A DNA stretch of 64,000 nucleotides from Malania oleifera (lineage: Eukaryota; Streptophyta; Magnoliopsida; Santalales; Ximeniaceae), in assembly GCF_029873635.1 (NCBI RefSeq), contig NC_080423.1:97708397-97772396 (forward strand), given 5' to 3'. Positions 1 to 64,000 of this stretch are shown one piece after another. The translations under genes were made by a program, and so were the position numbers. The stretch's first letter is position 1, and each line of letters begins with the position of its first letter. The notes beneath the pieces are model-generated. The model worked only from the letters and a program-made list of their open reading frames with translations. It did not search any database and was not told the DNA's origin.

Positions 1-516
1 TATTAAATTAAATATAAGTATTGATTAGAGTTCCCATCTCTTTCAGAAAAGGTAAAGGAATTGCCTATTCAAATCAAATGGAGCTAAGAGAGAAGCTTGG
101 CTACGATGACTTGTGAACCACTAAAGCTCTTGGTGGGTCCTAAGCAATTAAGCATGTTCTTATAGCTAACTTACTGGAGAGCAGGAGAAACCATGGTTGA
201 CTGCTTTGAGCTGAGATGACTCTCTCTCTCTCTCTCTCAAATCTTAATCACTTTGGGAAGATCCAAAGCAGATCAAGTCCCCTTCAACTTTCTATGGAAC
301 TTTAATTAGTGACAATGACAAGCTTATCGCTAATAATTAGCAGCTAAAACCCTCTCCAATAAAATGAGACCGAACTTGGGTTCCTGCGGACACAGATACT
401 GCTCCCTTCCCAAACGCAGCACAACAACTCCCCCAGAGCTCCCCCCAGCTGTGCAGACAACACCCAGCGACACACTCGGACACAGCCCCCAGTCCCTGAC
501 CCCCACCGCCACATCT

Positions 517-548
<32 letters not shown>

Positions 549-781
549 CACACACACAGTCTCACTGTCTTTCTTCAAAGCCTTCTCTAAACTCGGCTAA
601 TCCTTCGATAAGCTTTAGAAAAACAAGAAGGGTGTTCGGTTTGGGTGCTGGAAATGGAGAAAATTCATGCGCGGGAGAGGGAGTGCGATCTGTGTCTGAG
701 CTTGACAAATGGGTTTTGTCTGAGGTTTTGAGCTGGGGGTTTTTGGTGGGTTTTGTGAGGGAGACTGTGTAGAGTACAGAT
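1..781 (+). promoter_or_regulatory. GRF gene upstream region and 5' leader
   Basis: This stretch precedes the GRF start codon. It holds a (CT)n tract at 221-238 and a long (CA)n tract at about 516-558. CT tracts are common in plant core promoters and 5' leaders. No convincing TATA box is visible. The transcription start cannot be placed from sequence alone, so promoter and leader are not separated. Short open frames across the CA tract are low-complexity artefacts. Confidence 0.5.
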
Positions 782-3700
782 ATGAACAGTACGGGTATGG
801 CGGCGGCGTCGATGGGGACGGGGATGGCGATGAGGGCGGCGGCGTCGCCGTTCACGGTGTCGCAGTGGCAGGAGTTGGAGCACCAAGCTCTGATCTTCAA
901 GTATCTGATGGCGGGTCTCCCTGTTCCTCCTGATCTCGTGCTCCCCATTCAGAAAAGCTTTGAATCCATGTCCGCTCGCTTCTTCCACCATCCCAGTAGT
1001 AAGAACATCCACTCCTTCTCTCTATCTCTCTTTCTTTCTGGAACTTTCTCCGCCTCCCTCCCCCTCTTTGCCTCTCTCTTTTCAGATTTACCCCTCAAAT
1101 TGATTTTCTGTTTATAAATGAACCGATTCGAAGAATATTTGATAAGATTTTTCTTTCCATCGTCTTCTTTTTAAATAAAAATCTTTGGAAATTATTTTGG
1201 AGCTTCTGCTAAGCATGGATAAACGTTTCAGATGTTATGCTTCTCTTGTAGTAGAATAACGGTGTGGAGATTGTTCATCCGCAAGAAATAGTGCTGTTTT
1301 CCTTTTTTACTTTATTCTACAGAAGCCTGAACCAGATATTTCTTTTCTTTCTTTTTTGATGAATGGTCCCTTTTTTCCCTTCATTGATTTGCAACCCCAA
1401 TCGTAGGTCGGAAATTCCATTTTGCCCCTCAAATTTATTCATTTTGTTTTGAAGTTTGGTTTTTCAAATATGGCCTTTCGATAAACTACGTCAATTTACT
1501 AATGCGGAAATTGGGAATTTTACTTTTTTACAATAATAACTGGATTTCTGTGTAGTTTTTAGAAATGAAAACAAAACAATAAATTTATCCCATGTTGTTT
1601 CAATTGCTACTATGAGGAATTTTCCGGCCGACTGTGATTGGATGTTGAATCTCCTCTTATATAATTCTGCAGTGGCTTATTGTTCCTTCTACGGGAAGAA
1701 GGTGGACCCAGAGCCGGGTAGATGCCGGAGGACGGATGGCAAGAAATGGAGGTGCTCCAAAGATGCATATCCAGACTCCAAGTACTGTGAGCGGCACATG
1801 CACCGAGGCCGCAACCGTTCAAGAAAGCCTGTGGAATCGCAAACTACTTCTCAGTCATCATCGACTGTAACATCGATAAATGTTGCTGGAGGCAGTGGTG
1901 GAGCTGGGAGCTACCAGAGCCTTCCGCTGCATGCCTTTGGCAATCCTCAAGGAGGCTCAGGTTCTGGGAGCAACCCATCTCATTTCCATATGGAGCCCAT
2001 TCCCTATGGCATCAGTAATAAGGATTACAGGTATCTCAATTCTGCATTTAACCTGGTCGTTGAACTTCTGCAATATTCTCTGCAGTGTTAGATGCTTTTT
2101 TTTTTTAATGTTTAAACTACTTTGTGAGATGAATTCTGATAAACTTTAGCTGTTATGTTTGTCTGGTGATCTATGGTTGGGCCCATTGATGAAATTGCAT
2201 GGTAGGCGTAAAATTGAGAACTCCTGCCTTGTGGGTTATATTGGATATCTTGGAGGAACTTTTTAATTTTCTGCTAGGTTCAGCATTTATGGGCCCTGAT
2301 GTCCATGAGGATAGTCCCCAAAATCTGTTGTGCCTTTGCAGAGTGTTGGTTTGCGACAGTCTCTTTTTTTGGTCTGATTCTTTGCTTTCTGTTTTCTCCC
2401 AGTAATTCGCCGCAGAACTCTGACAGTCATTTGAAATTGTCCCAAGCATGTTAATTAGTGGTTGATTGTTGACCCTCTTCTGTTTCTGTCAAAAGGGTAT
2501 GCTCACTGGGATTGCGGAAATGTTGTATTTAAGGTTGCCCACAATCTGGGGAAGAAGGGGGAGTAAAAGTTTTTTACTGCATTTTATGGTCTTAAAGATG
2601 GTTTTATGATATCAGTCACTTTATATTGGTATTAAATATGGTTTTAGCTAGTCAGTGACTTTAGATATTTAATGTCTGTTTGTTGTGATGTTCATATAAG
2701 TTCACCTTCCTTAATATCTCGATAATTAATTTCTTCCTATATGTCATTTTGTTTAAATGTTATTTTATCTGTATTTATTTTTCCAGAATAAAAGACTTCC
2801 CCACTCCCCCAGCAAAAAAAAAAAAAAAACCTCTTATGGGTGTGAAATTTCCACTTTTTTATTTTTTTGATGAGTTTTAGATAGTTAACTGTAGCAACAC
2901 TCAATTTATTTTGTTTATTATTGATTTTGTATTGCTGATGTATTTTCCCCTCATTTTTGCATTGGAATTAAAAAGTGTAATTAATAAGTCATTTTAGAAT
3001 TTATTTAATTCATGTTGGAGTATATTTTTCAATTGAAACTATTTCTCTTTGTTTCCTTTTGTGTTGAACCCCCCAAGTCCTTTGCTCTTTTTTATTATGT
3101 ACCTTAAGGGCAACAAATAGTGACTAGCTCTTCATAAACATCATGGGCAAGTTGTGGACGCTTGAGGAAGTCTTTACTTTTATTATTTATAGTTGTACTG
3201 TCTTATTTGAGGCGGGCCTTGGATTAATGATAAGGTTGCTCCTTTGTGATCAGTTGGTCATGAGCTTGAGTCCAAGGAAATAGTCTCTCTGCATAGAAGC
3301 AGAGGTAAGGCTGTGTAACAACCTCCCCTACCTCCCCAAAGCATGGGGATGCCCTTTTAGTTGTGCTGCCTTATTGTGCCTGCAAACAAAGATTTAAGAC
3401 ATTTTTATTGACATTGCTCTTTGTCTAAAGCTATATGGTCCTAGATTTATGGAAAATGATATCAGTCCATGCCTCATCCATGTTATGTGTTGTATTACTT
3501 AATCTACTGGGGAGTGTCGTTCAATGCTTTGGAAATTGAATTGCAATTGCATTTTATTTTGCATTGGACTGTTGAATGCACAAGCTGGAAGAGTAATATG
3601 AAGAGATCAAAATTAAGGTAAATAATTTTACTGCTAAGGTAACATCTCTGAGATTCTAAAGATCATTTGTTTGTTTGTGCGTGCACGCTCACATTATCAA

Positions 3701-4543
3701 AAGTATATTAAATACTAACAAAAAATACAAAGTGTCATTCTATTTTTATGGAATGTCCAAGAGCCTTGAAACTATATGACACCATTAGTGTTGGAAGTAT
3801 GAGATGCAACTCATTATGCGTAGCCCAAAAGGAAAAGAAGAGAAAAGAAAGTGACACGACTTGTCAACATGGTGAAACACTCCTTTTCCTGATTTATTTT
3901 CCAATGAAGCAAATGTAACATAAAATGTTCATACTCTTGAATTTACTTTTGGTCTTTTTTGAAGTTTTAGACAATATCCAGAAGGTTGTCATGTGTATCA
4001 ATTTTCCAAATTAGATGAACAGTTACATGTTTTCTCAATCTATGGGTTCAATGTAGGTATGTTCATGGATATAAAACTGAGGTGGGTGAGCATAGTTTCT
4101 TTGAAGCTTCAGGAAGCAACAGAGGTCTCCATATTGACTCACCTTTAGACAACACGTGGTCCCTGATGCCATCTAGAGTCTCTTCCATGCCTCCATCGAA
4201 ATCAAGTGACAACTCCATTTTGCAGAACAATTATCCACAACATTCATTTTTCAGCAGCGAATTTGTTTCAGGAGAGCCTGTGAAACAGGAAGGACAATCC
4301 TTGCGACCTTTCTTTGATGAGTGGCCCAAAGCTAGGGATTCTTGGTCTGGTCTCGAAGAAGACAGATCCAATCACACCTCATTTTCCACAACCCAGCTTT
4401 CAATCTCCATTCCGATGGCCTCATCGGACTTCTCTACAAGTTCTCGGTCTCCTCCTGGTTAGTTTAATATTAAGGGGATTTTTCCTCTAAATTTCCATCT
4501 TTTTCTCATTGTGTTATGTTTGAGTTGTGTTGCAGATAATTGA
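782..4543 (+). CDS. GRF: Growth-Regulating Factor (GRF) transcription factor, 4 coding exons
   Basis: This is a plant-specific transcription factor that acts in the nucleus with GIF co-activators to promote cell proliferation in leaves and other organs. Coding exons are 782-998, 1673-2030, 4057-4457 and 4536-4543. They sum to 984 nt, i.e. 327 residues plus TGA, and the phases agree at all three GT-AG junctions. Exon 1 encodes the QLQ domain (about residues 20-55, reading [20 protein letters not shown]), which binds GIF. The codon for M in HHPSMAYCSF is split by intron 1. Exon 2 encodes the WRC domain, with [20 protein letters not shown], the C-C-C-H zinc pattern and a basic [11 protein letters not shown] tail. 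Exon 3 is Ser/Thr-rich. Introns 1 and 2 are 0.67 and 2.0 kb. The protein looks closest to the GRF3/4-like clade, but that is a judgement from memory. The start is the first ATG of the open frame, 18 codons before QLQ. Confidence 0.95.
1816..1836 (+). promoter_or_regulatory. miR396 target site in GRF exon 2
   Basis: The 21 nt from CGTTCAAGAA to GCCTGTGGAA lie just after the WRC zinc ligands and encode part of RSRKPVE. This matches the conserved miR396 recognition site of angiosperm GRF mRNAs as I remember it. miR396-guided cleavage normally restricts GRF expression to young tissue, so this gene is very probably under that control. Confidence 0.93.
3190..3375 (+). mobile_element. tRNA-derived SINE (copy 1) in GRF intron 2, with target site duplication
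   Basis: The body is 3208-3357. It has a tRNA-like head: a box-A-like stretch around TGGATTAATGATAAGG and a box-B-like GGTCATGAGCTTGAGTCC. The tail contains CCTCCCCTACC and GGGGATGCCCTTTT, resembling the conserved 3' domain of many angiosperm SINEs. It is flanked by 18-bp direct repeats, TAGTTGTACTGTCTTATT at 3190-3207 and TAGTTGTGCTGCCTTATT at 3358-3375, with two mismatches. A second copy lies at 47827-48004. It is in sense orientation to the GRF gene. Confidence 0.88.
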
Positions 4544-4760
4544 AGAAGCTGTGCTTGCAGTTTCCAAGACTTCATCTTCGCAAGGCAGAGACATGCTGTA
4601 GCCCATTCAGTTTTGTGTGCGCTGTAGACTGCCCAACACCATTTTCGTCAATAGCTTTATGATTGAGGGTTTTCTGTGGAACTGTTTCTGTAAAACTGCA
4701 TTTCCAAGCTGTGATGCTCAGTTATGGAATAAAACAAACTCTAGCAGGATCTTCGGGAAT
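4544..4760 (+). terminator. GRF 3' UTR with poly(A) signal
   Basis: The TGA at 4541-4543 is followed by about 200 nt without open frames, then AATAAA at 4728-4733 in GGAATAAAAC. The spacing suits a plant poly(A) signal. The actual cleavage site is inferred to lie shortly after it. Confidence 0.6.
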
Positions 4761-6414
4761 TATGAACACTCTGGTTGTACTAGATGAACAGTGCAGCAAA
4801 TTTTTGGCTTGGGTTTAATGGGATTTGCTTCTAAGTTAAACTGAATAAAATTAACTTGTGTCTATTGAATAACGTCTCTTTGAAATGATACTCCTTCATT
4901 GGCTATCCACTTCTTGAAATGTTGACTTGGAAAATTATTGCTGTTTCGCTTTTGCAGTGAACTACAAATTTCTGATGTAGCTTACAGGTTAAATAATGTT
5001 TTATTGATGCAAGTGACTGAAGCAACTTGATTGGAGAATGTCATTTGGGCAAGAGACCCTCTCTGATTACAATTTCAACCAATTAACAACGATGTTAATG
5101 TGACCATCTGTTGCTGTGTCTTAAAATGCTTGTTCTTATTAACCATGCATTGTAAGCAGATGCTTGAAAGGATGGCAATGTTTCATGCTAGTATTAAATG
5201 AGAAAAACATATTTAAACGGACCAAGAAAATATCCAGCAGTATGTTGCTTGCCTGGCTGCAAAGAAAAGCGGCATGTTACTGGAGTATCAATTTGTTGCA
5301 ATAGGTCTTAAAGAAGATGACTGCTTCTAGCAGTGGGTCTTTGTATTGGTGCTGCTTTTGGATGATCTATAGGTATTGAGGTCTTGTTTCGCCTGTTCTT
5401 AGCTTGATCGAAATGTAGTGTAACATATGTAGGCTGGAGTGACCTAGGCTATTACCAAAGTGGATGTACGAAATGTTTGGATGGAGCAATGGCAATGGTA
5501 TTTGGTTTCCTTTGAATCTTTTAGCGATTTCTCGCCCATTCCCTATGTCCTTAAATGCTTGTTAGAGGGCTGCAGAGTCCTCTTTCCAGGACTTCCACTT
5601 GTGGTTAAGCTTTCAAGTGTTCTATTGCCTGACCTTTTAGACCCCCATCCAACTTATTTATAATCTTAGGAACCTATTTCAAATTAAGCCGTTTCTAAGT
5701 TGAGATTGCATAAATGATTGAATATGCTGAGTTCATATGCTGATTTAATGGAAAATAATCCATTTCTACTAGGGCTACAAACCCATCTGGCGATGCCTCC
5801 TTCATGGGTAATGAAAATTTCAGAGCAGTTTCAATTTCCTATGGTTGGTATGTGGCAATGGGGTTTTCCTAAATCCTAATCAACTTAGTCAGCAGTGAAC
5901 AGGAGATCCAATACTTCAGAAACTTGGGGATAAACAGGATTCGGAGATAAAATTCTGAATCCCTCCAAAACAAGTGCCCAAGGATCCTTCCAAATAACCA
6001 CTCCTATACTTGGATTCACTTAGATACAGCTCCTCTTAGGAATTAATTGACTAACTTTGAAAACCCCACATGGCTTTAACTCCTACACATTGCATCCCAA
6101 AAGGAGCAATTCGTAAAATGAATTGGTTTATAGAGAAGTGGTGCAAAAACAATTAGAAATGATGATGAGATGCCATTCATCCCTTCGAAGTAAAGCCACA
6201 TTAAAATGTTTGAAACGTCTAAAAACCACACCTCTTATGTTTTGAAAATCAAAATTTGAAATATTTCTTAAATGTGGTTTCTCCTTACCCTAAAAATTCT
6301 CACAAAAAAATCCTATGTCTATTTTCTAGCAAAGGGCCACTCATAATTTGAAGCAACTCATTGATCAAGGTCATCCGGATTGCAATTTTCTTTGCAATTA
6401 TTAAGGTTGTGTTT
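4761..6414. other. Intergenic, nothing recognised
   Basis: There is no coding region, RNA gene or mobile element I can support here. A 67-codon open frame at 5460-5663 shows no domain and no splice context. The stretch is ordinary AT-rich intergenic DNA up to the solo LTR. Confidence 0.6.
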
Positions 6415-6419
6415 GAGAG

Positions 6420-8562
6420 TGTTGTAATTGGTGTGATCCCAAAAGTGGGGTGAATTGGGTTTTAAAAGCATTTTGGTTAAATTAAACATTTACGCCGATT
6501 CACCATATATCATATCCCATTTAATATAATAACGTGTATGAAAAATGATTAAGTTATAAGTGTGAACATACACGTGCAGCATATCTCATTTAAATAAAAG
6601 TGTGCATGCAAATAATTATAACCATTAATGAACAATCATACAAATGTTGAATTTAAAAGGCATAAATTAAATGAGATAAAGAGAGAGCGACACACGATAT
6701 TTATTATCAAGGTTTAGTTAAACCAATCTATGCCCCCGCCTTGGGCATAACCCTCAAGGATTTCACTAAACCTTCTCACTTAAACGGGCAGAGCAGAAGC
6801 CATTTACAATGTCCTTACGGAGCGGACATTCCCCAACTCACTTAACGGGTGAAGCCAACATCATGCACACTTTCTCAGGAGGGTGCATCTCCTAATTCTC
6901 TTAACTGGTCTAAACCAATCCGGTGCTCTCCTAACCTGGTCTGAGCAAGTCCGGGACTATTCATAGGGCTAGTCTCCCTTTTCTGACAACCTGTCGAGAA
7001 TACAACATCAATAATAATAAATTTTTGTACAATAGCGAATGCTTCTCAAAAAGCAGATGTGTACAAATTTAAGACTCAAAACATGCACTCTCTAATAATT
7101 TGAAATATGCTCAGTAGAGTAAGGATGTTATCAAATAATTTTGCACAAATAGAATATGTATGAAAAATGAGTATTATTGTTCTCCTATAAATATTTTTGC
7201 AAATAGAGAATATTTGGAGAATTTAGGAATTTAAGCTCAAGAAAATATTTGTGTTTTAAATAATTTTCTCCCAAAAATATTTATCAAAGAAATAATTGGG
7301 AAAAAACCTAAGCAATACTCTAAAAAATGTTTTCCAAAGATTAAGTGCCTAGTGAGAGTACATGCAAATAAAATGGCCTAAATAAAATACTCTTCTCAAA
7401 AATGATTTTGAAATAAAAGCGTGAAAGAGAATTTGAGAAATTTGTATAAAAGATTTTGCCCCAAAAGAATGATTTTAACAATAAAAAACGTTTTGGGGGA
7501 ACTTTGATTAACAATGCATTAGAGAGAAAATTTAAACTAATGAAAGTTGCTAATCTAAGTTATGGAGAGGGTATTTATAGATTTTTCGAAAATTATGACC
7601 GCTGAGGACACGCTCGGTATTTTGGAAAAGTTTAATTAAAAAATTAATGACGTTTTAGTCCTTAAAAAATTTCTAACCCGAGAGGTTTGGTCAACTATAT
7701 AGAAGGTTCGGTCGACCATATTGACAAATTCGGTCGACCGTGGAACTTTTGAACTACAGGTTCGGTCGACCGTCTTGGTGCAATTCTGAAGCCCTTTGTG
7801 GGTTCGGTCGACCAAGACAAGGTCAGTTGACCGTTCCTATAGATTTGGTTGACCATGGCTAATTTAAACTACAAGGTTTGGTCGACCAAGTAATTGAGTG
7901 TCAGACACGCTTTAGTTCGGTTGACCGTGAACGATACGTTCATTTCAGAATGGTCGACTATACAAAGTCAAAAAGTTGACTTTCGAACGGTTTGGTCGGT
8001 CGTGACAATTATAACTCCACAGGTTCGGTTGATCGTTGCAAATCAAACTTTTGACTTCTAGGCAAACAGTGGTTCGGTCGACCAAGCTAATTATTACTAG
8101 TTTGGTTCGGTCGACCAAGGGCATTAACAATGAATATTTTGCCCAAAAAATCTGACGTCGGTCGACCGAAGGCTTTGCTTTTGCAAACTTCATTTTAACT
8201 CTAATCTTTGACCCTAACCAATTAGTTATTTAAGAAAAAGTTCTCTTGTGAAAAGTGTTGGTTCTTAGGGTCAATCAAAGGTTGTCTGAGCAATCAATCT
8301 ATATCATGCAGATGCATGCGTTATTACAGACCAAAGAAAGAAATTAAATGCAATACAAATAGAACTTTTATGTCTTCTTCTTATACTCTTCAGGTTTGCA
8401 TGGAACAATTAGGATGATGTGAGCTTTAAGTCATTTCTGGCTTCCATCTTCCTCTTTTGTGTGTGCATTCCAAATAATGAACCTGTTCAAAATACTAGAC
8501 ACACACATGAGACACTTGTGTTTGTCAACATCAAAACAGAGATCGGACTCAAAAAGCCAATA
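6420..8562 (-). mobile_element. Solo LTR, family D copy 1 (TSD GAGAG)
   Basis: The LTR is about 2.1 kb and is flanked by a perfect 5-bp duplication, GAGAG, at 6415-6419 and 8563-8567. It opens on the + strand with TGTTGTAATTGG then GTGATCCCAA. Its right end aligns with the right end of the 60021-61925 LTR (TTTGTCA..TCAAAAC). Transcription polarity is minus, from a TATAAATA at 7572-7579 read on the minus strand. There is no internal region, so it is a solo LTR left by recombination. It looks old. The superfamily is unassigned. Confidence 0.82.
7684..8170 (-). repeat. Array of about 14 palindromes TTCGGTCGACCGAA upstream of the LTR TATA box
   Basis: Copies of TTCGGTCGACCGAA and decayed forms (TTCGGTTGACC, TTTGGTCGACCAAG and others) recur every 15-60 nt. 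The full consensus is its own reverse complement, centred on GTCGAC. Relative to the minus-strand TATA box (7572-7579) the array lies about 105-590 nt upstream, so it sits in U3. Function is unknown; placement suggests promoter or enhancer sites. Confidence 0.85.
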
Positions 8563-8613
8563 GAGAGCTAGAACTTACATATATTTGAACACAATGCAAT
8601 TGTTGGCGTGAGC

Positions 8614-10748
8614 TGTAGAGACTTGGATAATTTTCATAATTTAATAATAGGAGAAGGAGAGAAAAAGAATTAAAATTGGGAAAATTAAATAGGGTCTCGT
8701 CGACGAACACAGGGAATTCGTCGATGAGCACATATGAGGGTCTCGTCGACGGGGATGTGTCTCGTCGACGAAAAGATACCGAGAGGTTATTTCCCAAGTT
8801 CTGAATTTCATCGACAAAGAGAAGGTCTTGTCGACGAACGTCCTTCTTGACCTCGTCGACGAAGTGACATGGCTCGTCGACGAAGGCCAGTGTATAAATA
8901 GCCTGAACTTCATTTTTCAATTGAAATTCATGCACGATATTCCCTCTCTCTCTCTCTCTCTCTCTCCTACCTTCTCTCTAGGTTTTCAGGCTGAATTCTC
9001 GCTAATTCGACGATCCGAGGCCACCACGATGCTTTTAAGAAAGTTCTCTTCAAGTCTGCTGGAACGGATCGTTGGTGGGGCTGGTTTGAAAGTCATCCCA
9101 ATTTCAGGGTAAGACATTTTATTAAGTATTTGTCTTTCGCACGGTTATAAGAAATATAGTATACGAAAAAATACTGATGTTTTGTTATGGGAGATGTTAT
9201 TTTCAGGATATTGAGCGGGGAACCCTGTGGGTGTAGGGTCAGAGTACAATAAGGGTTTTTCAGAAATTAGGTAAGGGAAATATGCTATGCTAGGAAGTTT
9301 TAGAATGTATAACAATAGATTTTGTATAAATATTTACAAGCATGTTGATCAGTTTATTTTTCCAGAATATCATGAGTATTATTATTTCAGAAAAATTACA
9401 GTTATGAGGTATGAGATTTTAATTACACAGTTGTGTGACCTGAGTCTATTATAGTTTAATATGTTAATTATGAAGTTTTACAAATATCCAATTATACAAG
9501 TTTATTAGCAAAAAGTAAGATTTATAGCATATTCAATATAACATGATTTCTAAACCATAACACTCAGACAGATATTACGGAAACATCAGATAGACATTTC
9601 AGATATTACAGATAGATATTATAGAAACATTAGATAGATATTTCAGATATTATAGACAGATATTACAGAAACATCAGATAGATATTTTAGATATTACAAA
9701 TATTTCATATTTTACAGTTCAGATTTATAGTGTTATGGTTGCTTTGAAATCATGTTAAAAGCAGTAAGATAATTTTCTATATAGTATTACACAGTATTAG
9801 ATCCCTGAGGAAATTACAGACATAGATATACAGCAGAGCACGGTACCGTTACTAGTACAGATAGATTGTAACCATATAACTCAGATAGTATGTGGATTCC
9901 GCCTAACCGTGTCAGGAGAGATTGCAGTCTCCCCAGTAAACTGGGTTTAGGTGGCCGGTTAGACGATGTTAGATTTGGAGATTGTCCGGAGAGTTTGTAG
10001 TGGGCTAGATTGGCGGATGTTAGAGACAAATTGACTTTCCTGATAGGCCAACCAGAGTAAGTCCAGCCTATGGGCCGCACAACCCTATCATGAGGGATTA
10101 AATCATGACATACAAATCCCAGGGTATAGCAAAAGTTCCTATGTATAGATATATCACACAGCAGCAGTTATATTATTATATTAGTAGTATGTACAGATAG
10201 TAAACTCAGATACACAGCTGTATTTTAAACTACGTGACATGTGTTTTGTACAGTATATCAGCTTACTCATTTTACAGTATCAGTATTATTTCAGTATATT
10301 AAATGTGCAACTCAGCCACCACACACTAGTAATAGCATATTTCCTCTTACTGAGCGTTGTCTCATCCCAGTGACTTACTATTTTTCAAAAGATCCAGTTA
10401 GGCGAGTAGATCAAGTTCACGGGTAGAGGTTGTCTTGCGCTGCCTTTGCTGGGAGGGTAGGTGTTTTATGATATCAGTGAGTTGGGGTAGATTTCAGGTT
10501 TTTGATGTTATCACTGGGTATTTTGTGTTGTGAATATACCTCAGAATATTATAACTTTCTGGTATTGTATATATATGACAGTTTACTGTTTCTTGTATAC
10601 TGCTGCTTAGGTATGTATGGAGTACCAAGTTCCTCAGTACTCTTTTGGGCCTGAGATGTTTTAGTAGTATTTTAGTCAGCTGGTGATATATTTTATAAAT
10701 ATTATTATGGAAGAAAAAAATAATATATATAAGTAGCTGGTCGTTACA
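8614..10748 (+). mobile_element. Solo LTR, Ty3/gypsy-type, family E copy 1 (TSD TGAGC)
   Basis: A 2.1-kb LTR starts TGTAGAGACTTGG and ends GGTCGTTACA, flanked by a perfect TGAGC duplication (8609-8613 and 10749-10753). TATAAATA is at 8893-8900. The downstream part shares the block GGGCCGCACAACC..TCATGA with the LTR at 35190-37135 and more weakly with those of element A. The region 9590-9680 holds short ACAGATAGATATT-like repeats. No internal region is attached. Confidence 0.85.
8695..8886 (+). repeat. Array of 8 TCGTCGACGA palindromes ending about 6 nt before TATAAATA
   Basis: Eight copies of the self-complementary TTCGTCGACGAA / CTCGTCGACGAG motif, some with CpG-to-TpG or CpA changes, lie 10-30 nt apart. 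They end at 8886; the TATA box is 8893-8900. This is a compact upstream promoter array in the LTR. Confidence 0.9.
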
Positions 10749-10753
10749 TGAGC

Positions 10754-11570
10754 TGTGAGAAATTGATTTAGGAAACATAGTTGTAGATGTAAATCCTCAT
10801 TGTTGTTATATCTGTAGTAATTGCTGTGATATCTTTATTACCAAAATAGGATTGAAAGTTTTCTATTTAAATGTATTCTTTTAATGTAAAAAACATGAGA
10901 GGAAATAAATCATTACAAAATTAACTACAGAATTAACAGCAATAACATTTTATTATGCACAAAATGAAGTTGTATAGACTTCGAAGGGGGTTGGCATTAG
11001 CCTAGAAGAATCTCTGGCTCTATCAATGAAAAATAAAAGGTGCTCTCAACTTTGATCATGTTCTCTATAGAAAGATAAACTAGTCCTTTGTACTAATTGT
11101 TTCAGCTAATCAGCTCCTTAAGCTTGCATAAAGCTAAAGAGGTCTCTTGTGCTGGAGTTATTTGACATATACCGATACATGCTTTCGCCTCCAACTTGGG
11201 TGCTTGGAACAGATTGAAAACTATGGATAGAATTATTGAAGTTCTCATTGCATGATGCTGCTGCTACAACAAACCAGAATCTAGAGCTAGAGACCGTCTC
11301 TTTTTCATGTGCTATTTCACTAGTATCCTCTATGAGAAAGCTTATGCTGGTTTGGTAACAATAGTACTTCTCTTTAGGCTTAATAAGTTAAAGCCTGCAC
11401 CTGCTGCTGATGATCGCAAAAGCTTTTCGTCGCTGCCTGCATTTTACAATTATGGAGGGTTAGAAATAGAGTGATTTTGAGAACCTGGCTGCTTTTATTG
11501 ATGCGATTGTGTTCAGTCCTGTTGGGGACATCAAATCTTCATCTTTGTACTAACCACATGTTTGGTTTCG
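10754..11570. pseudogene. Decayed gene-like stretch, identity unknown
   Basis: Between two LTR regions, 10990-11570 is less AT-rich and reads as protein-like in short runs. On the + strand 11468-11551 reads DFENLAAFIDAIVFSPVGDI and beyond, and about 11404-11466 reads AADDRKSFSSLPAFYNYGG, the two joined by a one-base shift. On the - strand an ATG-less open run ends at about 11119 (..STRDLFSFMQA stop), with an AATAAA read on the minus strand near 10950. The two strands conflict, so the coding strand is not settled. I do not recognise a family. It could be a gene relic or chance openness. Confidence 0.25.
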
Positions 11571-11715
11571 GGAAAAAACGTATATAGTGATCATTTCTCC
11601 ATGGCTCTTTTTCAAAACTAGTTGCTTCTGTTCCCTTTCCTGGGTTGGGTTTATTTTCTGTTTGATATGTTTTTCTTTCTCCTATGCTTAATATATTCTT
11701 CTTACCTTCTTTCAA

Positions 11716-11753
<38 letters not shown>

Positions 11754-11770
11754 AAATATATATATATTTA
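11716..11770. repeat. (TA)n microsatellite
   Basis: An AT dinucleotide run of about 55 nt with a few interruptions. It creates spurious open frames rich in Ile and Tyr on both strands. Confidence 0.9.
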
Positions 11771-12200
11771 TCCAAATTTACATAAATCCAAGTTCAAAAC
11801 CTCAAATCTATATTCCCCAACACAACATTATATAATTTTGAATGTTATCCCTTTTTTGAATTTGAAAAATCAATTGGGAAGCTCAAATGATTCCTAGCAC
11901 TAAAACTATTATGGATATTAATTTTTCTAGGTAAAATTCTTCTAAATATGGCAGGCGAGGTCACACTAAAGTAATAGGTTGAATTTTTTAAAATGATTTC
12001 TAACACTATCAATTGAGAATGGTGATGAAGTTTAAAAAATATTGACAGTAAATTTCTTATTGCTCTCATGAAGAATATTTCACACATACATTACAAATGT
12101 TTGTAGAGATATATATACAAGTATACATGATCTATTCTAGGAATGAAAACTAAAAATAAGTCTAATTGTTACAAAGCTTTGATTCGTGATTTGACTAGTT
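11771..12200. other. Intergenic, nothing recognised
   Basis: AT-rich sequence without coding signal, RNA gene or clear repeat. Confidence 0.5.
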
Positions 12201-12204
12201 GTTA

Positions 12205-12600
12205 TGGAAAATTTATAGTTGTTACACCCATATTTTTAGCCTAATAATTAGGTTGTATGATCTTGTGTTTTATTTGAGTAGTCCTCCTTTATAGAAGGGT
12301 CTTATGTTGTGATATGTGGCTCACATACTGAGTGGAAGATATGTACAAAGAGAAAACATGATGGAAATCAGGGTGCAGCGGGGGAAATCGTCGATGGTAG
12401 CCTTGTAACCGTCGATGATTTGGAGCACTGCCTGCAAGATTTTACTCTCTGCCTGAAACCATCGATGGTTCGGCTCAAGGAACCCAGCGCAAATTTCAAA
12501 TTTTGAATAAGGGACATTAAGTTGGTTGAGGTTTGGAGGGAAAACTTACGGGAATTTTATATATACGTTGTCTTAGATGAATATGTAGGTTGGTTGTTCA
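12205..12600 (+). mobile_element. Copia-like LTR fragment next to element B
   Basis: It begins TGTTACACCCATATTTTTAG. It contains three near-palindromes of the form CCGTCGATGG (12386-12470) with TTTACTCTCTGCCTGAAACC between them. A closely similar arrangement follows the copia RT/RNase H fragment at 33675-33790, so the two pieces probably come from one family. The right border with element B is not sharp. Confidence 0.45.
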
Positions 12601-12609
12601 TGTTTGGTG

Positions 12610-14283
12610 TATTGTTCATGTCCTCTGAACAAGAAGATAGTGAATTGTCGACGAGGAGAAGCCGAGAGATTTTGGGAAATTCGGAAATCTCAGGCTCGTC
12701 GACGAAGCCACCACGACGTCGACAAATTCCCTTCGTTGATTCATTAATGAAGACGCCGCCTCGTCGACGAGGTTGGCTGAGTCAAAGGTACTATAAATAT
12801 CTTTTGGGGTTGCTTTGAGGCTAAGTTATCAAAAATCCTCTCCCTCTCTCTCTAGAATTCAAAACATCTCTCCTTCTCTTTAGATTTCTTCATCGTTCGT
12901 TGTTAGAATCGACGATCTGACGTTGCTGCGAGGATCAGAGAAGGAATCTCTATGTGTTATGTGGAACGGAATTTCATTTCGAGGATTTTTGGGTTTTGAC
13001 CCAAAATCAAGGTAGGATTCGATTTTCATTTCCATTTCAGTAGATTTGTAGGGAGTAAGATTGTAAGTAATTATTGTACTGTGGTATATAGGTTTTGAGA
13101 ACTCGGTTCGCTGTTTAGGAATCGTAGAGTTCGGGTTGGATTTTCAGGGAAAGGTAAGGGATTCTATTTATATCGATTATTTTCAAAATCGGATTTGGTA
13201 GAACTATGGTTCACGATCCTGTGTGTTTTGGCTACTTATTTGGGGAAATTTAGCGGGTAAAAATTACGGGGTTTACATGTTACAGATTTGGGAAAAAGGG
13301 GGCGTTGGGTTGCATCTCTGGTTTTGTTGGAAAACTGTGGATATATTATTGAATATATTGTGTTATGGAGATGGTCGTGCCTTGACTTGTTTTAAACTGT
13401 ATTTTGAAAATCGTGATTTTGTGATTACCAAATGTGTGTGGAATGAACTGTTATATGAATATGCATTGAGTTATGATTTGTTGAAATGAGATATGGGAAC
13501 GTGAGTTCCGAATTGTTTCAGGTTGTGAAAGAGTGTCCGACTCTATATCCGAGGGTGTGAAATACCATCTACAAGTGGCAAGAGTGTCCGAATCTATATC
13601 CGAGGGCATGAAATATCGCCTCTTACCGGCTGATCACCGAAGGGTGTGGATCCACCATATGTACTGGTACGATGCCATGTGTCGGGGACGTTGTATTATG
13701 TGGGCCGGCTTTGTGCCGAAAGGTGTGACGACACCAGGTTACTTGATCATGTGTGTGTGCGTGTTGAGAACTATACTGGAACTATTTTGTGAAAGATATT
13801 GGAACTGTATTGAACTGTGTATGCTTTATGTCATGATAACACTCAGATGTCACACACCGATATAACCTGATTCTGCCTTACTAAGAAGTGTCTCACCCCT
13901 CTCGTATGTACATGTTTTCAAGTCCTTCGAGTAACCGGAACTGGCGTCCTAGTGTTGGGAGCCTGGTGGTCGGTTTACTGCGTAAAGTACTAGTGTAAGT
14001 ACTTGGACCGTAACAGGGTTGTCATTTTGGGTACCGTGGGCACCCTGGATTGTGTTTTGTAATATGAAGCTTAGACTCTATTCGTACAGACTTTGGTATG
14101 ATACTATGTATGTATGGAATGAACTTTTTCACTGCATATATACCGTGTATGTGAATGTGTATAGGGTGTACGGGAACCTCACAGGGTCGAACCCTCATTC
14201 ATTATAGTAGTATGTATGATACAGGGATAGGTTAGGTTACTACATCACACCCTGGGTCCCATTGCCGGGTTCAGGGCGTGACA
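12610..14283 (+). repeat. Element B 5' LTR
   Basis: It is homologous to 30165-31909 over most of its length, sharing the GCCGAGAGATTTT and CGAAGGGTGTGGATCCACC blocks and the GGGCGTGACA terminus. TATAAATA is at 12792-12799. A primer-binding-site-like stretch with TAGAGCTAACC follows the end. Confidence 0.8.
12644..12772 (+). repeat. TCGTCGACGA palindrome array in element B 5' LTR
   Basis: About 4-5 copies, including ATTGTCGACGAGG, CTCGTCGACGAAG and CTCGTCGACGAGG, end about 20 nt before TATAAATA (12792-12799). The layout matches the arrays in the other LTRs. Confidence 0.8.
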
Positions 14284-14610
14284 GATTGATATTAGAGCTA
14301 ACCAAGTTGCTAGGTCTTGTAGACTTGGTTAGACGTAGCTATGTTTACATACTAGAGTATAAGATGTAAGAAATTGGTAAAATAGGTTGAGGGTTGTTTT
14401 GCTGCTAGACAGGGACTTATTGGCGGTGTTCTGTGTTTTTTATGGAATGACGATTTCAATAAAATCACGGCAAACCATTGATGGTTTCGTGTCTGTGTGA
14501 TAGGACAGACCTGGACCCGTGAGATTGGTAGTTAACATGATTAGATGTCAATGACTATGTAAGCTGTATATGACGTAGGAATTCTAACCTATTCCTATTC
14601 TATTTTCGGA

Positions 14611-15540
14611 ATGGAGCCCAAGGATAACAACTTGGATAGTTGCTCTGAGGGGACTGCGAGCGATGAGTCTCTTTCTGTGCCTCAGGGGTTGACAAGGCAA
14701 GTTATGCGGGAGATCAAGCTGAGTGTTAGGAGACGTGAACATTCTCCTACTGCTGCAGGGTGTACCATCGAGAGGTTCACACGTTTGCACCCTTTGACGT
14801 TTTCAGGACGACCCGATTGATGATGGCGGAGGCTTGGGTCAAGAAGACCAAAAGGATCCTGGAGATCATACACTACATAGATAAGCAAAGAGTCCTCTAT
14901 GCTACCTTCCAGCTGTCTGGGGAGGCTAGGCGATGGTGGACTACAGTGAGTCTGCTGGAAAAGCAGAGTGTTAGACCAACAGAGATGACGTGGAGCTGCT
15001 TCAAGGAAGTGTTCTTTAAGAGATACTTGCCGGCCTCCACACGCGATGCTAATGCGGATGAGTTCTCTATTTTGATACATGGAGATATGATGGTGCAGGG
15101 GTATGCTGCTTGGTATATAGAGATATCCCGTTTCGCGCTGTGCTTGATCTCGAATGAGTATGAGAAGGCTCGGAGATTCGAGAAGGGCCTAAGGAAAGAC
15201 ATCTGCAGATTAGTGGGTATGCTACAGATCCGTGAGTTTTCGATTTGGTTGGATAAGGCCATTGTGATCGAGACCGGTATCCGGGAGGATGAGGTGGATC
15301 AGGAACCGAAGAAGAGGCCAGTTTCATCTGGTTCTCATCAAGGATCATGGAAGAAGAGGAACGATGGCTCGGGCTACCGCTAGAATACCGAGCGTCAGGG
15401 TTCTCAGGTGGATTAGTCGTGTGATCGTTGTATCAGGTACCACAAATGGCATGATGGTGAATGTCAGTCATTTGGGGGTAACTGTTACAGTTGTGGTAAA
15501 TTAGGCCACATGGCTCGTGATTGCTGTGCACCGAAGAGAG
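14611..15540 (+). pseudogene. Element B gag region
   Basis: The longest readable part (14760-15383) contains the Retrotrans_gag type core: LSGEARRWW, a CFKEVFFKRYLP block and a downstream KARRFEKGLR block. A CCHC-knuckle-like region follows at about 15420-15540, including CGKLGHMARDC. In the family this forms the particle shell. It is broken here and recorded as a fossil. Confidence 0.8.
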
Positions 15541-15653
15541 ACATGCTTGCATCTAGTGTGAACTGCGGTAGCAATTAAATACCTCAGGGAACCATCCAGA
15601 CGAACACAGCTCCGACAAGGGTATATTCTCTTACTCCAGCAGATGTTGATCAT

Positions 15654-15960
15654 GTGGGGAATGTACTACCAGGTACCTTGTTATTACTTTCAAATATAGC
15701 TGTTGTTTTATTTGATTCAGGGGTAACCCACTCATTTGTATCCATAAGCTTCATAAAGCTGTGTGGGGTTGAGACCCAAGTTATGAATAAGGGGCTATCT
15801 GTAGCTACACCATCTAGGAGTGTAACGTCCTTTAGGAGGATGTTAGGAAGATGCCCAGTGAAAATTTAGGGAAGGCTACTACCAGCGAATCTTGTGGTGT
15901 ACGATATGTCTGGTTTTGACGTCATACTAGGATGGATTGGTTATCTTCACGTTATGCTAT
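15654..15960 (+). pseudogene. Element B protease region
   Basis: The sequence reads VVLFDSGVTHSFVS, the aspartic protease block of Ty3/gypsy polyproteins. GMDWL-type sequence lies just before 15940. It is a fossil remnant, cut off downstream by the solo LTR at 16108. Confidence 0.75.
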
Positions 15961-16260
15961 GATCGATTGTAGGGGAAAGGTAGTAGTGTTCAGACCTCTT
16001 GGGGAGCAGGAGTATGAATTTGTAGGATCGTGTGTGCATTCGACGCCACAGATTCTATCGGTATTACAAGCATGGAGGCTACTTTTGGACGAATGTCAAG
16101 GGTACCTTGTGACGACCTGCTATTTAACTCGGTATTTTTTTTTTGTATAATAAAATCAATATCATAAATCCAGCTTAGCAGATCATAATCCACCTGGACC
16201 CGTGGGTACCAAGAATATATCAGAACATATAGCAGAAGCCTAAGCAGCAGGAAACATACA

Positions 16261-16262
<2 letters not shown>

Positions 16263-16303
<41 letters not shown>
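16263..16303. repeat. (TA)n microsatellite inside the solo LTR
   Basis: About 20 TA dinucleotides. The corresponding position near the end of element A's LTRs also carries a shorter (TA)n tract (about 22910 and 29970), so this is a family feature. Confidence 0.9.
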
Positions 16304-16307
<4 letters not shown>

Positions 16308-17140
16308 TTATATCATACATCACAATACCAGAGTTATTACAATCACTCTATACATATATACACAACACTCAATCCAAAAAGATGTCTTAGGGTCATTTCC
16401 ACAAAATACAGCTAACCCTATCAAAATACTTACCCTTCTAGAAGGGCAGATCTACCGTACTAGATCAGCGGGGCTTTACCCGCTCTACTATCAGGGGCTC
16501 CTGAAAAGTTTATAAAATTTTGGGGTGAGACACCTCTCAGTAAGGGAAATAAACTAAACCAGTGCGTGGCAACATGAGTATTCCGTGTTATACATATGCC
16601 ACATAGAATATATCCAGTAACTGCTTTTTCAAATCTGGGAAAACATAAATATCATTATAACATGGCAGAACATACTGCATTTTCATAAACATATCTCATC
16701 TCATATAATAATAATACAAAAACATTCCTGGTAGGTTAACTGGTTGTTGTCATGTATTACCCCCGCATGACTGGGTTGTGTGGCCTGAAGGCGGGACCTG
16801 ACAATAGTTGGCCGGCCACTGCCAAGTCAAAAGTACAGTTTGTAAGTCTGATGGGTCTGCCAAACCTGGTCCGCACACCAGGGGCGCTCACACACTTCTT
16901 AAAAACCACATCGACCATCCAATCTCACACCACTCCGTACAGCAGCGTTAACACAAATATCATGATTACGAAGACCATGGACACATAACAACGGTACCGT
17001 GCAAGTGCTAGCCTAGACCAAGCCAACTAGGTTCTGATATCATATAACATATACTGAAAATATGATATATGGATATTTCATATCATTAATTATCAGATCA
17101 ATCATATCATTTTGCATATATATGTATATCATGAAAATCA

Positions 17141-17354
17141 TCGGCCCATACGTCGGTATTACACATTTTTCTATAGCTCGGCCCGTACGCTTGCAAATCG
17201 TAGCACAGCCCGTACGCTAGCAAATCACATCCAAAGCACCGCCTGTACGCCGAAAAAATATGTCCATAGCTCATCCCGTACGCTGGTAAATCATACACAT
17301 AGCACGACCCGTACGCCGACAAACATATATAAAAATCTCTGCCCGTATGCCGGT
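17141..17354 (-). repeat. 33-bp tandem repeats in the solo LTR
   Basis: About six degenerate units built around CGGCCCGTACGC on the + strand, the complement of GCGTACGGGCCG in element A's LTRs. It is the same repeat in inverse orientation, as expected for a minus-strand LTR. Confidence 0.85.
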
Positions 17355-17970
17355 TTTCCATTATAAAAATCTGTATCATAATCACATTTCCAAAAAACAG
17401 TATTTCAAAACAATTTCTACTCATGCCACACTAACAGATTTTTCACATATTCAACATACCATCATTTTAACAGTATTTTATCAAATATAAATCATATATA
17501 TGAACATATTTACTTTCCTAAAATCAAATGTTATATATACATACATTTTCTTAAAAAGAAGTAGCTTAGTTTATCCCCTTACTTGATTCCTAAAAAAAAA
17601 CCCATAAGAAAATTTGTCCCGCACCCGCAAGGTTCCCAACTAAACACCTTGGAAACAACATTCCCCAGAACTAAAGTTCAATATTTCTACGCGTATATCA
17701 CTTTCTACAACTGTCAAATAACCAAATACTAAGTAGAAAGTCTTTCCCTGAATTTGGAATGGCTTCCAACTCAGCCCCACTGACCATCCACTCCGGCAGA
17801 CTTGTAGAGAACTTTCCAAGGAGCGTCGTGGTGGCTTCAGATAGTTGAATCGATGTAAATCCGGCCCGAAATCGAAGAGAGAAGGAGGAGGGACCGAAGG
17901 GTAGGAGAGAAATGACCTATGCAGAAAATTTCATCCAAAAATGAACTTTAGGCCTATTTAAACTGTGGCC

Positions 17971-18208
17971 TTCGTCGACGAGCCACGTCACCTTGTCGAT
18001 GAGGTCAATACAAAATTCGTCGACGAACTCTCCCCTTCGTCGATGAAATTCAGAAAGCCCATAACCTCTCCCAGTATCTTCTCGTCGACGAATCCTAGCC
18101 TCATCGACGAGCTCCTATTGTACCCTCATTGACAAGTCCCCTGTATTCGTCAACAAGGAGTTGAAAAATTCTTGGGATTATCCTTTCAAATTCGCGTTCG
18201 TCGACGAA
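17971..18208 (-). repeat. Array of 9 TCGTCGACGA palindromes in the minus-strand solo LTR
   Basis: Nine copies (for example TTCGTCGACGAG, TTCGTCGACGAA, CTCATCGACGAG) lie immediately upstream, on the minus strand, of the TATA-like box at about 17955-17962. The orientation of the whole LTR is flipped, yet the array keeps its place relative to the promoter. Confidence 0.88.
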
Positions 18209-18289
18209 GTCAACTGCCTTCTTCTGTTCTCAATTTCCATTTCCCATTCGTTTATTATTTAAATACCATTATTCTTCGGGTCGTTACAT

Positions 18290-20690
18290 ACCTAGCTTGC
18301 GTGAAGGAACCACTGTGGGATGAGTTGAAGCTCGAGGATATTCGAGTAGTTGACAAGTTCCCATATGTGTTTCCAGAAAACTTACCTGGTTTACCTCCAG
18401 ATCGTGATGTGGAGTTTACGATAGAGTTGCTACCTAGCAAGGTACCGATCTCTAAAGCTCAATACCAGATGGCTCCAGCAGAATTTCAAGAGTTGAAGGA
18501 GCAGTTGCAGGAATTACTAGACAAGGGCTTTATCTGACCTAGTGTTTCACCCTGGGGAGCTCCAGTTTTATTCATGAAGAAGAAGGACGGGTCGATGCGT
18601 ATGTGCATTGATTACCGTGAGATCAACAAGGTGACTGTGAAGAACCGTTACCCGTTGCCTCGTATCGATGATCTCTTTGACCAGCTACAGGGGACGAAGG
18701 TATTTTCGAACATCAACCTACGATCAGGGTATCATTAGGTAAGGGTTAGATCTAAGAACATTGCGAAGACTGCTTTCCGAACCAGATATGGCCATTACGA
18801 GTTCTTAGTCATGCCTTTTGGGTTGACTAATGCTCCGGCAGTGTTCATGGATATGATGAATAAGGTTTTCCATGAGTACCTGGATCAGTTTGTAGTGGTT
18901 TTTATCGATGACATTCTGATATACTCGAGGAGTCTGAAAGAGCATGAAAACCATCTAAGGTTGGTGCTACAGATTTTGCGAGAGAGGAAGTTGTATGCCA
19001 CGCTGAAGAAATGCGAGTTCTGGTTGAATCAGGTTGTGTTTTTAGGCCATGTGGTGTCTAAGGGTGGTATCTTAGTTGATCCTAGCAAGGTTGAAGTTGT
19101 CGTCGATTAGGTGAGACTGAAGAGTGTGCAGGAGGTTTGAAGTTTCCTAGGACTGGCGGGTTATTATCGTCGGTACGTGGAGGGATTCTCTAAGTTATCT
19201 AAACCTCTAACATGATTCACCAGGAAAGGGGTGAAGTTTGATTGGACCAAAGATTGCGAGCGGTGTTTCTAGGAGATGAAACAGCGGTTGGTTACTGCTC
19301 CGGTCTTGACCATTCCTTCTGGGGATGGCAGTTTTGTGATTTATAGTGATGTATCTCTAAAGGGTTTAGGATGTGTGCTTATGCAACAAGGTAAGGTAAT
19401 AGCTTATGCTTCTCCACAACTCAAGGAATATGAGAAGAATTACCCTATGCATGATCTGGAATTGGTTGCTGTAATTTATGCACTAAAGATCTGGCGACAC
19501 TACCTGTATGGTGTTTAGTGAGAGATTTTCACTGACCACAAAAGCCTTAAGTACTTTTTCATGCAAAAGGAGGTTAAACATAAGGCAGATAAGGTGGCTT
19601 GAGCTGATCAAATACTACGATTGCACCATCAGTTATCACCCGAGGAAAGCTAACATGGTAGCTGATGCGCTGAGTCGGAAGTCAGAGCATGCGGCACTAT
19701 CTGCAGTGGTAGCTCAACATCACATCAAATGAGATATGGAAACCTTTGGCATAGAGTTGGTGGTCGGAGATCATCAGTCTTTCATTACTAGCTTGGTGAT
19801 CCAGCTGACTTTGTTTGAGCGTATTAAAGCCGCGCAGGCTAATGATACGGAGTTAGTTGAGATTGTGGAGAAAGTGTTGCAGGGGTTGGCTGCGAATTTT
19901 AACATCTATGAGGAAGGAGTGTTGAGTTTGGGACTAGGTTATATGTTCCAAACGATGACGAGATCAGAAGGACGATTCTGAAGGAAGCGTATCGTTCTTT
20001 GTATACGGTACATCCTGGTAGTACGAAGATGTATCGGGATTTGCGTGAGACCTTCTGGTGGAGTGGTATGAAAAGGGGGATTACTCAGTTCGTGGAGCAG
20101 TTTCTGACGTGTCAACAAGTGAAAGCTGAACACTAGAGGTCGATAGGGCCGTTACAGCCCTTAGTTATTCTGGAGTGGAAATGGGAGCATATTTCCATAG
20201 ACTTTATTACTGGATTGCCACCAGCGCTTCACAGGCAAAATACCATTTGGGTAATCGTGGACAGGTTGACGAAATCTGCTTACTTTATATCGATGAAGGT
20301 TAGCTACCCATTGAGTATGCTAGTAGACCTGTATATGCATGAGATGGTCAGAATGCACGGAGTACCAGTGTCCATTGTGTCAAATCGAGACCCGAGGTTT
20401 ACCTCTCGATTCTGGAAGAGCTTGCAGGAAGCACTAGGGACGAAGCTTACTTTCAGTACAACGTTCCACCCCCAAACTAATGGACAGTTGGAGAGAACAA
20501 TACAGATCTTGGAGGATATGTTACGGGCTTGCGTGTTAGACTTCGGTGGTAGTTGGATGCAGTTTTTGTCAAGTTTGCCTATAACAATAGCTTCCAGGCT
20601 AGTATCGGGATGGTTCTATTCGAGGCTCTGTATGGTCGGAGGTGTCAATCTTCTCTATACTGGGATGAGGTTGGTGAACATCAGGTTTTA
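18290..20690 (+). pseudogene. Element B RT, RNase H and integrase region
   Basis: The RT block starts near [20 protein letters not shown] and includes the MPFGLTNAP and [13 protein letters not shown] motifs (18811-19110). RNase H is readable at 19276-19518 ([13 protein letters not shown], then a [12 protein letters not shown] block). Integrase is readable at 20215-20690 (IWVIVDRLTKSAYF and the HPQTNGQLERT block). Order PR-RT-RH-IN identifies Ty3/gypsy. It is a broken fossil. Confidence 0.88.
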
Positions 20691-20944
20691 GGACCCGAAC
20701 TCGTATAGCAGGTGTCTGAGAAGGTGGGTTTGATCCGGGATAGGATTAAATCGGCTCAAAGTCGTTAGAAGAGTTACGCGAATGTTCGCCATCGTATGTT
20801 GGAGTTCAAGGTGGAGGGTAAGAGTTACGCGGATCTACTATTGTGTTATGATATGTGGTTAGTCTTTGGAAGGGTGTGAGGTATTTTGAACTCCCGAGGC
20901 GATTTATGTATGTAACCACGGTATTCCTTCGCCGTAAGTGAGGG
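20691..20944 (+). other. Element B 3' internal segment up to element A
   Basis: This is the decayed region after the integrase of B. It ends in GTAAGTGAGGG; the last five bases, GAGGG, are the left copy of element A's target duplication. Confidence 0.7.
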
Positions 20945-20972
20945 TGTAATAACCCAAGAAATTTATCAAGGC

Positions 20973-21158
20973 TTCATCGACGAACACAGGGGTTTCGTCG
21001 ATGAAGGATCATAAGGACCTCGTCAACAAAGACACGTCTCATTGACGAGAAGATACCAAGAGGGATTTTTGGAATTCTAAAACTCATCGACGATGGGGCA
21101 GGTTCATCGACAAACTTTCTGTTGGACTTGTCGACGAGATGACGTGTCGTCGACGAAT
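20973..21158 (+). repeat. Array of 8 TCGTCGACGA palindromes, element A 5' LTR
   Basis: Eight copies are spaced 15-30 nt apart and end about 7 nt before TATAAGTA (21166-21173). Several copies carry CpG transitions at different positions from the same copy in the 3' LTR, showing independent decay after insertion. Confidence 0.9.
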
Positions 21159-21774
21159 CCGGGTCTATAAGTACTTCTAAAATCGGATTTTGACATAATT
21201 TTAACGCAGAGTCCCCCTCTCTCTATCTAAAAACGCTCCCTAGCCCTTCTCTCTTCCATCCCGGCTCTGTTTCTTACTGGATCGAAGATCTAAGACCACC
21301 ACAATGCTCCTAGTGAAGTTCTCTGCAAGTCTGCTGGAGCTGATCGTTGGTGGAGTTGGTTTGAAATTCATCCCTAATTCAGGGTAAGGCTTTTAGTTGA
21401 TATTTGGCTTTCCCTGTAGTTGTAGAAAACATAGTACGCGTAGAAATACTAAAGTTTAATTTTGAGAAATGTCATTTTCAAGGTGTTGACTAGGGAACCC
21501 AGCGAGTGTTTAGTTGATTGTTTTAGGGGCTTTTTCAAGAATCAGGTAAGCGGATAAACTAAGCTAGTTATTTTATGAAAATATATGGATATTATTACAG
21601 CGTCTGATTTCAGGAAGATAAATATATTTATATACACTTTATGTTTGGGAAATACTGCTGTAAAAGATGATTAAATACGTATGAAACCTATTTCGTGTGG
21701 CATGAGTAGAATTTATAATGAAATACTATTTTTCTGAGAATATGATAAAGATATGGATTTTTATAATGAAAAAT

Positions 21775-21960
21775 CGGCGTACGGATCGAGAATTTTATAT
21801 GATTTGCCAGCGTATGGGCCAAGTTAGGGATATGATTTGTCGGCGTACAAATTGAGCGATGGATATATTTGCCGGCGTACGGGCCGAGTTATGAAAATGT
21901 TTTTCCGGCGTACGAGCCGAGCTATGGTAAAATATGAAATGCCGACGTACGGGTCGATGA
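21775..21960 (+). repeat. 33-bp tandem repeats, element A 5' LTR
   Basis: About 5-6 units of consensus core GGCGTACGGGCCGAGCTATG. They are downstream of the TATA box, so within the R-U5 or leader part of the LTR. The unit length is a multiple of three, so several frames stay open on both strands. Confidence 0.88.
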
Positions 21961-23249
21961 TTTTCATGATGTATATATAAATGCAAAATGATATGATGAT
22001 ATTGATTTGGTAATTAATGGTATGAAATATCCATGTATCACAGTTTCATTATATGATATATGTTATCAAAACCTAGTTGGCTTGGTTTAGGTTAGCACTT
22101 GTACGGTACTGTTGCTATGTGTTTGTGATCATCACAATATTGTGTTAACGCTACTGTACGGAGTAGCGTGAGGATGCTAGTCAATGTGGTTTTAAGAAGT
22201 GTGAGCGCCCCTGGTGTACGGACCAGATCTGGCAGACCCATCGGACTTACAGACTGTATTTTTGACTTGATAGTGGTCAACCAACCATTGTTAGGTCCCG
22301 CCTTCGGGCCACACAACCTAGTCATGTGGGGGTAATACATGACAACAACCAGCTAACCTACCAGGGTTGTTTTCGTATTATTATTCTATGAGATGAATTA
22401 TGTTTATGAAAATGTAGTATATTCTGCCATGCTATGATGATATATGTTTTTCTCGATATGACATAATAGTTTACTAAATGTGTTTTTGTATGGTTTATGT
22501 ACAACAAGAAATACTCATGTTGCCACACACTAGTATTAGTTTATTTCTCTTACTGAGAGGTATCTCACCCCGAATTATATGAACATTTCAGGAGCCCCTG
22601 ATAGGAGAGCGGATAAGGCTCCGCTGAGATAGTACTATGGATCCGCCCTCTTTGAAGGGTAAGTTTTGGTGGGGACAAATATATTTTGTGGGAAATGTCC
22701 CTACGACTTTCTTTTTGGGATGTATATACAATGGATGTAGTAATTCTGGTGTTGAGATGGATGGTTTTATGTTTATGATATTATGATTTTATGTTTCCTG
22801 CTGCTTATGCTTCCGTTTTGTGTGTCTGTTATATCCCTGGTACCCACGGATCCAGGTGGATTATGATCTGTTGGATTTATTATATTGGTTTTATTATAAA
22901 AGGGAATATATATATATATATGGAAATTGAGCAGGTCATCACAGTTTGGTATCAGAGCCTAGGTTGTTAGGTTCTGTAGACTTTAGGATGTAGCGAAAAG
23001 GATACCAGAGTATAGGAAATGATTTAAGGTTTTGTTCTACAGTCTAAAGGCAGGACTTCCGTGGTGGTTTCTTTGTTTTTCCTAGGGTGACGATTTCAGG
23101 AAAACCATAGTAAACTATTGTCGGGTTTTGTTCCTAGAATGCAAGACTGGGGTTAGGAATGAGTTAAGGAAGTCAAAGTGGGGGACTATGTTAGGTGTGT
23201 AAGGTAAAAGTATAGGATTATTGAGTTGTGTTTGTTGTTTTTCAGGATG

Positions 23250-24270
23250 GATCCAGGAGGAGGTAGTGCACATGCGAGTGGCAGTGATGGGGCAGGGCCC
23301 TCAGGTACAGGCGAGACAGACTCTGACGCAGTATTACATAGCATGGCTTAGCAGGTTATGGCTAAGATCGCTAGGAGCTCTAGAGAGTAGAGTGGTCCAT
23401 CTGCAGGCCATGGGTGTATCATAGAAAAGTTTACAAAGATGAATCCTCCAGCATTTTCAGGAGGGGTCGATCCTGCAACCGCTGAGAATTGGATGCAGGA
23501 GATTGAGAAAGCCTTGACCGTGTTGCAATGTACGGAGGAACTGAGGGTCCTCTTCGCCACCTATAAATTGACGGGGGAAGTCGAGAGGTGGTGGATAGCT
23601 GTGAGATTGTTGGAGCAGCAGAGGACGACACCGATAGTCATGACCTGGGATCAGTTTAAGGAATTGTTCTTCGATAGATATTTTCCAGCTACTGTTAGGG
23701 AGGCTAAAGTGGAGGAGTTCTTGAGTCTGAAGCAGGGACAATTATCAGTCTAGCAGTATACGGCACATTTTATCGAGCTCTCTCGCTTCGCTCCGTATAT
23801 TATTTGCCATGAGGCTTAAAAGGCGAGGCAGTTTGAGTGAGGTTTGAAGTGAAGTATACTTAAGCAGGTGGTAATGCTATGAATCCAGAATTTTGTTGAG
23901 TTAGTTGATAAAGCAGCCTTGGCAGAGGTTGGGGAGCGTCTGGATGTAGAGGAGCAAGGATAGAGGAAGAAATCTGCATCTTTAGGCTAGCAGCAGGGTT
24001 CTAGAAAAAATCAGCAAAGGAGAGGAAACCATGGTAAAGGACGAAGGCAAAAGACTAGAGATCGTGAGGTACAGGTAGTGCAGGGTCCTCCTGTCTGCCA
24101 GACTTGTGGGAGGAGACACTGGGGAGAGTGTCGAGTAGGTGGAGTTGTTTGCTACCGCTGCAGTAGGGAGGGTCATATGGTTCGAGATTGCCCTACACCA
24201 CCAGATGCAGTTCCTGCTTACAGACCATGTAGGGGAGGTTATCAGGCACTAGGAGGGGGCTAGGAGAGGA
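23250..24270 (+). pseudogene. Element A gag region
   Basis: The core is readable at 23439-23753 (YKLTGEVERWW, WDQFKELFFDRYFP). Zinc knuckles are at 24078-24210, with CQTCGRRHWGEC followed by CYRCSREGHMVRDC. The gene order and motifs are those of chromovirus gag. It is a broken fossil. Confidence 0.85.
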
Positions 24271-24339
24271 ATACGGCTCCAGCTAGAGTGTTCGCTCTGA
24301 CGCCGAGTGACACTGAGATAGCCGACGACGAGGTGACAA

Positions 24340-24760
24340 GTATGGTTAGTATGCTTTCCTTTAAAGTTATTGCATTGTTTAATTTAGGAGCTACACACTT
24401 GTTTGTGTCCTTGGGGTGCAATAGACTATGTGGGGTAGAAACACAGTTGTTAGATACGTAATTGTTAGTATCTACACCAACTGGGTCAGCAGTGAGGTGT
24501 AATAGGGTGCTCCGGGGTTGTTCAGTTGAAATTCAGGGGAAAATCTTGTCTGCCAATTTAATAGTACTAAACCTGCATGGGTTTGATATAATATTTGGTA
24601 TGGATTGGCTAGCAGCTAATTTTTCCAGCATAGATTGTCATGCACGAGAAGTGATATTCAGATCTCCGGGACGAGTAGAATTCAAGTTCGTAGGGTCACG
24701 AGTGCAATCCCTACCTCAGCTAGTTTCAGCTATCCAGGCCAGGAGACTACTGTGAAGTGG
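24340..24760 (+). pseudogene. Element A protease region
   Basis: This is the retroviral-type aspartic protease part of pol. It is readable at 24462-24755, where IIFGMDWLAANFSSIDC is the typical C-terminal block. It is a fossil. Confidence 0.78.
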
Positions 24761-24829
24761 TTGTCGAGGATTTGTGGCAATTGTGAAGGAGATGTTTTAG
24801 AATGAATTGAAACTTGCTAGCATGCCTGT

Positions 24830-26150
24830 AGTAAAAGAGTTTACAGATGTTTTTCCAAATGAGTTACCGGGCTTGCCACCTGATCGCGAGGTAGATTTTC
24901 CTATTGATCTACTTCTAGGTACAACGTCGATTTCCAAAGTACCTTACTGAATGGCTCCATCAAAATTGGCAAAATTGAAGGATCAATTGCAAGATCTGCT
25001 TGATAAGGGTTTCATACGACCCAGTGTATCTCCATGGGGAGCTCTAATTTTGTTTGTAAAGAAGATAGACGGGCATATGAGGATGTGCATAGATTATAGG
25101 GAGATTAATAAAGTGATGATCAAGAAAAAATATCCTCTACCCTGTATACTCAGTTCTAGGGTACACGGGTGTATTCGAAGATTGATCTTAGATTTGGCTA
25201 TCATTAGATAAAAGTGAAAGCAGAAGACGTCTCGAAGACGACCTTTAGGACTGGGTACGGGCATTACGAGTTTCTTGTTATGCCATTTGGTCTGATGAAT
25301 GCTCCTACTAAATTTTTAGATTTGAGGAATAGGATTTTTTATCCATATCTAGATCAGTTTGTTGTTGTTTTTATTGGTGATGTACTGGTCTATTCGAGGA
25401 GCTATGAGGAGCATGAGACACACTTGAGACAGGTTCTACAGACACTACGGGAAAAGAAGTTGTATGCTAAGTTCAGTAAATGTGACTTCTGGCTTGAGAA
25501 GGTCGTGTTTTTGGGGCATGTTATATCTGGAGATGGTATTTCTATGGATCCCAGTAAGATTGAGGTGGTAGTGAATTGGGCTAGACCAAGGAATGTCCAA
25601 GAGATGAGGAGTTTCTTGGGGCTAGTGGGGTATTACCGTGGTTTCATTGAGGGATTCTTAGCATTATCAAAACCTCTGACATGAATGACTAGGAAGAATT
25701 TCATATTTGAGTGGAACGATAGTTGTGAGCAGAGTTTTTAGGAATTGAAGCAGAGGTTAGTCACAACACCAGTATTGATCATCACGTCAGGGGTAAGGAT
25801 TATGTCATTTATGATGTGTCCTTGAAAGAACTTGGTTGTATGTTGGTGTAGCATGGCAAGGTAGTGGCGTATGCTTCCAGATAGTTGAAAGAATATGAAA
25901 AGAATTACCCTACTCATGATCTTGAATTGGCTGCAGTAGTACATGAGTTAAAAATTTGGAGGCATTACCTGTATGGCGAGCGGTGTGATATCTTTTCCGA
26001 CCACAAGAGTTTAAAGTACTTTTTCACTTAGAGCGAACTGAATATAAGGCAGAGAAGGTGGTCAGAGTTTATTAAGGATTTTGATTGCACTATCAGTTAC
26101 CACCCAGGGAAGGCTAACGTGGTAATTGATGCGTTGAGCAGGAAATCTAG
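24830..26150 (+). pseudogene. Element A reverse transcriptase and RNase H region
   Basis: The RT begins near the block corresponding to [14 protein letters not shown]. It includes [11 protein letters not shown] (about 25080), MPFGLMNAP (about 25280) and the [11 protein letters not shown] block. RNase H follows to about 26150, ending in a YHPGKANVV-type motif. It is a fossil with several breaks. Confidence 0.87.
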
Positions 26151-26324
26151 GGAATCAGTATTGGCGGCTATAGAGATTCAGTATCCGATCATGATGGATC
26201 TGGAGAGATTCGGTATAGAGTTGGTCGAGAGTGGTTCTCAGGCTCGTATTGCTGGTTTAGTGGGGCAACCTACTCTGTAGTGAAGGATTAAAGCTGCTCA
26301 GAAGGAAGACCTAGAATAGCAGAG

Positions 26325-27509
26325 GTGATGGTGAGAGTGCGGACTGGTCAAGGGGAGGAATTTTGTATTTCTGATGATGGAGCTTTGCGGTTCCGTTCCA
26401 GGTTATGTGTTCCTATCGAAGCTGACATCAGGAAGACTATATTGGAGGAGGCTCATAGATCTTTGTATACAGTTCATCCCGGCAGTACGAAAATATACAG
26501 GGATCTGCGAAAGCTTTACAGGTGGAGTGGTATAAAGAAGAAAATTGCCGAGTATGCAGCGCAGTGTTTAACGTGCCAGTAGATAAAAGCTGAGCACCAG
26601 AGGCCGGCAGGGTGGTTGCAGCCGTTATTTATTCCAGAGTGGAAGTGGGATCATATATCTATGGATTTTTTGTCAGGACTCTCGACGGCGTTGCACGGAC
26701 AGAATGCCATTTGGGTGATTGTTGATCGTTTGACTAAGACTGCCCATTTCTTGCCTATCAAGATCATCTACTCCCTCAACAAGTTGGCGAAAATTTACAT
26801 TCAGGAGATAGTTTGTTCACATAGGGTGCCAGTATCTATTGTGTCAGATCGAAACCCGCGCTTTACATCATGTTTTTAAGGGAGCTTGTTGGAAGCTCTA
26901 GGGTCTCAGTTATCTTTTAGCATGACATTTCATCCTTAGTCGGACAGACAGACTGAGAGGACGATACAGATATTGGAAGATATGCTCCGAGCATGCGTAT
27001 TAAATTTTGGGGGTAGTTGGACTTAGTTTATGCCGCTGGCGGAATTTGTGTAAAATAACAGTTATCAGACCAGCATTGGCATGGCACCGTTTGAAGCACT
27101 ATATGGTAGGAGATGTCGTTCTCCTTTATTCTAGGATGAGATGGGTGAGTGGCGTGTTGTGGGGCCAGAGCTGGTACAACAAGCTTGTGATAAAGTTCGA
27201 CTTATCATAGATAGAATCAGTGCAGCTCGGAGCCAACATAAGAGTTACGCTGATAATCGCCACAAGAATTTGGAATTTGATGTGGGTAATCATGTATTTT
27301 TGAAGATAGCTCTGTTAAAAGAGGTTATGCGATTTAGAAAGAAGGGTAAACTTAACCCTAGGTTTATCGGTCCATTTGAGATTCTAGATAAAGTGGGGCC
27401 GGTTGCCTACAGGTTAGCTTTGCCACCTGTATTATCTAGGATGCATGACGTATTCCACGTTTCCATGTTAAGGAAGTACGTCCCAGACCCTTCTCATATT
27501 ATATGGTGA
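26325..27509 (+). pseudogene. Element A integrase and C-terminal domain region
   Basis: The zinc-binding head is near YTVHPGSTKIYRDL ending in CLTCQ (26325-26582). The core domain is at 26616-27060 (WDHISMDFLSGL, IWVIVDRLTKTAHF). A C-terminal segment (27141-27509) contains RFIGPFEILDKVG and DVFHVSMLRKYV, typical of the GPF/GPY region before a chromodomain. It is a fossil. Confidence 0.86.
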
Positions 27510-27982
27510 ATTAGAGTTCAGTGATTCACTGGTGTATGAGGAGGTAGCAGTACAGATTCTGGATAGGAAAGTACATGAATTACGTAACAAAAAGATTCTT
27601 CTGGTAAAATTTTGTGAAGGAATCATGTAGTGGAAGAAGCTTCTTGGGAGTCCGAGGAGCAGATGAAGCAGAATTATCCGCAGCTATTCTAAGAGATTTG
27701 ACAAGTAAAATGTAAGAAAATAGATGATTTTTCTTTTGCAGGTACATGTAAAAGTTTAGTTAGTAAGTAGCATTTTAGTTTTGGGAGAATTTTCTTTTGA
27801 ATATGTAATCTTCTAAGACTCGGAATGTAATCACGATATTCCTCCGCCATAAGTGAGGGTAAGTAATAAAATAAGTAGACTTTTTTGCTTTTAAGGGATG
27901 ATAAGTTATATGAATAGTAAATTTCGAGGACGAAATTTTATAAAGAGGGGATAGTGTAATAACTCAAGAAATTTATCAAGGC

Positions 27983-28170
27983 TTCGTCGATGAACACAGG
28001 GGTTTCGTCGACGAAGGATTATGAGGACCTCGTCGATGAAGACACGTCTCATTGACGAGAAGATACCGAGAGGAGAATTTTTGAAGTTTGAAACTCGTCG
28101 ACGATGGGGCAGGTTCGTCGATGAACTTTCTTCAGGACTCGTCGACGATATGACGTGTCTCGTCGACGAA
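27983..28170 (+). repeat. Array of 8 TCGTCGACGA palindromes, element A 3' LTR
   Basis: Eight copies end about 9 nt before TATAAGTA (28179-28186). Comparison with the 5' LTR array shows mostly CG/TG and CG/CA differences. Confidence 0.9.
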
Positions 28171-28790
28171 TCCGGGTCTATAAGTACTTCTAAAATCAGA
28201 TTTTGACAAAATTTTAACCCAGAGTCCCCTTCTCTCTTTCTAAAAACCCTCCATTCCCCTTCTCTCTTCGATTTTGGCTCCATTTCTTGCCTGATCGAAG
28301 ATCTGAGGCCACCATGACGCTCCTAGTGAAGTTCTCTGCAAGTTTGCCGGAGCTGATCGTTGGTGGAGTTGGTTTTAAATTCATCTCTAATTCAAGATAA
28401 GGCTTTTACTTGATATTTGGCTTTACCTGTAGTTGTAGAAAACATACTATGCATAGAAATACTAAAGTTTAATTATGGGAAAAGTCATTTTCAGGATGTT
28501 GACCAGGGAACCCAGCGGGTGTTGAGTTGATTGTTTTAGGGGCTTTTCAGGAATCAGGTAAGGGGATAAACTAAGCTAGTTATTTTATGAAAATGTATGT
28601 ATGTTATTACAATGTCTGATTTCAGGAAAATAAATATATTTATATATGCTTTATGTTTGGGAAATACTACTGTAAAAGATGATATGTTTAAATATGTATG
28701 AAACCTATTTCATGTGGCATGAGTATAATTTATAATGAAATACTGTTTTCTAGGAATATGATAAAGATATGGATTTTTATAATGAAAAAT

Positions 28791-29009
28791 CGGTTTATGG
28801 GCCGAGAATTTTATATGATTTGTCGGCGTATGGGCCGAGCTATGGATATGATTTGTCGGCGTACGGGCCGAGCTATGGATATATTTGCCAGCGTACGGAC
28901 CGAACTATGGAAATGTTTTGCCGGCGTACGGGCCGAGCTATGGTTATGATTTGTAGGCGTACGAGCTGAGCTATGGTAAAATATGAAATGCCGGCGTACG
29001 AACCGATGA
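28791..29009 (+). repeat. 33-bp tandem repeats, element A 3' LTR
   Basis: About seven units, one more than in the 5' LTR, so copy number has changed since insertion or during it. The core is GGCGTACGGGCCGAGCTATG followed by an AT-rich spacer. Confidence 0.88.
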
Positions 29010-30021
29010 TTTTCATGATGTATATATAAATGCAAAATGATATGATGATATTGATTTAGTAATTAATGGTATGAAATATCCATGTATCACAGTTTCATTA
29101 TATGATATATGTTATCAGAACCTAGTTGGCTTGGTTTAGGCTAGCACTTGCACGGTACAACTGCTATGTGTTCGTGATCATCATGATATTGTGTTAACGC
29201 TGCTGTACGAAATAGCGTGAGGATGGATAGTCGATGTGGTTTTAAGAAGTGTGAGCGCCCTTGGTGTACGGACCAGGTCTCGCAGACCCGTCGGACTTAC
29301 AGACTGTATTTTTGACTTGGTAGTAGTCGGCCAACCATTGTCAGGTCCCGCCTTCGGGCCACACAACGCAGTCATGTAGGGGTAATACATGACAACAGTC
29401 AGCTAACCTACCAGGGGTGTTTTCGTATTATCATTATTATATGAGATGAATTGTGTTTATGAAAATGTGGTATGTTCTGTTATGCTATGATGATATATGT
29501 TTTCCCAGATATGACATAACAATTTACTAAATATGTTTCTGTATGATTTATGTATAACACGAAATACTCATGTTGTCACACACTAGTATTAGTTTATTTC
29601 CCTTACTGAGAGGTGTCTCACTCTGAATTATATGAACATTTCAAGAGCCCCTGATAGGAGAGCGGATAAAACTCCGCTGAGATAGTACTATGGATCTGCC
29701 CTCTTTGAAGGGTAAGTTTCGGTGGAGACAGATAGATTTTGTGGGAAATGTCCCTAGGACTTTCTTTTTGGGATGTATATACCTAAATATAATGGATGTA
29801 ATAATTTTGGTGTTGAGATTGATGGTTTTGTGTTTATGATATTATGATTTTATGTTTCCTGCTGCTTAGGCTTCCGTTTTGTGTGTCTGTTATATCCCTG
29901 GTACCCATGGGTCCAAGTGGATTATGATATGCTGGATTTATTATATTTGTTTTATTATAAAAGGGAAAATATATATATATATATATATATATATGGAAAT
30001 TGAGCAGGTCGTCACAGAGGG

Positions 30022-30164
30022 TGTGTATGTATTGTGATGGGGCTGCATTGTAAGTGGCCGCCGACTCTTCCTAAAGTTAAGTATGTGTTTTTGGTTGTGT
30101 GGATGAGTTCGTAAATGAGAGATTACAAATTTCGAGGACGAAAATTGTTGTAAGGAGGGGAGGT
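30022..30164 (+). other. Element B 3' internal tail and purine tract
   Basis: Element B resumes after the right GAGGG copy. It ends in AATTTCGAGGACGAAAATTG and a purine run GGAGGGGAGG directly before the 3' LTR, the expected polypurine tract position. Confidence 0.8.
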
Positions 30165-31909
30165 TGTAAGAACCCGACCCATGAGATATGGAATAAATAA
30201 ATAAGAAAAGGGCAAAACAATAATTTGAGCAAGCTTTGTCGACGAAGCTAGTGTTTTCATCAACGAAGGCCCTTCTATTGTTCAGCGACAAAATTCAAAG
30301 GTTCGTCAACGGGGAAAAGCCGAGAGATTTTAAGAAATTTAGAAATCTCAGGCTTATCGACGAAGCCACCATGACGTCGACGAACTCCCTTTGTTGACTC
30401 GTCGACGAAGACACCGCCTCGTCGATTGGGGTTGTTTTGAGGCTAAGTTATCAAAAATCCTCTCCCTTTCTCTCTAGAATTCAGAGCATCTCTCATTCTC
30501 TCTAGATTTCTTTGTCGTTCGTTGTTAGAATCAATAATCTGATGTTACTGCAAGGATCAAAGAAGGAATCTCTATGTGTTCTGTGGAACGAAATTTCATT
30601 TCAAGAATTTTCGGGTTTTGACCCAAAGTTGAGGTAGGGTTTAGTTTTCATTTCCATTTCAGTAGAGCTGTAGGGAGTAAGATTGTAAGTCATTATTGTA
30701 CTGTGGTTTATAGGTTTTCGGAACTCGGTTCGTTGTTTTGGAGCCATAGAGTTCAGGTTGGATTTTTAAGGAAAGGTAAGGGATTCTGTTTATATCGGTT
30801 ATTTTCGAAATCGGATTTGGTAGAATTGTGGTTCACGATCCTGTGTGGGTTTTTGCTACTTACTTGGGGAAATCTAATGAGTAAAAATTATTGGGTGTTC
30901 ATGTTACAGTTTTGGGAAAAAGGGGGCATTGAGTTGCATCTCTAGTTTAGTTGGAAAACCGTGGATGTATTGTTGAACATATTGTGTTGTGGAGATGGTC
31001 GTGCCTTGACTTGTTTTAAACTGTATTTTGAAAATCGTGATTTTGTGATTACCAAATGTGTGTGGAATAAACTGTTATATGAATATGCATTGAGTTGAGA
31101 TATGGGAACGTGAGTTCCGAATTGTTCCATGTTGTGAAAGAGTGTCCAGCTCTATATCCGAGGGTGTGAAATACCACCTGACAGTGGCAAGAGTATCCGG
31201 CTCTATATCCGAGGGCATGAAATATCCTTACCGGCTGATCACCGAAGGGTGTGGATCCACCAAATGTACCGGTATGATGCCATGGGAGCCTGGGGCTATG
31301 CAATGTTCTGGGGACGTTGTATTATGTGGGCCGACTTTGTGCCGAAAGGTGTGATGACACCAGGTTACTTGATCATGTGTGTGTGCGTGTTGAGAACTAT
31401 ACCGGAACTATTTTGTGAAAGATACTGGAACTGTATTGAACTTTGTATGTTTTATGTCATGATAACACTCAGATGCCACACACCGATATAACCTAATTCT
31501 GCCTTACTGAGAAGTGTCTCACCCCTATCGTACGTACATGTTTTCAGGTCCTTCGAGTAACCAGAACTAGCATCCTAGTGTTGGGAGCGTGGTGGCCGGT
31601 TTACTACGTAAAGTACTTGTGTAAGTACTTGGACTGTAACAAGGTTGTCGTTTTGGGTACTGTGGGCACCCTGGATTGTGTTTTGTAATATGGAGCTCAG
31701 ACTCTATTCGTATAAACTCTGGTATAGTACTACGTATGTATGGGATGAACTTTTCAGCTGCGTATATATCGTGTTTGTGAATGTGTATAGGGTGTACAGG
31801 AATCCCACGGGGTCAGACCCTCATTCATTATAGTAGTATGTATGATACAGGGATAGGTTAGGTTACCACATCGCACCCTTGGTCCCATTGCCGGGTTCGG
31901 GGCGTGACA
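30165..31909 (+). repeat. Element B 3' LTR
   Basis: The LTR starts TGTAAGAACCCGACCC and ends GGGGCGTGACA, about 1.75 kb. It aligns with the 5' LTR of B through the CTCTAGAATTCA, CCGAAGGGTGTGGATCC and TGTTGGGAGC blocks. Confidence 0.88.
30234..30426 (+). repeat. TCGTCGACGA palindrome array, element B 3' LTR
   Basis: About 7-8 copies, with more decay than in element A (for example CATCAACGAAG, TTCGTCAACGGG), lie in the U3 part of the LTR. This fits B being older than A. Confidence 0.82.
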
Positions 31910-32036
31910 GCTGGTATATCCCCTGTACCTATGGGTCTGGGTGACTTTGAGTTTGTTAGTATATTATGGTATCAGAGTTATTATGATAATTATTATGTGG
32001 GAAAAAAAATATAGCATAAATTTTAGGTCATTACAG
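31910..32036 (+). mobile_element. Truncated LTR end
   Basis: It begins GCTGGTATATCCCCTG and runs to AGGTCATTACA, resembling the last about 130 nt of the Ty3/gypsy LTRs here (TATATCCCTGGTACCC..GGTCGT(T/C)ACA). It is a remnant of another insertion beside element B. Confidence 0.55.
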
Positions 32037-32216
32037 TGGTCGTGTGGGCGAGAGGGAGGAGATGGTGATGGTGTCGTTGGATAGAGTGATCTCTCACCAC
32101 TTGATCTCTGAAGAAGCATAAATTTCAGGTCATTACAATGGTCGTGTGGGAGAGAGGGAGGAGATGGTGATGGTGTCGCTGGATAGAGTGATCTCTCACC
32201 ACTTGATCTCCGAAGA
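32013..32216 (+). repeat. Two tandem 102-bp units
   Basis: Units 32013-32114 and 32115-32216 differ at only a few positions. Each includes the LTR-terminus-like GGTCATTACA plus GGTCGTGTGGG and GGAGATGGTGATGG. It is a recent local duplication spanning an LTR end and its flank. Confidence 0.85.
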
Positions 32217-32892
32217 GAACGTTGTAGTCTCACACTACACAATAGATAGATTGGACAAGACTAAACAAGCTTTAGCAAAAGGAATTCTTTCAATATTCAA
32301 ACTTAGCTTAACTTTGAGTTCTTAGAATGGAGGGATATATATAGCTAGCATAGGGGAATAAAGCATTAACAAGCTTAGCTAGCATGGGGGAACAAAGCAT
32401 TATTAGCTAACAATTCCCACACAAGCATAAGAGACATAGATAATTAATACTCACTAAATCCTAACAAATTAAATACTCTAACAACTTACTAAGCACACAC
32501 ACATGCAAGCTTGGTTGTCTTACATTATTACAAATTAAATATAAAACATTAGTCAAAAGGAATTCAAATCTATGTGGGGCCCATGGAGTCGTGTGGGGTC
32601 CACATGATTGTATGGGGCCCACGTGGGTCTTGAGTTGGATTTTGCTTCCATACTTCACTTGAGGGTCTTCAAGCACCTAACATTCTTGAAATAACATGTC
32701 CAAGCACAATATAAAATGAACATAACAATCAAAAGTCTTCAAATCAGAAGTCTCCAAATCATCCCATGTGAACCTACAAAAACAAATTTAATGATAGTAG
32801 ATATCCAGAGGTCGTCCACATGTCACCATATCTGCAAAGGAGTGGACGTCGGGAAGTCGTCCACGTGTTACCATATCTACAAAAGAAAGGGG
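32217..32892. other. Repeat-derived spacer, no gene seen
   Basis: It contains small internal duplications: AGCTAGCAT(A/G)GGGGAA near 32345-32395, a TGTGGGGCCCA-type repeat at 32570-32630, and a GTCGTCCAC(A/G)TG pair at 32812-32880. No coding signal was found. It is probably debris of the adjoining copia element. Confidence 0.45.
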
Positions 32893-33660
32893 TAATGCAT
32901 GCTGATCCCCATAAGTAGACTTCTCTACTTAACCATTACAAGACCTAACTTGTTACTTTCTATTCAAATATTAAGTCAGTATGTTGCAAATCCCACCGAA
33001 ACTCATTTGGCTATTGCTTATCGTGTCTTGAGATACATTAAAAGCAATCCTAGTCAAGGGCTATTTTTTCCATCAGTAAATGATTTGCAATTAAAGGCTT
33101 TTTGTGATGCAGATTGGGTTGTATGTAGAGACACTAGAAAATCCATTATTGGTTTTTGTGTGTTTCTTGGACAATCCTTCATTTCATGGAAATCCAAGAA
33201 GCATAATACCGTGTCTAGGTCTATAGCAGAGGCTGATTATCGTGCCGTGGCGTCAACTACATGTGAAATTACTTTGCTGCAACATTTGTCAAAAGATTTA
33301 CTTGCAATTCAATGTAAACCAATTGTGTTTTTTTGTGACAATAAGGCTGCATTGCATATAACTGCCAACCCAATTTTTCATGAACATACTAAACATAGTG
33401 ACATTGATTGCCATATTGTTAGAGAAAAATTGTTGGCAGGCACTCTGAAAGCGTTACATTTTTCTTCAGCTAGTCAGTTAGCCGATATTTTAACTAAGCC
33501 CCTTGGTTACAGTCGTTTCACTAATATTCTATCCAAAATAAGTGTTATAAATATTTATACTCCATCTCGAGGGGGAGTATCAAATTTTATGACTTATATT
33601 AATGAAGAAGCTAGCATGGAAGTCAACATGGTGTATCAATGAATTCAAGGCAAGCTTCAG
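32893..33660 (+). mobile_element. Ty1/copia fragment: end of RT plus RNase H
   Basis: A continuous run to 33642 opens in the RT thumb (YLTITRPNLLLSIQILSQYV). It carries the copia RNase H motifs AFCDADWVVCRDTRKSIIGF and FCDNKAALHITANPIFHEHT, then ADILTKPLG. A purine tract CGAGGGGGAGTATC follows at about 33568. Gag and integrase are absent. It is a fossil fragment. Confidence 0.9.
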
Positions 33661-33674
33661 GATGTTTCAAGATA

Positions 33675-33790
33675 AAACCGTCAACGAAATCGTCGACGGT
33701 TACAATGATTTCACCAACAGTTTACTCTCTGTCTGAAACCGTCCACGGTTTGCCCTGTAACCGTCGATGGTTTGCCCTGTAACCATCGTG
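33675..33790 (+). repeat. AACCGTCGACGGTT near-palindromes in copia LTR-like sequence
   Basis: Three to four copies, such as ATCGTCGACGGTTAC, ACCGTCCACGGTTT and ACCGTCGATGGTTT, follow the copia purine tract. The full consensus is self-complementary and again centred on GTCGAC. The fragment at 12386-12470 has the same design. No TATA box is evident nearby. Confidence 0.7.
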
Positions 33791-33799
33791 ATGTACATG

Positions 33800-34634
33800 A
33801 TGATATGCAAGAAATAATACAGGTTGAAGATTTGTTTTCTCTCCAAGATTTAGTTTTTACTTCTATGTTTTCTTGCAGTGTATTTCTTCTTTCATTTTTG
33901 ACAACAGGAGTTTCATAACCATTTTTGTGATTGGGTTGTCTAAATATGTTGCAATGATTTATTCTTGTGTAAATGTTATGAACTCTAGCTCTCTTTCCAA
34001 CTTATGGCATTGACTACCCTATGCTATCTTGATCCTATCAAATACCTAAATAGGTTACCCAAATGATGACCCCTCAAATCACATATGAGACTATGCAGTC
34101 ACACTAAAAATGTCACAATATAGAAAATCTTAATTAATCCTCGTGATCTTAACTCAAGCTTCAATCCTTAAAGAGAGTTGATTCTTCTTTTTAATTAGAA
34201 GAACTTGCCCTAATGGCAAATGTTGTTGACTAAGGTTTAAAATGTTAGAATGTGAGTTCACATCACAATTCACTTCAAGTGTATTGATATATGTTTTTAC
34301 ATTTGATTATGTTAGAAAATGTTCAAAATGAATGTATCCTTCAATGGGATTTTCAAAACCATGCACAACACATTTAGGAGATATTTATAATAAGATTGCG
34401 ACATATTGAAAAATGAAGAAAACAAATGTGTTACATTGATATATTAGAGAGATATTAAATGCAAAGTTCTCATATTTTGAAAAATATAGAAAATAACAAT
34501 GTACCTATAACTATGTATCTTCCACAAGATATAGTTTATGGGACTAACCATGGGTACGTAGCTTGTGGGACTTTATGAACTGCCACATGTGCACATGTGC
34601 ATTTCCCAATGGGCTATAGGGCACTAATAACACA
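33800..34634. other. Intergenic, nothing recognised
   Basis: AT-rich sequence without coding, RNA or repeat signal I can support. Confidence 0.5.
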
Positions 34635-34854
34635 TAGGGTTACTATATGAAGATGTGTAATCACATGGTCATGCCAAATACCTTAACATCAATGTTCTTA
34701 GCATGGGACTTCTAGAATCTTAAAGGGTTTCTTAGAAGGTTGAATAGGGTTATTACATGAGGATGTGTAATCACATGGTCAAGCTGAATACCTTGACATC
34801 AATGTTCTTAGCATGGAACTTCTCAAATCTTGAAGGGTTTCTTAGAAGGTTGAA
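34635..34854 (+). repeat. Two tandem 110-bp units
   Basis: Units 34635-34744 and 34745-34854 both run from TAGGGTTA through GTGTAATCACATGG to GGGTTTCTTAGAAGGTTGAA, with about ten differences. The duplication overlaps the head of the LINE tail fragment. Confidence 0.88.
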
Positions 34855-35163
34855 AACAACTATCCCAGCAGTTATTTTCTGGGAAATTTGGAATGAGAGG
34901 AATGAAAAAATCTTCAGGGAGAAATACTTTATAGCCGCAATTGTGTATGATAGATGTTTATTAAATTTGTACCATTGGATTAAGTCTAATTCCTCTTTGT
35001 CATATTTAGATTGGGAAGAGTTTTCCTATATTTGTACTAAATTGGGAGGGTGATATCACTCACATCTCCCATCTCTCCCATCTCTATTCTCTTCCCGCTT
35101 TGGAGGATTCAAGCTGCTTACTTGTCTTCCCTTTTATGAAATTACCCTTTCTTAAAAAAAAAA
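34757..35163 (+). mobile_element. LINE (L1-like) 3' fragment with poly(A)
   Basis: The open run 34757-35053 ends a reverse-transcriptase polyprotein. IPAVIFWEIWNERNEKIFRE is the block typical after the zinc-binding zf-RVT domain of plant L1s. A short 3' UTR (TTTTATGAAATTACCCTTTC) and an A-run at 35155-35163 follow. It is strongly 5'-truncated, as most LINE copies are. Confidence 0.72.
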
Positions 35164-35189
35164 CACATGCTTTAGGGGAGTACATATGT

Positions 35190-37135
35190 TGTAACGACCT
35201 GCTATTTAACTCGGGTTTTTTTTTTTTATATACTATAACATTTATAATGCTCTAATACCAAATTGAATTAAACCCAACCATCAACCTAAGTAGTGAGAAG
35301 CGGAAATCAAATGAACACAACCATATATAATTATATACAATACGAGAGTGCTAAAATATTTCCCAAAATATACATATATGACTGTTTTCCAAAACTACCC
35401 TCAACTGGTTAGGGCTATACAAAAATACTCCCAAAATACTTACTCTACTATCAAGGCAATACTGAGGCTCCTCTATCTGCGAGCCTGGTCTGTTCGCCTA
35501 CCTAGATCACCTGAAAAATGTTAAAGTAATGGGATGAGCCAACGCTCAGTAAGACGAAATATGCTATTGCTAGTGTGTGGCAAATGAGTTACAATACTAT
35601 GAAAATCTACTACTATATAATCATGTATAACTGAATCTGTAAATACAATACAAGTAATATAAACCACCATCTTTTCCATGTTACTTAACATATCTATACT
35701 TTAGGTTTCTACTCAAAATACTTCTAATGTACATAAATATATTCTCTGTCTTTGTAAATCTTTATATACATAATAATGACTGAAAACTTCCCTGTGGATA
35801 ACTGTGTGTCATGATTTAACCCCTCATGATAGAGTTGTGCGGCCCGTAGGCGGGATCTATCCTGACTGGCCGACCAGGATAAACCACTATATTCCATCGG
35901 TCTGATAAGCCCTCCTAAACCCATATCTGATGGGGAGCCTGTCCACTCGTGGGCTCTATGCGATCAACCTTTATACCACGTATTATCTGAATAGGTGGTT
36001 GTACTCTATACTGTATATAGTTACGGTACCGTGCTCTGTAAACTATATCTATAATGTTCATCAAGGTCTGATACGATATAATACATTTCTATATACAACT
36101 ATCTGTTTTACCATGATTCTGTAATAACTGTATAAACCATGAAGTTGTGATAAACTGTATCTATATCAACTGTATAATCATGGTATTTTGTACTTACTAT
36201 AAAATATATTCACTGTCTGTATATTCTGTAAAATATAGCTCTGAAAAATACTGTAAGGCATGTCTCTGTACTATATCTATATTCTCAGGCCACACAATAA
36301 TTTAAAACATATTATACATAATTGATAAACTCTATAAATTTCTGCCATGAATAATAATCTAATAAAAATATACATTTCATACTGAAAATCATAGTAAATT
36401 TGCCTAGCATAAAATATTTCCTCTTACCTGACTATTAAAAAGCTCTTACTGTATGCTGGTCCTACCCTTATGGGGCTTCCTACTCGACACCCTGAAAACA
36501 ACATTTGCCATAACAGAAAATCAATATTTCTTTGCCTACATCATTTCCTACAACTGCCAGAAGGTCAAATATTGACTAAAAGGCCTTACCCTGATTCTAG
36601 GAAGAAATTCGACTCGATCCCACCGACGATCCGCTCTAGCAGACTTGAAGAGAACTCCGTCAGGAGCGTTGTGGTGACCTTAGATTGTCGATTCGGTGAC
36701 TGACGGGGCCGAAATTGAAGAGAGAAGAGGGAAGGACCGTCGAGGAGAGAGAAGAGAGGTTTCGGTGAATTTCCAACGCAGAAAAATGAGTTTGACACTA
36801 TTTATATTGCGACCTTTGTCGACGAGCCGCGTTGCCTCGGTGACGAGTCCTGTAGAAAGTTCGTCGACGAACCTACACCCTCATCGATGAATTCCAATCT
36901 TCCAAAAATCTTTTCTCGGTATCTTCTCATAGACGAGACGGAACCTTATCGATGAGATCCTAAAGAACCCTCGTAGATGAAACCCCTGTGTTCGTCGATG
37001 AGGCCTGAGAAATTTCTTGGAATTATCACCTCCAAAATGCAATGTCGTCGACAAAGTCGGCTGCCTCCTTCTATTACTATTTCCATTCTCTTTTCTCTTT
37101 ATTATTTAAATATCATTATTCTTCGGGTCGTTACA
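35190..37135 (-). mobile_element. Solo LTR, Ty3/gypsy-type, family E copy 2 (TSD TATGT)
   Basis: It runs from TGTAACGACCTGC to GGTCGTTACA, 1.95 kb, with a perfect TATGT duplication at 35185-35189 and 37136-37140. It is minus-oriented, with TATAAATA read on the minus strand at 36799-36806. It is related to the LTR at 8614-10748 (shared start, GGGCCGCACAAC block and TCATGATTTAA). Confidence 0.87.
36814..37056 (-). repeat. Array of about 9 TCGTCGACGA palindromes in the minus-strand solo LTR
   Basis: Motifs such as TTTGTCGACGAGC, TTCGTCGACGAAC and TTCGTCGATGAGG start about 8 nt upstream, in LTR sense, of the TATA box at 36799-36806. Confidence 0.88.
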
Positions 37136-37140
37136 TATGT

Positions 37141-40100
37141 AGCTTTTTGTATCATGCAAGTGCAAAAAACTAGGTTTTATCCTATCATTTTGAGCATATT
37201 TTTTTATAAAAGTATGTATATGGTTATCCATATTGTTGCAACATCCTTAAGAGGTTCTAAAATGATGAGAGGTGATAATAATATTGATACTTTAATAGAG
37301 TTGCTACTAACTTGTTATTTTCCTAGGTGCAGTTAGTTTACCTACTTGTTACTCGTGAATTGGTCTCTAAACTAATCATAAGGTTAAGGGACCAGTAGTT
37401 TCGGTTTGCTTTTACCAGAATTGAGATTAGGAGTACAATTATGTAAGGAGAAGGTATTAACACTTCCTACACACCTGTTCAATGAACGATACCTATTTAC
37501 CTATGAATTAGTCAAATTGAATTAGATGGTCCTTAATTAACTCTTAAACAATCCAATAAATATTGAAATTTCAAAAGAAAATGTTAAATCAAGTGTGATT
37601 TATAAATGTTTAATAAGAACTACAAAGTAAGGGATCTTATTAGATAAACTCACCTAAAAAATGATATAAGTGAGATCTAAAACATTTCTTCACCCTTTGT
37701 TTTATCATTAGGATGCACACATGCACACGTACACAATACATGATATATACAAATATGATCATACAAAGTGATCCTGAAAATGCATCAAATTTGGGAAAAA
37801 AGGATCTTCAAAACATTTCTAAATTTTCAGGAATTTTTAGGAATTTTTGGCAATTTTCTGGGATTTAAAAAAAATCTTCATTTATTTATTTGATATTTTT
37901 TTTGGTCACTTTTTTTAGATCCTCTAGTCAAAAAGGACTCAAATTTTTTTTTTTGTTTTTCTTGATTTTTTTACTATTTTCTAATTTTTGGAATTAAAAA
38001 TAAAGTAATAATTTTGTTTAAAAAAAATGGAGCAATCTAAGGATGGAGTTGCCACATGTCAACTATGCGAGGTGACACATGGCAACAATCAGACAATTAT
38101 TCATTTATTTATTTTTAATTAGGAGATATCGCATGGTAGAATGATGTCAGCATGACATCACCCATCACGTGGTAGAGGGTGATGGGTGCAAGGAGCTGAA
38201 AACGTATCATTTATATGGCAGCGATCCAACCGTCCAAAGAAAACGCCATTTAGACGACTAGAATCATGCCACATTATCTCTTAAACTCGTAGTCCCTATG
38301 ATGCCACATATCACCGTTCACACGATGACACGTGCACCACTTTTTTTTTTTTTAATGCTAATTTTGGCTATTTGGGAGATTTTTTGAATTTTGGGGTACT
38401 GTTTAAGAAGTAGGGGAGATTGAAATGAAATCAATGCAACCTATTAATCCATCCAAAAAAATCAAATACTCTAATTAACCTAGTCAAATATTAATTCGAA
38501 TTTAGAGCAACTGAGAATAGGTACTTACCTTTAGTATGTCATCTTTTACTCATACTTTATTATTTCAACTCAAATCTCTTCTTCTTTAAACTCCTTATTT
38601 TGTCTTTCTCCTTTACAACTTCCTTACTGCTCCTTCTTCTCTTCCTCTTGGCAAAACCTTTCTTCCAATTTCCCAATCTCACTTTTATCTCTCCTTTCTT
38701 AGCATCAATTCTTTTCCTCTCCTTCATTCCTATGAAGTGCTCCATTGACAGACTAAAAGGGGAACAATCAATTAATTTTGATTGGTTGATCAATTTTGAT
38801 TGATCAATAAATTTTAAAACAAATTAAATGATTTTTATTTTGATTGATCTGTTAAAATTAAAACAAATTGTCTTACTTTTATTTTGATTGATTGATCATA
38901 ATTGAAACAAAATAGTTAGCATTTATTTTGATTTATTTACATTTATTCACCAATTACTAGCCCTTTTTATGTGTGCAGGTCATCTTGAAGTTGTTTTTTT
39001 GTCTTTTTTTTCATGTACATTATCTATTATTTATTTATTTATTTTTTGATTTTTTATTATACTAATGAAAAATAAATTTACTATATAAAAGTTTTAGACA
39101 AAATGAGATGTCTACACATATGATCTTAGTCGTTCAAAGTTCAAATTAATATGGTAGTTGCAAGTAGAATTTAATTATAATTATTAGTTATCAATTCAAG
39201 ACCATAGAGACATAACATTATAAGCAAAAAAGACTTGTGACAAAAATTCACAATGGTAAAATTTTACAAAAAAATTGATTAATTTTTGTATTAATTAACA
39301 ACACATGCGGGGAATATCAATGAACACTTCTTCTTTCCTCTTCTCTTTTTTTAATGTCTCTTTAGTCTTCACACCCATTCTTTATCAAAATAATATTTTG
39401 TATTTCATATAGAAAATTTATATACCTTGAAAATGCTTATTCAAGGTGTGATATTCAAATTGCTTCAGAAGTAAAATTTGTCAATAAGTGTTGGTTAGGA
39501 TTATAAAATGTGAACAAATATAATTCTGTGAGCTTGACAACTTTGATTATGTATTAAATTTTATCTAACAATGGTATTATAAATCGTGATTTCTCTCTCC
39601 AATTTAGGTGATGATAAGTTAGATGAGATTAAGGATATTAAAGTATTGTTACAATGTGTTTGTGCATCATTAGTTCTCAATTTTTTTTTAATTTTTTTTT
39701 AACTTGTTAATTGTGTAATAGTTTCATATTCAAAGCAAGAAAGCATGAACTTTAGGGTGAATAAAAATGTGAATTTTGAAGTAGCTAATTGCTATAGTCT
39801 TGTTTTTTTTTTTTTTTTTCAATAAAATTTTTTTTTGATAAGATTCTCCTTTAATGAATTTATTCTTGTTGGTGATTGCTATTATTTATCAAAAAGAAAA
39901 CTCAGGAATATGAATGTTTATCATAACTAAAATTACTTCACATCTAAAATTTATTCATTTCTTTTTTGGGAGTATTTTACAATACAAGCCATAAAGTGCA
40001 ATTGACATTTCAATATTATTATTTCTCGTCATTTCGGACCCTTTTACGGGACGTTGCGACATTCAAATAAGTTTTTTTTTCAAAAATATTTAAATTTTTT

Positions 40101-40310
40101 TTTAAAAAATTTTAAAAATTACTTTTTAAAATAAGTATTTATTTAAGTGTAAACCAAATATTACTTCAGCTTTAACATGAGTCATGGACCTCATAGTCCA
40201 CCCTTCTTAAGGGAAACCCGGCCCAGTCTTTAAACGGGTGGGCAGGACACATCAACGTCTAAAAAAAAGCCAAGCCCAATGTCGAAAAGCGAAGCGAAGC
40301 CCAGCCCAAG
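37141..40310. other. AT-rich intergenic region
   Basis: No host gene was found. The stretch around 37380-37500 (TTTGCTTTTACCAGAATTGA then GGAGAAGGTATTAACACTTCC) resembles LTR sequence of other plant Ty3/gypsy elements, and 38035-38110 carries a GAGTTGCCACATG motif of the same kind, so a degraded LTR is possible. Many T-runs and an ATTTTGATTGAT repeat (38770-38940) are present. Confidence 0.45.
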
Positions 40311-40315
40311 ACGTT

Positions 40316-40329
40316 GGTTTATAAATTGA

Positions 40330-40371
<42 letters not shown>

Positions 40372-40398
40372 AGGCGTGTGCTTTTGAGCTTTGCCAGG
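40316..40398 (+). promoter_or_regulatory. Methyltransferase core promoter: TATA box and CT-rich leader
   Basis: TATAAA at 40320-40325 lies 74 nt before the first ATG. It is followed by a nearly pure CT tract (40331-40371), a common plant 5'-leader feature. Upstream, AGCCCA repeats occur at 40270-40310. Confidence 0.65.
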
Positions 40399-40916
40399 AT
40401 GATGTCGCGGGAGGAGGAAGAGGAACGACGTCGTCAAAGGAAGCTGGAAGAAGCCCTCGAAGTGCAATCTCTCAGGCGCATCATCAGCGCCTACCTCAAG
40501 TATGGCGCCTCACTTCTCTCACAGACTGACGCATTTCTGGCTGCTCCCACACACTGACTCTGTTTCTTTATTGATCCGCTGATTTTGTTTGCTCAAAATT
40601 CTCATTGATTGCCATAGGCTGTTGCATTGTCTTTCTCACTTTTTTTTTTTTTTTTCTTTGTTGTTGTTGTTGTTGGTAAAATCATTTATTTTGACATTGA
40701 TGAAACGCAAAACCATTGCTCGCTGCCTTTTTTGGTTTTTTGTTTTTTGTTTTTTTATCAGATAGTTGATTGAGGCGTCGTTCTGAATTTGACATTATTT
40801 TATGCTAGCTCGAAATGGGTTCCGAGATGCACTGGACTTGTTGATTTTCTACCATTGGAAGAATACCATCTGTATCTCTAAACACTTGTTTGGGTTGTCT
40901 TTGTTCTTGGTTAAAC

Positions 40917-40955
<39 letters not shown>

Positions 40956-43900
40956 ATTAATTTATATCATACCAGATAAAAAACATGTGCAGTGTCACAC
41001 AATAAACATTTATAGGAGGAAGGGTCTTAGCTGAGGGCATTTTCACAAAAAAAAAAAAAGAATTTGGGGTGATGGGGTCAAATCTTGGTTAAGTGAGTGT
41101 GGTTATGGTGTAGCAAATACACGAGTGGATCCAAAGCATTGGCCTAACTGTAGATTCTTAAATTGTGTCACAACAATTCAAGCAATTATTTATTTAATTA
41201 ATTATGTATTATCTGCAAATAATATACACTGTACACACCAAATAACTATATATATATTCAATAAAAAATAAATTCATTAAGAAAGAAAGATGTATGAAGA
41301 GGATGAAAAATCTTAGAAAAACAAATCAAAAGATTAAAAACCAAAAGGAAGCTAATGCAAAGAGAAAAAAAAAGTAAGTTAAGCTAATAGAGCCAACAAA
41401 TCATGTTGGATATCAGAGACAACTACGCTGCCAAAGCACTCAGTAGGGAGCACCCAGATGGAAGCGAAGAACAATCCTGCCGAAATCAAATCTATAGATG
41501 AAGCACCAAAAATCTAGGCATTTCTCTCAAGCCAGATTACCCCTATATCTGCAAAAAACTGCACATTGCACAAAATGCTCACATTCTTTTGTCTCCCAAT
41601 GCCTTTATAATCAAACAACATGAAAACATCCAAACAATGAGGATAACCCAACACTCTCCCAACAAACTCAACATTTTTTCCCATAAGCACCAAGCCGTAG
41701 AGCAATGAAGAAATATGAGCATGATCCTAACTACTAGCATAACTCCTAAAATACACATAAGGAGAGAGATCAATGTATGCTCTACAAATCTGCAGCAGAT
41801 TGTTGGAGTTAACTGTTAACTCTATTAATACACCTAAATGTGTTAGATATGTATGTAATTACACAATTATACAAATTTTTATGTACATAAGTGTATATCT
41901 GGCTATATATATACATATATAGAGATATATACGTATCTTTGATCTTGTTCTCGAGGTATTTATTTAATTATACACACACACACACACACACATACATATG
42001 TAATGTGTGTAATTAATATGTTATTAATTACATATGCATGTTATAATTTGGGTTGAAAGACAAGATTTAGTTGTCGTGAGCAATATTCCGACGAGGTCGC
42101 CACAAAATAACCCTTACATATGTACGTGAGTATATAGATCATATGTACGCAATTATGTAATTGATTGCAGAATTATGTTATTACAAGTACGTATATGCAA
42201 TTCCATGTTTGTAATTTTGCATCATTTATGCTCAATCAATTAGCATTTACAAGGTTCAATTTCGTGATGCATAAAAATACTCTCCAATATTTAAAGAATT
42301 GTGATATAATATATAGTTTACACAAAATTGTGATGTATGGTTCTTTGGAGGTTTAAAAAAACGTGCTTATTGTTTAAGGGCATTTGTCCATAAAATAGCA
42401 CTTGTCCATAAAATAGCACTTGGATCTCACATATTGATTTCCATAACTGTCATGGTTTTGAAAATAAGGGAAGTTTAGTGATCATAATAAAACCACATAG
42501 TGGCTCTTTATTTTTTGATTAAACCATAGGGAGGGTTTATGTAATTTTCCTTTTTTTTTTTTTACTGACAATCAGGTCTCCTAAACCTGCCTAACCCACC
42601 TTCTTTCTAAAGGGGGGAAATGACAAAAGGAGAAATGGAAAGACTTTTCAATATCTGCTTTAGACCTCTTATGCTCTGTACACTGTGGATGATGAATAGT
42701 CTCTTTTCATGCTCCTCTTAAACCTTTACACATTGTGCTTTGTGAGTTTGTATAATATAGCAGTTTCAGGCCCTAGCTCACTACAGCAAGTTTTTCTCTA
42801 CAAGAACCAAGGAAGGCCACATTCTTGAATAACAAAGATGCAACTATTTTTTCTTTGGAAAAGATGTCGATTGGATTTTGGGTTGTTAGGATGACAGCTT
42901 AAGAGTTTTGGAAATTTCTCCTCTTCATTCCACTGTTTGGATCCTGGACTAAGAAATTGGAATTAGGAAAATATAGGATCTCTCATGTGAAGGGCACTTT
43001 AACTAATGACCGTTATGGTGATGACTTTTTATCAAGCTATTTCATTGAGGAGGATGGAGGCTGTTCGAAATAAGATGTGCTGGTGGGCTGATACATCTCT
43101 ATCCTATTTGCTAACATGTCCAATCTGCTGCAAAGTCAAGTTTTGCTTGAAGGTGATAGTTTGGAGAACTTTTAAGTGAATGAAAATCAGTAGGGGTGCA
43201 CTATTTAGAGCTTCAATTTTACAGTTTGTTTTTGTGTTGTTTCTTTTATAGAAAGGTATACTTTCTATGGATTAGGAAGTGGTAGTATGCCACAAATGTT
43301 AATTTAATTTAATTTTTTTTTTGGGGCGAGGGGGGTGTCTAGGGTGAGGTGAATGGGTTGGGATAGTGGTTTAGGAGGGACTTCGAAATTCAAATTGTTC
43401 AACAGAAGGCCCAGATACGTGGAGCATTGATTAGGGTAATCGGGTAGTGAGAGGAGAGTTGTTAATGCATAGTCAATGCCTGGTTTATCATTAATTATGT
43501 GGTGGAGTAGATGTAGTATATTGTTGTGTTGCTTTAAAATTTCAGTATTTTAGTGAAGGACTGCCGGAGTGTGGCTAGTCATTGATTTAGCTTCTAGCAA
43601 GGTTGCATTGAGGTCTATTTTTTTATTTTTTTTTCGTATGGCTTGGCGAACAAATCTAGGAGGTGGTTTGTTTATGGTCCTAACCCCCTAGCTTTCTATT
43701 TTTTTGTGTGAAGTGATCGACCCTCAAATCCCAAACTTGCATTGTTAGGATGTCAATTTTTACTTTCATTTTAAAATCATTTTGTTAGTGTTAGTTTATA
43801 CTTTAAAAAAAAATAAAAAAAAGAAGAAGATGTATTAAGGTAGAGAATGTACAATCAAAGCTAGGATAAAACTATACTAAAAAAAAAAAAGAAAAGAAAA

Positions 43901-46900
43901 ACTCAAAAAGGAAAAAAAAAAAAAAAAACTACAGCCAAAGCAAAAATGGCACATTACAACTACTAAAATGCCAAGAAATCCTCTCTTTAAACCCTTACCA
44001 TCATAGTTCACCAAACTGTTCAAATTAATTAATTCCCTCTGACCAGGACTCGCCACTATCAAGCTTGACTTGATTACCTCCTTGATTAGACAACATGAGG
44101 CCCAAATCACTCAACAACCTTTAAGCTTCAATTTCCTTCTAGGAATTTTGTCTTGAATTAGAGTAGGCAGAATTCCATCCTTAACCTTTATAACATCTTT
44201 GGGGGCCTCCTTTTCAAGAAGATTAATACCTTATAAACCTTCTAATGAAGAAGGCGGCGCGTAGGTTAAATCCTCAAGACAATCAATGGAAGAATCAGAG
44301 GAATATCCCCACTTTTTTTGAATATGGCCCCATAATATACGTTTTCAAAATCACCACTCTCTATGCATCCTAATCCTAAATATCTTCCCATCTCTTACTT
44401 TCCTTGCTAAAAAATTCTCTCCATCAATTGGCTCTTCCTGTATACTTAAGACCCCTATGGAATCCCTTTTTTTTTTTATAATTTTATGTGTTTTATCACT
44501 AGATTATTCTCGCTTATCTTCAATAATTTTCCTCCCTTCAGAATCCATTTGTATTTCCTTATGATGTGCATACACTTTACTACTCCTCAAATTATCCTAA
44601 TAGACTCCCTTTCCAAGTTGATTTCCCACTGAACCAAAAATGAAATCTTAATTTTAAAAATCACAAAATTAAGATTCTTAGAGCCAGACTCCTCCCTTAC
44701 ATTCATAGAGCATCCCCCTAATGGCATTATCCTCCGGTTGAGGACAAGCAACCTACGTATTAGTCCTTCCTCCTTCCATCGCCTCTTGCACTTTATTTTT
44801 GTTGGAGCATCCCTCTTCATGGCCATCAAAGATGTTTTTAGAAGAAGAGCATATTGGATCACCTTGTACACCATTTGAAGATGGACATTGTTTGATTTGT
44901 TGCTGCTTCGAAGGATGATAACTCCCCATATCCTTCCAAGGGATTGTAGAGACATTTGGGCCTTCCCTGTTAAGTGGCCCATGTGCTCTTTTGATGAAGC
45001 TTCCCACTACCTAAGCTCTATGTTTTAAATCAAATAATTGCTTTTGGGCCTCCTTAACCAATATGCCCAACAGAGAGTTCAATAGGATCTTATATTTTCG
45101 AACGACCAGTCCAAATCAATGTTAGTTGAGAATAAGCCAAGCCCAACCCACTCTATCTTCATCAACCCATCTTCCATGCTAGAAACCCTAGCCGCCTCAA
45201 TCTTCGTCTTCTCGTCATTCACATGAGAAACCTTAGTTGCCTTTGTTTTCAACTGCCCAGCTGGCAACGTCGCCTTCAAGACCGCCAGTTGTTCTTGAGA
45301 AGCTAATTGAATGAGCTGCTCTTGCAACTTTCCCCCACGATGAGCATAGACCATCTCTTGCATGTTCTTAGAAGCCAATAGACCTCCACCGTAGCCTATG
45401 CTTCCAGCAACGACCTGTCTGCATGAGCACTTTCTGTTGATCTTCTTGCTATTTGCTCCATTCGAGCTTGACCGACAAGAACTCTTCAAAGCAACAAAGG
45501 CATCCCCAAATCGAAACCTCCTCCCTATTTTAGCCCTTCAGGAACAAAGATGGAATACTTCTTTTCCTTCCATCCACGTCTTGATTCCACGATTTCCCAG
45601 CCTTGGTCACATGAATCCCATCCAATAATCAATATAGCCCACCTTGAATCTTCGAAATCTTTTGCCTAAACTACTAGCAAGAGCCAAGAACCCTTGAGAA
45701 AACCTTAAAGTTGCTCTAAAAGAAAGACGTACCTTCAACTGCACCTCCGATTATTTTCTAGAACAAAAACAGATGCAGTTTTCCCTACCTCATCCCTTCG
45801 ATCTAGATAGAGCGAACCCCCGCCATCTCACCTAACTTATAACATGATAACAGACGAGAGAGAGAAGATAGAAGAAAGGGTGAATGCACGAGAGAGAAGA
45901 CCATCGCGAGAGCTCAACTTCTCCTTTTAACTCATTGAATAATTGATGTACATCAACGTACATTGGGTTCAACATACGACATAGGAGAGCACTATCTCAG
46001 TGATTATTTAGTTTATGCTTTATACAATTAATTTCATGTATCATTTTGTTGGTGTCATGTAAGGGCGGTACTAATTTGTTTGCTTGATCATTTGAATGGC
46101 ATCCTTTGTGGCTGTAGTGAGCATAGTTATTAGAATCTTACGATTTGTGATTTGAATCATCTTGGTTCGTATTAATTACACCAAATCGATTTTGATTCTT
46201 GCTAGAGAATCAGAAAACAACAGTTGTTGAGTCCATTGATTTTCCCCCCAAATCTAATGAATAGATATTAATCAATTGACTTGATTCTCTTAAATCTAGT
46301 AAGTCTCAACTGTTTTAAGCCCTCTAGAAACAACTTTTGTTATTGCTTTTTTACACGGCTGCCTTCCATTTCTTCTTTACATCAGTTCTTTGCTGAAAAA
46401 GAGGAGAAAACAGAACTTGAGGGCTTCTGTTGCCTCACAAAACCGTTCTTTGCTCTCGGAGGAGTATGACGTTTTGCCATTGAGAAAGAGGGGAAGAACA
46501 CCGATTGGCTAAGGTGGTACTCACATTTGCTGTGTTGTTAAGATATAAACCACATTTTTGAGTTTGTAGTTGCTTGTTAAAAAATTTATCAGTTTTTTTC
46601 AAGTTATTTTTTTTTACTTTTTAATTATATTATGCATGAAATATGTTTTTTTTTTTTTGATACACCAAAAGTGTAGTTTATTATTATTTTTTATTGTTTC
46701 TTTTCCTTAAACAACATAAAGTTTTGTTTTTTGTTAATTTTTCATTTTTTCTTGACTCCTTTCTTTTTAATTGTTTAGAGAAAGCATACACATGATATAT
46801 GATTTTCTTTATTGTTAAAATTTAAATGTGTTTTACTATTTTGTTTGGTGTATGTATTTTCGTATGTGGATATCATTTGGAATCAATTTTGAAAATTTGT

Positions 46901-47351
46901 ACCCACCTAATCTTTACGATTCAATTCGATTCTCATTTCATGATTCCTAGAATGAAGATTTCAATTCATGATTCAAATCTTGATTTGACAACTTATGCAG
47001 TGCAGCTGTTTGATTAATCTGTGTTTTGAAGTGACATCAGCTTTATTGCATGATTGTATATGTTCGCCTTAATCAATGTATGTGCTTTGTCACTATTTGC
47101 TTGTATATTTATTTGATTTGTAAGCTTCAAGTGTACCCTTCAATAATTTTATATCATGCATGGGCAGGGGGACAATGAGGTTTATGCTTTTATTTTTCAT
47201 CTGCGTGATTGTGTGTATACTGTTTCTTTTTACTCCTTGTTGATCATATTTTCTTATCTTCTATGGACTTGTATATAGTTACCCAGATGCTGCAGAAGAA
47301 GATGTCAGAAGATATGAAAGGTCTTTTAAAAAGCTTCCACTCGCCCATAAG
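40399..47351 (+). CDS. CARNMT1: CARNMT1-like (N2227 domain) SAM-dependent methyltransferase, exons 1-2 only
   Basis: Exon 1 is 40399-40499 and exon 2 is 47279-47351, joined across a 6.78-kb GT-AG intron with matching phase: AA plus T makes Asn. Exon 1 reads MMSREEEEERRRQRKLEEAL, continuing into LRRIISAYL. Exon 2 reads YPDAAEEDVRRYERSFKKLP and ends LAHK at a phase-0 donor (GTAATT). This matches the N-terminus of plant N2227/CARNMT1-family proteins, whose animal member N-methylates carnosine; the plant substrate is not established. The SAM-binding domain lies in later exons. I could not find them between 47352 and 64000, so intron 2 is either at least 16.6 kb or the gene is broken. Two in-frame ATGs (40399, 40402) could start translation. 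Confidence 0.85.
40918..40953. repeat. (CT)n microsatellite in intron 1
   Basis: About 18 CT repeats within methyltransferase intron 1. Confidence 0.9.
41265..41810 (-). mobile_element. LINE 3' fragment in intron 1
   Basis: On the minus strand, 41705-41514 reads through ..VQFFADIGVIWLERNA, the post-zf-RVT block of plant L1 polyproteins. An AATTCATTAAGAAAG-type 3' end is at about 41270-41290. It is a 5'-truncated copy. Confidence 0.6.
41975..41992. repeat. (CA)n microsatellite
   Basis: Nine CA repeats in an AT-rich context within intron 1. Confidence 0.85.
42357..43800. other. Intron 1 segment with possible LINE debris
   Basis: A 20-bp direct repeat, TTGTCCATAAAATAGCACTT, occurs at 42386-42405 with a near-identical copy just after it. 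The + strand at about 42800-43010 reads in short protein-like runs resembling LINE ORF1, interrupted. No host exon was recognised. Confidence 0.35.
43803..45950 (-). mobile_element. LINE (L1-like) remnant, probably ORF1 region, in intron 1
   Basis: It has an A-rich 3' end on the minus strand (43860-43930 and 43803). Minus-strand open runs at 45489-45079 and 45007-44587 are hydrophilic, Lys/Ser-rich and lack recognisable catalytic motifs, as in plant LINE ORF1. The assignment is inference from position, A-tail and resemblance, not from a diagnostic motif. Confidence 0.38.
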
Positions 47352-47813
47352 GTAATTACCTTCTCTATTTGGCTAAGAGTTTTTTGTTATGAGCAAATTT
47401 TTGGAGTTGTAATGAAGCAATGAAACAATTAAAGGAACTGGCTTACATATAGATGACTAGAATTTTATAACATTTTTGTAAATGCCATGTTCTTGAAAGA
47501 ATCCACACTCTGATTAGCTTTCTGCAGTTAATATAATCTGGTTGCCGTGTCTGGTGACGAGTACTCATGGATCTAAGTTATCTAACAGATTTTATATTTA
47601 ATGTGCTTTGTAAAAGATGCTAAAATTTACACTGCTGCATCTACTGGTCCTATTCATATGGTACAGGAAGTGTGGGAGGCAGAACATCTGTATATTAATC
47701 ATGATTCAGTTGTGAATATTGTAGGCCTTATGCTTGTCAAGAAGCAATTTGATTGAGAGGAAAACTGTTCAGGATAGGGGCTTGAGCCTTGAGTCATCAT
47801 TTTGATAATATAA

Positions 47814-48017
47814 TTGTTCAATAGTAGAGGGTGGCGCTTGGATAAACGATAAGGTTGCTTCTTTGTGACTGGTTGTCATGGGTTTGAGTCTAAGTAAACA
47901 GTCTCTTCGCATAAAAGCAGGGATAAGTCTGCGTACACTGTGACAGCCGTTCCCCTACCCTTGCAAAGCACAGAGCCTTGTGGTCTGGGGATGCCCTTTT
48001 TTAGTTGTTCAATAGTA
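47814..48017 (+). mobile_element. tRNA-derived SINE (copy 2) in intron 2, with TSD
   Basis: The body 47827-48004 is homologous to the SINE at 3208-3357: CTTGGATAAACGATAAGGTT, the box-B-like GTCATGGGTTTGAGTC, and the GGGGATGCCCTTTTTT tail. It is flanked by a perfect 13-bp duplication, TTGTTCAATAGTA (47814-47826 and 48005-48017). It is longer and better preserved than copy 1 and includes GAGCCTTGTGG. Confidence 0.92.
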
Positions 48018-48356
48018 ATCTTCTTTTGTCAGTTTATTAGGGATATGTTGGTAATATTTAAGTAATAGAGTTGTCTGTTATGTTGCTCAATTCCTCATAG
48101 GTATTTGGTTTTCGAATTTGCTTTTTTTGGATTTGAGTAGTCTAGTATAGAATTTATGAAGCAATCTTCACTCAAAATTGCTTACTTAAGAAGTTTCCTG
48201 TTTTAACCAAGTGTTGAAAAATTTCAGGATCTCCATTTTCTAGTTCTACTTTGAATTCAGTTCGGAGTGTGTTTTTAGATTGGAAATTAAGCAATTAGAA
48301 AAAAATTAGATTTGTTTTTAATTTATAAGTTAACAGCTTGAGTCCTAGTTGGATTC

Positions 48357-48493
48357 GGCTGAGATTTTGATTAAAATGAATGCCCTAACTTGAAATAGTT
48401 CTCTCCACAATAATACCCTTACTAACTCTCACTAATTAACATACTAACACAGGTGATAATAATAATACCAAAAGACATAAATAACCTCTAACA
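48357..48493 (-). repeat. Copia 3' LTR
   Basis: A short LTR of about 137 nt. It shares GAGATTTTGATTAAAATGAA and CTAACATACTAACAC with 52064-52236. Confidence 0.85.
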
Positions 48494-51400
48494 CTCCCCC
48501 TCAAGCTGGAGCATAAATTTCATATGATCCTAGCTTGTTACAAAGAAATTTAACACGTGATTTGGTAAACAAATCAGCAAGTTGCATAGCAGATTTCACA
48601 TAAGCGGTAGTAATGAGCTTCTGCGCAAGTTTCTTCCGAACAAAGTGGCAATCATCTTCAATGTGCTTCGTCCACTCATGAAAGACCGGGTTGGAGGCAA
48701 AATGAAGAGCAACTTGATTGTCACACATCAACTTCATAGGCTGAGAATGAGAAATACCCAATTCTCCCAACATGTTCTTCAACCAGTATTCTGATTCAGC
48801 ACTTGACTTGCCACCATAGTTTGTTTCTTATTGTTCCAAGAAACCAAATTGCCACTAACCAAGATATAGTACCTAGTTGGGATCTCCGGTCAGAAGGCAA
48901 CCCAGCCCAATCTGCATCTGTATATCCATGGATATAAGTGTGACCCTAATCCCGATATAAAAGACCTCTCTTGGATGCAACTTTGAAATATCTCAAGATG
49001 CAAATTACTGCGTCCCAATGCTTGTCCTCAGAGAATCTATAAATTGACTCACAACACTTGTTGATATATCCGACCGAGTGACTGTGAGGTAATTCAACTG
49101 TCCAACAAGTCTCTGGTATTGTCCGGGACTAGATGGTAAATCACCCATATCCGACACTAACTTCTTGTTAGGATCTATGGGTGTATCAACCAGTTTAAAT
49201 CCCAACAATCCAATTTAATTCAATAGATTAAGAACATACTTCCTCTGTGACAAAACTGTTTCCATACGATATCTTGATACTTCTATAGCCAAGATGTATT
49301 TCCACGGTCCCAAATCTTTGGCTTGAAACTTAGTCTGTAGAAAAAGTTTGAGACTTTGAATGCCTTTATCAACATCACCTGTAATAGCAATATCATCCAC
49401 AGAAACAATAAGAAGGATTCTACCTGATGAAATATGACAAAACGACACAGAATGATCCACTGCACACCGTCGAAGACTAAACTCAAGTACTACAACACTA
49501 AAAGGACCAAAACATGTTCTACGAGACTATTTTAAGTCATATAGAGCCTTCTTGAGCCGACACAGTAAGCCTGACTCCCCTTGAGCAACAAACCCAGGTG
49601 GTTGCTCCATATAAACCTCCTCCTCAAGGTCACTATGCAAGAAGACATTCTTCACATCTAATTGATGTTGAGGCTAGTGACCAGTAGTAGCCAAGGAGCC
49701 GAACAGATGTACTAATGTAAGTTTGGCAATTGGAGAAAAAGTATCAGAATAATCTATACCATACACTTAGTATATCCCTTAGCAACAAAACGGACTTTTA
49801 GATGAGCCACAAAATCATTAGGGTTGACTTTCATAGTGTAAACACAACAACAACCAACACAAACTTGTTAGGAGGAAGAGGTACCAAGTCCCAAGTGCCA
49901 TTGTCATGTAAAACATTAATCTCTTCAACCATAGCATTCTTCACCGAAAATGGGCTAAGGCTTCCAAAAAAGATTTAGGAAGGATAGTAAATGATAAAAC
50001 AGTAACAAAACAATAGTAGGAGGATGATAAGGAGTCATAACAAACATAGTTGGAAATGGGATGTTGGGTACATGTGCATTTACCTTTCTGAACAACAATA
50101 GGAGGATCAAGATCATGGGGAGTATGATCATCAGACGAGGAAACCAAAGGTGTGGTAGTAGAAGCTAAAGGGGACTCTCTTCCTTGGAGTCGCCTTCATG
50201 AATTCACCTGAAAATTAGGATGATCAAGACAATGCGAACGACTCGAACTAGATGGAGACTCAGATGGTTGATTGGGCAAGGACAACAAACTAGAATTTGG
50301 AAGATTAGGCAAAGGAAGGGATTTATTGAGCTCAGAAGCACTCAGGGACAAGGTGTAGTAAGGTGTAGACTCAAAGAAGGTAACATTGGCAGAAACAAAG
50401 AAGCGATGCAATAGAGGACTATAACAATGATATCCCTTTTGAGTATTTGACTAGCTTAGAAAGACACATTTTATAGCATGAGGATCCAACTTATCCACCC
50501 TAGGAGTTAGTTGATGAGTAGAGGAAACACACCTAAATATACGAGGTGGGAGAGATAATAAAGGTGAATTAGGAAAGAGAATGGAGTAGGGAATTTTACC
50601 ACTAAGAATAGAGGATGACATCCTGTTGATTAGCTAAAAAGCAGTAACCAGTAAGTACAACATCACTCCAAAACACTTTAGGTGCATGCATTTGATAAAG
50701 TAAGGTGCGAGTGATTTCAAGAATGTCTTTTTTTCCTCTCTGCAACCCCATTATATGAGGAGTGTGGGCACAAGATGATCGATGGACATTGCCAAATTGA
50801 GTTATATAAGTAGTGAATTGTGCACTGAAATACTCTTTAGCATTCTCACTTCGAAGAATTAGAACTGGCAAACCAAATTGAGTCTTTATTTCAGAACAAA
50901 AGGCTAAAAATAGATGAAATAAATCAGAATGATCTTTTATTAAATATAACCAAGTCATTCTTGAATGATCAATCCACAAAGGTTACAAAGTACTGGAAAG
51001 CCAACTTGGACACAACTCTACTAGGACCTCAAACATCAAAATGAACTAACATAAAAGGGCTTGCAGCCCATTTATTGATTCGGTAATAACATAAAAGGGC
51101 TTGCAGCCCATTTATTGATTCGGTAAGCGAAATGGACATGATGGTGCTTTCCCAATTGACAAGACTCACAATCAAGACTTGGCACAGAACTCAAACTAGG
51201 AACAAGACATTTTGACTTTTCAGTGAAGGATGACCAAGGCGACAATGAATTTGGAAAGGATTGTCATATGCTCCCTCAGCTTCCTCATCTCACGAATGTC
51301 GGCAGTTATAGGTTGCATGACATTAAGCTCCTCATGAATATGCTTCATTTCTCCAAAATAATATGCAATACTCCTATCTCCTTGTTGTAACTAAAAGTAC

Positions 51401-52063
51401 TCTTGGGATAATCATACATACGTGCAAGGTTATTAGAGTGTAGAAGTTTGACATAATCCCAAATCTCTTTGCACGCATCTAGATGCATACACATATGTGG
51501 ATTTTCCTAATCTTGCTAAATAAACCCGAACAGCTTTAGACCATTGAACATAGTTCTTTCCATCCATCTTTTGAGTCGTTATCTGTGGCGGCAATGTAGG
51601 AAGAAAATTTTTTGGATTCATAGATTCCGTTCTAGCACTCACAAATCAGCAGCCACACCAATGTCAAACAAGAAGAAAAATCAAAACTAATTGGGACAAT
51701 CACAAACTATGTGAAGCATCGACACAACCACGGATGAGGTGAACAACTCACCGACGGATATAGCACTGCCACAGCCTCACAACTGGACATACAAACGCTG
51801 CCACTGATTCAAAAAACTCACAAAGAAGCCTTTACAAACCCCGAACTGAGATTAATGGAGTACTGCGGGTGCATGGTCAAAAAAGGTTGGATTTTTGAGC
51901 AAAAAACTGGCCCAACAGCTTGATTATTGTCTGGTGAAGGATTCAGAACATGGCAAAGGAAAATGAGGTGTGGAGGTGGATTTGAGAAGGACAACTACGA
52001 CAATGGCTTTTTCGGAGACGGCTGAGAGGAGTAGGGTTTAGGTTGGATTGCACTTTGATACCG

Positions 52064-52236
52064 TGTTGAGATTTTGATTAAAATGAATAACCTAACTTGA
52101 AGATAGACCTCTCCCTCTATTTATAATACAAATTAAATACATTCTAATGACAATAATATCCTTACTAACTCTCACTAACTAACATACTAACACACTTCAT
52201 AATTATAATACTAAAAGACAAAAATAACCTCTAACA
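52064..52236 (-). repeat. Copia 5' LTR
   Basis: It is bounded by TGTTGAGATTTTG and CTCTAACA on the + strand, 173 nt. On the minus strand it is followed by the primer binding site. Confidence 0.87.
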
Positions 52237-52559
52237 GATTCTATGTTATTGTTTCCCCAAGTGGCAACCCTAAGGGGTGGGTTAGTGGTGATGAATTGGA
52301 TTGCTTAAAAATCCAAGTGAAACTAACCCCCACCTTTTTATAGGGATTGTTTAGAACCACTTGTCAATTAGAAAAACTTAGAATTTTTTTATTTATAAGT
52401 TATGACAACTTGAGCCCTAGTTGGATTTTATGTTATTGTTTTCCCAAGTGGCAACCCTAATGGGTGGGGTCTTGGTGATGAATTGTGTTGCTTAAAAACC
52501 CAAGTGAGCGTAAAACCTCCCTTTTGATAGGGATTGGTTAGAACCACCTATCAATATGT

Positions 52560-53260
52560 GTTGAAAGGTTGACAAGTACTGATAATAAATACTGAATTGG
52601 ATAAGTTACGGAAATTATAAGTACTATACAAAAAGAAGATACTCATTGTACTTGTTAAATGAGTTGTATTTAACTACTCACATTTATAATAAGTAGTGAA
52701 TTTTTAAATAAATTGGCACATATTTTATCCTTTAATAAATTGTGATGGCCTTAGCGCCTCATAAATGAATACAAATTAATAATAATCATTTGAATAGATT
52801 ATTGCTAAGTGCAATTTGATTTGATTAAAACTATATCAATTTATTATTCTTACAATTTAATATATATAGTATTTTGTATAAAATTTAATTATATAATATA
52901 TTTTTCATATAGAATTTAATTATATAATTAAAATATAATCCTTTGAAAAATTTAATTATATAATTTATTAAATTATAGTTTAGTTTTAGTAATATACTAT
53001 TAATTTGATTAAAAAAATATACAAATTATATTAAAATTTATAAAAATAATTTATAATTATTTCATTTTGTAAATATGTTTATTCATAAAATTTATTTATG
53101 CAATTTATGATAAATTCATTTTTTCTGCTAATAATATATAAATTGTTGTAAAAAAAGTATTAATTGTTATTAAATTATATTTTATAGTAATTAAATAGTA
53201 ATTTCAAATTTAAAGTATATAAATTTATATATTTAATTTATTGGATTTTTAGATAATTTT
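52560..53260. other. Very AT-rich tract
   Basis: Repeated AATTTAATTATATAAT-like words occur without coding signal. A similar tract at 54350-54615 suggests a single AT-rich block later split by LINE insertions. Confidence 0.6.
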
Positions 53261-53261
53261 C

Positions 53262-53815
53262 TTTTCACAGAAGAGCTTTATTGAAATTAGGAAGGAGAAA
53301 CAAACACCATAAAGAAGAACAAGAAGTCCTTACTCATGGACACTGTGAAGAATAAACGACATGGCTTTAATAGAGCCACCCATCTTGGTTTGACATCTTG
53401 AAAACTACACCTTGAAACAGCATGCACTATAAGCCAGAAGAGAAGCTAGCTACTGTACCCTTTCCCAAATAAGCCTCATTCACCAGAAAAATATTTTAGT
53501 ATTCCTTACTAGCTCAATTCCCCATTACACAGCACAAAGAACACATCTCCACAACCTCTCGACATCCTTACCTTTCCCAAAACTAGTAAAAGGTATATTC
53601 AAGAGCTTCTCCACTGACTTAGGACAAATTCACACTTCACAAAAGAGCATTCCACAAGCCCCATGCAAATGAACAATGTCAAAACAAATGACAAGCGTCC
53701 TTAAAACTATTCCCACAGATGAGACACATATTGGCAGACATCTTTAGAAAACTTCCTGTTCTGCAACAGATTGTTCGTGTGATCTCTATTGAGTGGCAGT
53801 AGCCATACAAACACT
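53262..53815 (-). mobile_element. LINE 3' fragment 1 of the cluster
   Basis: Its sense 3' end is on the minus strand near 53262-53290 (complement of AGAGCTTTATTGAAATTAGG). The body to about 53815 resembles zf-RVT-region sequence but lacks a long open run. It is 5'-truncated. Confidence 0.5.
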
Positions 53816-53821
53816 GTTATT

Positions 53822-54350
53822 TATTTTTTTATTTTTTTATGATAGAAAAAGAACTCTATGAACATAAAATACAAAGAATGGAGGATCAGATATCCTCCTA
53901 AAAATGCAAGATGCAGTTACAGTAAGGCCCCTCTCCATTCCCTCTGGAGACTAGTGAATCACACTCACTGAAAAAACCAAAAGAATGAGCCCAAAAGAAA
54001 AAATAAGGAAGAGAACTCCATCCCATAGTAAATGTGAAGGAGTTGTTCTGCCATTAAAAATCCTTGCATTCCTATCGAACCATGAAGCCCAAAAAAAGGC
54101 AAAAACAGCAGACCTCCACAAAATTATCTCTTTCTGACTGCTGCTGAAACCTCTGTACAGAACCAGCAAAAAAGCGTCAATTGTCCAAGGCAGCACCACT
54201 TCCTCATTAAAGACTGAAAACATACAAACACCTTTATCTTAGATTGTACTTTTGCTTCCCATATATACCCCAATAAGAGAGGAAAAAACACATGAAGTAG
54301 GGATGATTAGTATAGTCCCGAATCCAAGGACCAAATTCTACCATGACACC
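53822..54350 (-). mobile_element. LINE 3' fragment 2 of the cluster
   Basis: The minus-strand run 54223-53951 includes LPWTIDAFLLVLYRGF and FWASWFDRNARIFNG, the C-terminal block of plant L1 polyproteins. The 3' end GATAGAAAAAGAAC (seen on +) is at 53838-53851. Confidence 0.7.
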
Positions 54351-54607
54351 TAACCATACAATACAATATAGATAAATATTTTTAATAATGTAATTTTTGT
54401 ATTTTAATATTAATAATTTATAAATCTAAATCAATGAATTATATTAAAAATTTATAAATCTTATGATTCAATGGATATATTTATTTATAAAATTTAATGA
54501 TGTCATTTATTAAAATAAGTTTTTGGTTATAGTAGTATATATATTATTATATTATATTTTATAGTTTTTAAAATAATAATTTTACAATTTAATTCCATAA
54601 ATTATTA

Positions 54608-54760
54608 TATTTTGATAAGAAAAGAAATTATATTAAGAAAGGAGAAGAAATACAAAATAAAAGAGGACAAGAAATCCTCAAGGGAAAAAAAAAAATGAAA
54701 GAAATAAAAAAAAATAGGCTAGCTAATTAAGAGAACCACTCAATGAAAGAGAGATCGATA
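54608..54760 (-). mobile_element. LINE 3' fragment 3, short
   Basis: The + strand shows the same L1 3' end signature, TTTTGATAAGAAAAGAAATT, followed by GAAATACAAAATAAAAGAGG. Only about 150 nt are preserved. Confidence 0.5.
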
Positions 54761-54769
54761 ACCTTATCT

Positions 54770-55262
54770 CTTTATTGGGTGTGCTGGATTCTTTTTTTCT
54801 TACTCTTTGAGTGGGAATGTTAGTTGTTATGTTGTGGGTTGGGGATTCTTTGGGGTCTGTCTCTTCAAAATCTTTTCTATATCATCTTTTGAAATCTTCA
54901 AATCCCAGCTCTTTCTGTCTGAACAGAGCTGTTTGGAAAGCAAAAATTCCTTTTAAGATTTGAGCTTTCATCTGGACTCTTGTTCTTAATACAGTAGGAC
55001 TCATAAAGCTCTTAGTCCAGACGTTTATGTGCTGTGCGATGTGGAAAATGAGAATAATCTCATCTTTTTCCTTCTTGTCGGATGGCTGTGAACTCTTTGT
55101 TATCCTATTATGGTGAGGACTGGGTAGCTGAATATATTTTCGATGATTTTTTGTTGTGAAATTTTGGGGTTCTGAGAAGAGTTAGAGGGAGAATGTTTTG
55201 TCCTCTTCTTCTTGTAATTATTTCTCTTCTTAATGACATTGTTTTTTAACCATAAAATATTT
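54770..55262 (+). mobile_element. LINE fragment in opposite orientation
   Basis: The + strand reads RAVWKAKIPFKI then AFIWTLVLNTV, the zf-RVT block, and ends in CTTCTTGTAATTATTTCTCT with a short T/A-rich tail. It is head-to-head with its minus-strand neighbours. Confidence 0.62.
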
Positions 55263-55311
55263 CATCAAATTCGAATTCTTTCTCTTGGGATTTTCATTTT
55301 TGGCTTTCCTT

Positions 55312-56748
55312 TCTTTTTGATAGAAGAAAAAAATTTATTGAAGAGGAGAAAAATACAATCAGGATCTTAAGAAATCCTCATAGCATAGAGCAAGACATCC
55401 TCTTCCCTGAGACATTATTAGCATTCCTCTTGAACCAAATACCCCACAAGACAGCAAAAGACTGGCACCTCCACAGTGCGGAATCATCCCTATCTCATCC
55501 AAAAACGTTGAAAGAAATAGTTAACAGATCCTCCCCCGGCTCTTGACAGACCTAACTCTCTTTCAAATACTCCAAATAATTTGTTCTGGACCCTCCAAGA
55601 AAATTAACAATGAAGAAACAAGTGAGAAGCAGATTCTGAACCTTCAAAACATAGAGAACAAAGCCTTAATTTAATAGGGTTCCTACTCTGCAACAATTGT
55701 TAGTGTTAAATATATTAAATTAAGACAACTAATCAATTAAAAGCCTTAATCTTAGAGGGGACTTTGGACTTCCAAATAGAACAATGAAACGAAAACGACG
55801 GATCTTCTTGGATCAAAAACTCAAAAAAAGACCTGCAAGAGTACTTCCCCAAAGAATCAAGAACCCATGACCGAGAGTCCATGATTATGGGAGGACGGCT
55901 ACCCTCCAATCCAACAAACACAAAAAAGAAGAGAGCTCCAAACAAAATGAAAGTCCCAAGAAAATTCATCCCCTATTGAAAAAAAAGAAGAAGAGATAAT
56001 TCTATTATGCAAGGAGGATGATAGATCCAAACAAGGAAAGGAATTGCAAAGCTCAGCATCACCCACCCAAATGTCTGTGAAAAATCGAATAAGATTCCCA
56101 TTTCCCACTACCCACAATAAATTTTGTTAAAGGGATAAAGAGAGGGTAAATATGAGAAATACACTTCCATGGGCTCCCAAAAGAAACCTTTAGCCCCATA
56201 TTGGCATCCCAAATGTTACATTGCATGCCAAATTTACTTTAATAACAGTGTGCCAAAGTGAAATTTCCTCTTAATGGAAATTTCCAATGCCATTTATCCA
56301 TTAGAGCAATGTTTAGACTACAACTTCCCGAGACCCAAACCCCCTTTTTCGACCTACAAACAATCCCCCTATTAACCAAATGATCCCTATTCTCCCTCAC
56401 TCCAGAGCAGAGAAAATCTCTCATAACTCTCTCCATTTCTAGCTACTCATGCAGGAATTTTTAAAAAATAGACAAGTAATTGGGATTCGGGAGGAATGCT
56501 AGAAAGATAAGTCTGAATAAGGGTGATCCTCTCACAGTTTCACGTAGGGATAATAAAGCACCCTTCCAACCATTTAGCCTCTTAGACACCTTCTCCACTA
56601 CAAAATCCCCAAACCCAACGGATCTAGGGTTACCACCCAAAAGCAGTCGTAGATAAGTTTTTGGCCAAACTGGAATACCATACCCAGCTACCCAAACAGC
56701 AGATCTTGAATCACTCAAATTAATACAAGCTGACCCACTTTATTTATA
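55312..56748 (-). mobile_element. LINE fragment 4: RT C-terminus and zinc-binding region
   Basis: Minus-strand runs in order are 56718-56461 (LRLLLGGNPRSVGFGDFVVE, KRLNGWKG), 56436-56239 (MERVMRDFLCSGV, ALMDKWHWKFP) and 56117-55733 (FFTDIWVGDAELCNSFPCL, IWKSKVPSKIKAF). Together they cover the end of RT into zf-RVT of a plant L1, with frame changes between runs. The 3' end is near 55312-55335. Confidence 0.82.
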
Positions 56749-56900
56749 TATTTTTTTGGATAGAAAAAGAAAATTCATTAATATATAGAAGAAAGCTGGC
56801 TCCTACGCAAATTTACTTTTAAGAAGCCCTCTCAAACAATTGTAAAATAGTGAGCACATTTGCAAAAACCCCTTATTACTGTAGAGCTCGTAAATTATGA
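56748..56900 (-). mobile_element. LINE 3' fragment 5, short
   Basis: TTTTTTTGGATAGAAAAAGA followed by AATTCATTAATATATAG is the same 3' end signature, directly abutting fragment 4. This suggests insertion of one LINE at another's remnant. Confidence 0.45.
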
Positions 56901-58600
56901 TCGAAAGGGTTTGAAAAGGGGTTTCCTTGGTTAATTTTGTCTAGTTTTATTTTGTGATCTTAACTTTTTTGCTTTATTTATTTTTCTTTTTTTATTTTTT
57001 CTTTCATCATCAACACTATGCACACACTCATCTTTCATAGCTCACAGCCACAACCTTCCTCAAGCTTCATTCTTGTCTCTAGATTCCTAAGGATCAACAA
57101 GCTTGTTCATGGTGCGATCGAGTACTTGTGTGCCTTGGTGTTGACATTCTGAACCTTTTGGTAAGCTCGTTTCAATTCCTTGTTTGTGACCATCTAAAAA
57201 AGCCCCTAAAAGTACCTTGTAAGCATTGGAACTCTACCCGAATCCTCGATTGAAAAACCTTGTTCATTTTCTTTGACTCTTCCTAGATTTTCAACTTGAA
57301 CATGCTTGCTAGTTCCGTGCTTAGGGATATTTGATTTGTATGCTAGGACTTGTGATCTAAGACTTCTAATATGACATCTTTTAAAGTGAACTTGATTACT
57401 TGAAATGATCAACTAAGGGCTTTTAAACCAAATCATATACGCTTTCAAAATCTCAACAACTTGTGATCATTAGAATATGTTTGTGATGTTCATGCTTGTT
57501 TAATTCAATTCTTCCCATAGATTGTGATATTGTGTGTGTGCTACAAAGAGGGTCAACCGTAGGACTAGGGCTACTTAGAACCATCCTACATCAGATGGAT
57601 ATCTATCACATGAAAATTTCCCAACTAAACAAGATATGCAACTATGATAACCAAGAAAACATATATGCGTTATGCAGCCATATCAAGCAATTAGAGATAG
57701 AAAGCTTAAATCTTCCTTATTAGGTTCAACTTTATGCAAGTTTCTACCCTTGTTTCCTTTGGATAACAAAAATCCCTAGGTGGATAAACGAAAATTAAGA
57801 ACACCTACCTTGATTTTCAGCTTCTTCAACTTAGTCTAAGTTTCCCTCTGAATTTCCTGTATTTTCTCTTGATTTTCTCTGAATTTCCCTGATTTTCTGC
57901 AGAGTTATCTTTCTCTTTCTCTCCCCCCCTCTCTCTCTAGAACTAGGGTTTTCAGCAAGAGTTTGTGGTATTCTTTATGGCGCATCGTCCAATGTGTTCT
58001 CCTCTGATTGCCCATGTAGGCTTCTGGCGTATGTTCAGTCTGCTCGGCAGGCTTGGAATAGTCAATAAAGCAGCTGGACATATGGCAGTACCATAGCAGC
58101 TGGTGGCAACAGGGGTCCTGCAGTGCTGACATCTGTGTATTAGGTGTCTGCTTCTGGTTTTTTCAGAACTGCCAGGTGGCTGCTGCTGGTTTGTAGTGCT
58201 GCCTGGTGTTACACCTGGTTTCAGCATGCCCCATAATTTTTTTTTTTTTTTTGAATTCTCTCTCTCTGCCCCCACTCTTATGCTATTTACGTTTTAGCTT
58301 GACCCTCATAATTTGCTTTCATCTAAGCCCCTCCCACCACTAATAAGTCAAATGGAATTTGACTTATTAGTCTTATTCATTAACACAACTCAAATAAATG
58401 AATAACATGGCTAGTATGAACTTGATTATTGCAAAACAAAGCAAGTCACACTAATTTATCAAAGTAGTTTAAATTTACCATGGCGTAAAGGGTATGGTTA
58501 TCACACATGCCATATTCTTCTTGGGCGGCCTTGCCATTATGGCAGGGGCACACAATCCATGATGGTATCAAGAATATTTATTTATTTATTTTTAAACATT
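56901..58600. other. Intron 2 or intergenic segment, nothing recognised
   Basis: No domain is seen in the short open frames at 57206-57412 and 57496-57723. A CT-rich run (57905-57945) followed by a GTTTTCAG and a moderately GC-rich stretch to 58220 could be an old LTR or exon-like sequence, but I cannot support either. Confidence 0.4.
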
Positions 58601-58616
58601 GGGGGGGGGGGGGGGG
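58601..58616. repeat. G16 homopolymer
   Basis: Sixteen consecutive G residues. The length in the assembly may be unreliable. Confidence 0.9.
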
Positions 58617-58639
58617 AAGAGGAAGCTTATGCAGAAACC

Positions 58640-59790
58640 AATAAAGGATGATAATGTTAAGAGGCAAGAAAATGATTGTTCTCTTTCTCTCCTAAATAAA
58701 AGGGATTTTACTCAAGAAAGTGATTACAGTGGGCTGATTTACATCCTCTTTCAAAAGGAAGGTAAGCTGCAGTTGGAGTTCCCAATGCTGTCAAAGAGAT
58801 GCATAATGAGTTCAAACATGTGATATTGGATGAGTTACTTGACGGACTCCCCACTGTGAGGAATATACAACATCAAATTGATCTTTTACCAGGTGCTACA
58901 TTACCTAATTTTCTGCATTATAGAATGAGCTCGGAGGAGCATGAAGAGCTTCAAAAGCAGGTTAGGGAACTTAGAAAGGGATTTATTCAAGAAAGCCTAT
59001 GTCCTTGTGCTGTACCAGCTTTACTCACTCCTAAGAAGGATAGAACTTCGAGAATGTGTGTGGACAGCTAGGCTATGAACTGCAGTCAGTCATAGTGATG
59101 CATTTCAAACTAGGAAAATTTTAAAACTGGTTACCTGCAAAGGAGAAGACGTGGTGAAAAGGACAATTGAGGTGCAGGAAACTAAAAGAAAAAAATAATA
59201 ATCACTTCAGATTTCTAGTCATTTGGAAAGGAAAGCCTGACCATCAAAAGTCTTAGATAGTCAAATGGGAGCATATGCTAAATGATGCCAAGATTTGTGA
59301 ACCAACTCTTTTAGGAAGCTGTTAATCACATAGGCAGGCAGTTCAAGGAGTATTAGGTTGGTGACTGGGTGATGGTTTTCCTATAGAAATAGAGATTTTT
59401 GTGCTTACCATAAGTTGAAAGGTTGAAGATTGGAGCACAAATTTGGTGAAAATGCCAATGAAGTTGAATTCCCTCATGGTTTGGATATATCACTAATCTT
59501 TAATGTGGCGGATTTGTACCCATTCCATGGTGATATACAAAGTGTTGAGTGCAAAAACTCTGCCAAAGTCACTTCTAGCAAGGCAGAAACAATTGAGGCT
59601 GTCATACATGTGCGACAGGTGAAGTCTAGGGTTGGAATTTATTTCAGATTCTTGGTTAAATGGATTGGCAGACTTGGATATGAGAATTCATGGATTAGCG
59701 AGGAGGAATTCATGAAGATTGACCCTGACATGTGCCAGACAGCCAAGATGACAACTCGAATGGGGGTGAGTCTTTTCTAAGAAGGGAAGA
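58640..59790 (+). mobile_element. Ty3/gypsy chromovirus fragment (RT start and chromodomain)
   Basis: The 58799-59071 run reads HQIDLLPGATLPNFLHYRMS, the conserved entry to RT. The 59430-59780 run reads ISLIFNVADLYPFHG, then a chromodomain-like YFRFLVKWIGRLGYENSWIS, then EEEFMKIDP. Most of pol between them is absent. The chromodomain style suggests a Reina-like chromovirus rather than the Tekay type of A and B. It is a fossil. Confidence 0.8.
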
Positions 59791-60015
59791 AATAATGCAA
59801 TCATTAGCCTTTATTTAATTTTCTGCTTATATCAAGCATTGCTATTTATGGGTGCTAGGGGTATTTTTGTAATTTCTGAATTTTTGGGGGTTTATTTTTG
59901 TCAAATTACCTTTGGGGGTCATTTTGTAATATTCAGGGGGTATCTTTGTGATTGTAGTTATTTTTGGTGGGCTTTATAAGATAAGTGGTTTTTGAGGGGG
60001 TTATGTGCAAAATAG
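59791..60015 (+). other. Possible LTR remnant after the chromovirus fragment
   Basis: Degenerate repeats of GGGGGT(T/A)T(A/T)TTTTTGT type occur, plus a TATAAGATAAG near 59975. It lies where a 3' LTR would be expected, but no border is clear. Confidence 0.35.
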
Positions 60016-60020
60016 GAGTT

Positions 60021-61925
60021 TGTTAGCTTTACCGTGATCCCAAGAAGGGAGGAATTGGTATTTTTAAAATTTAAGCCCTACGTCAATCTCCTAACACTAA
60101 TATATTCACAATCCTATGGTCAATCTAGTGCAAGTAATGTAAATGTATACCAGAAAGTAAATAAAGCAATTTAATCAAACACATGCACCGGAAAGCAGTA
60201 AAGTAAGGGTGACACGCAGAAATGTTATCGAGCTTCGGCCAATTGCCTACGTCCCTACCTTGGCTAACAAGCACAAAGATTATCACTATAACTTGCTTAC
60301 TTAAACGGGTGTATAGAAATCAGGTCAATTAGCATAGGGCTGACCTCAACCCTTACATACAATTCTTACGGGGCTGGATTATCGCCCCCTCAGGCCACGC
60401 CTGGAATCACTCAGATTTTACAATCAAATGATACAAAAATAGTGCTCTCAAGTAAAGCAGAAATGTACCCAAATACGCACAATCACACACACATCAATAG
60501 CATGGATATAGTGTAAGCTCAGTGATGCAAGTTTTGTTCAATCAATACTCAACACAGTATAATCAGTATGATGCTCAAGAGTATTCAACACAAGCAGTAA
60601 CTTGGAATAAAAACAAGTATTTCAATAGCGCATCAGTATTCCAAGTATTCAAATCAGATAATCAAACTAGTTCAAAAAGAGTTTTCCTCAATGAAAGATG
60701 CACAACATTAGTTTGAAAATAAGTGCTTGTTTGAGAAATCTTTGCACACCAAAAATCAAGCTATTGGATACTTGCAAAAAATATGCAAATATCCTAAGCT
60801 TACTTGGTTTATCCCCACACAAGATTTATAATGAGCAAATTTGTGGGATAAACCTAAGCTAAAACTCACCAAAAGAAATATGGCAATCAATCACTCAAAT
60901 GGGAGTTTCTAGCAAGCTATAGCAATCTAGAAATGTTCACACAATCTCAGAAAATATCAAACGAACGGAAATTTGAGAGTATTTGGCCAAAAGATGTATT
61001 TTCAATAGAGAAGATATTTTGGCTAATCTATTTGCTAATCTATACCTAATCATGCAAATGGACTCATATTTATAGTCAGGGGTAAAGATATAACCGTTTG
61101 GGATATAATGGGAATAATTAAAAAGGTCTCAAAAGATTAAAATCCAATTAGCCCGACTTAACCCAGTTTTACCGCGGTTAAAATAATTTTAACCGGCTGG
61201 GGTTCGTGTGGCTGAATTCAAGTTCAGTCGCTCGGCAAGACACATGCTGAAAAGGTGGTTAATGAATTTCGGTCACTTGGATAGATCTTTGGCACCCCGA
61301 ATCAAAGTCAGTAGCAAAGTTTTGTGACTTCGGGTGCCCGGTCTAACATTCGGTGGCCCGAACACATGTGTTCGGTCGCGCGGGGTTCGTTTTGAACTAA
61401 AAGAATCGGTCGCCCGAGTTGGTGAATAGTCCCTTTCAAGGTGTTCGGGCGCCCGGAGACAGTATGTGCATTTAAGGGTCGGTCGCCCGAGAGCCTAGTC
61501 AATATGTTGACTTGTCACCATTCGGGCGCTCGAGGAGTTTTGTACTCCAAGGGTTCGGTCGCCCGAACTCTCACAAAATGCTTAGATTTGTTCAACTAGA
61601 GCACAATTTCAACACACTTATATATTATATATTATGTGTGTGAGTGTTGGAGCCTAGGGTCTTGCTATTGTCTAATTGAACTTACGATATATCCTGTATG
61701 CATGATGTGCAGGTAAGAAACATACAAACCACATCCTAGGTTACTATTACAGACCCATACTACAGACATTAAATTTACAATTACAAATTACAAGTCTTCG
61801 GGGTCTTCATGTTTCTTCAAGTGTCCTTCCTTGGGATATTTATTTGAGCCTGTACAAACACTTGACAATCATCAAATATCAGTATTTGTCATTTTCAAAA
61901 CTGGGTGCGACCTATAAGGTCAACA
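60021..61925 (-). mobile_element. Solo LTR, family D copy 2 (TSD GAGTT)
   Basis: It runs from TGTTAGCTTTACCGTGATCC to AAGGTCAACA, 1.9 kb, with a perfect GAGTT duplication at 60016-60020 and 61926-61930. GTGATCCCAA stands 13 nt after TGTT exactly as in the 6420-8562 copy, and the right ends align. It is minus-oriented, with TATAAATA read on the minus strand at 61067-61074. Confidence 0.87.
61222..61568 (-). repeat. Array of about 10 TCGGTCGCCCGA near-palindromes upstream of the LTR TATA box
   Basis: Variants include TTCGGTCGCCCGAA, TTCGGGCGCCCGG, TTCGGGCGCTCGAG and CGGTCGCGCGG. The GGGCGCCC form is a perfect palindrome. The array is about 150-500 nt upstream, in LTR sense, of the TATA box at 61067-61074. 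The position equals that of the 7684-8170 array in the sister LTR, but the core is different. Confidence 0.86.
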
Positions 61926-61930
61926 GAGTT

Positions 61931-62329
61931 GATTTCTCTTGGAAGCTTCAAGCCTAGTATAAATAGGAGTCTTCAGCCACTTCTCTTGGAGGTGTTTTGA
62001 CATTTTATCTTTGAGAAGAATTCTCCTCCAGAGCATAGCTCAAAACTAGCAAGGGTTTGAAGATTTGGAGGCTTTGGTTTTGAGGAGTTGACCCCGTGGT
62101 GCCTACCAATCCCTCCATCGCTGCTAGGGGTGCAAGGGGCTAGCAGAAAGCTGCTTTACAGTTCTGAAACAGTGCTAAAACGGGCACTGATTTGAGGATT
62201 AAGTTGCTGTTGTGCCTAGAAATTGTCTTATTTGCTGAACTGAAATTAACAGCAACCATCTCCTTATTAGTTTATGGCTCAGAGAAGGTTGCATCTCTTT
62301 ATTTGTGAAATTCTTGTTCTAATGCTACA
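61931..62329. other. Spacer, nothing recognised
   Basis: There is no gene. A TATAAATAG with a following CTTCAGCCAC at about 61959-61985 resembles a promoter, but no open frame follows. Confidence 0.4.
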
Positions 62330-64000
62330 GAAGTTTGCATCATATTAGCCCTATTCTTATCGGCATATGAACCAATCTGTTCAAGATATCTACAATAAGT
62401 ACAAATGAAAAAGAAGAAAGAGGATCCCCTTGTCTAACCCCATCGCTAAGCTCTAAACGGTGACTTACTTTCCCCATTAATAATGACAGAAAAAATGCAG
62501 CAGAGGAACACCTCCTCATCAAACTCTGTCACTTTCACCAAAACCGCTCCTTGTGAAGGCTTAATCTAGAAAACTCCAACTAGCTCAGCTCTAAGCTTTT
62601 CCAAGAACCCACATTAATCACAAGGCCCCCTCTCTTTCCTCATCCAAACATTCTCAACTACCTTGTTAGCTTACTAAAATAGCATCAACAATCTGTTTGC
62701 CTCCCACAGAAGCACTTTGACTCTTAGAAGTAGTGTCACCTATCAAGTATCAACTATCACATAATTTAACCTATGTACAAAAACGTCACTAGACTAACAT
62801 CCCCTAATCCAATCCTGTCACCTCTTGTGAAACTCCTTCCTCATGAAGATTTTATATAGAAAATTCCATCTAACTCAGTCCTAAGCCTTTTCAAAATCCA
62901 CTTTAAACACAAGCCCCCTCTCTTTCCTCCTCCAAACATCCTCTACTACCTCATTAGCTACTAAACTAACTTCAACAATCTATCTCCACTTTGAGCCTCA
63001 TAAATAGTGTCACCTATCACATAATTCAACCTATTTGCCAAAACTTCAGCAATACTCTTAATTCACCATGGTAACTAGAATAATAGGCCGAAAATCTGCC
63101 ACTTTAATGGACCTATTCAGTTATTTTTCTTAGGGACCAAAGTGATGAAAGGAGAGAGCACTTTACCCTAAATTCCATTAAAATAGAATTAATTAAACAT
63201 ATTCATTAAACCCCCTCTAACCACAGCCCAACAATCTTGAAAGAATGCCATAATAAATCCATTTGGACCTGGCGCCTTATCCCTATCCATCTTAAACACA
63301 ATTGCCTCAAGAGGCCTCTACAACCAAGATTGGTGATTTCTAGAAATAGCTCCACTCTAACTCCTCAAACATAGCACGTGCATCCTCCTCTGTAAACAAA
63401 TTATCAAAAAAACTGTACAATCTTACTTACTGTCAAGCAAGAACAAATGTAAACTCACCTCTCTCACTTCCAATTCCCTAATCATATTCTTTCTCGTCTT
63501 TCCATTAGCTAACCTATGGAAGAATTTAGAATTGCAAATACCCTCCTTAACATATTTAAATTTAGTTGTTTTGGTCTCCAACTCCTCATTTCTGTAAGAG
63601 TTACCTCCTCAAGCTTATTTTTCAATGAGACCCTCTTAGACTTATTATACTTGACAAGATCTCCTTATTCCTTCCTATCCAATATATCAAGTTCATGAAG
63701 AAGGCTTTTTTTTTTTTTTAAACCATAATATCCCTAAAAACTTCAATATTCCACTTTTTTGACACTTTTTTATGATGCTTAAGCTTTTACATAAACCTAA
63801 AACCTTCCCAATGCTTCCCAACATCCTCACTCAAAGCACTTTTAACCAAGGACCAAAAAGACCTGTGACCACGCATACTTGTGAACCTAAACAAAGAAGG
63901 GCCCACTTAACTTTTCTAGACTCCAACGAAACATGGGAATGATTTGATGTTGTGAGATAGATTGGAGAACACCTTTCCCATTCACCACAAAACAAGAATC
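62330..64000 (-). mobile_element. LINE (L1-like) reverse transcriptase fragment, runs off the window
   Basis: The minus-strand run 62522-62340 reads LELSDGVRQGDPLSSFSFVL, the RT motif around RQGDPLSP. About 63290-63240 reads DKAPGPNGFIMAFFQDCW. These are consecutive L1 RT blocks, with 5' sequence continuing past 64000. The interval holds two imperfect copies of a segment of about 260 nt (about 62560-62800 and 62825-63060). Confidence 0.82.

Follow-up and report, generated by a model that had tools for sequence, protein, structure and literature searches.

The long LTRs in the window (the whole 64,000-nucleotide stretch of Malania oleifera DNA analysed here) carry arrays of short palindromes on the upstream side of the TATA box, and we think it rather probable that each array makes up the regulatory part of its LTR's promoter, providing sites just 5′ of TATA for a putative host protein that binds DNA as a symmetric dimer. 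Palindromic units were found in all nine long LTRs, confirming the arrays of the original prediction; it had spoken of eight copies, whereas those it listed and the B 3′ LTR make nine, and it had overlooked two further arrays, at 33676–33772 (AACCGTCGACGGTT) and, related to it, at 12386–12470. LTR borders were set from terminal motifs and target-site duplications (TSD); for the B 5′ LTR the 3′ border is 14283, and the 5′ border, 12610, was adopted from the original prediction. The LTRs and arrays are as follows.

6420–8538, minus strand: LTR E; TSD matching at 4 of 5 positions
8614–10748, plus strand: LTR A; TSD TGAGC
16108–18288, minus strand: LTR D (solo); TSD AGGTA
20945–22943 and 27955–30016, plus strand: 5′ and 3′ LTRs of C; TSD GAGGG
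30165–31909, plus strand: B 3′ LTR
35190–37135, minus strand: LTR F (solo); TSD ACATA
60021–61925, minus strand: LTR H; TSD AACTC
7709–8168, minus strand: E array, in a Sirevirus-like LTR; 14–15 CGGTCGACCG units; TATA at about 7579
8697–8883, plus strand: A array, Ty3/gypsy; eight TCGTCGACGA units; TATA at 8893
8773–8786, plus strand: non-palindromic block AAGATACCGAGAGG, located where units 4 and 5 are widely separated; mostly kept in A, C, D and F by alignment
12386–12470, plus strand: fragment G array; three ACCGTCGACGGT-like units, similar to the array of K; TATATA at about 12559
12645–12770, plus strand: B 5′ array; four recognisable units; TATA at 12792
17972–18207, minus strand: D array; eight units as in A and one distal; TTTAAATA box at about 17962
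20974–21156, plus strand: C 5′ array, Ty3/gypsy; eight units as in A, CpG-decayed; TATAAG at about 21166
27984–28169, plus strand: C 3′ array; eight units as in A; box at about 28179
30236–30428, plus strand: B 3′ array; eight units with matching spacing, the last placed by eye; no TATA
33676–33772, plus strand: K array; AACCGTCGACGGTT units, three clear and one weak; 3′ LTR starting at about 33578
36816–37054, minus strand: F array; eight units as in A and one distal; TATA at about 36806
61225–61565, minus strand: H array, Sirevirus; 9 CGGGCGACCG/CGGGCGCCCG units; TATA at about 61074

Each of the eight LTRs of the window that have a TATA-like box carries the array on the upstream side of it; we say TATA-like because the box is TTTAAATA in D and TATAAG in C. 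At up to three mismatches, the units upstream of TATA numbered 8 in A, C 5′ and C 3′, 9 in D, F and H, 4 in B 5′ and 15 in E; eight units lay inside the first 270 bp of the B 3′ LTR. That this LTR has an array without a TATA, as previously observed, is explained by a deletion of 36 bp that are present in the B 5′ LTR. The gap from the end of the nearest unit to the box was 9 bp in A, C 5′, C 3′, D and F, 21 bp in B 5′, 129 bp in E and 130 bp in H. Downstream of TATA, the gypsy LTRs contained 2–5 weak matches at up to three mismatches and a single one (in F) at up to two. The upstream placement claimed by the original prediction extended to copies across the 1.49-Gb genome: within 600 bp of TATA, 532 unit matches were upstream and 2 downstream (≤2 mismatches per unit, overlaps kept) in 58 LTR copies of families A (8 loci), E (30) and H (20), a sample in which copies from the window and paired LTRs of a single element are counted. 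This inequality between the two sides strongly supports placement at the promoter. In family K, four relatives gave 19 upstream matches and none downstream (≤4 mismatches in 14), and the generality of the arrays rests on the families in this window. A cluster scan of the window found no array in the copia fragment at 48.4–52.2 kb, but the same scan also overlooked the arrays of B and F, which are decayed.

Upstream of TATA, perfect 10-bp palindromes exceeded dinucleotide shuffles in six of the nine LTRs (0–1 of 500 shuffles reached the count) and were not enriched in C 5′ (105/500), H (42/500) or B 3′ (120/500). When 12-bp palindromes with one mismatch were counted, none of 500 shuffles reached the count in C 5′ or H, and 161 of 500 still did so in B 3′. 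Downstream stretches of equal length showed enrichment in no LTR. Over the whole downstream LTR, perfect palindromes were in excess in C 5′, C 3′ and D (0–1 of 100 shuffles), which we attribute to (AT)n runs; 12-bp near-palindromes were in excess over that of E (2/100 shuffles).

The arrays of A, C 5′, C 3′, D and F are one homologous array with eight positions in common relative to TATA. The unit-to-TATA distances (186, 165, 140, 121, 75, 55, 30 and 9 bp in A) agree within 3 bp across the five LTRs, and within 1 bp apart from C 5′; 3′ of TATA, the gypsy families are 60–70% identical. The eight sites form four pairs, 19–21 bp apart, which is roughly two turns of the helix. The spacing in B fits this array (40 of 5040 permutations were equally close), with the last B 3′ unit taken to start at 255, by eye, against 252 in the unit scan. 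Spacing tests, here and for E and H below, excluded the distal ninth unit of D and F, one overlapping weak hit in E, the weak H sites 647 and 712, and a 106-bp interval in the H–E comparison. A and C are Ty3/gypsy by their order of gag, protease, RT and integrase: the C coding region matched Retrotrans_gag, RVP_2, RVT_1, Integrase_H2C2 and SH3_Tf2-1 in Pfam, and in L188, a copy of family A, the internal region matched 6 of 6 gypsy queries in order and 0 of 4 copia queries. Family C may be a chromovirus of the Tekay/Del type; a chromodomain sought in its ORF piece at 27472–27627 gave no Pfam match. Downstream of the B 5′ LTR, gag and protease ORF pieces matched Pfam. The CGG-CCG signature of the Sirevirus repeated motif (RM) is absent from the units of A, B, C, D and F, which read TCGTCGACGA.

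The units are more strongly conserved than the sequence between them. Across A, C 3′, D and F, units were 83% identical and spacers 61%, and 98% versus 83% were transversion-free; either contrast was matched by none of 177 slid masks. Over the five gypsy copies, 38 of 42 unit mismatches were C>T or G>A, as were 733 of 802 in 30 copies of E, where units were 97.3% and spacers 93.7% transversion-free (0/450 slid masks). The corresponding values in 20 copies of H were 97.7% and 95.2%, without a slid-mask control and with site 712 counted as a unit, though none of the 20 copies has a match to it at up to two mismatches. The A family alone (8 copies) gave a weak contrast, reached by 21 of 177 slid masks. 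Because of CpG decay, plain identity within families was lower in units than in spacers. Between the 5′ and 3′ LTRs of C, this decay affected 7 of 20 CpGs in units and 25 of 66 after TATA; units decay like other CpGs after insertion, and the constraint therefore precedes insertion and falls on active copies. The palindromes are thus constrained in copies that were still transposing. The sequence flanking each unit is position-specific, so homogenisation between units does not account for their identity. Gap openings showed a modest contrast on which we do not rely (9 in 1164 aligned bases of the array versus 47 in 3493 downstream).

CpG observed/expected was 1.10–1.89 upstream of TATA and 0.45–0.87 downstream in all nine LTRs, and the decay pattern suggests that the units are methylated. 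In passages of Bousios et al. 2010 (BMC Genomics 11:89; PMC2829016), repeated motifs bound CpG islands in Sireviruses. The arrays might on these grounds be platforms of dense symmetric CpGs, serving methyl-CpG readers or as a CpG island, with CpG content outweighing the exact palindrome. We regard this as unlikely: the four A/T positions in the gypsy unit are nearly invariant (2 mismatches in 160 letters), and CpG content alone demands neither these letters nor a fixed register.

LTRs E and H have another array in common (CGGTCGACCG and CGGGCGACCG; blastn E = 2.6e-6), with spacing agreement reached by 4 of 20000 permutations. Family H is a Sirevirus by its primer site, polypurine tract, LTR end and copia domains. 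Compared with CA-ATTGG-TATCAGAGC, the H junction reads AACA-ATTGG-TATTAGAGCC in L219 and AACA-ATTGG-TATCAAAGCC in L220, with one mismatch each. In L219, a single element, a AGGGGGAG tract at 5683 lies 10 bp before the TG of the 3′ LTR at 5693, with AA rather than the usual AT between tract and LTR, and a second AGGGGGAG copy lies at 5182. Its ORF pieces matched Retrotran_gag_2, zf-CCHC, Pol_BBD, SH3_retrovirus and then RVT_2 (6/7 pieces), and 0 of 6 gypsy queries matched. The H LTR ends in a C-run and then TTGGGATCACGGTAAAGCTAACA in L220, and similarly in L219, in line with a C-rich signal for integrase some 21 bp from the LTR end. Most H units are CGGGCGACCG, whose mismatched inner pair makes the symmetry imperfect. 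LTR E fits the Sirevirus RM layout (CGG-CCG, at least eight copies, beginning 200–400 bp from the LTR start, TATA close to the LTR middle), with 15 units from LTR position 371 and TATA at 960 of 2119. The E copy L187 has a primer site but no clean CA-ATTGG junction, and contains no ORF of at least 80 aa; beside ten other E copies (L189–L198, 3.6–5 kb each) the sole pol match was a copia integrase in L193, in opposite orientation. Helical phasing at 10.5 bp was supported by E alone (R 0.78; 0 of 5000 jitters as high); the H and gypsy arrays showed none, with a peak near 11 bp only on scanning the period, and phasing was rejected as a general rule.

The third array belongs to K, a short-LTR family that is probably Ty1/copia. 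Its ORF at 32896–33639, ending just inside the LTR start, had no Pfam match at E = 1 and matched the 3′ part of the L219 copia pol in tblastn (34%, 2.8e-37). The K LTR is about 460–490 bp and has no ATTGG junction, and it carries an array; the window copy lacks the TATA box and further units of its relatives. K arrays look like duplications of a block of about 72 bp (spacings 49, 22, 50 and 22 in L221 and L222), as would be expected if a short promoter segment had been tandemly duplicated and kept by descent as a neutral by-product. This reading is already disfavoured and seems very improbable, as duplication would carry the spacers along, whereas units are kept and spacers diverged. Independence, which the original prediction had extended to every family, stands between lineages (Ty3/gypsy, Sirevirus copia and the probable copia K), but not within them: A, C 5′, C 3′, D and F share one homologous array that B fits in spacing, and E and H share another. 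By the homology test proposed with it, the convergence of eight families fails, and the named families reduce to two independent arrays. The fourth core, which differs from the one in the original prediction, is CGGGCGACCG/CGGGCGCCCG.

The palindromes could instead act as RNA. The element RNA carries U3 at its 3′ end, and read-through transcribes it as well; paired units would give a structure used by the element or made into silencing small RNAs, as proposed for maize Sireviruses. Folding of four arrays gave z-scores of -4.14 (A), -4.55 (C 3′), -5.04 (E) and -4.39 (H), and none of 200, 200, 100 and 100 shuffles, respectively, was as stable. The maize palindromes were reportedly described as small-RNA hotspots in Genome Res 26:226 (Bousios 2016). 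Passages of PMC10760457 and PMC5311732, citing Bousios 2016, treat these LTR palindromes as small-RNA hotspots; there as here, the palindromes lie in the cis-region of the LTR and are predicted to form strong RNA structure. The maize consensus, CACCGGACNNNGTCCGGTG, differs from the window units. We nevertheless hold an RNA role to be improbable. Such z-scores are expected, since arrays of one palindrome always fold well; lone ten-base palindromes give stems of only 3 bp, and longer stems were not selected, because in the four readable copies the nearest gypsy unit is flanked by the pair C..A. It is hard to see what a constant 9-bp distance to TATA would do in RNA, and an element would not select for being a silencing target.

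Binding sites for a dimeric factor, as the original prediction proposed, remain the best explanation of these sequences. The arrays have a fixed side of TATA, a defined unit sequence, a fixed register in the gypsy LTRs and units under constraint; the ligand would most likely be a dimeric host transcription factor, and this putative factor presumably activates transcription. Many sites per LTR would allow cooperative binding, and would let a copy, once the host has methylated it, tolerate losing individual sites to CpG decay. Because the four gypsy pairs are 19–21 bp apart and the last ends 9 bp from TATA, two dimers may sit adjacent and touch the start-site machinery. Related factors may serve different lineages, since the variants have one layout (TCG-TCGA-CGA, CGG-TCGA-CCG and ACCG-TCGA-CGGT). 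We know of no factor that binds these unit sequences. Heat-shock elements (TTCnnGAA) were rejected on a spacing misfit, by eye. More tentatively, arrays of GTCGAC-centred palindromes might be a promoter module in general use among plant LTR retrotransposons, for which Ty3/gypsy, Sirevirus and short-LTR copia elements independently acquired or exchanged sites for one host family of dimeric factors, the register being held against CpG decay; a single host regulator could then govern a large share of the genome's retrotransposons.

The architecture is new in Ty3/gypsy and in a non-Sirevirus family, as are the fixed register and the selection signature; the Sirevirus case is already described, contrary to the original prediction, which knew of no description. 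Passages of PMC2829016 report palindromic repeats 5′ of TATA in Sirevirus LTRs, including CGGTCGACCG for a Vitis element, leave their function open, and treat the RM as specific to Sireviruses and missing from classic retrotransposons, the elements analysed being a Ty1/copia set. The window arrays resemble the RM described there as high-copy (at least eight), CpG-rich palindromes upstream of TATA in the first LTR half; E has the CGG-CCG signature and the Vitis consensus as its core, and H has the primer-site junction, the tract 10 bp before the LTR and the C-rich LTR end. The gypsy arrays differ in their TCGTCGACGA unit without CGG-CCG and in lying 9 bp from TATA, and K in its short LTR and junction. 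Tnt1 and other retrotransposons, in passages of PMC2829016 and PMC10760457, also have repeated, at times symmetric, cis-acting LTR boxes, but as two or three motifs in tandem, whereas the window arrays have eight or more at fixed positions. Arrays of this kind in Ty3/gypsy LTRs were not described in the titles, abstract openings and passages searched, including those of PMC11302176, PMC6911290 and the review PMC10794571. Scanning for the pattern turned up 28 and 2 stretches in viral contigs and at least 118 in prokaryote genomes. Among the 148 loci listed there was no relative: none matched the window in blastn at 1e-4, and the only one with GC below 50% around the match, L079, was an unrelated tandem repeat. 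Arrays in gypsy and a further family, with eight sites in fixed register and with selection before and CpG decay after insertion, argue for a common host factor; host proteins may use them as a shared switch to control these elements, and the 10-bp sites are now concrete test targets. A first look at the genome gave 13,623 candidates for A, 8,145 for E and 5,494 for H, with 40 of each scored; these unconfirmed copies indicate the scale.

The window contains nested LTR retrotransposons and lies on contig C7 of a 1.49-Gb genome, which we read as a plant's from its genes and repeats. LTR ends were set by terminal motifs and target-site duplications (TSDs); the LTR coordinates of the original prediction are correct. 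TSDs at six insertions were exact for A, C, D, F and H and matched at 4 of 5 positions for E. By the TSD criterion, A, D, F, E and H are solo LTRs; element C has both LTRs (C5', C3'), as does element B (B5', B3'), within which C and D are nested. A and C are Ty3/gypsy, possibly of the Tekay type.

The arrays had been predicted to occur in every long LTR and to lie upstream of the TATA box. Palindromic units were found in 9/9 LTRs, and the array was upstream in 8/8 LTRs with a TATA-like box; 36 bp, including the TATA of B5', are absent from B3'. The distance from the end of the nearest unit to the box was 9 bp for A, C5', C3', D and F, compared with 21 bp for B5' and 129–130 bp for E and H. Upstream palindromes exceeded dinucleotide shuffles by one or both of the measures used in 8 of the 9 LTRs (exception, B3'), and same-length downstream stretches were enriched in none; whole downstream stretches were also enriched in C5', C3' and D, and in E on one measure. 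All 17 exact TCGTCGACGA matches in the window fell within the U3 of A–D and F. With one mismatch there were 36, 35 in these U3 regions and one in the array of K, a 3' LTR near 33578 (plus strand); with two mismatches there were 69, 15 of them outside U3 regions.

Among the matches listed, copies in the genome were taken from 8 loci of 40 for A, 30 of 40 for E and 20 of 40 for H. Across these 58 copies, which include window copies and paired LTRs of single elements, unit matches within 600 bp of TATA numbered 532 upstream and 2 downstream (A, 64/2; E, 307/0; H, 161/0), in line with the predicted placement. TATAAATA occupied the aligned place in 18/20 H copies.

The arrays had also been regarded as independent in each family. 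The five gypsy LTRs were alignable (69–75%), with units 186, 165, 140, 121, 75, 55, 31 and 10 bases (±3) before TATA. Spacing in B3' (21, 25, 21, 51, 20, 25, 20) followed the gypsy spacing (21, 25, 19, 46, 20, 24, 21), a fit equalled by 40/5040 permutations. E and H aligned across the array (blastn, 2.6e-6; global identity 51.5%) and shared a run of seven spacings differing by 4 bp in total (4/20000 permutations). Therefore, the predicted families reduce to two independent arrays.

Four features identify family H as a Sirevirus: its junction, its tract, the signal at the LTR end, and copia domains arranged in copia order. The array of H is the repeated motif published for that group (PMC2829016). 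This palindromic motif has been known in Sireviruses since 2010, contradicting the claim that no description was known, and that paper reports it absent from classic retrotransposons (PMC2829016). E shares the LTR plan of H and carries the published Vitis core (PMC2829016). Neither the interval between its LTRs nor the sequence next to ten additional copies yielded a coding region, so its membership rests on the LTR. Between two E-family LTRs at C8:24529000-24533700 we observed a tRNA-Met-type primer site and no ORF of at least 80 aa; the family may therefore be decayed, or else non-autonomous. No description of such arrays in Ty3/gypsy was found in the open-licence papers searched, which is weak evidence of absence.

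Comparison of A, C3', D and F revealed 83% identity in units vs 61% in spacers, and 98% vs 83% transversion-free positions; this between-family contrast was equalled by 0/177 slid masks. Unit mismatches were mostly C>T or G>A (38/42 in five copies; 733/802 in 30 E copies). Within families, units fell below spacers in plain identity (E, 0.743 vs 0.822; A, 0.832 vs 0.887; H, 0.763 vs 0.867) because CpGs decay fast, and constraint was visible by the transversion measure only, weakly so within A (reached by 21/177 slid masks). Post-insertion CpG decay in the C LTR pair was alike in units (7/20) and elsewhere (25/66). We read the units as invariant while copies are active, and methylated and decaying after insertion.

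We favour a putative dimeric host transcription factor that would bind the units as double-stranded DNA, because the arrays lie strictly beside TATA, symmetry spans 10 bp with asymmetric flanks, A/T positions are constrained, and H keeps the outer half-sites although the inner pair is broken. These four features fit less well with CpG content being what matters, or with palindromes working as RNA hairpins; the maize literature, as cited in PMC10760457 and PMC5311732, and the folding scores of the arrays support hairpins, but such scores are expected from any palindrome array.

A scan of the window for clustered similar palindromes, with the decayed arrays of B and F among its misses, yielded one additional array, at 33689 in K. 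K is probably copia: the ORF before it had no Pfam match but resembled the copia pol of H in the 3' portion of the latter. A genome search with K gave 75 matches, and the four stretches taken for analysis were LTRs with a primer site directly behind (about 460–490 bp in the three with a located start), each with four or five AACCGTCGACGGTT-like units (at most 4 mismatches in 14); 19 units lay upstream of the TATATA box and 0 downstream. A degraded Ty1/copia copy at 48407-52236 (minus strand; matching RVT_2 and bounded by short direct repeats) had no array in the same scan, with its misses in B and F, so arrays may not be universal.

Upstream of B5', 12221-12646 begins TGTTACACCC and includes fragment G (12386-12470), similar to the K array. 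Recombination or truncation may have occurred here, since B5' lacks the first 140 bp of B3'. Directly after B3', 31910-32216 holds the apparent end of another LTR (GGTCATTACA), then a 102-bp tandem duplication. A block about 100–200 bp past TATA (9015-9110 in A; GCCACCACGACGCT...CAAGTCTGC...GATCGT.GGTGG) appears conserved across gypsy LTRs (homologous in C, D and F); in A, C5' and F the next sequence is CAGGGTAAG, which resembles a splice donor, and the block is possibly a leader exon. Non-palindromic AAGATACCGAGAGG, in the wide mid-array gap of the gypsy array (8773-8786), is largely conserved between families, and B has the related AAGCCGAGAG. An ORF at 1540-2091 contains a Cys/His-rich stretch, presumably resembling the WRC domain of growth-regulating factors.
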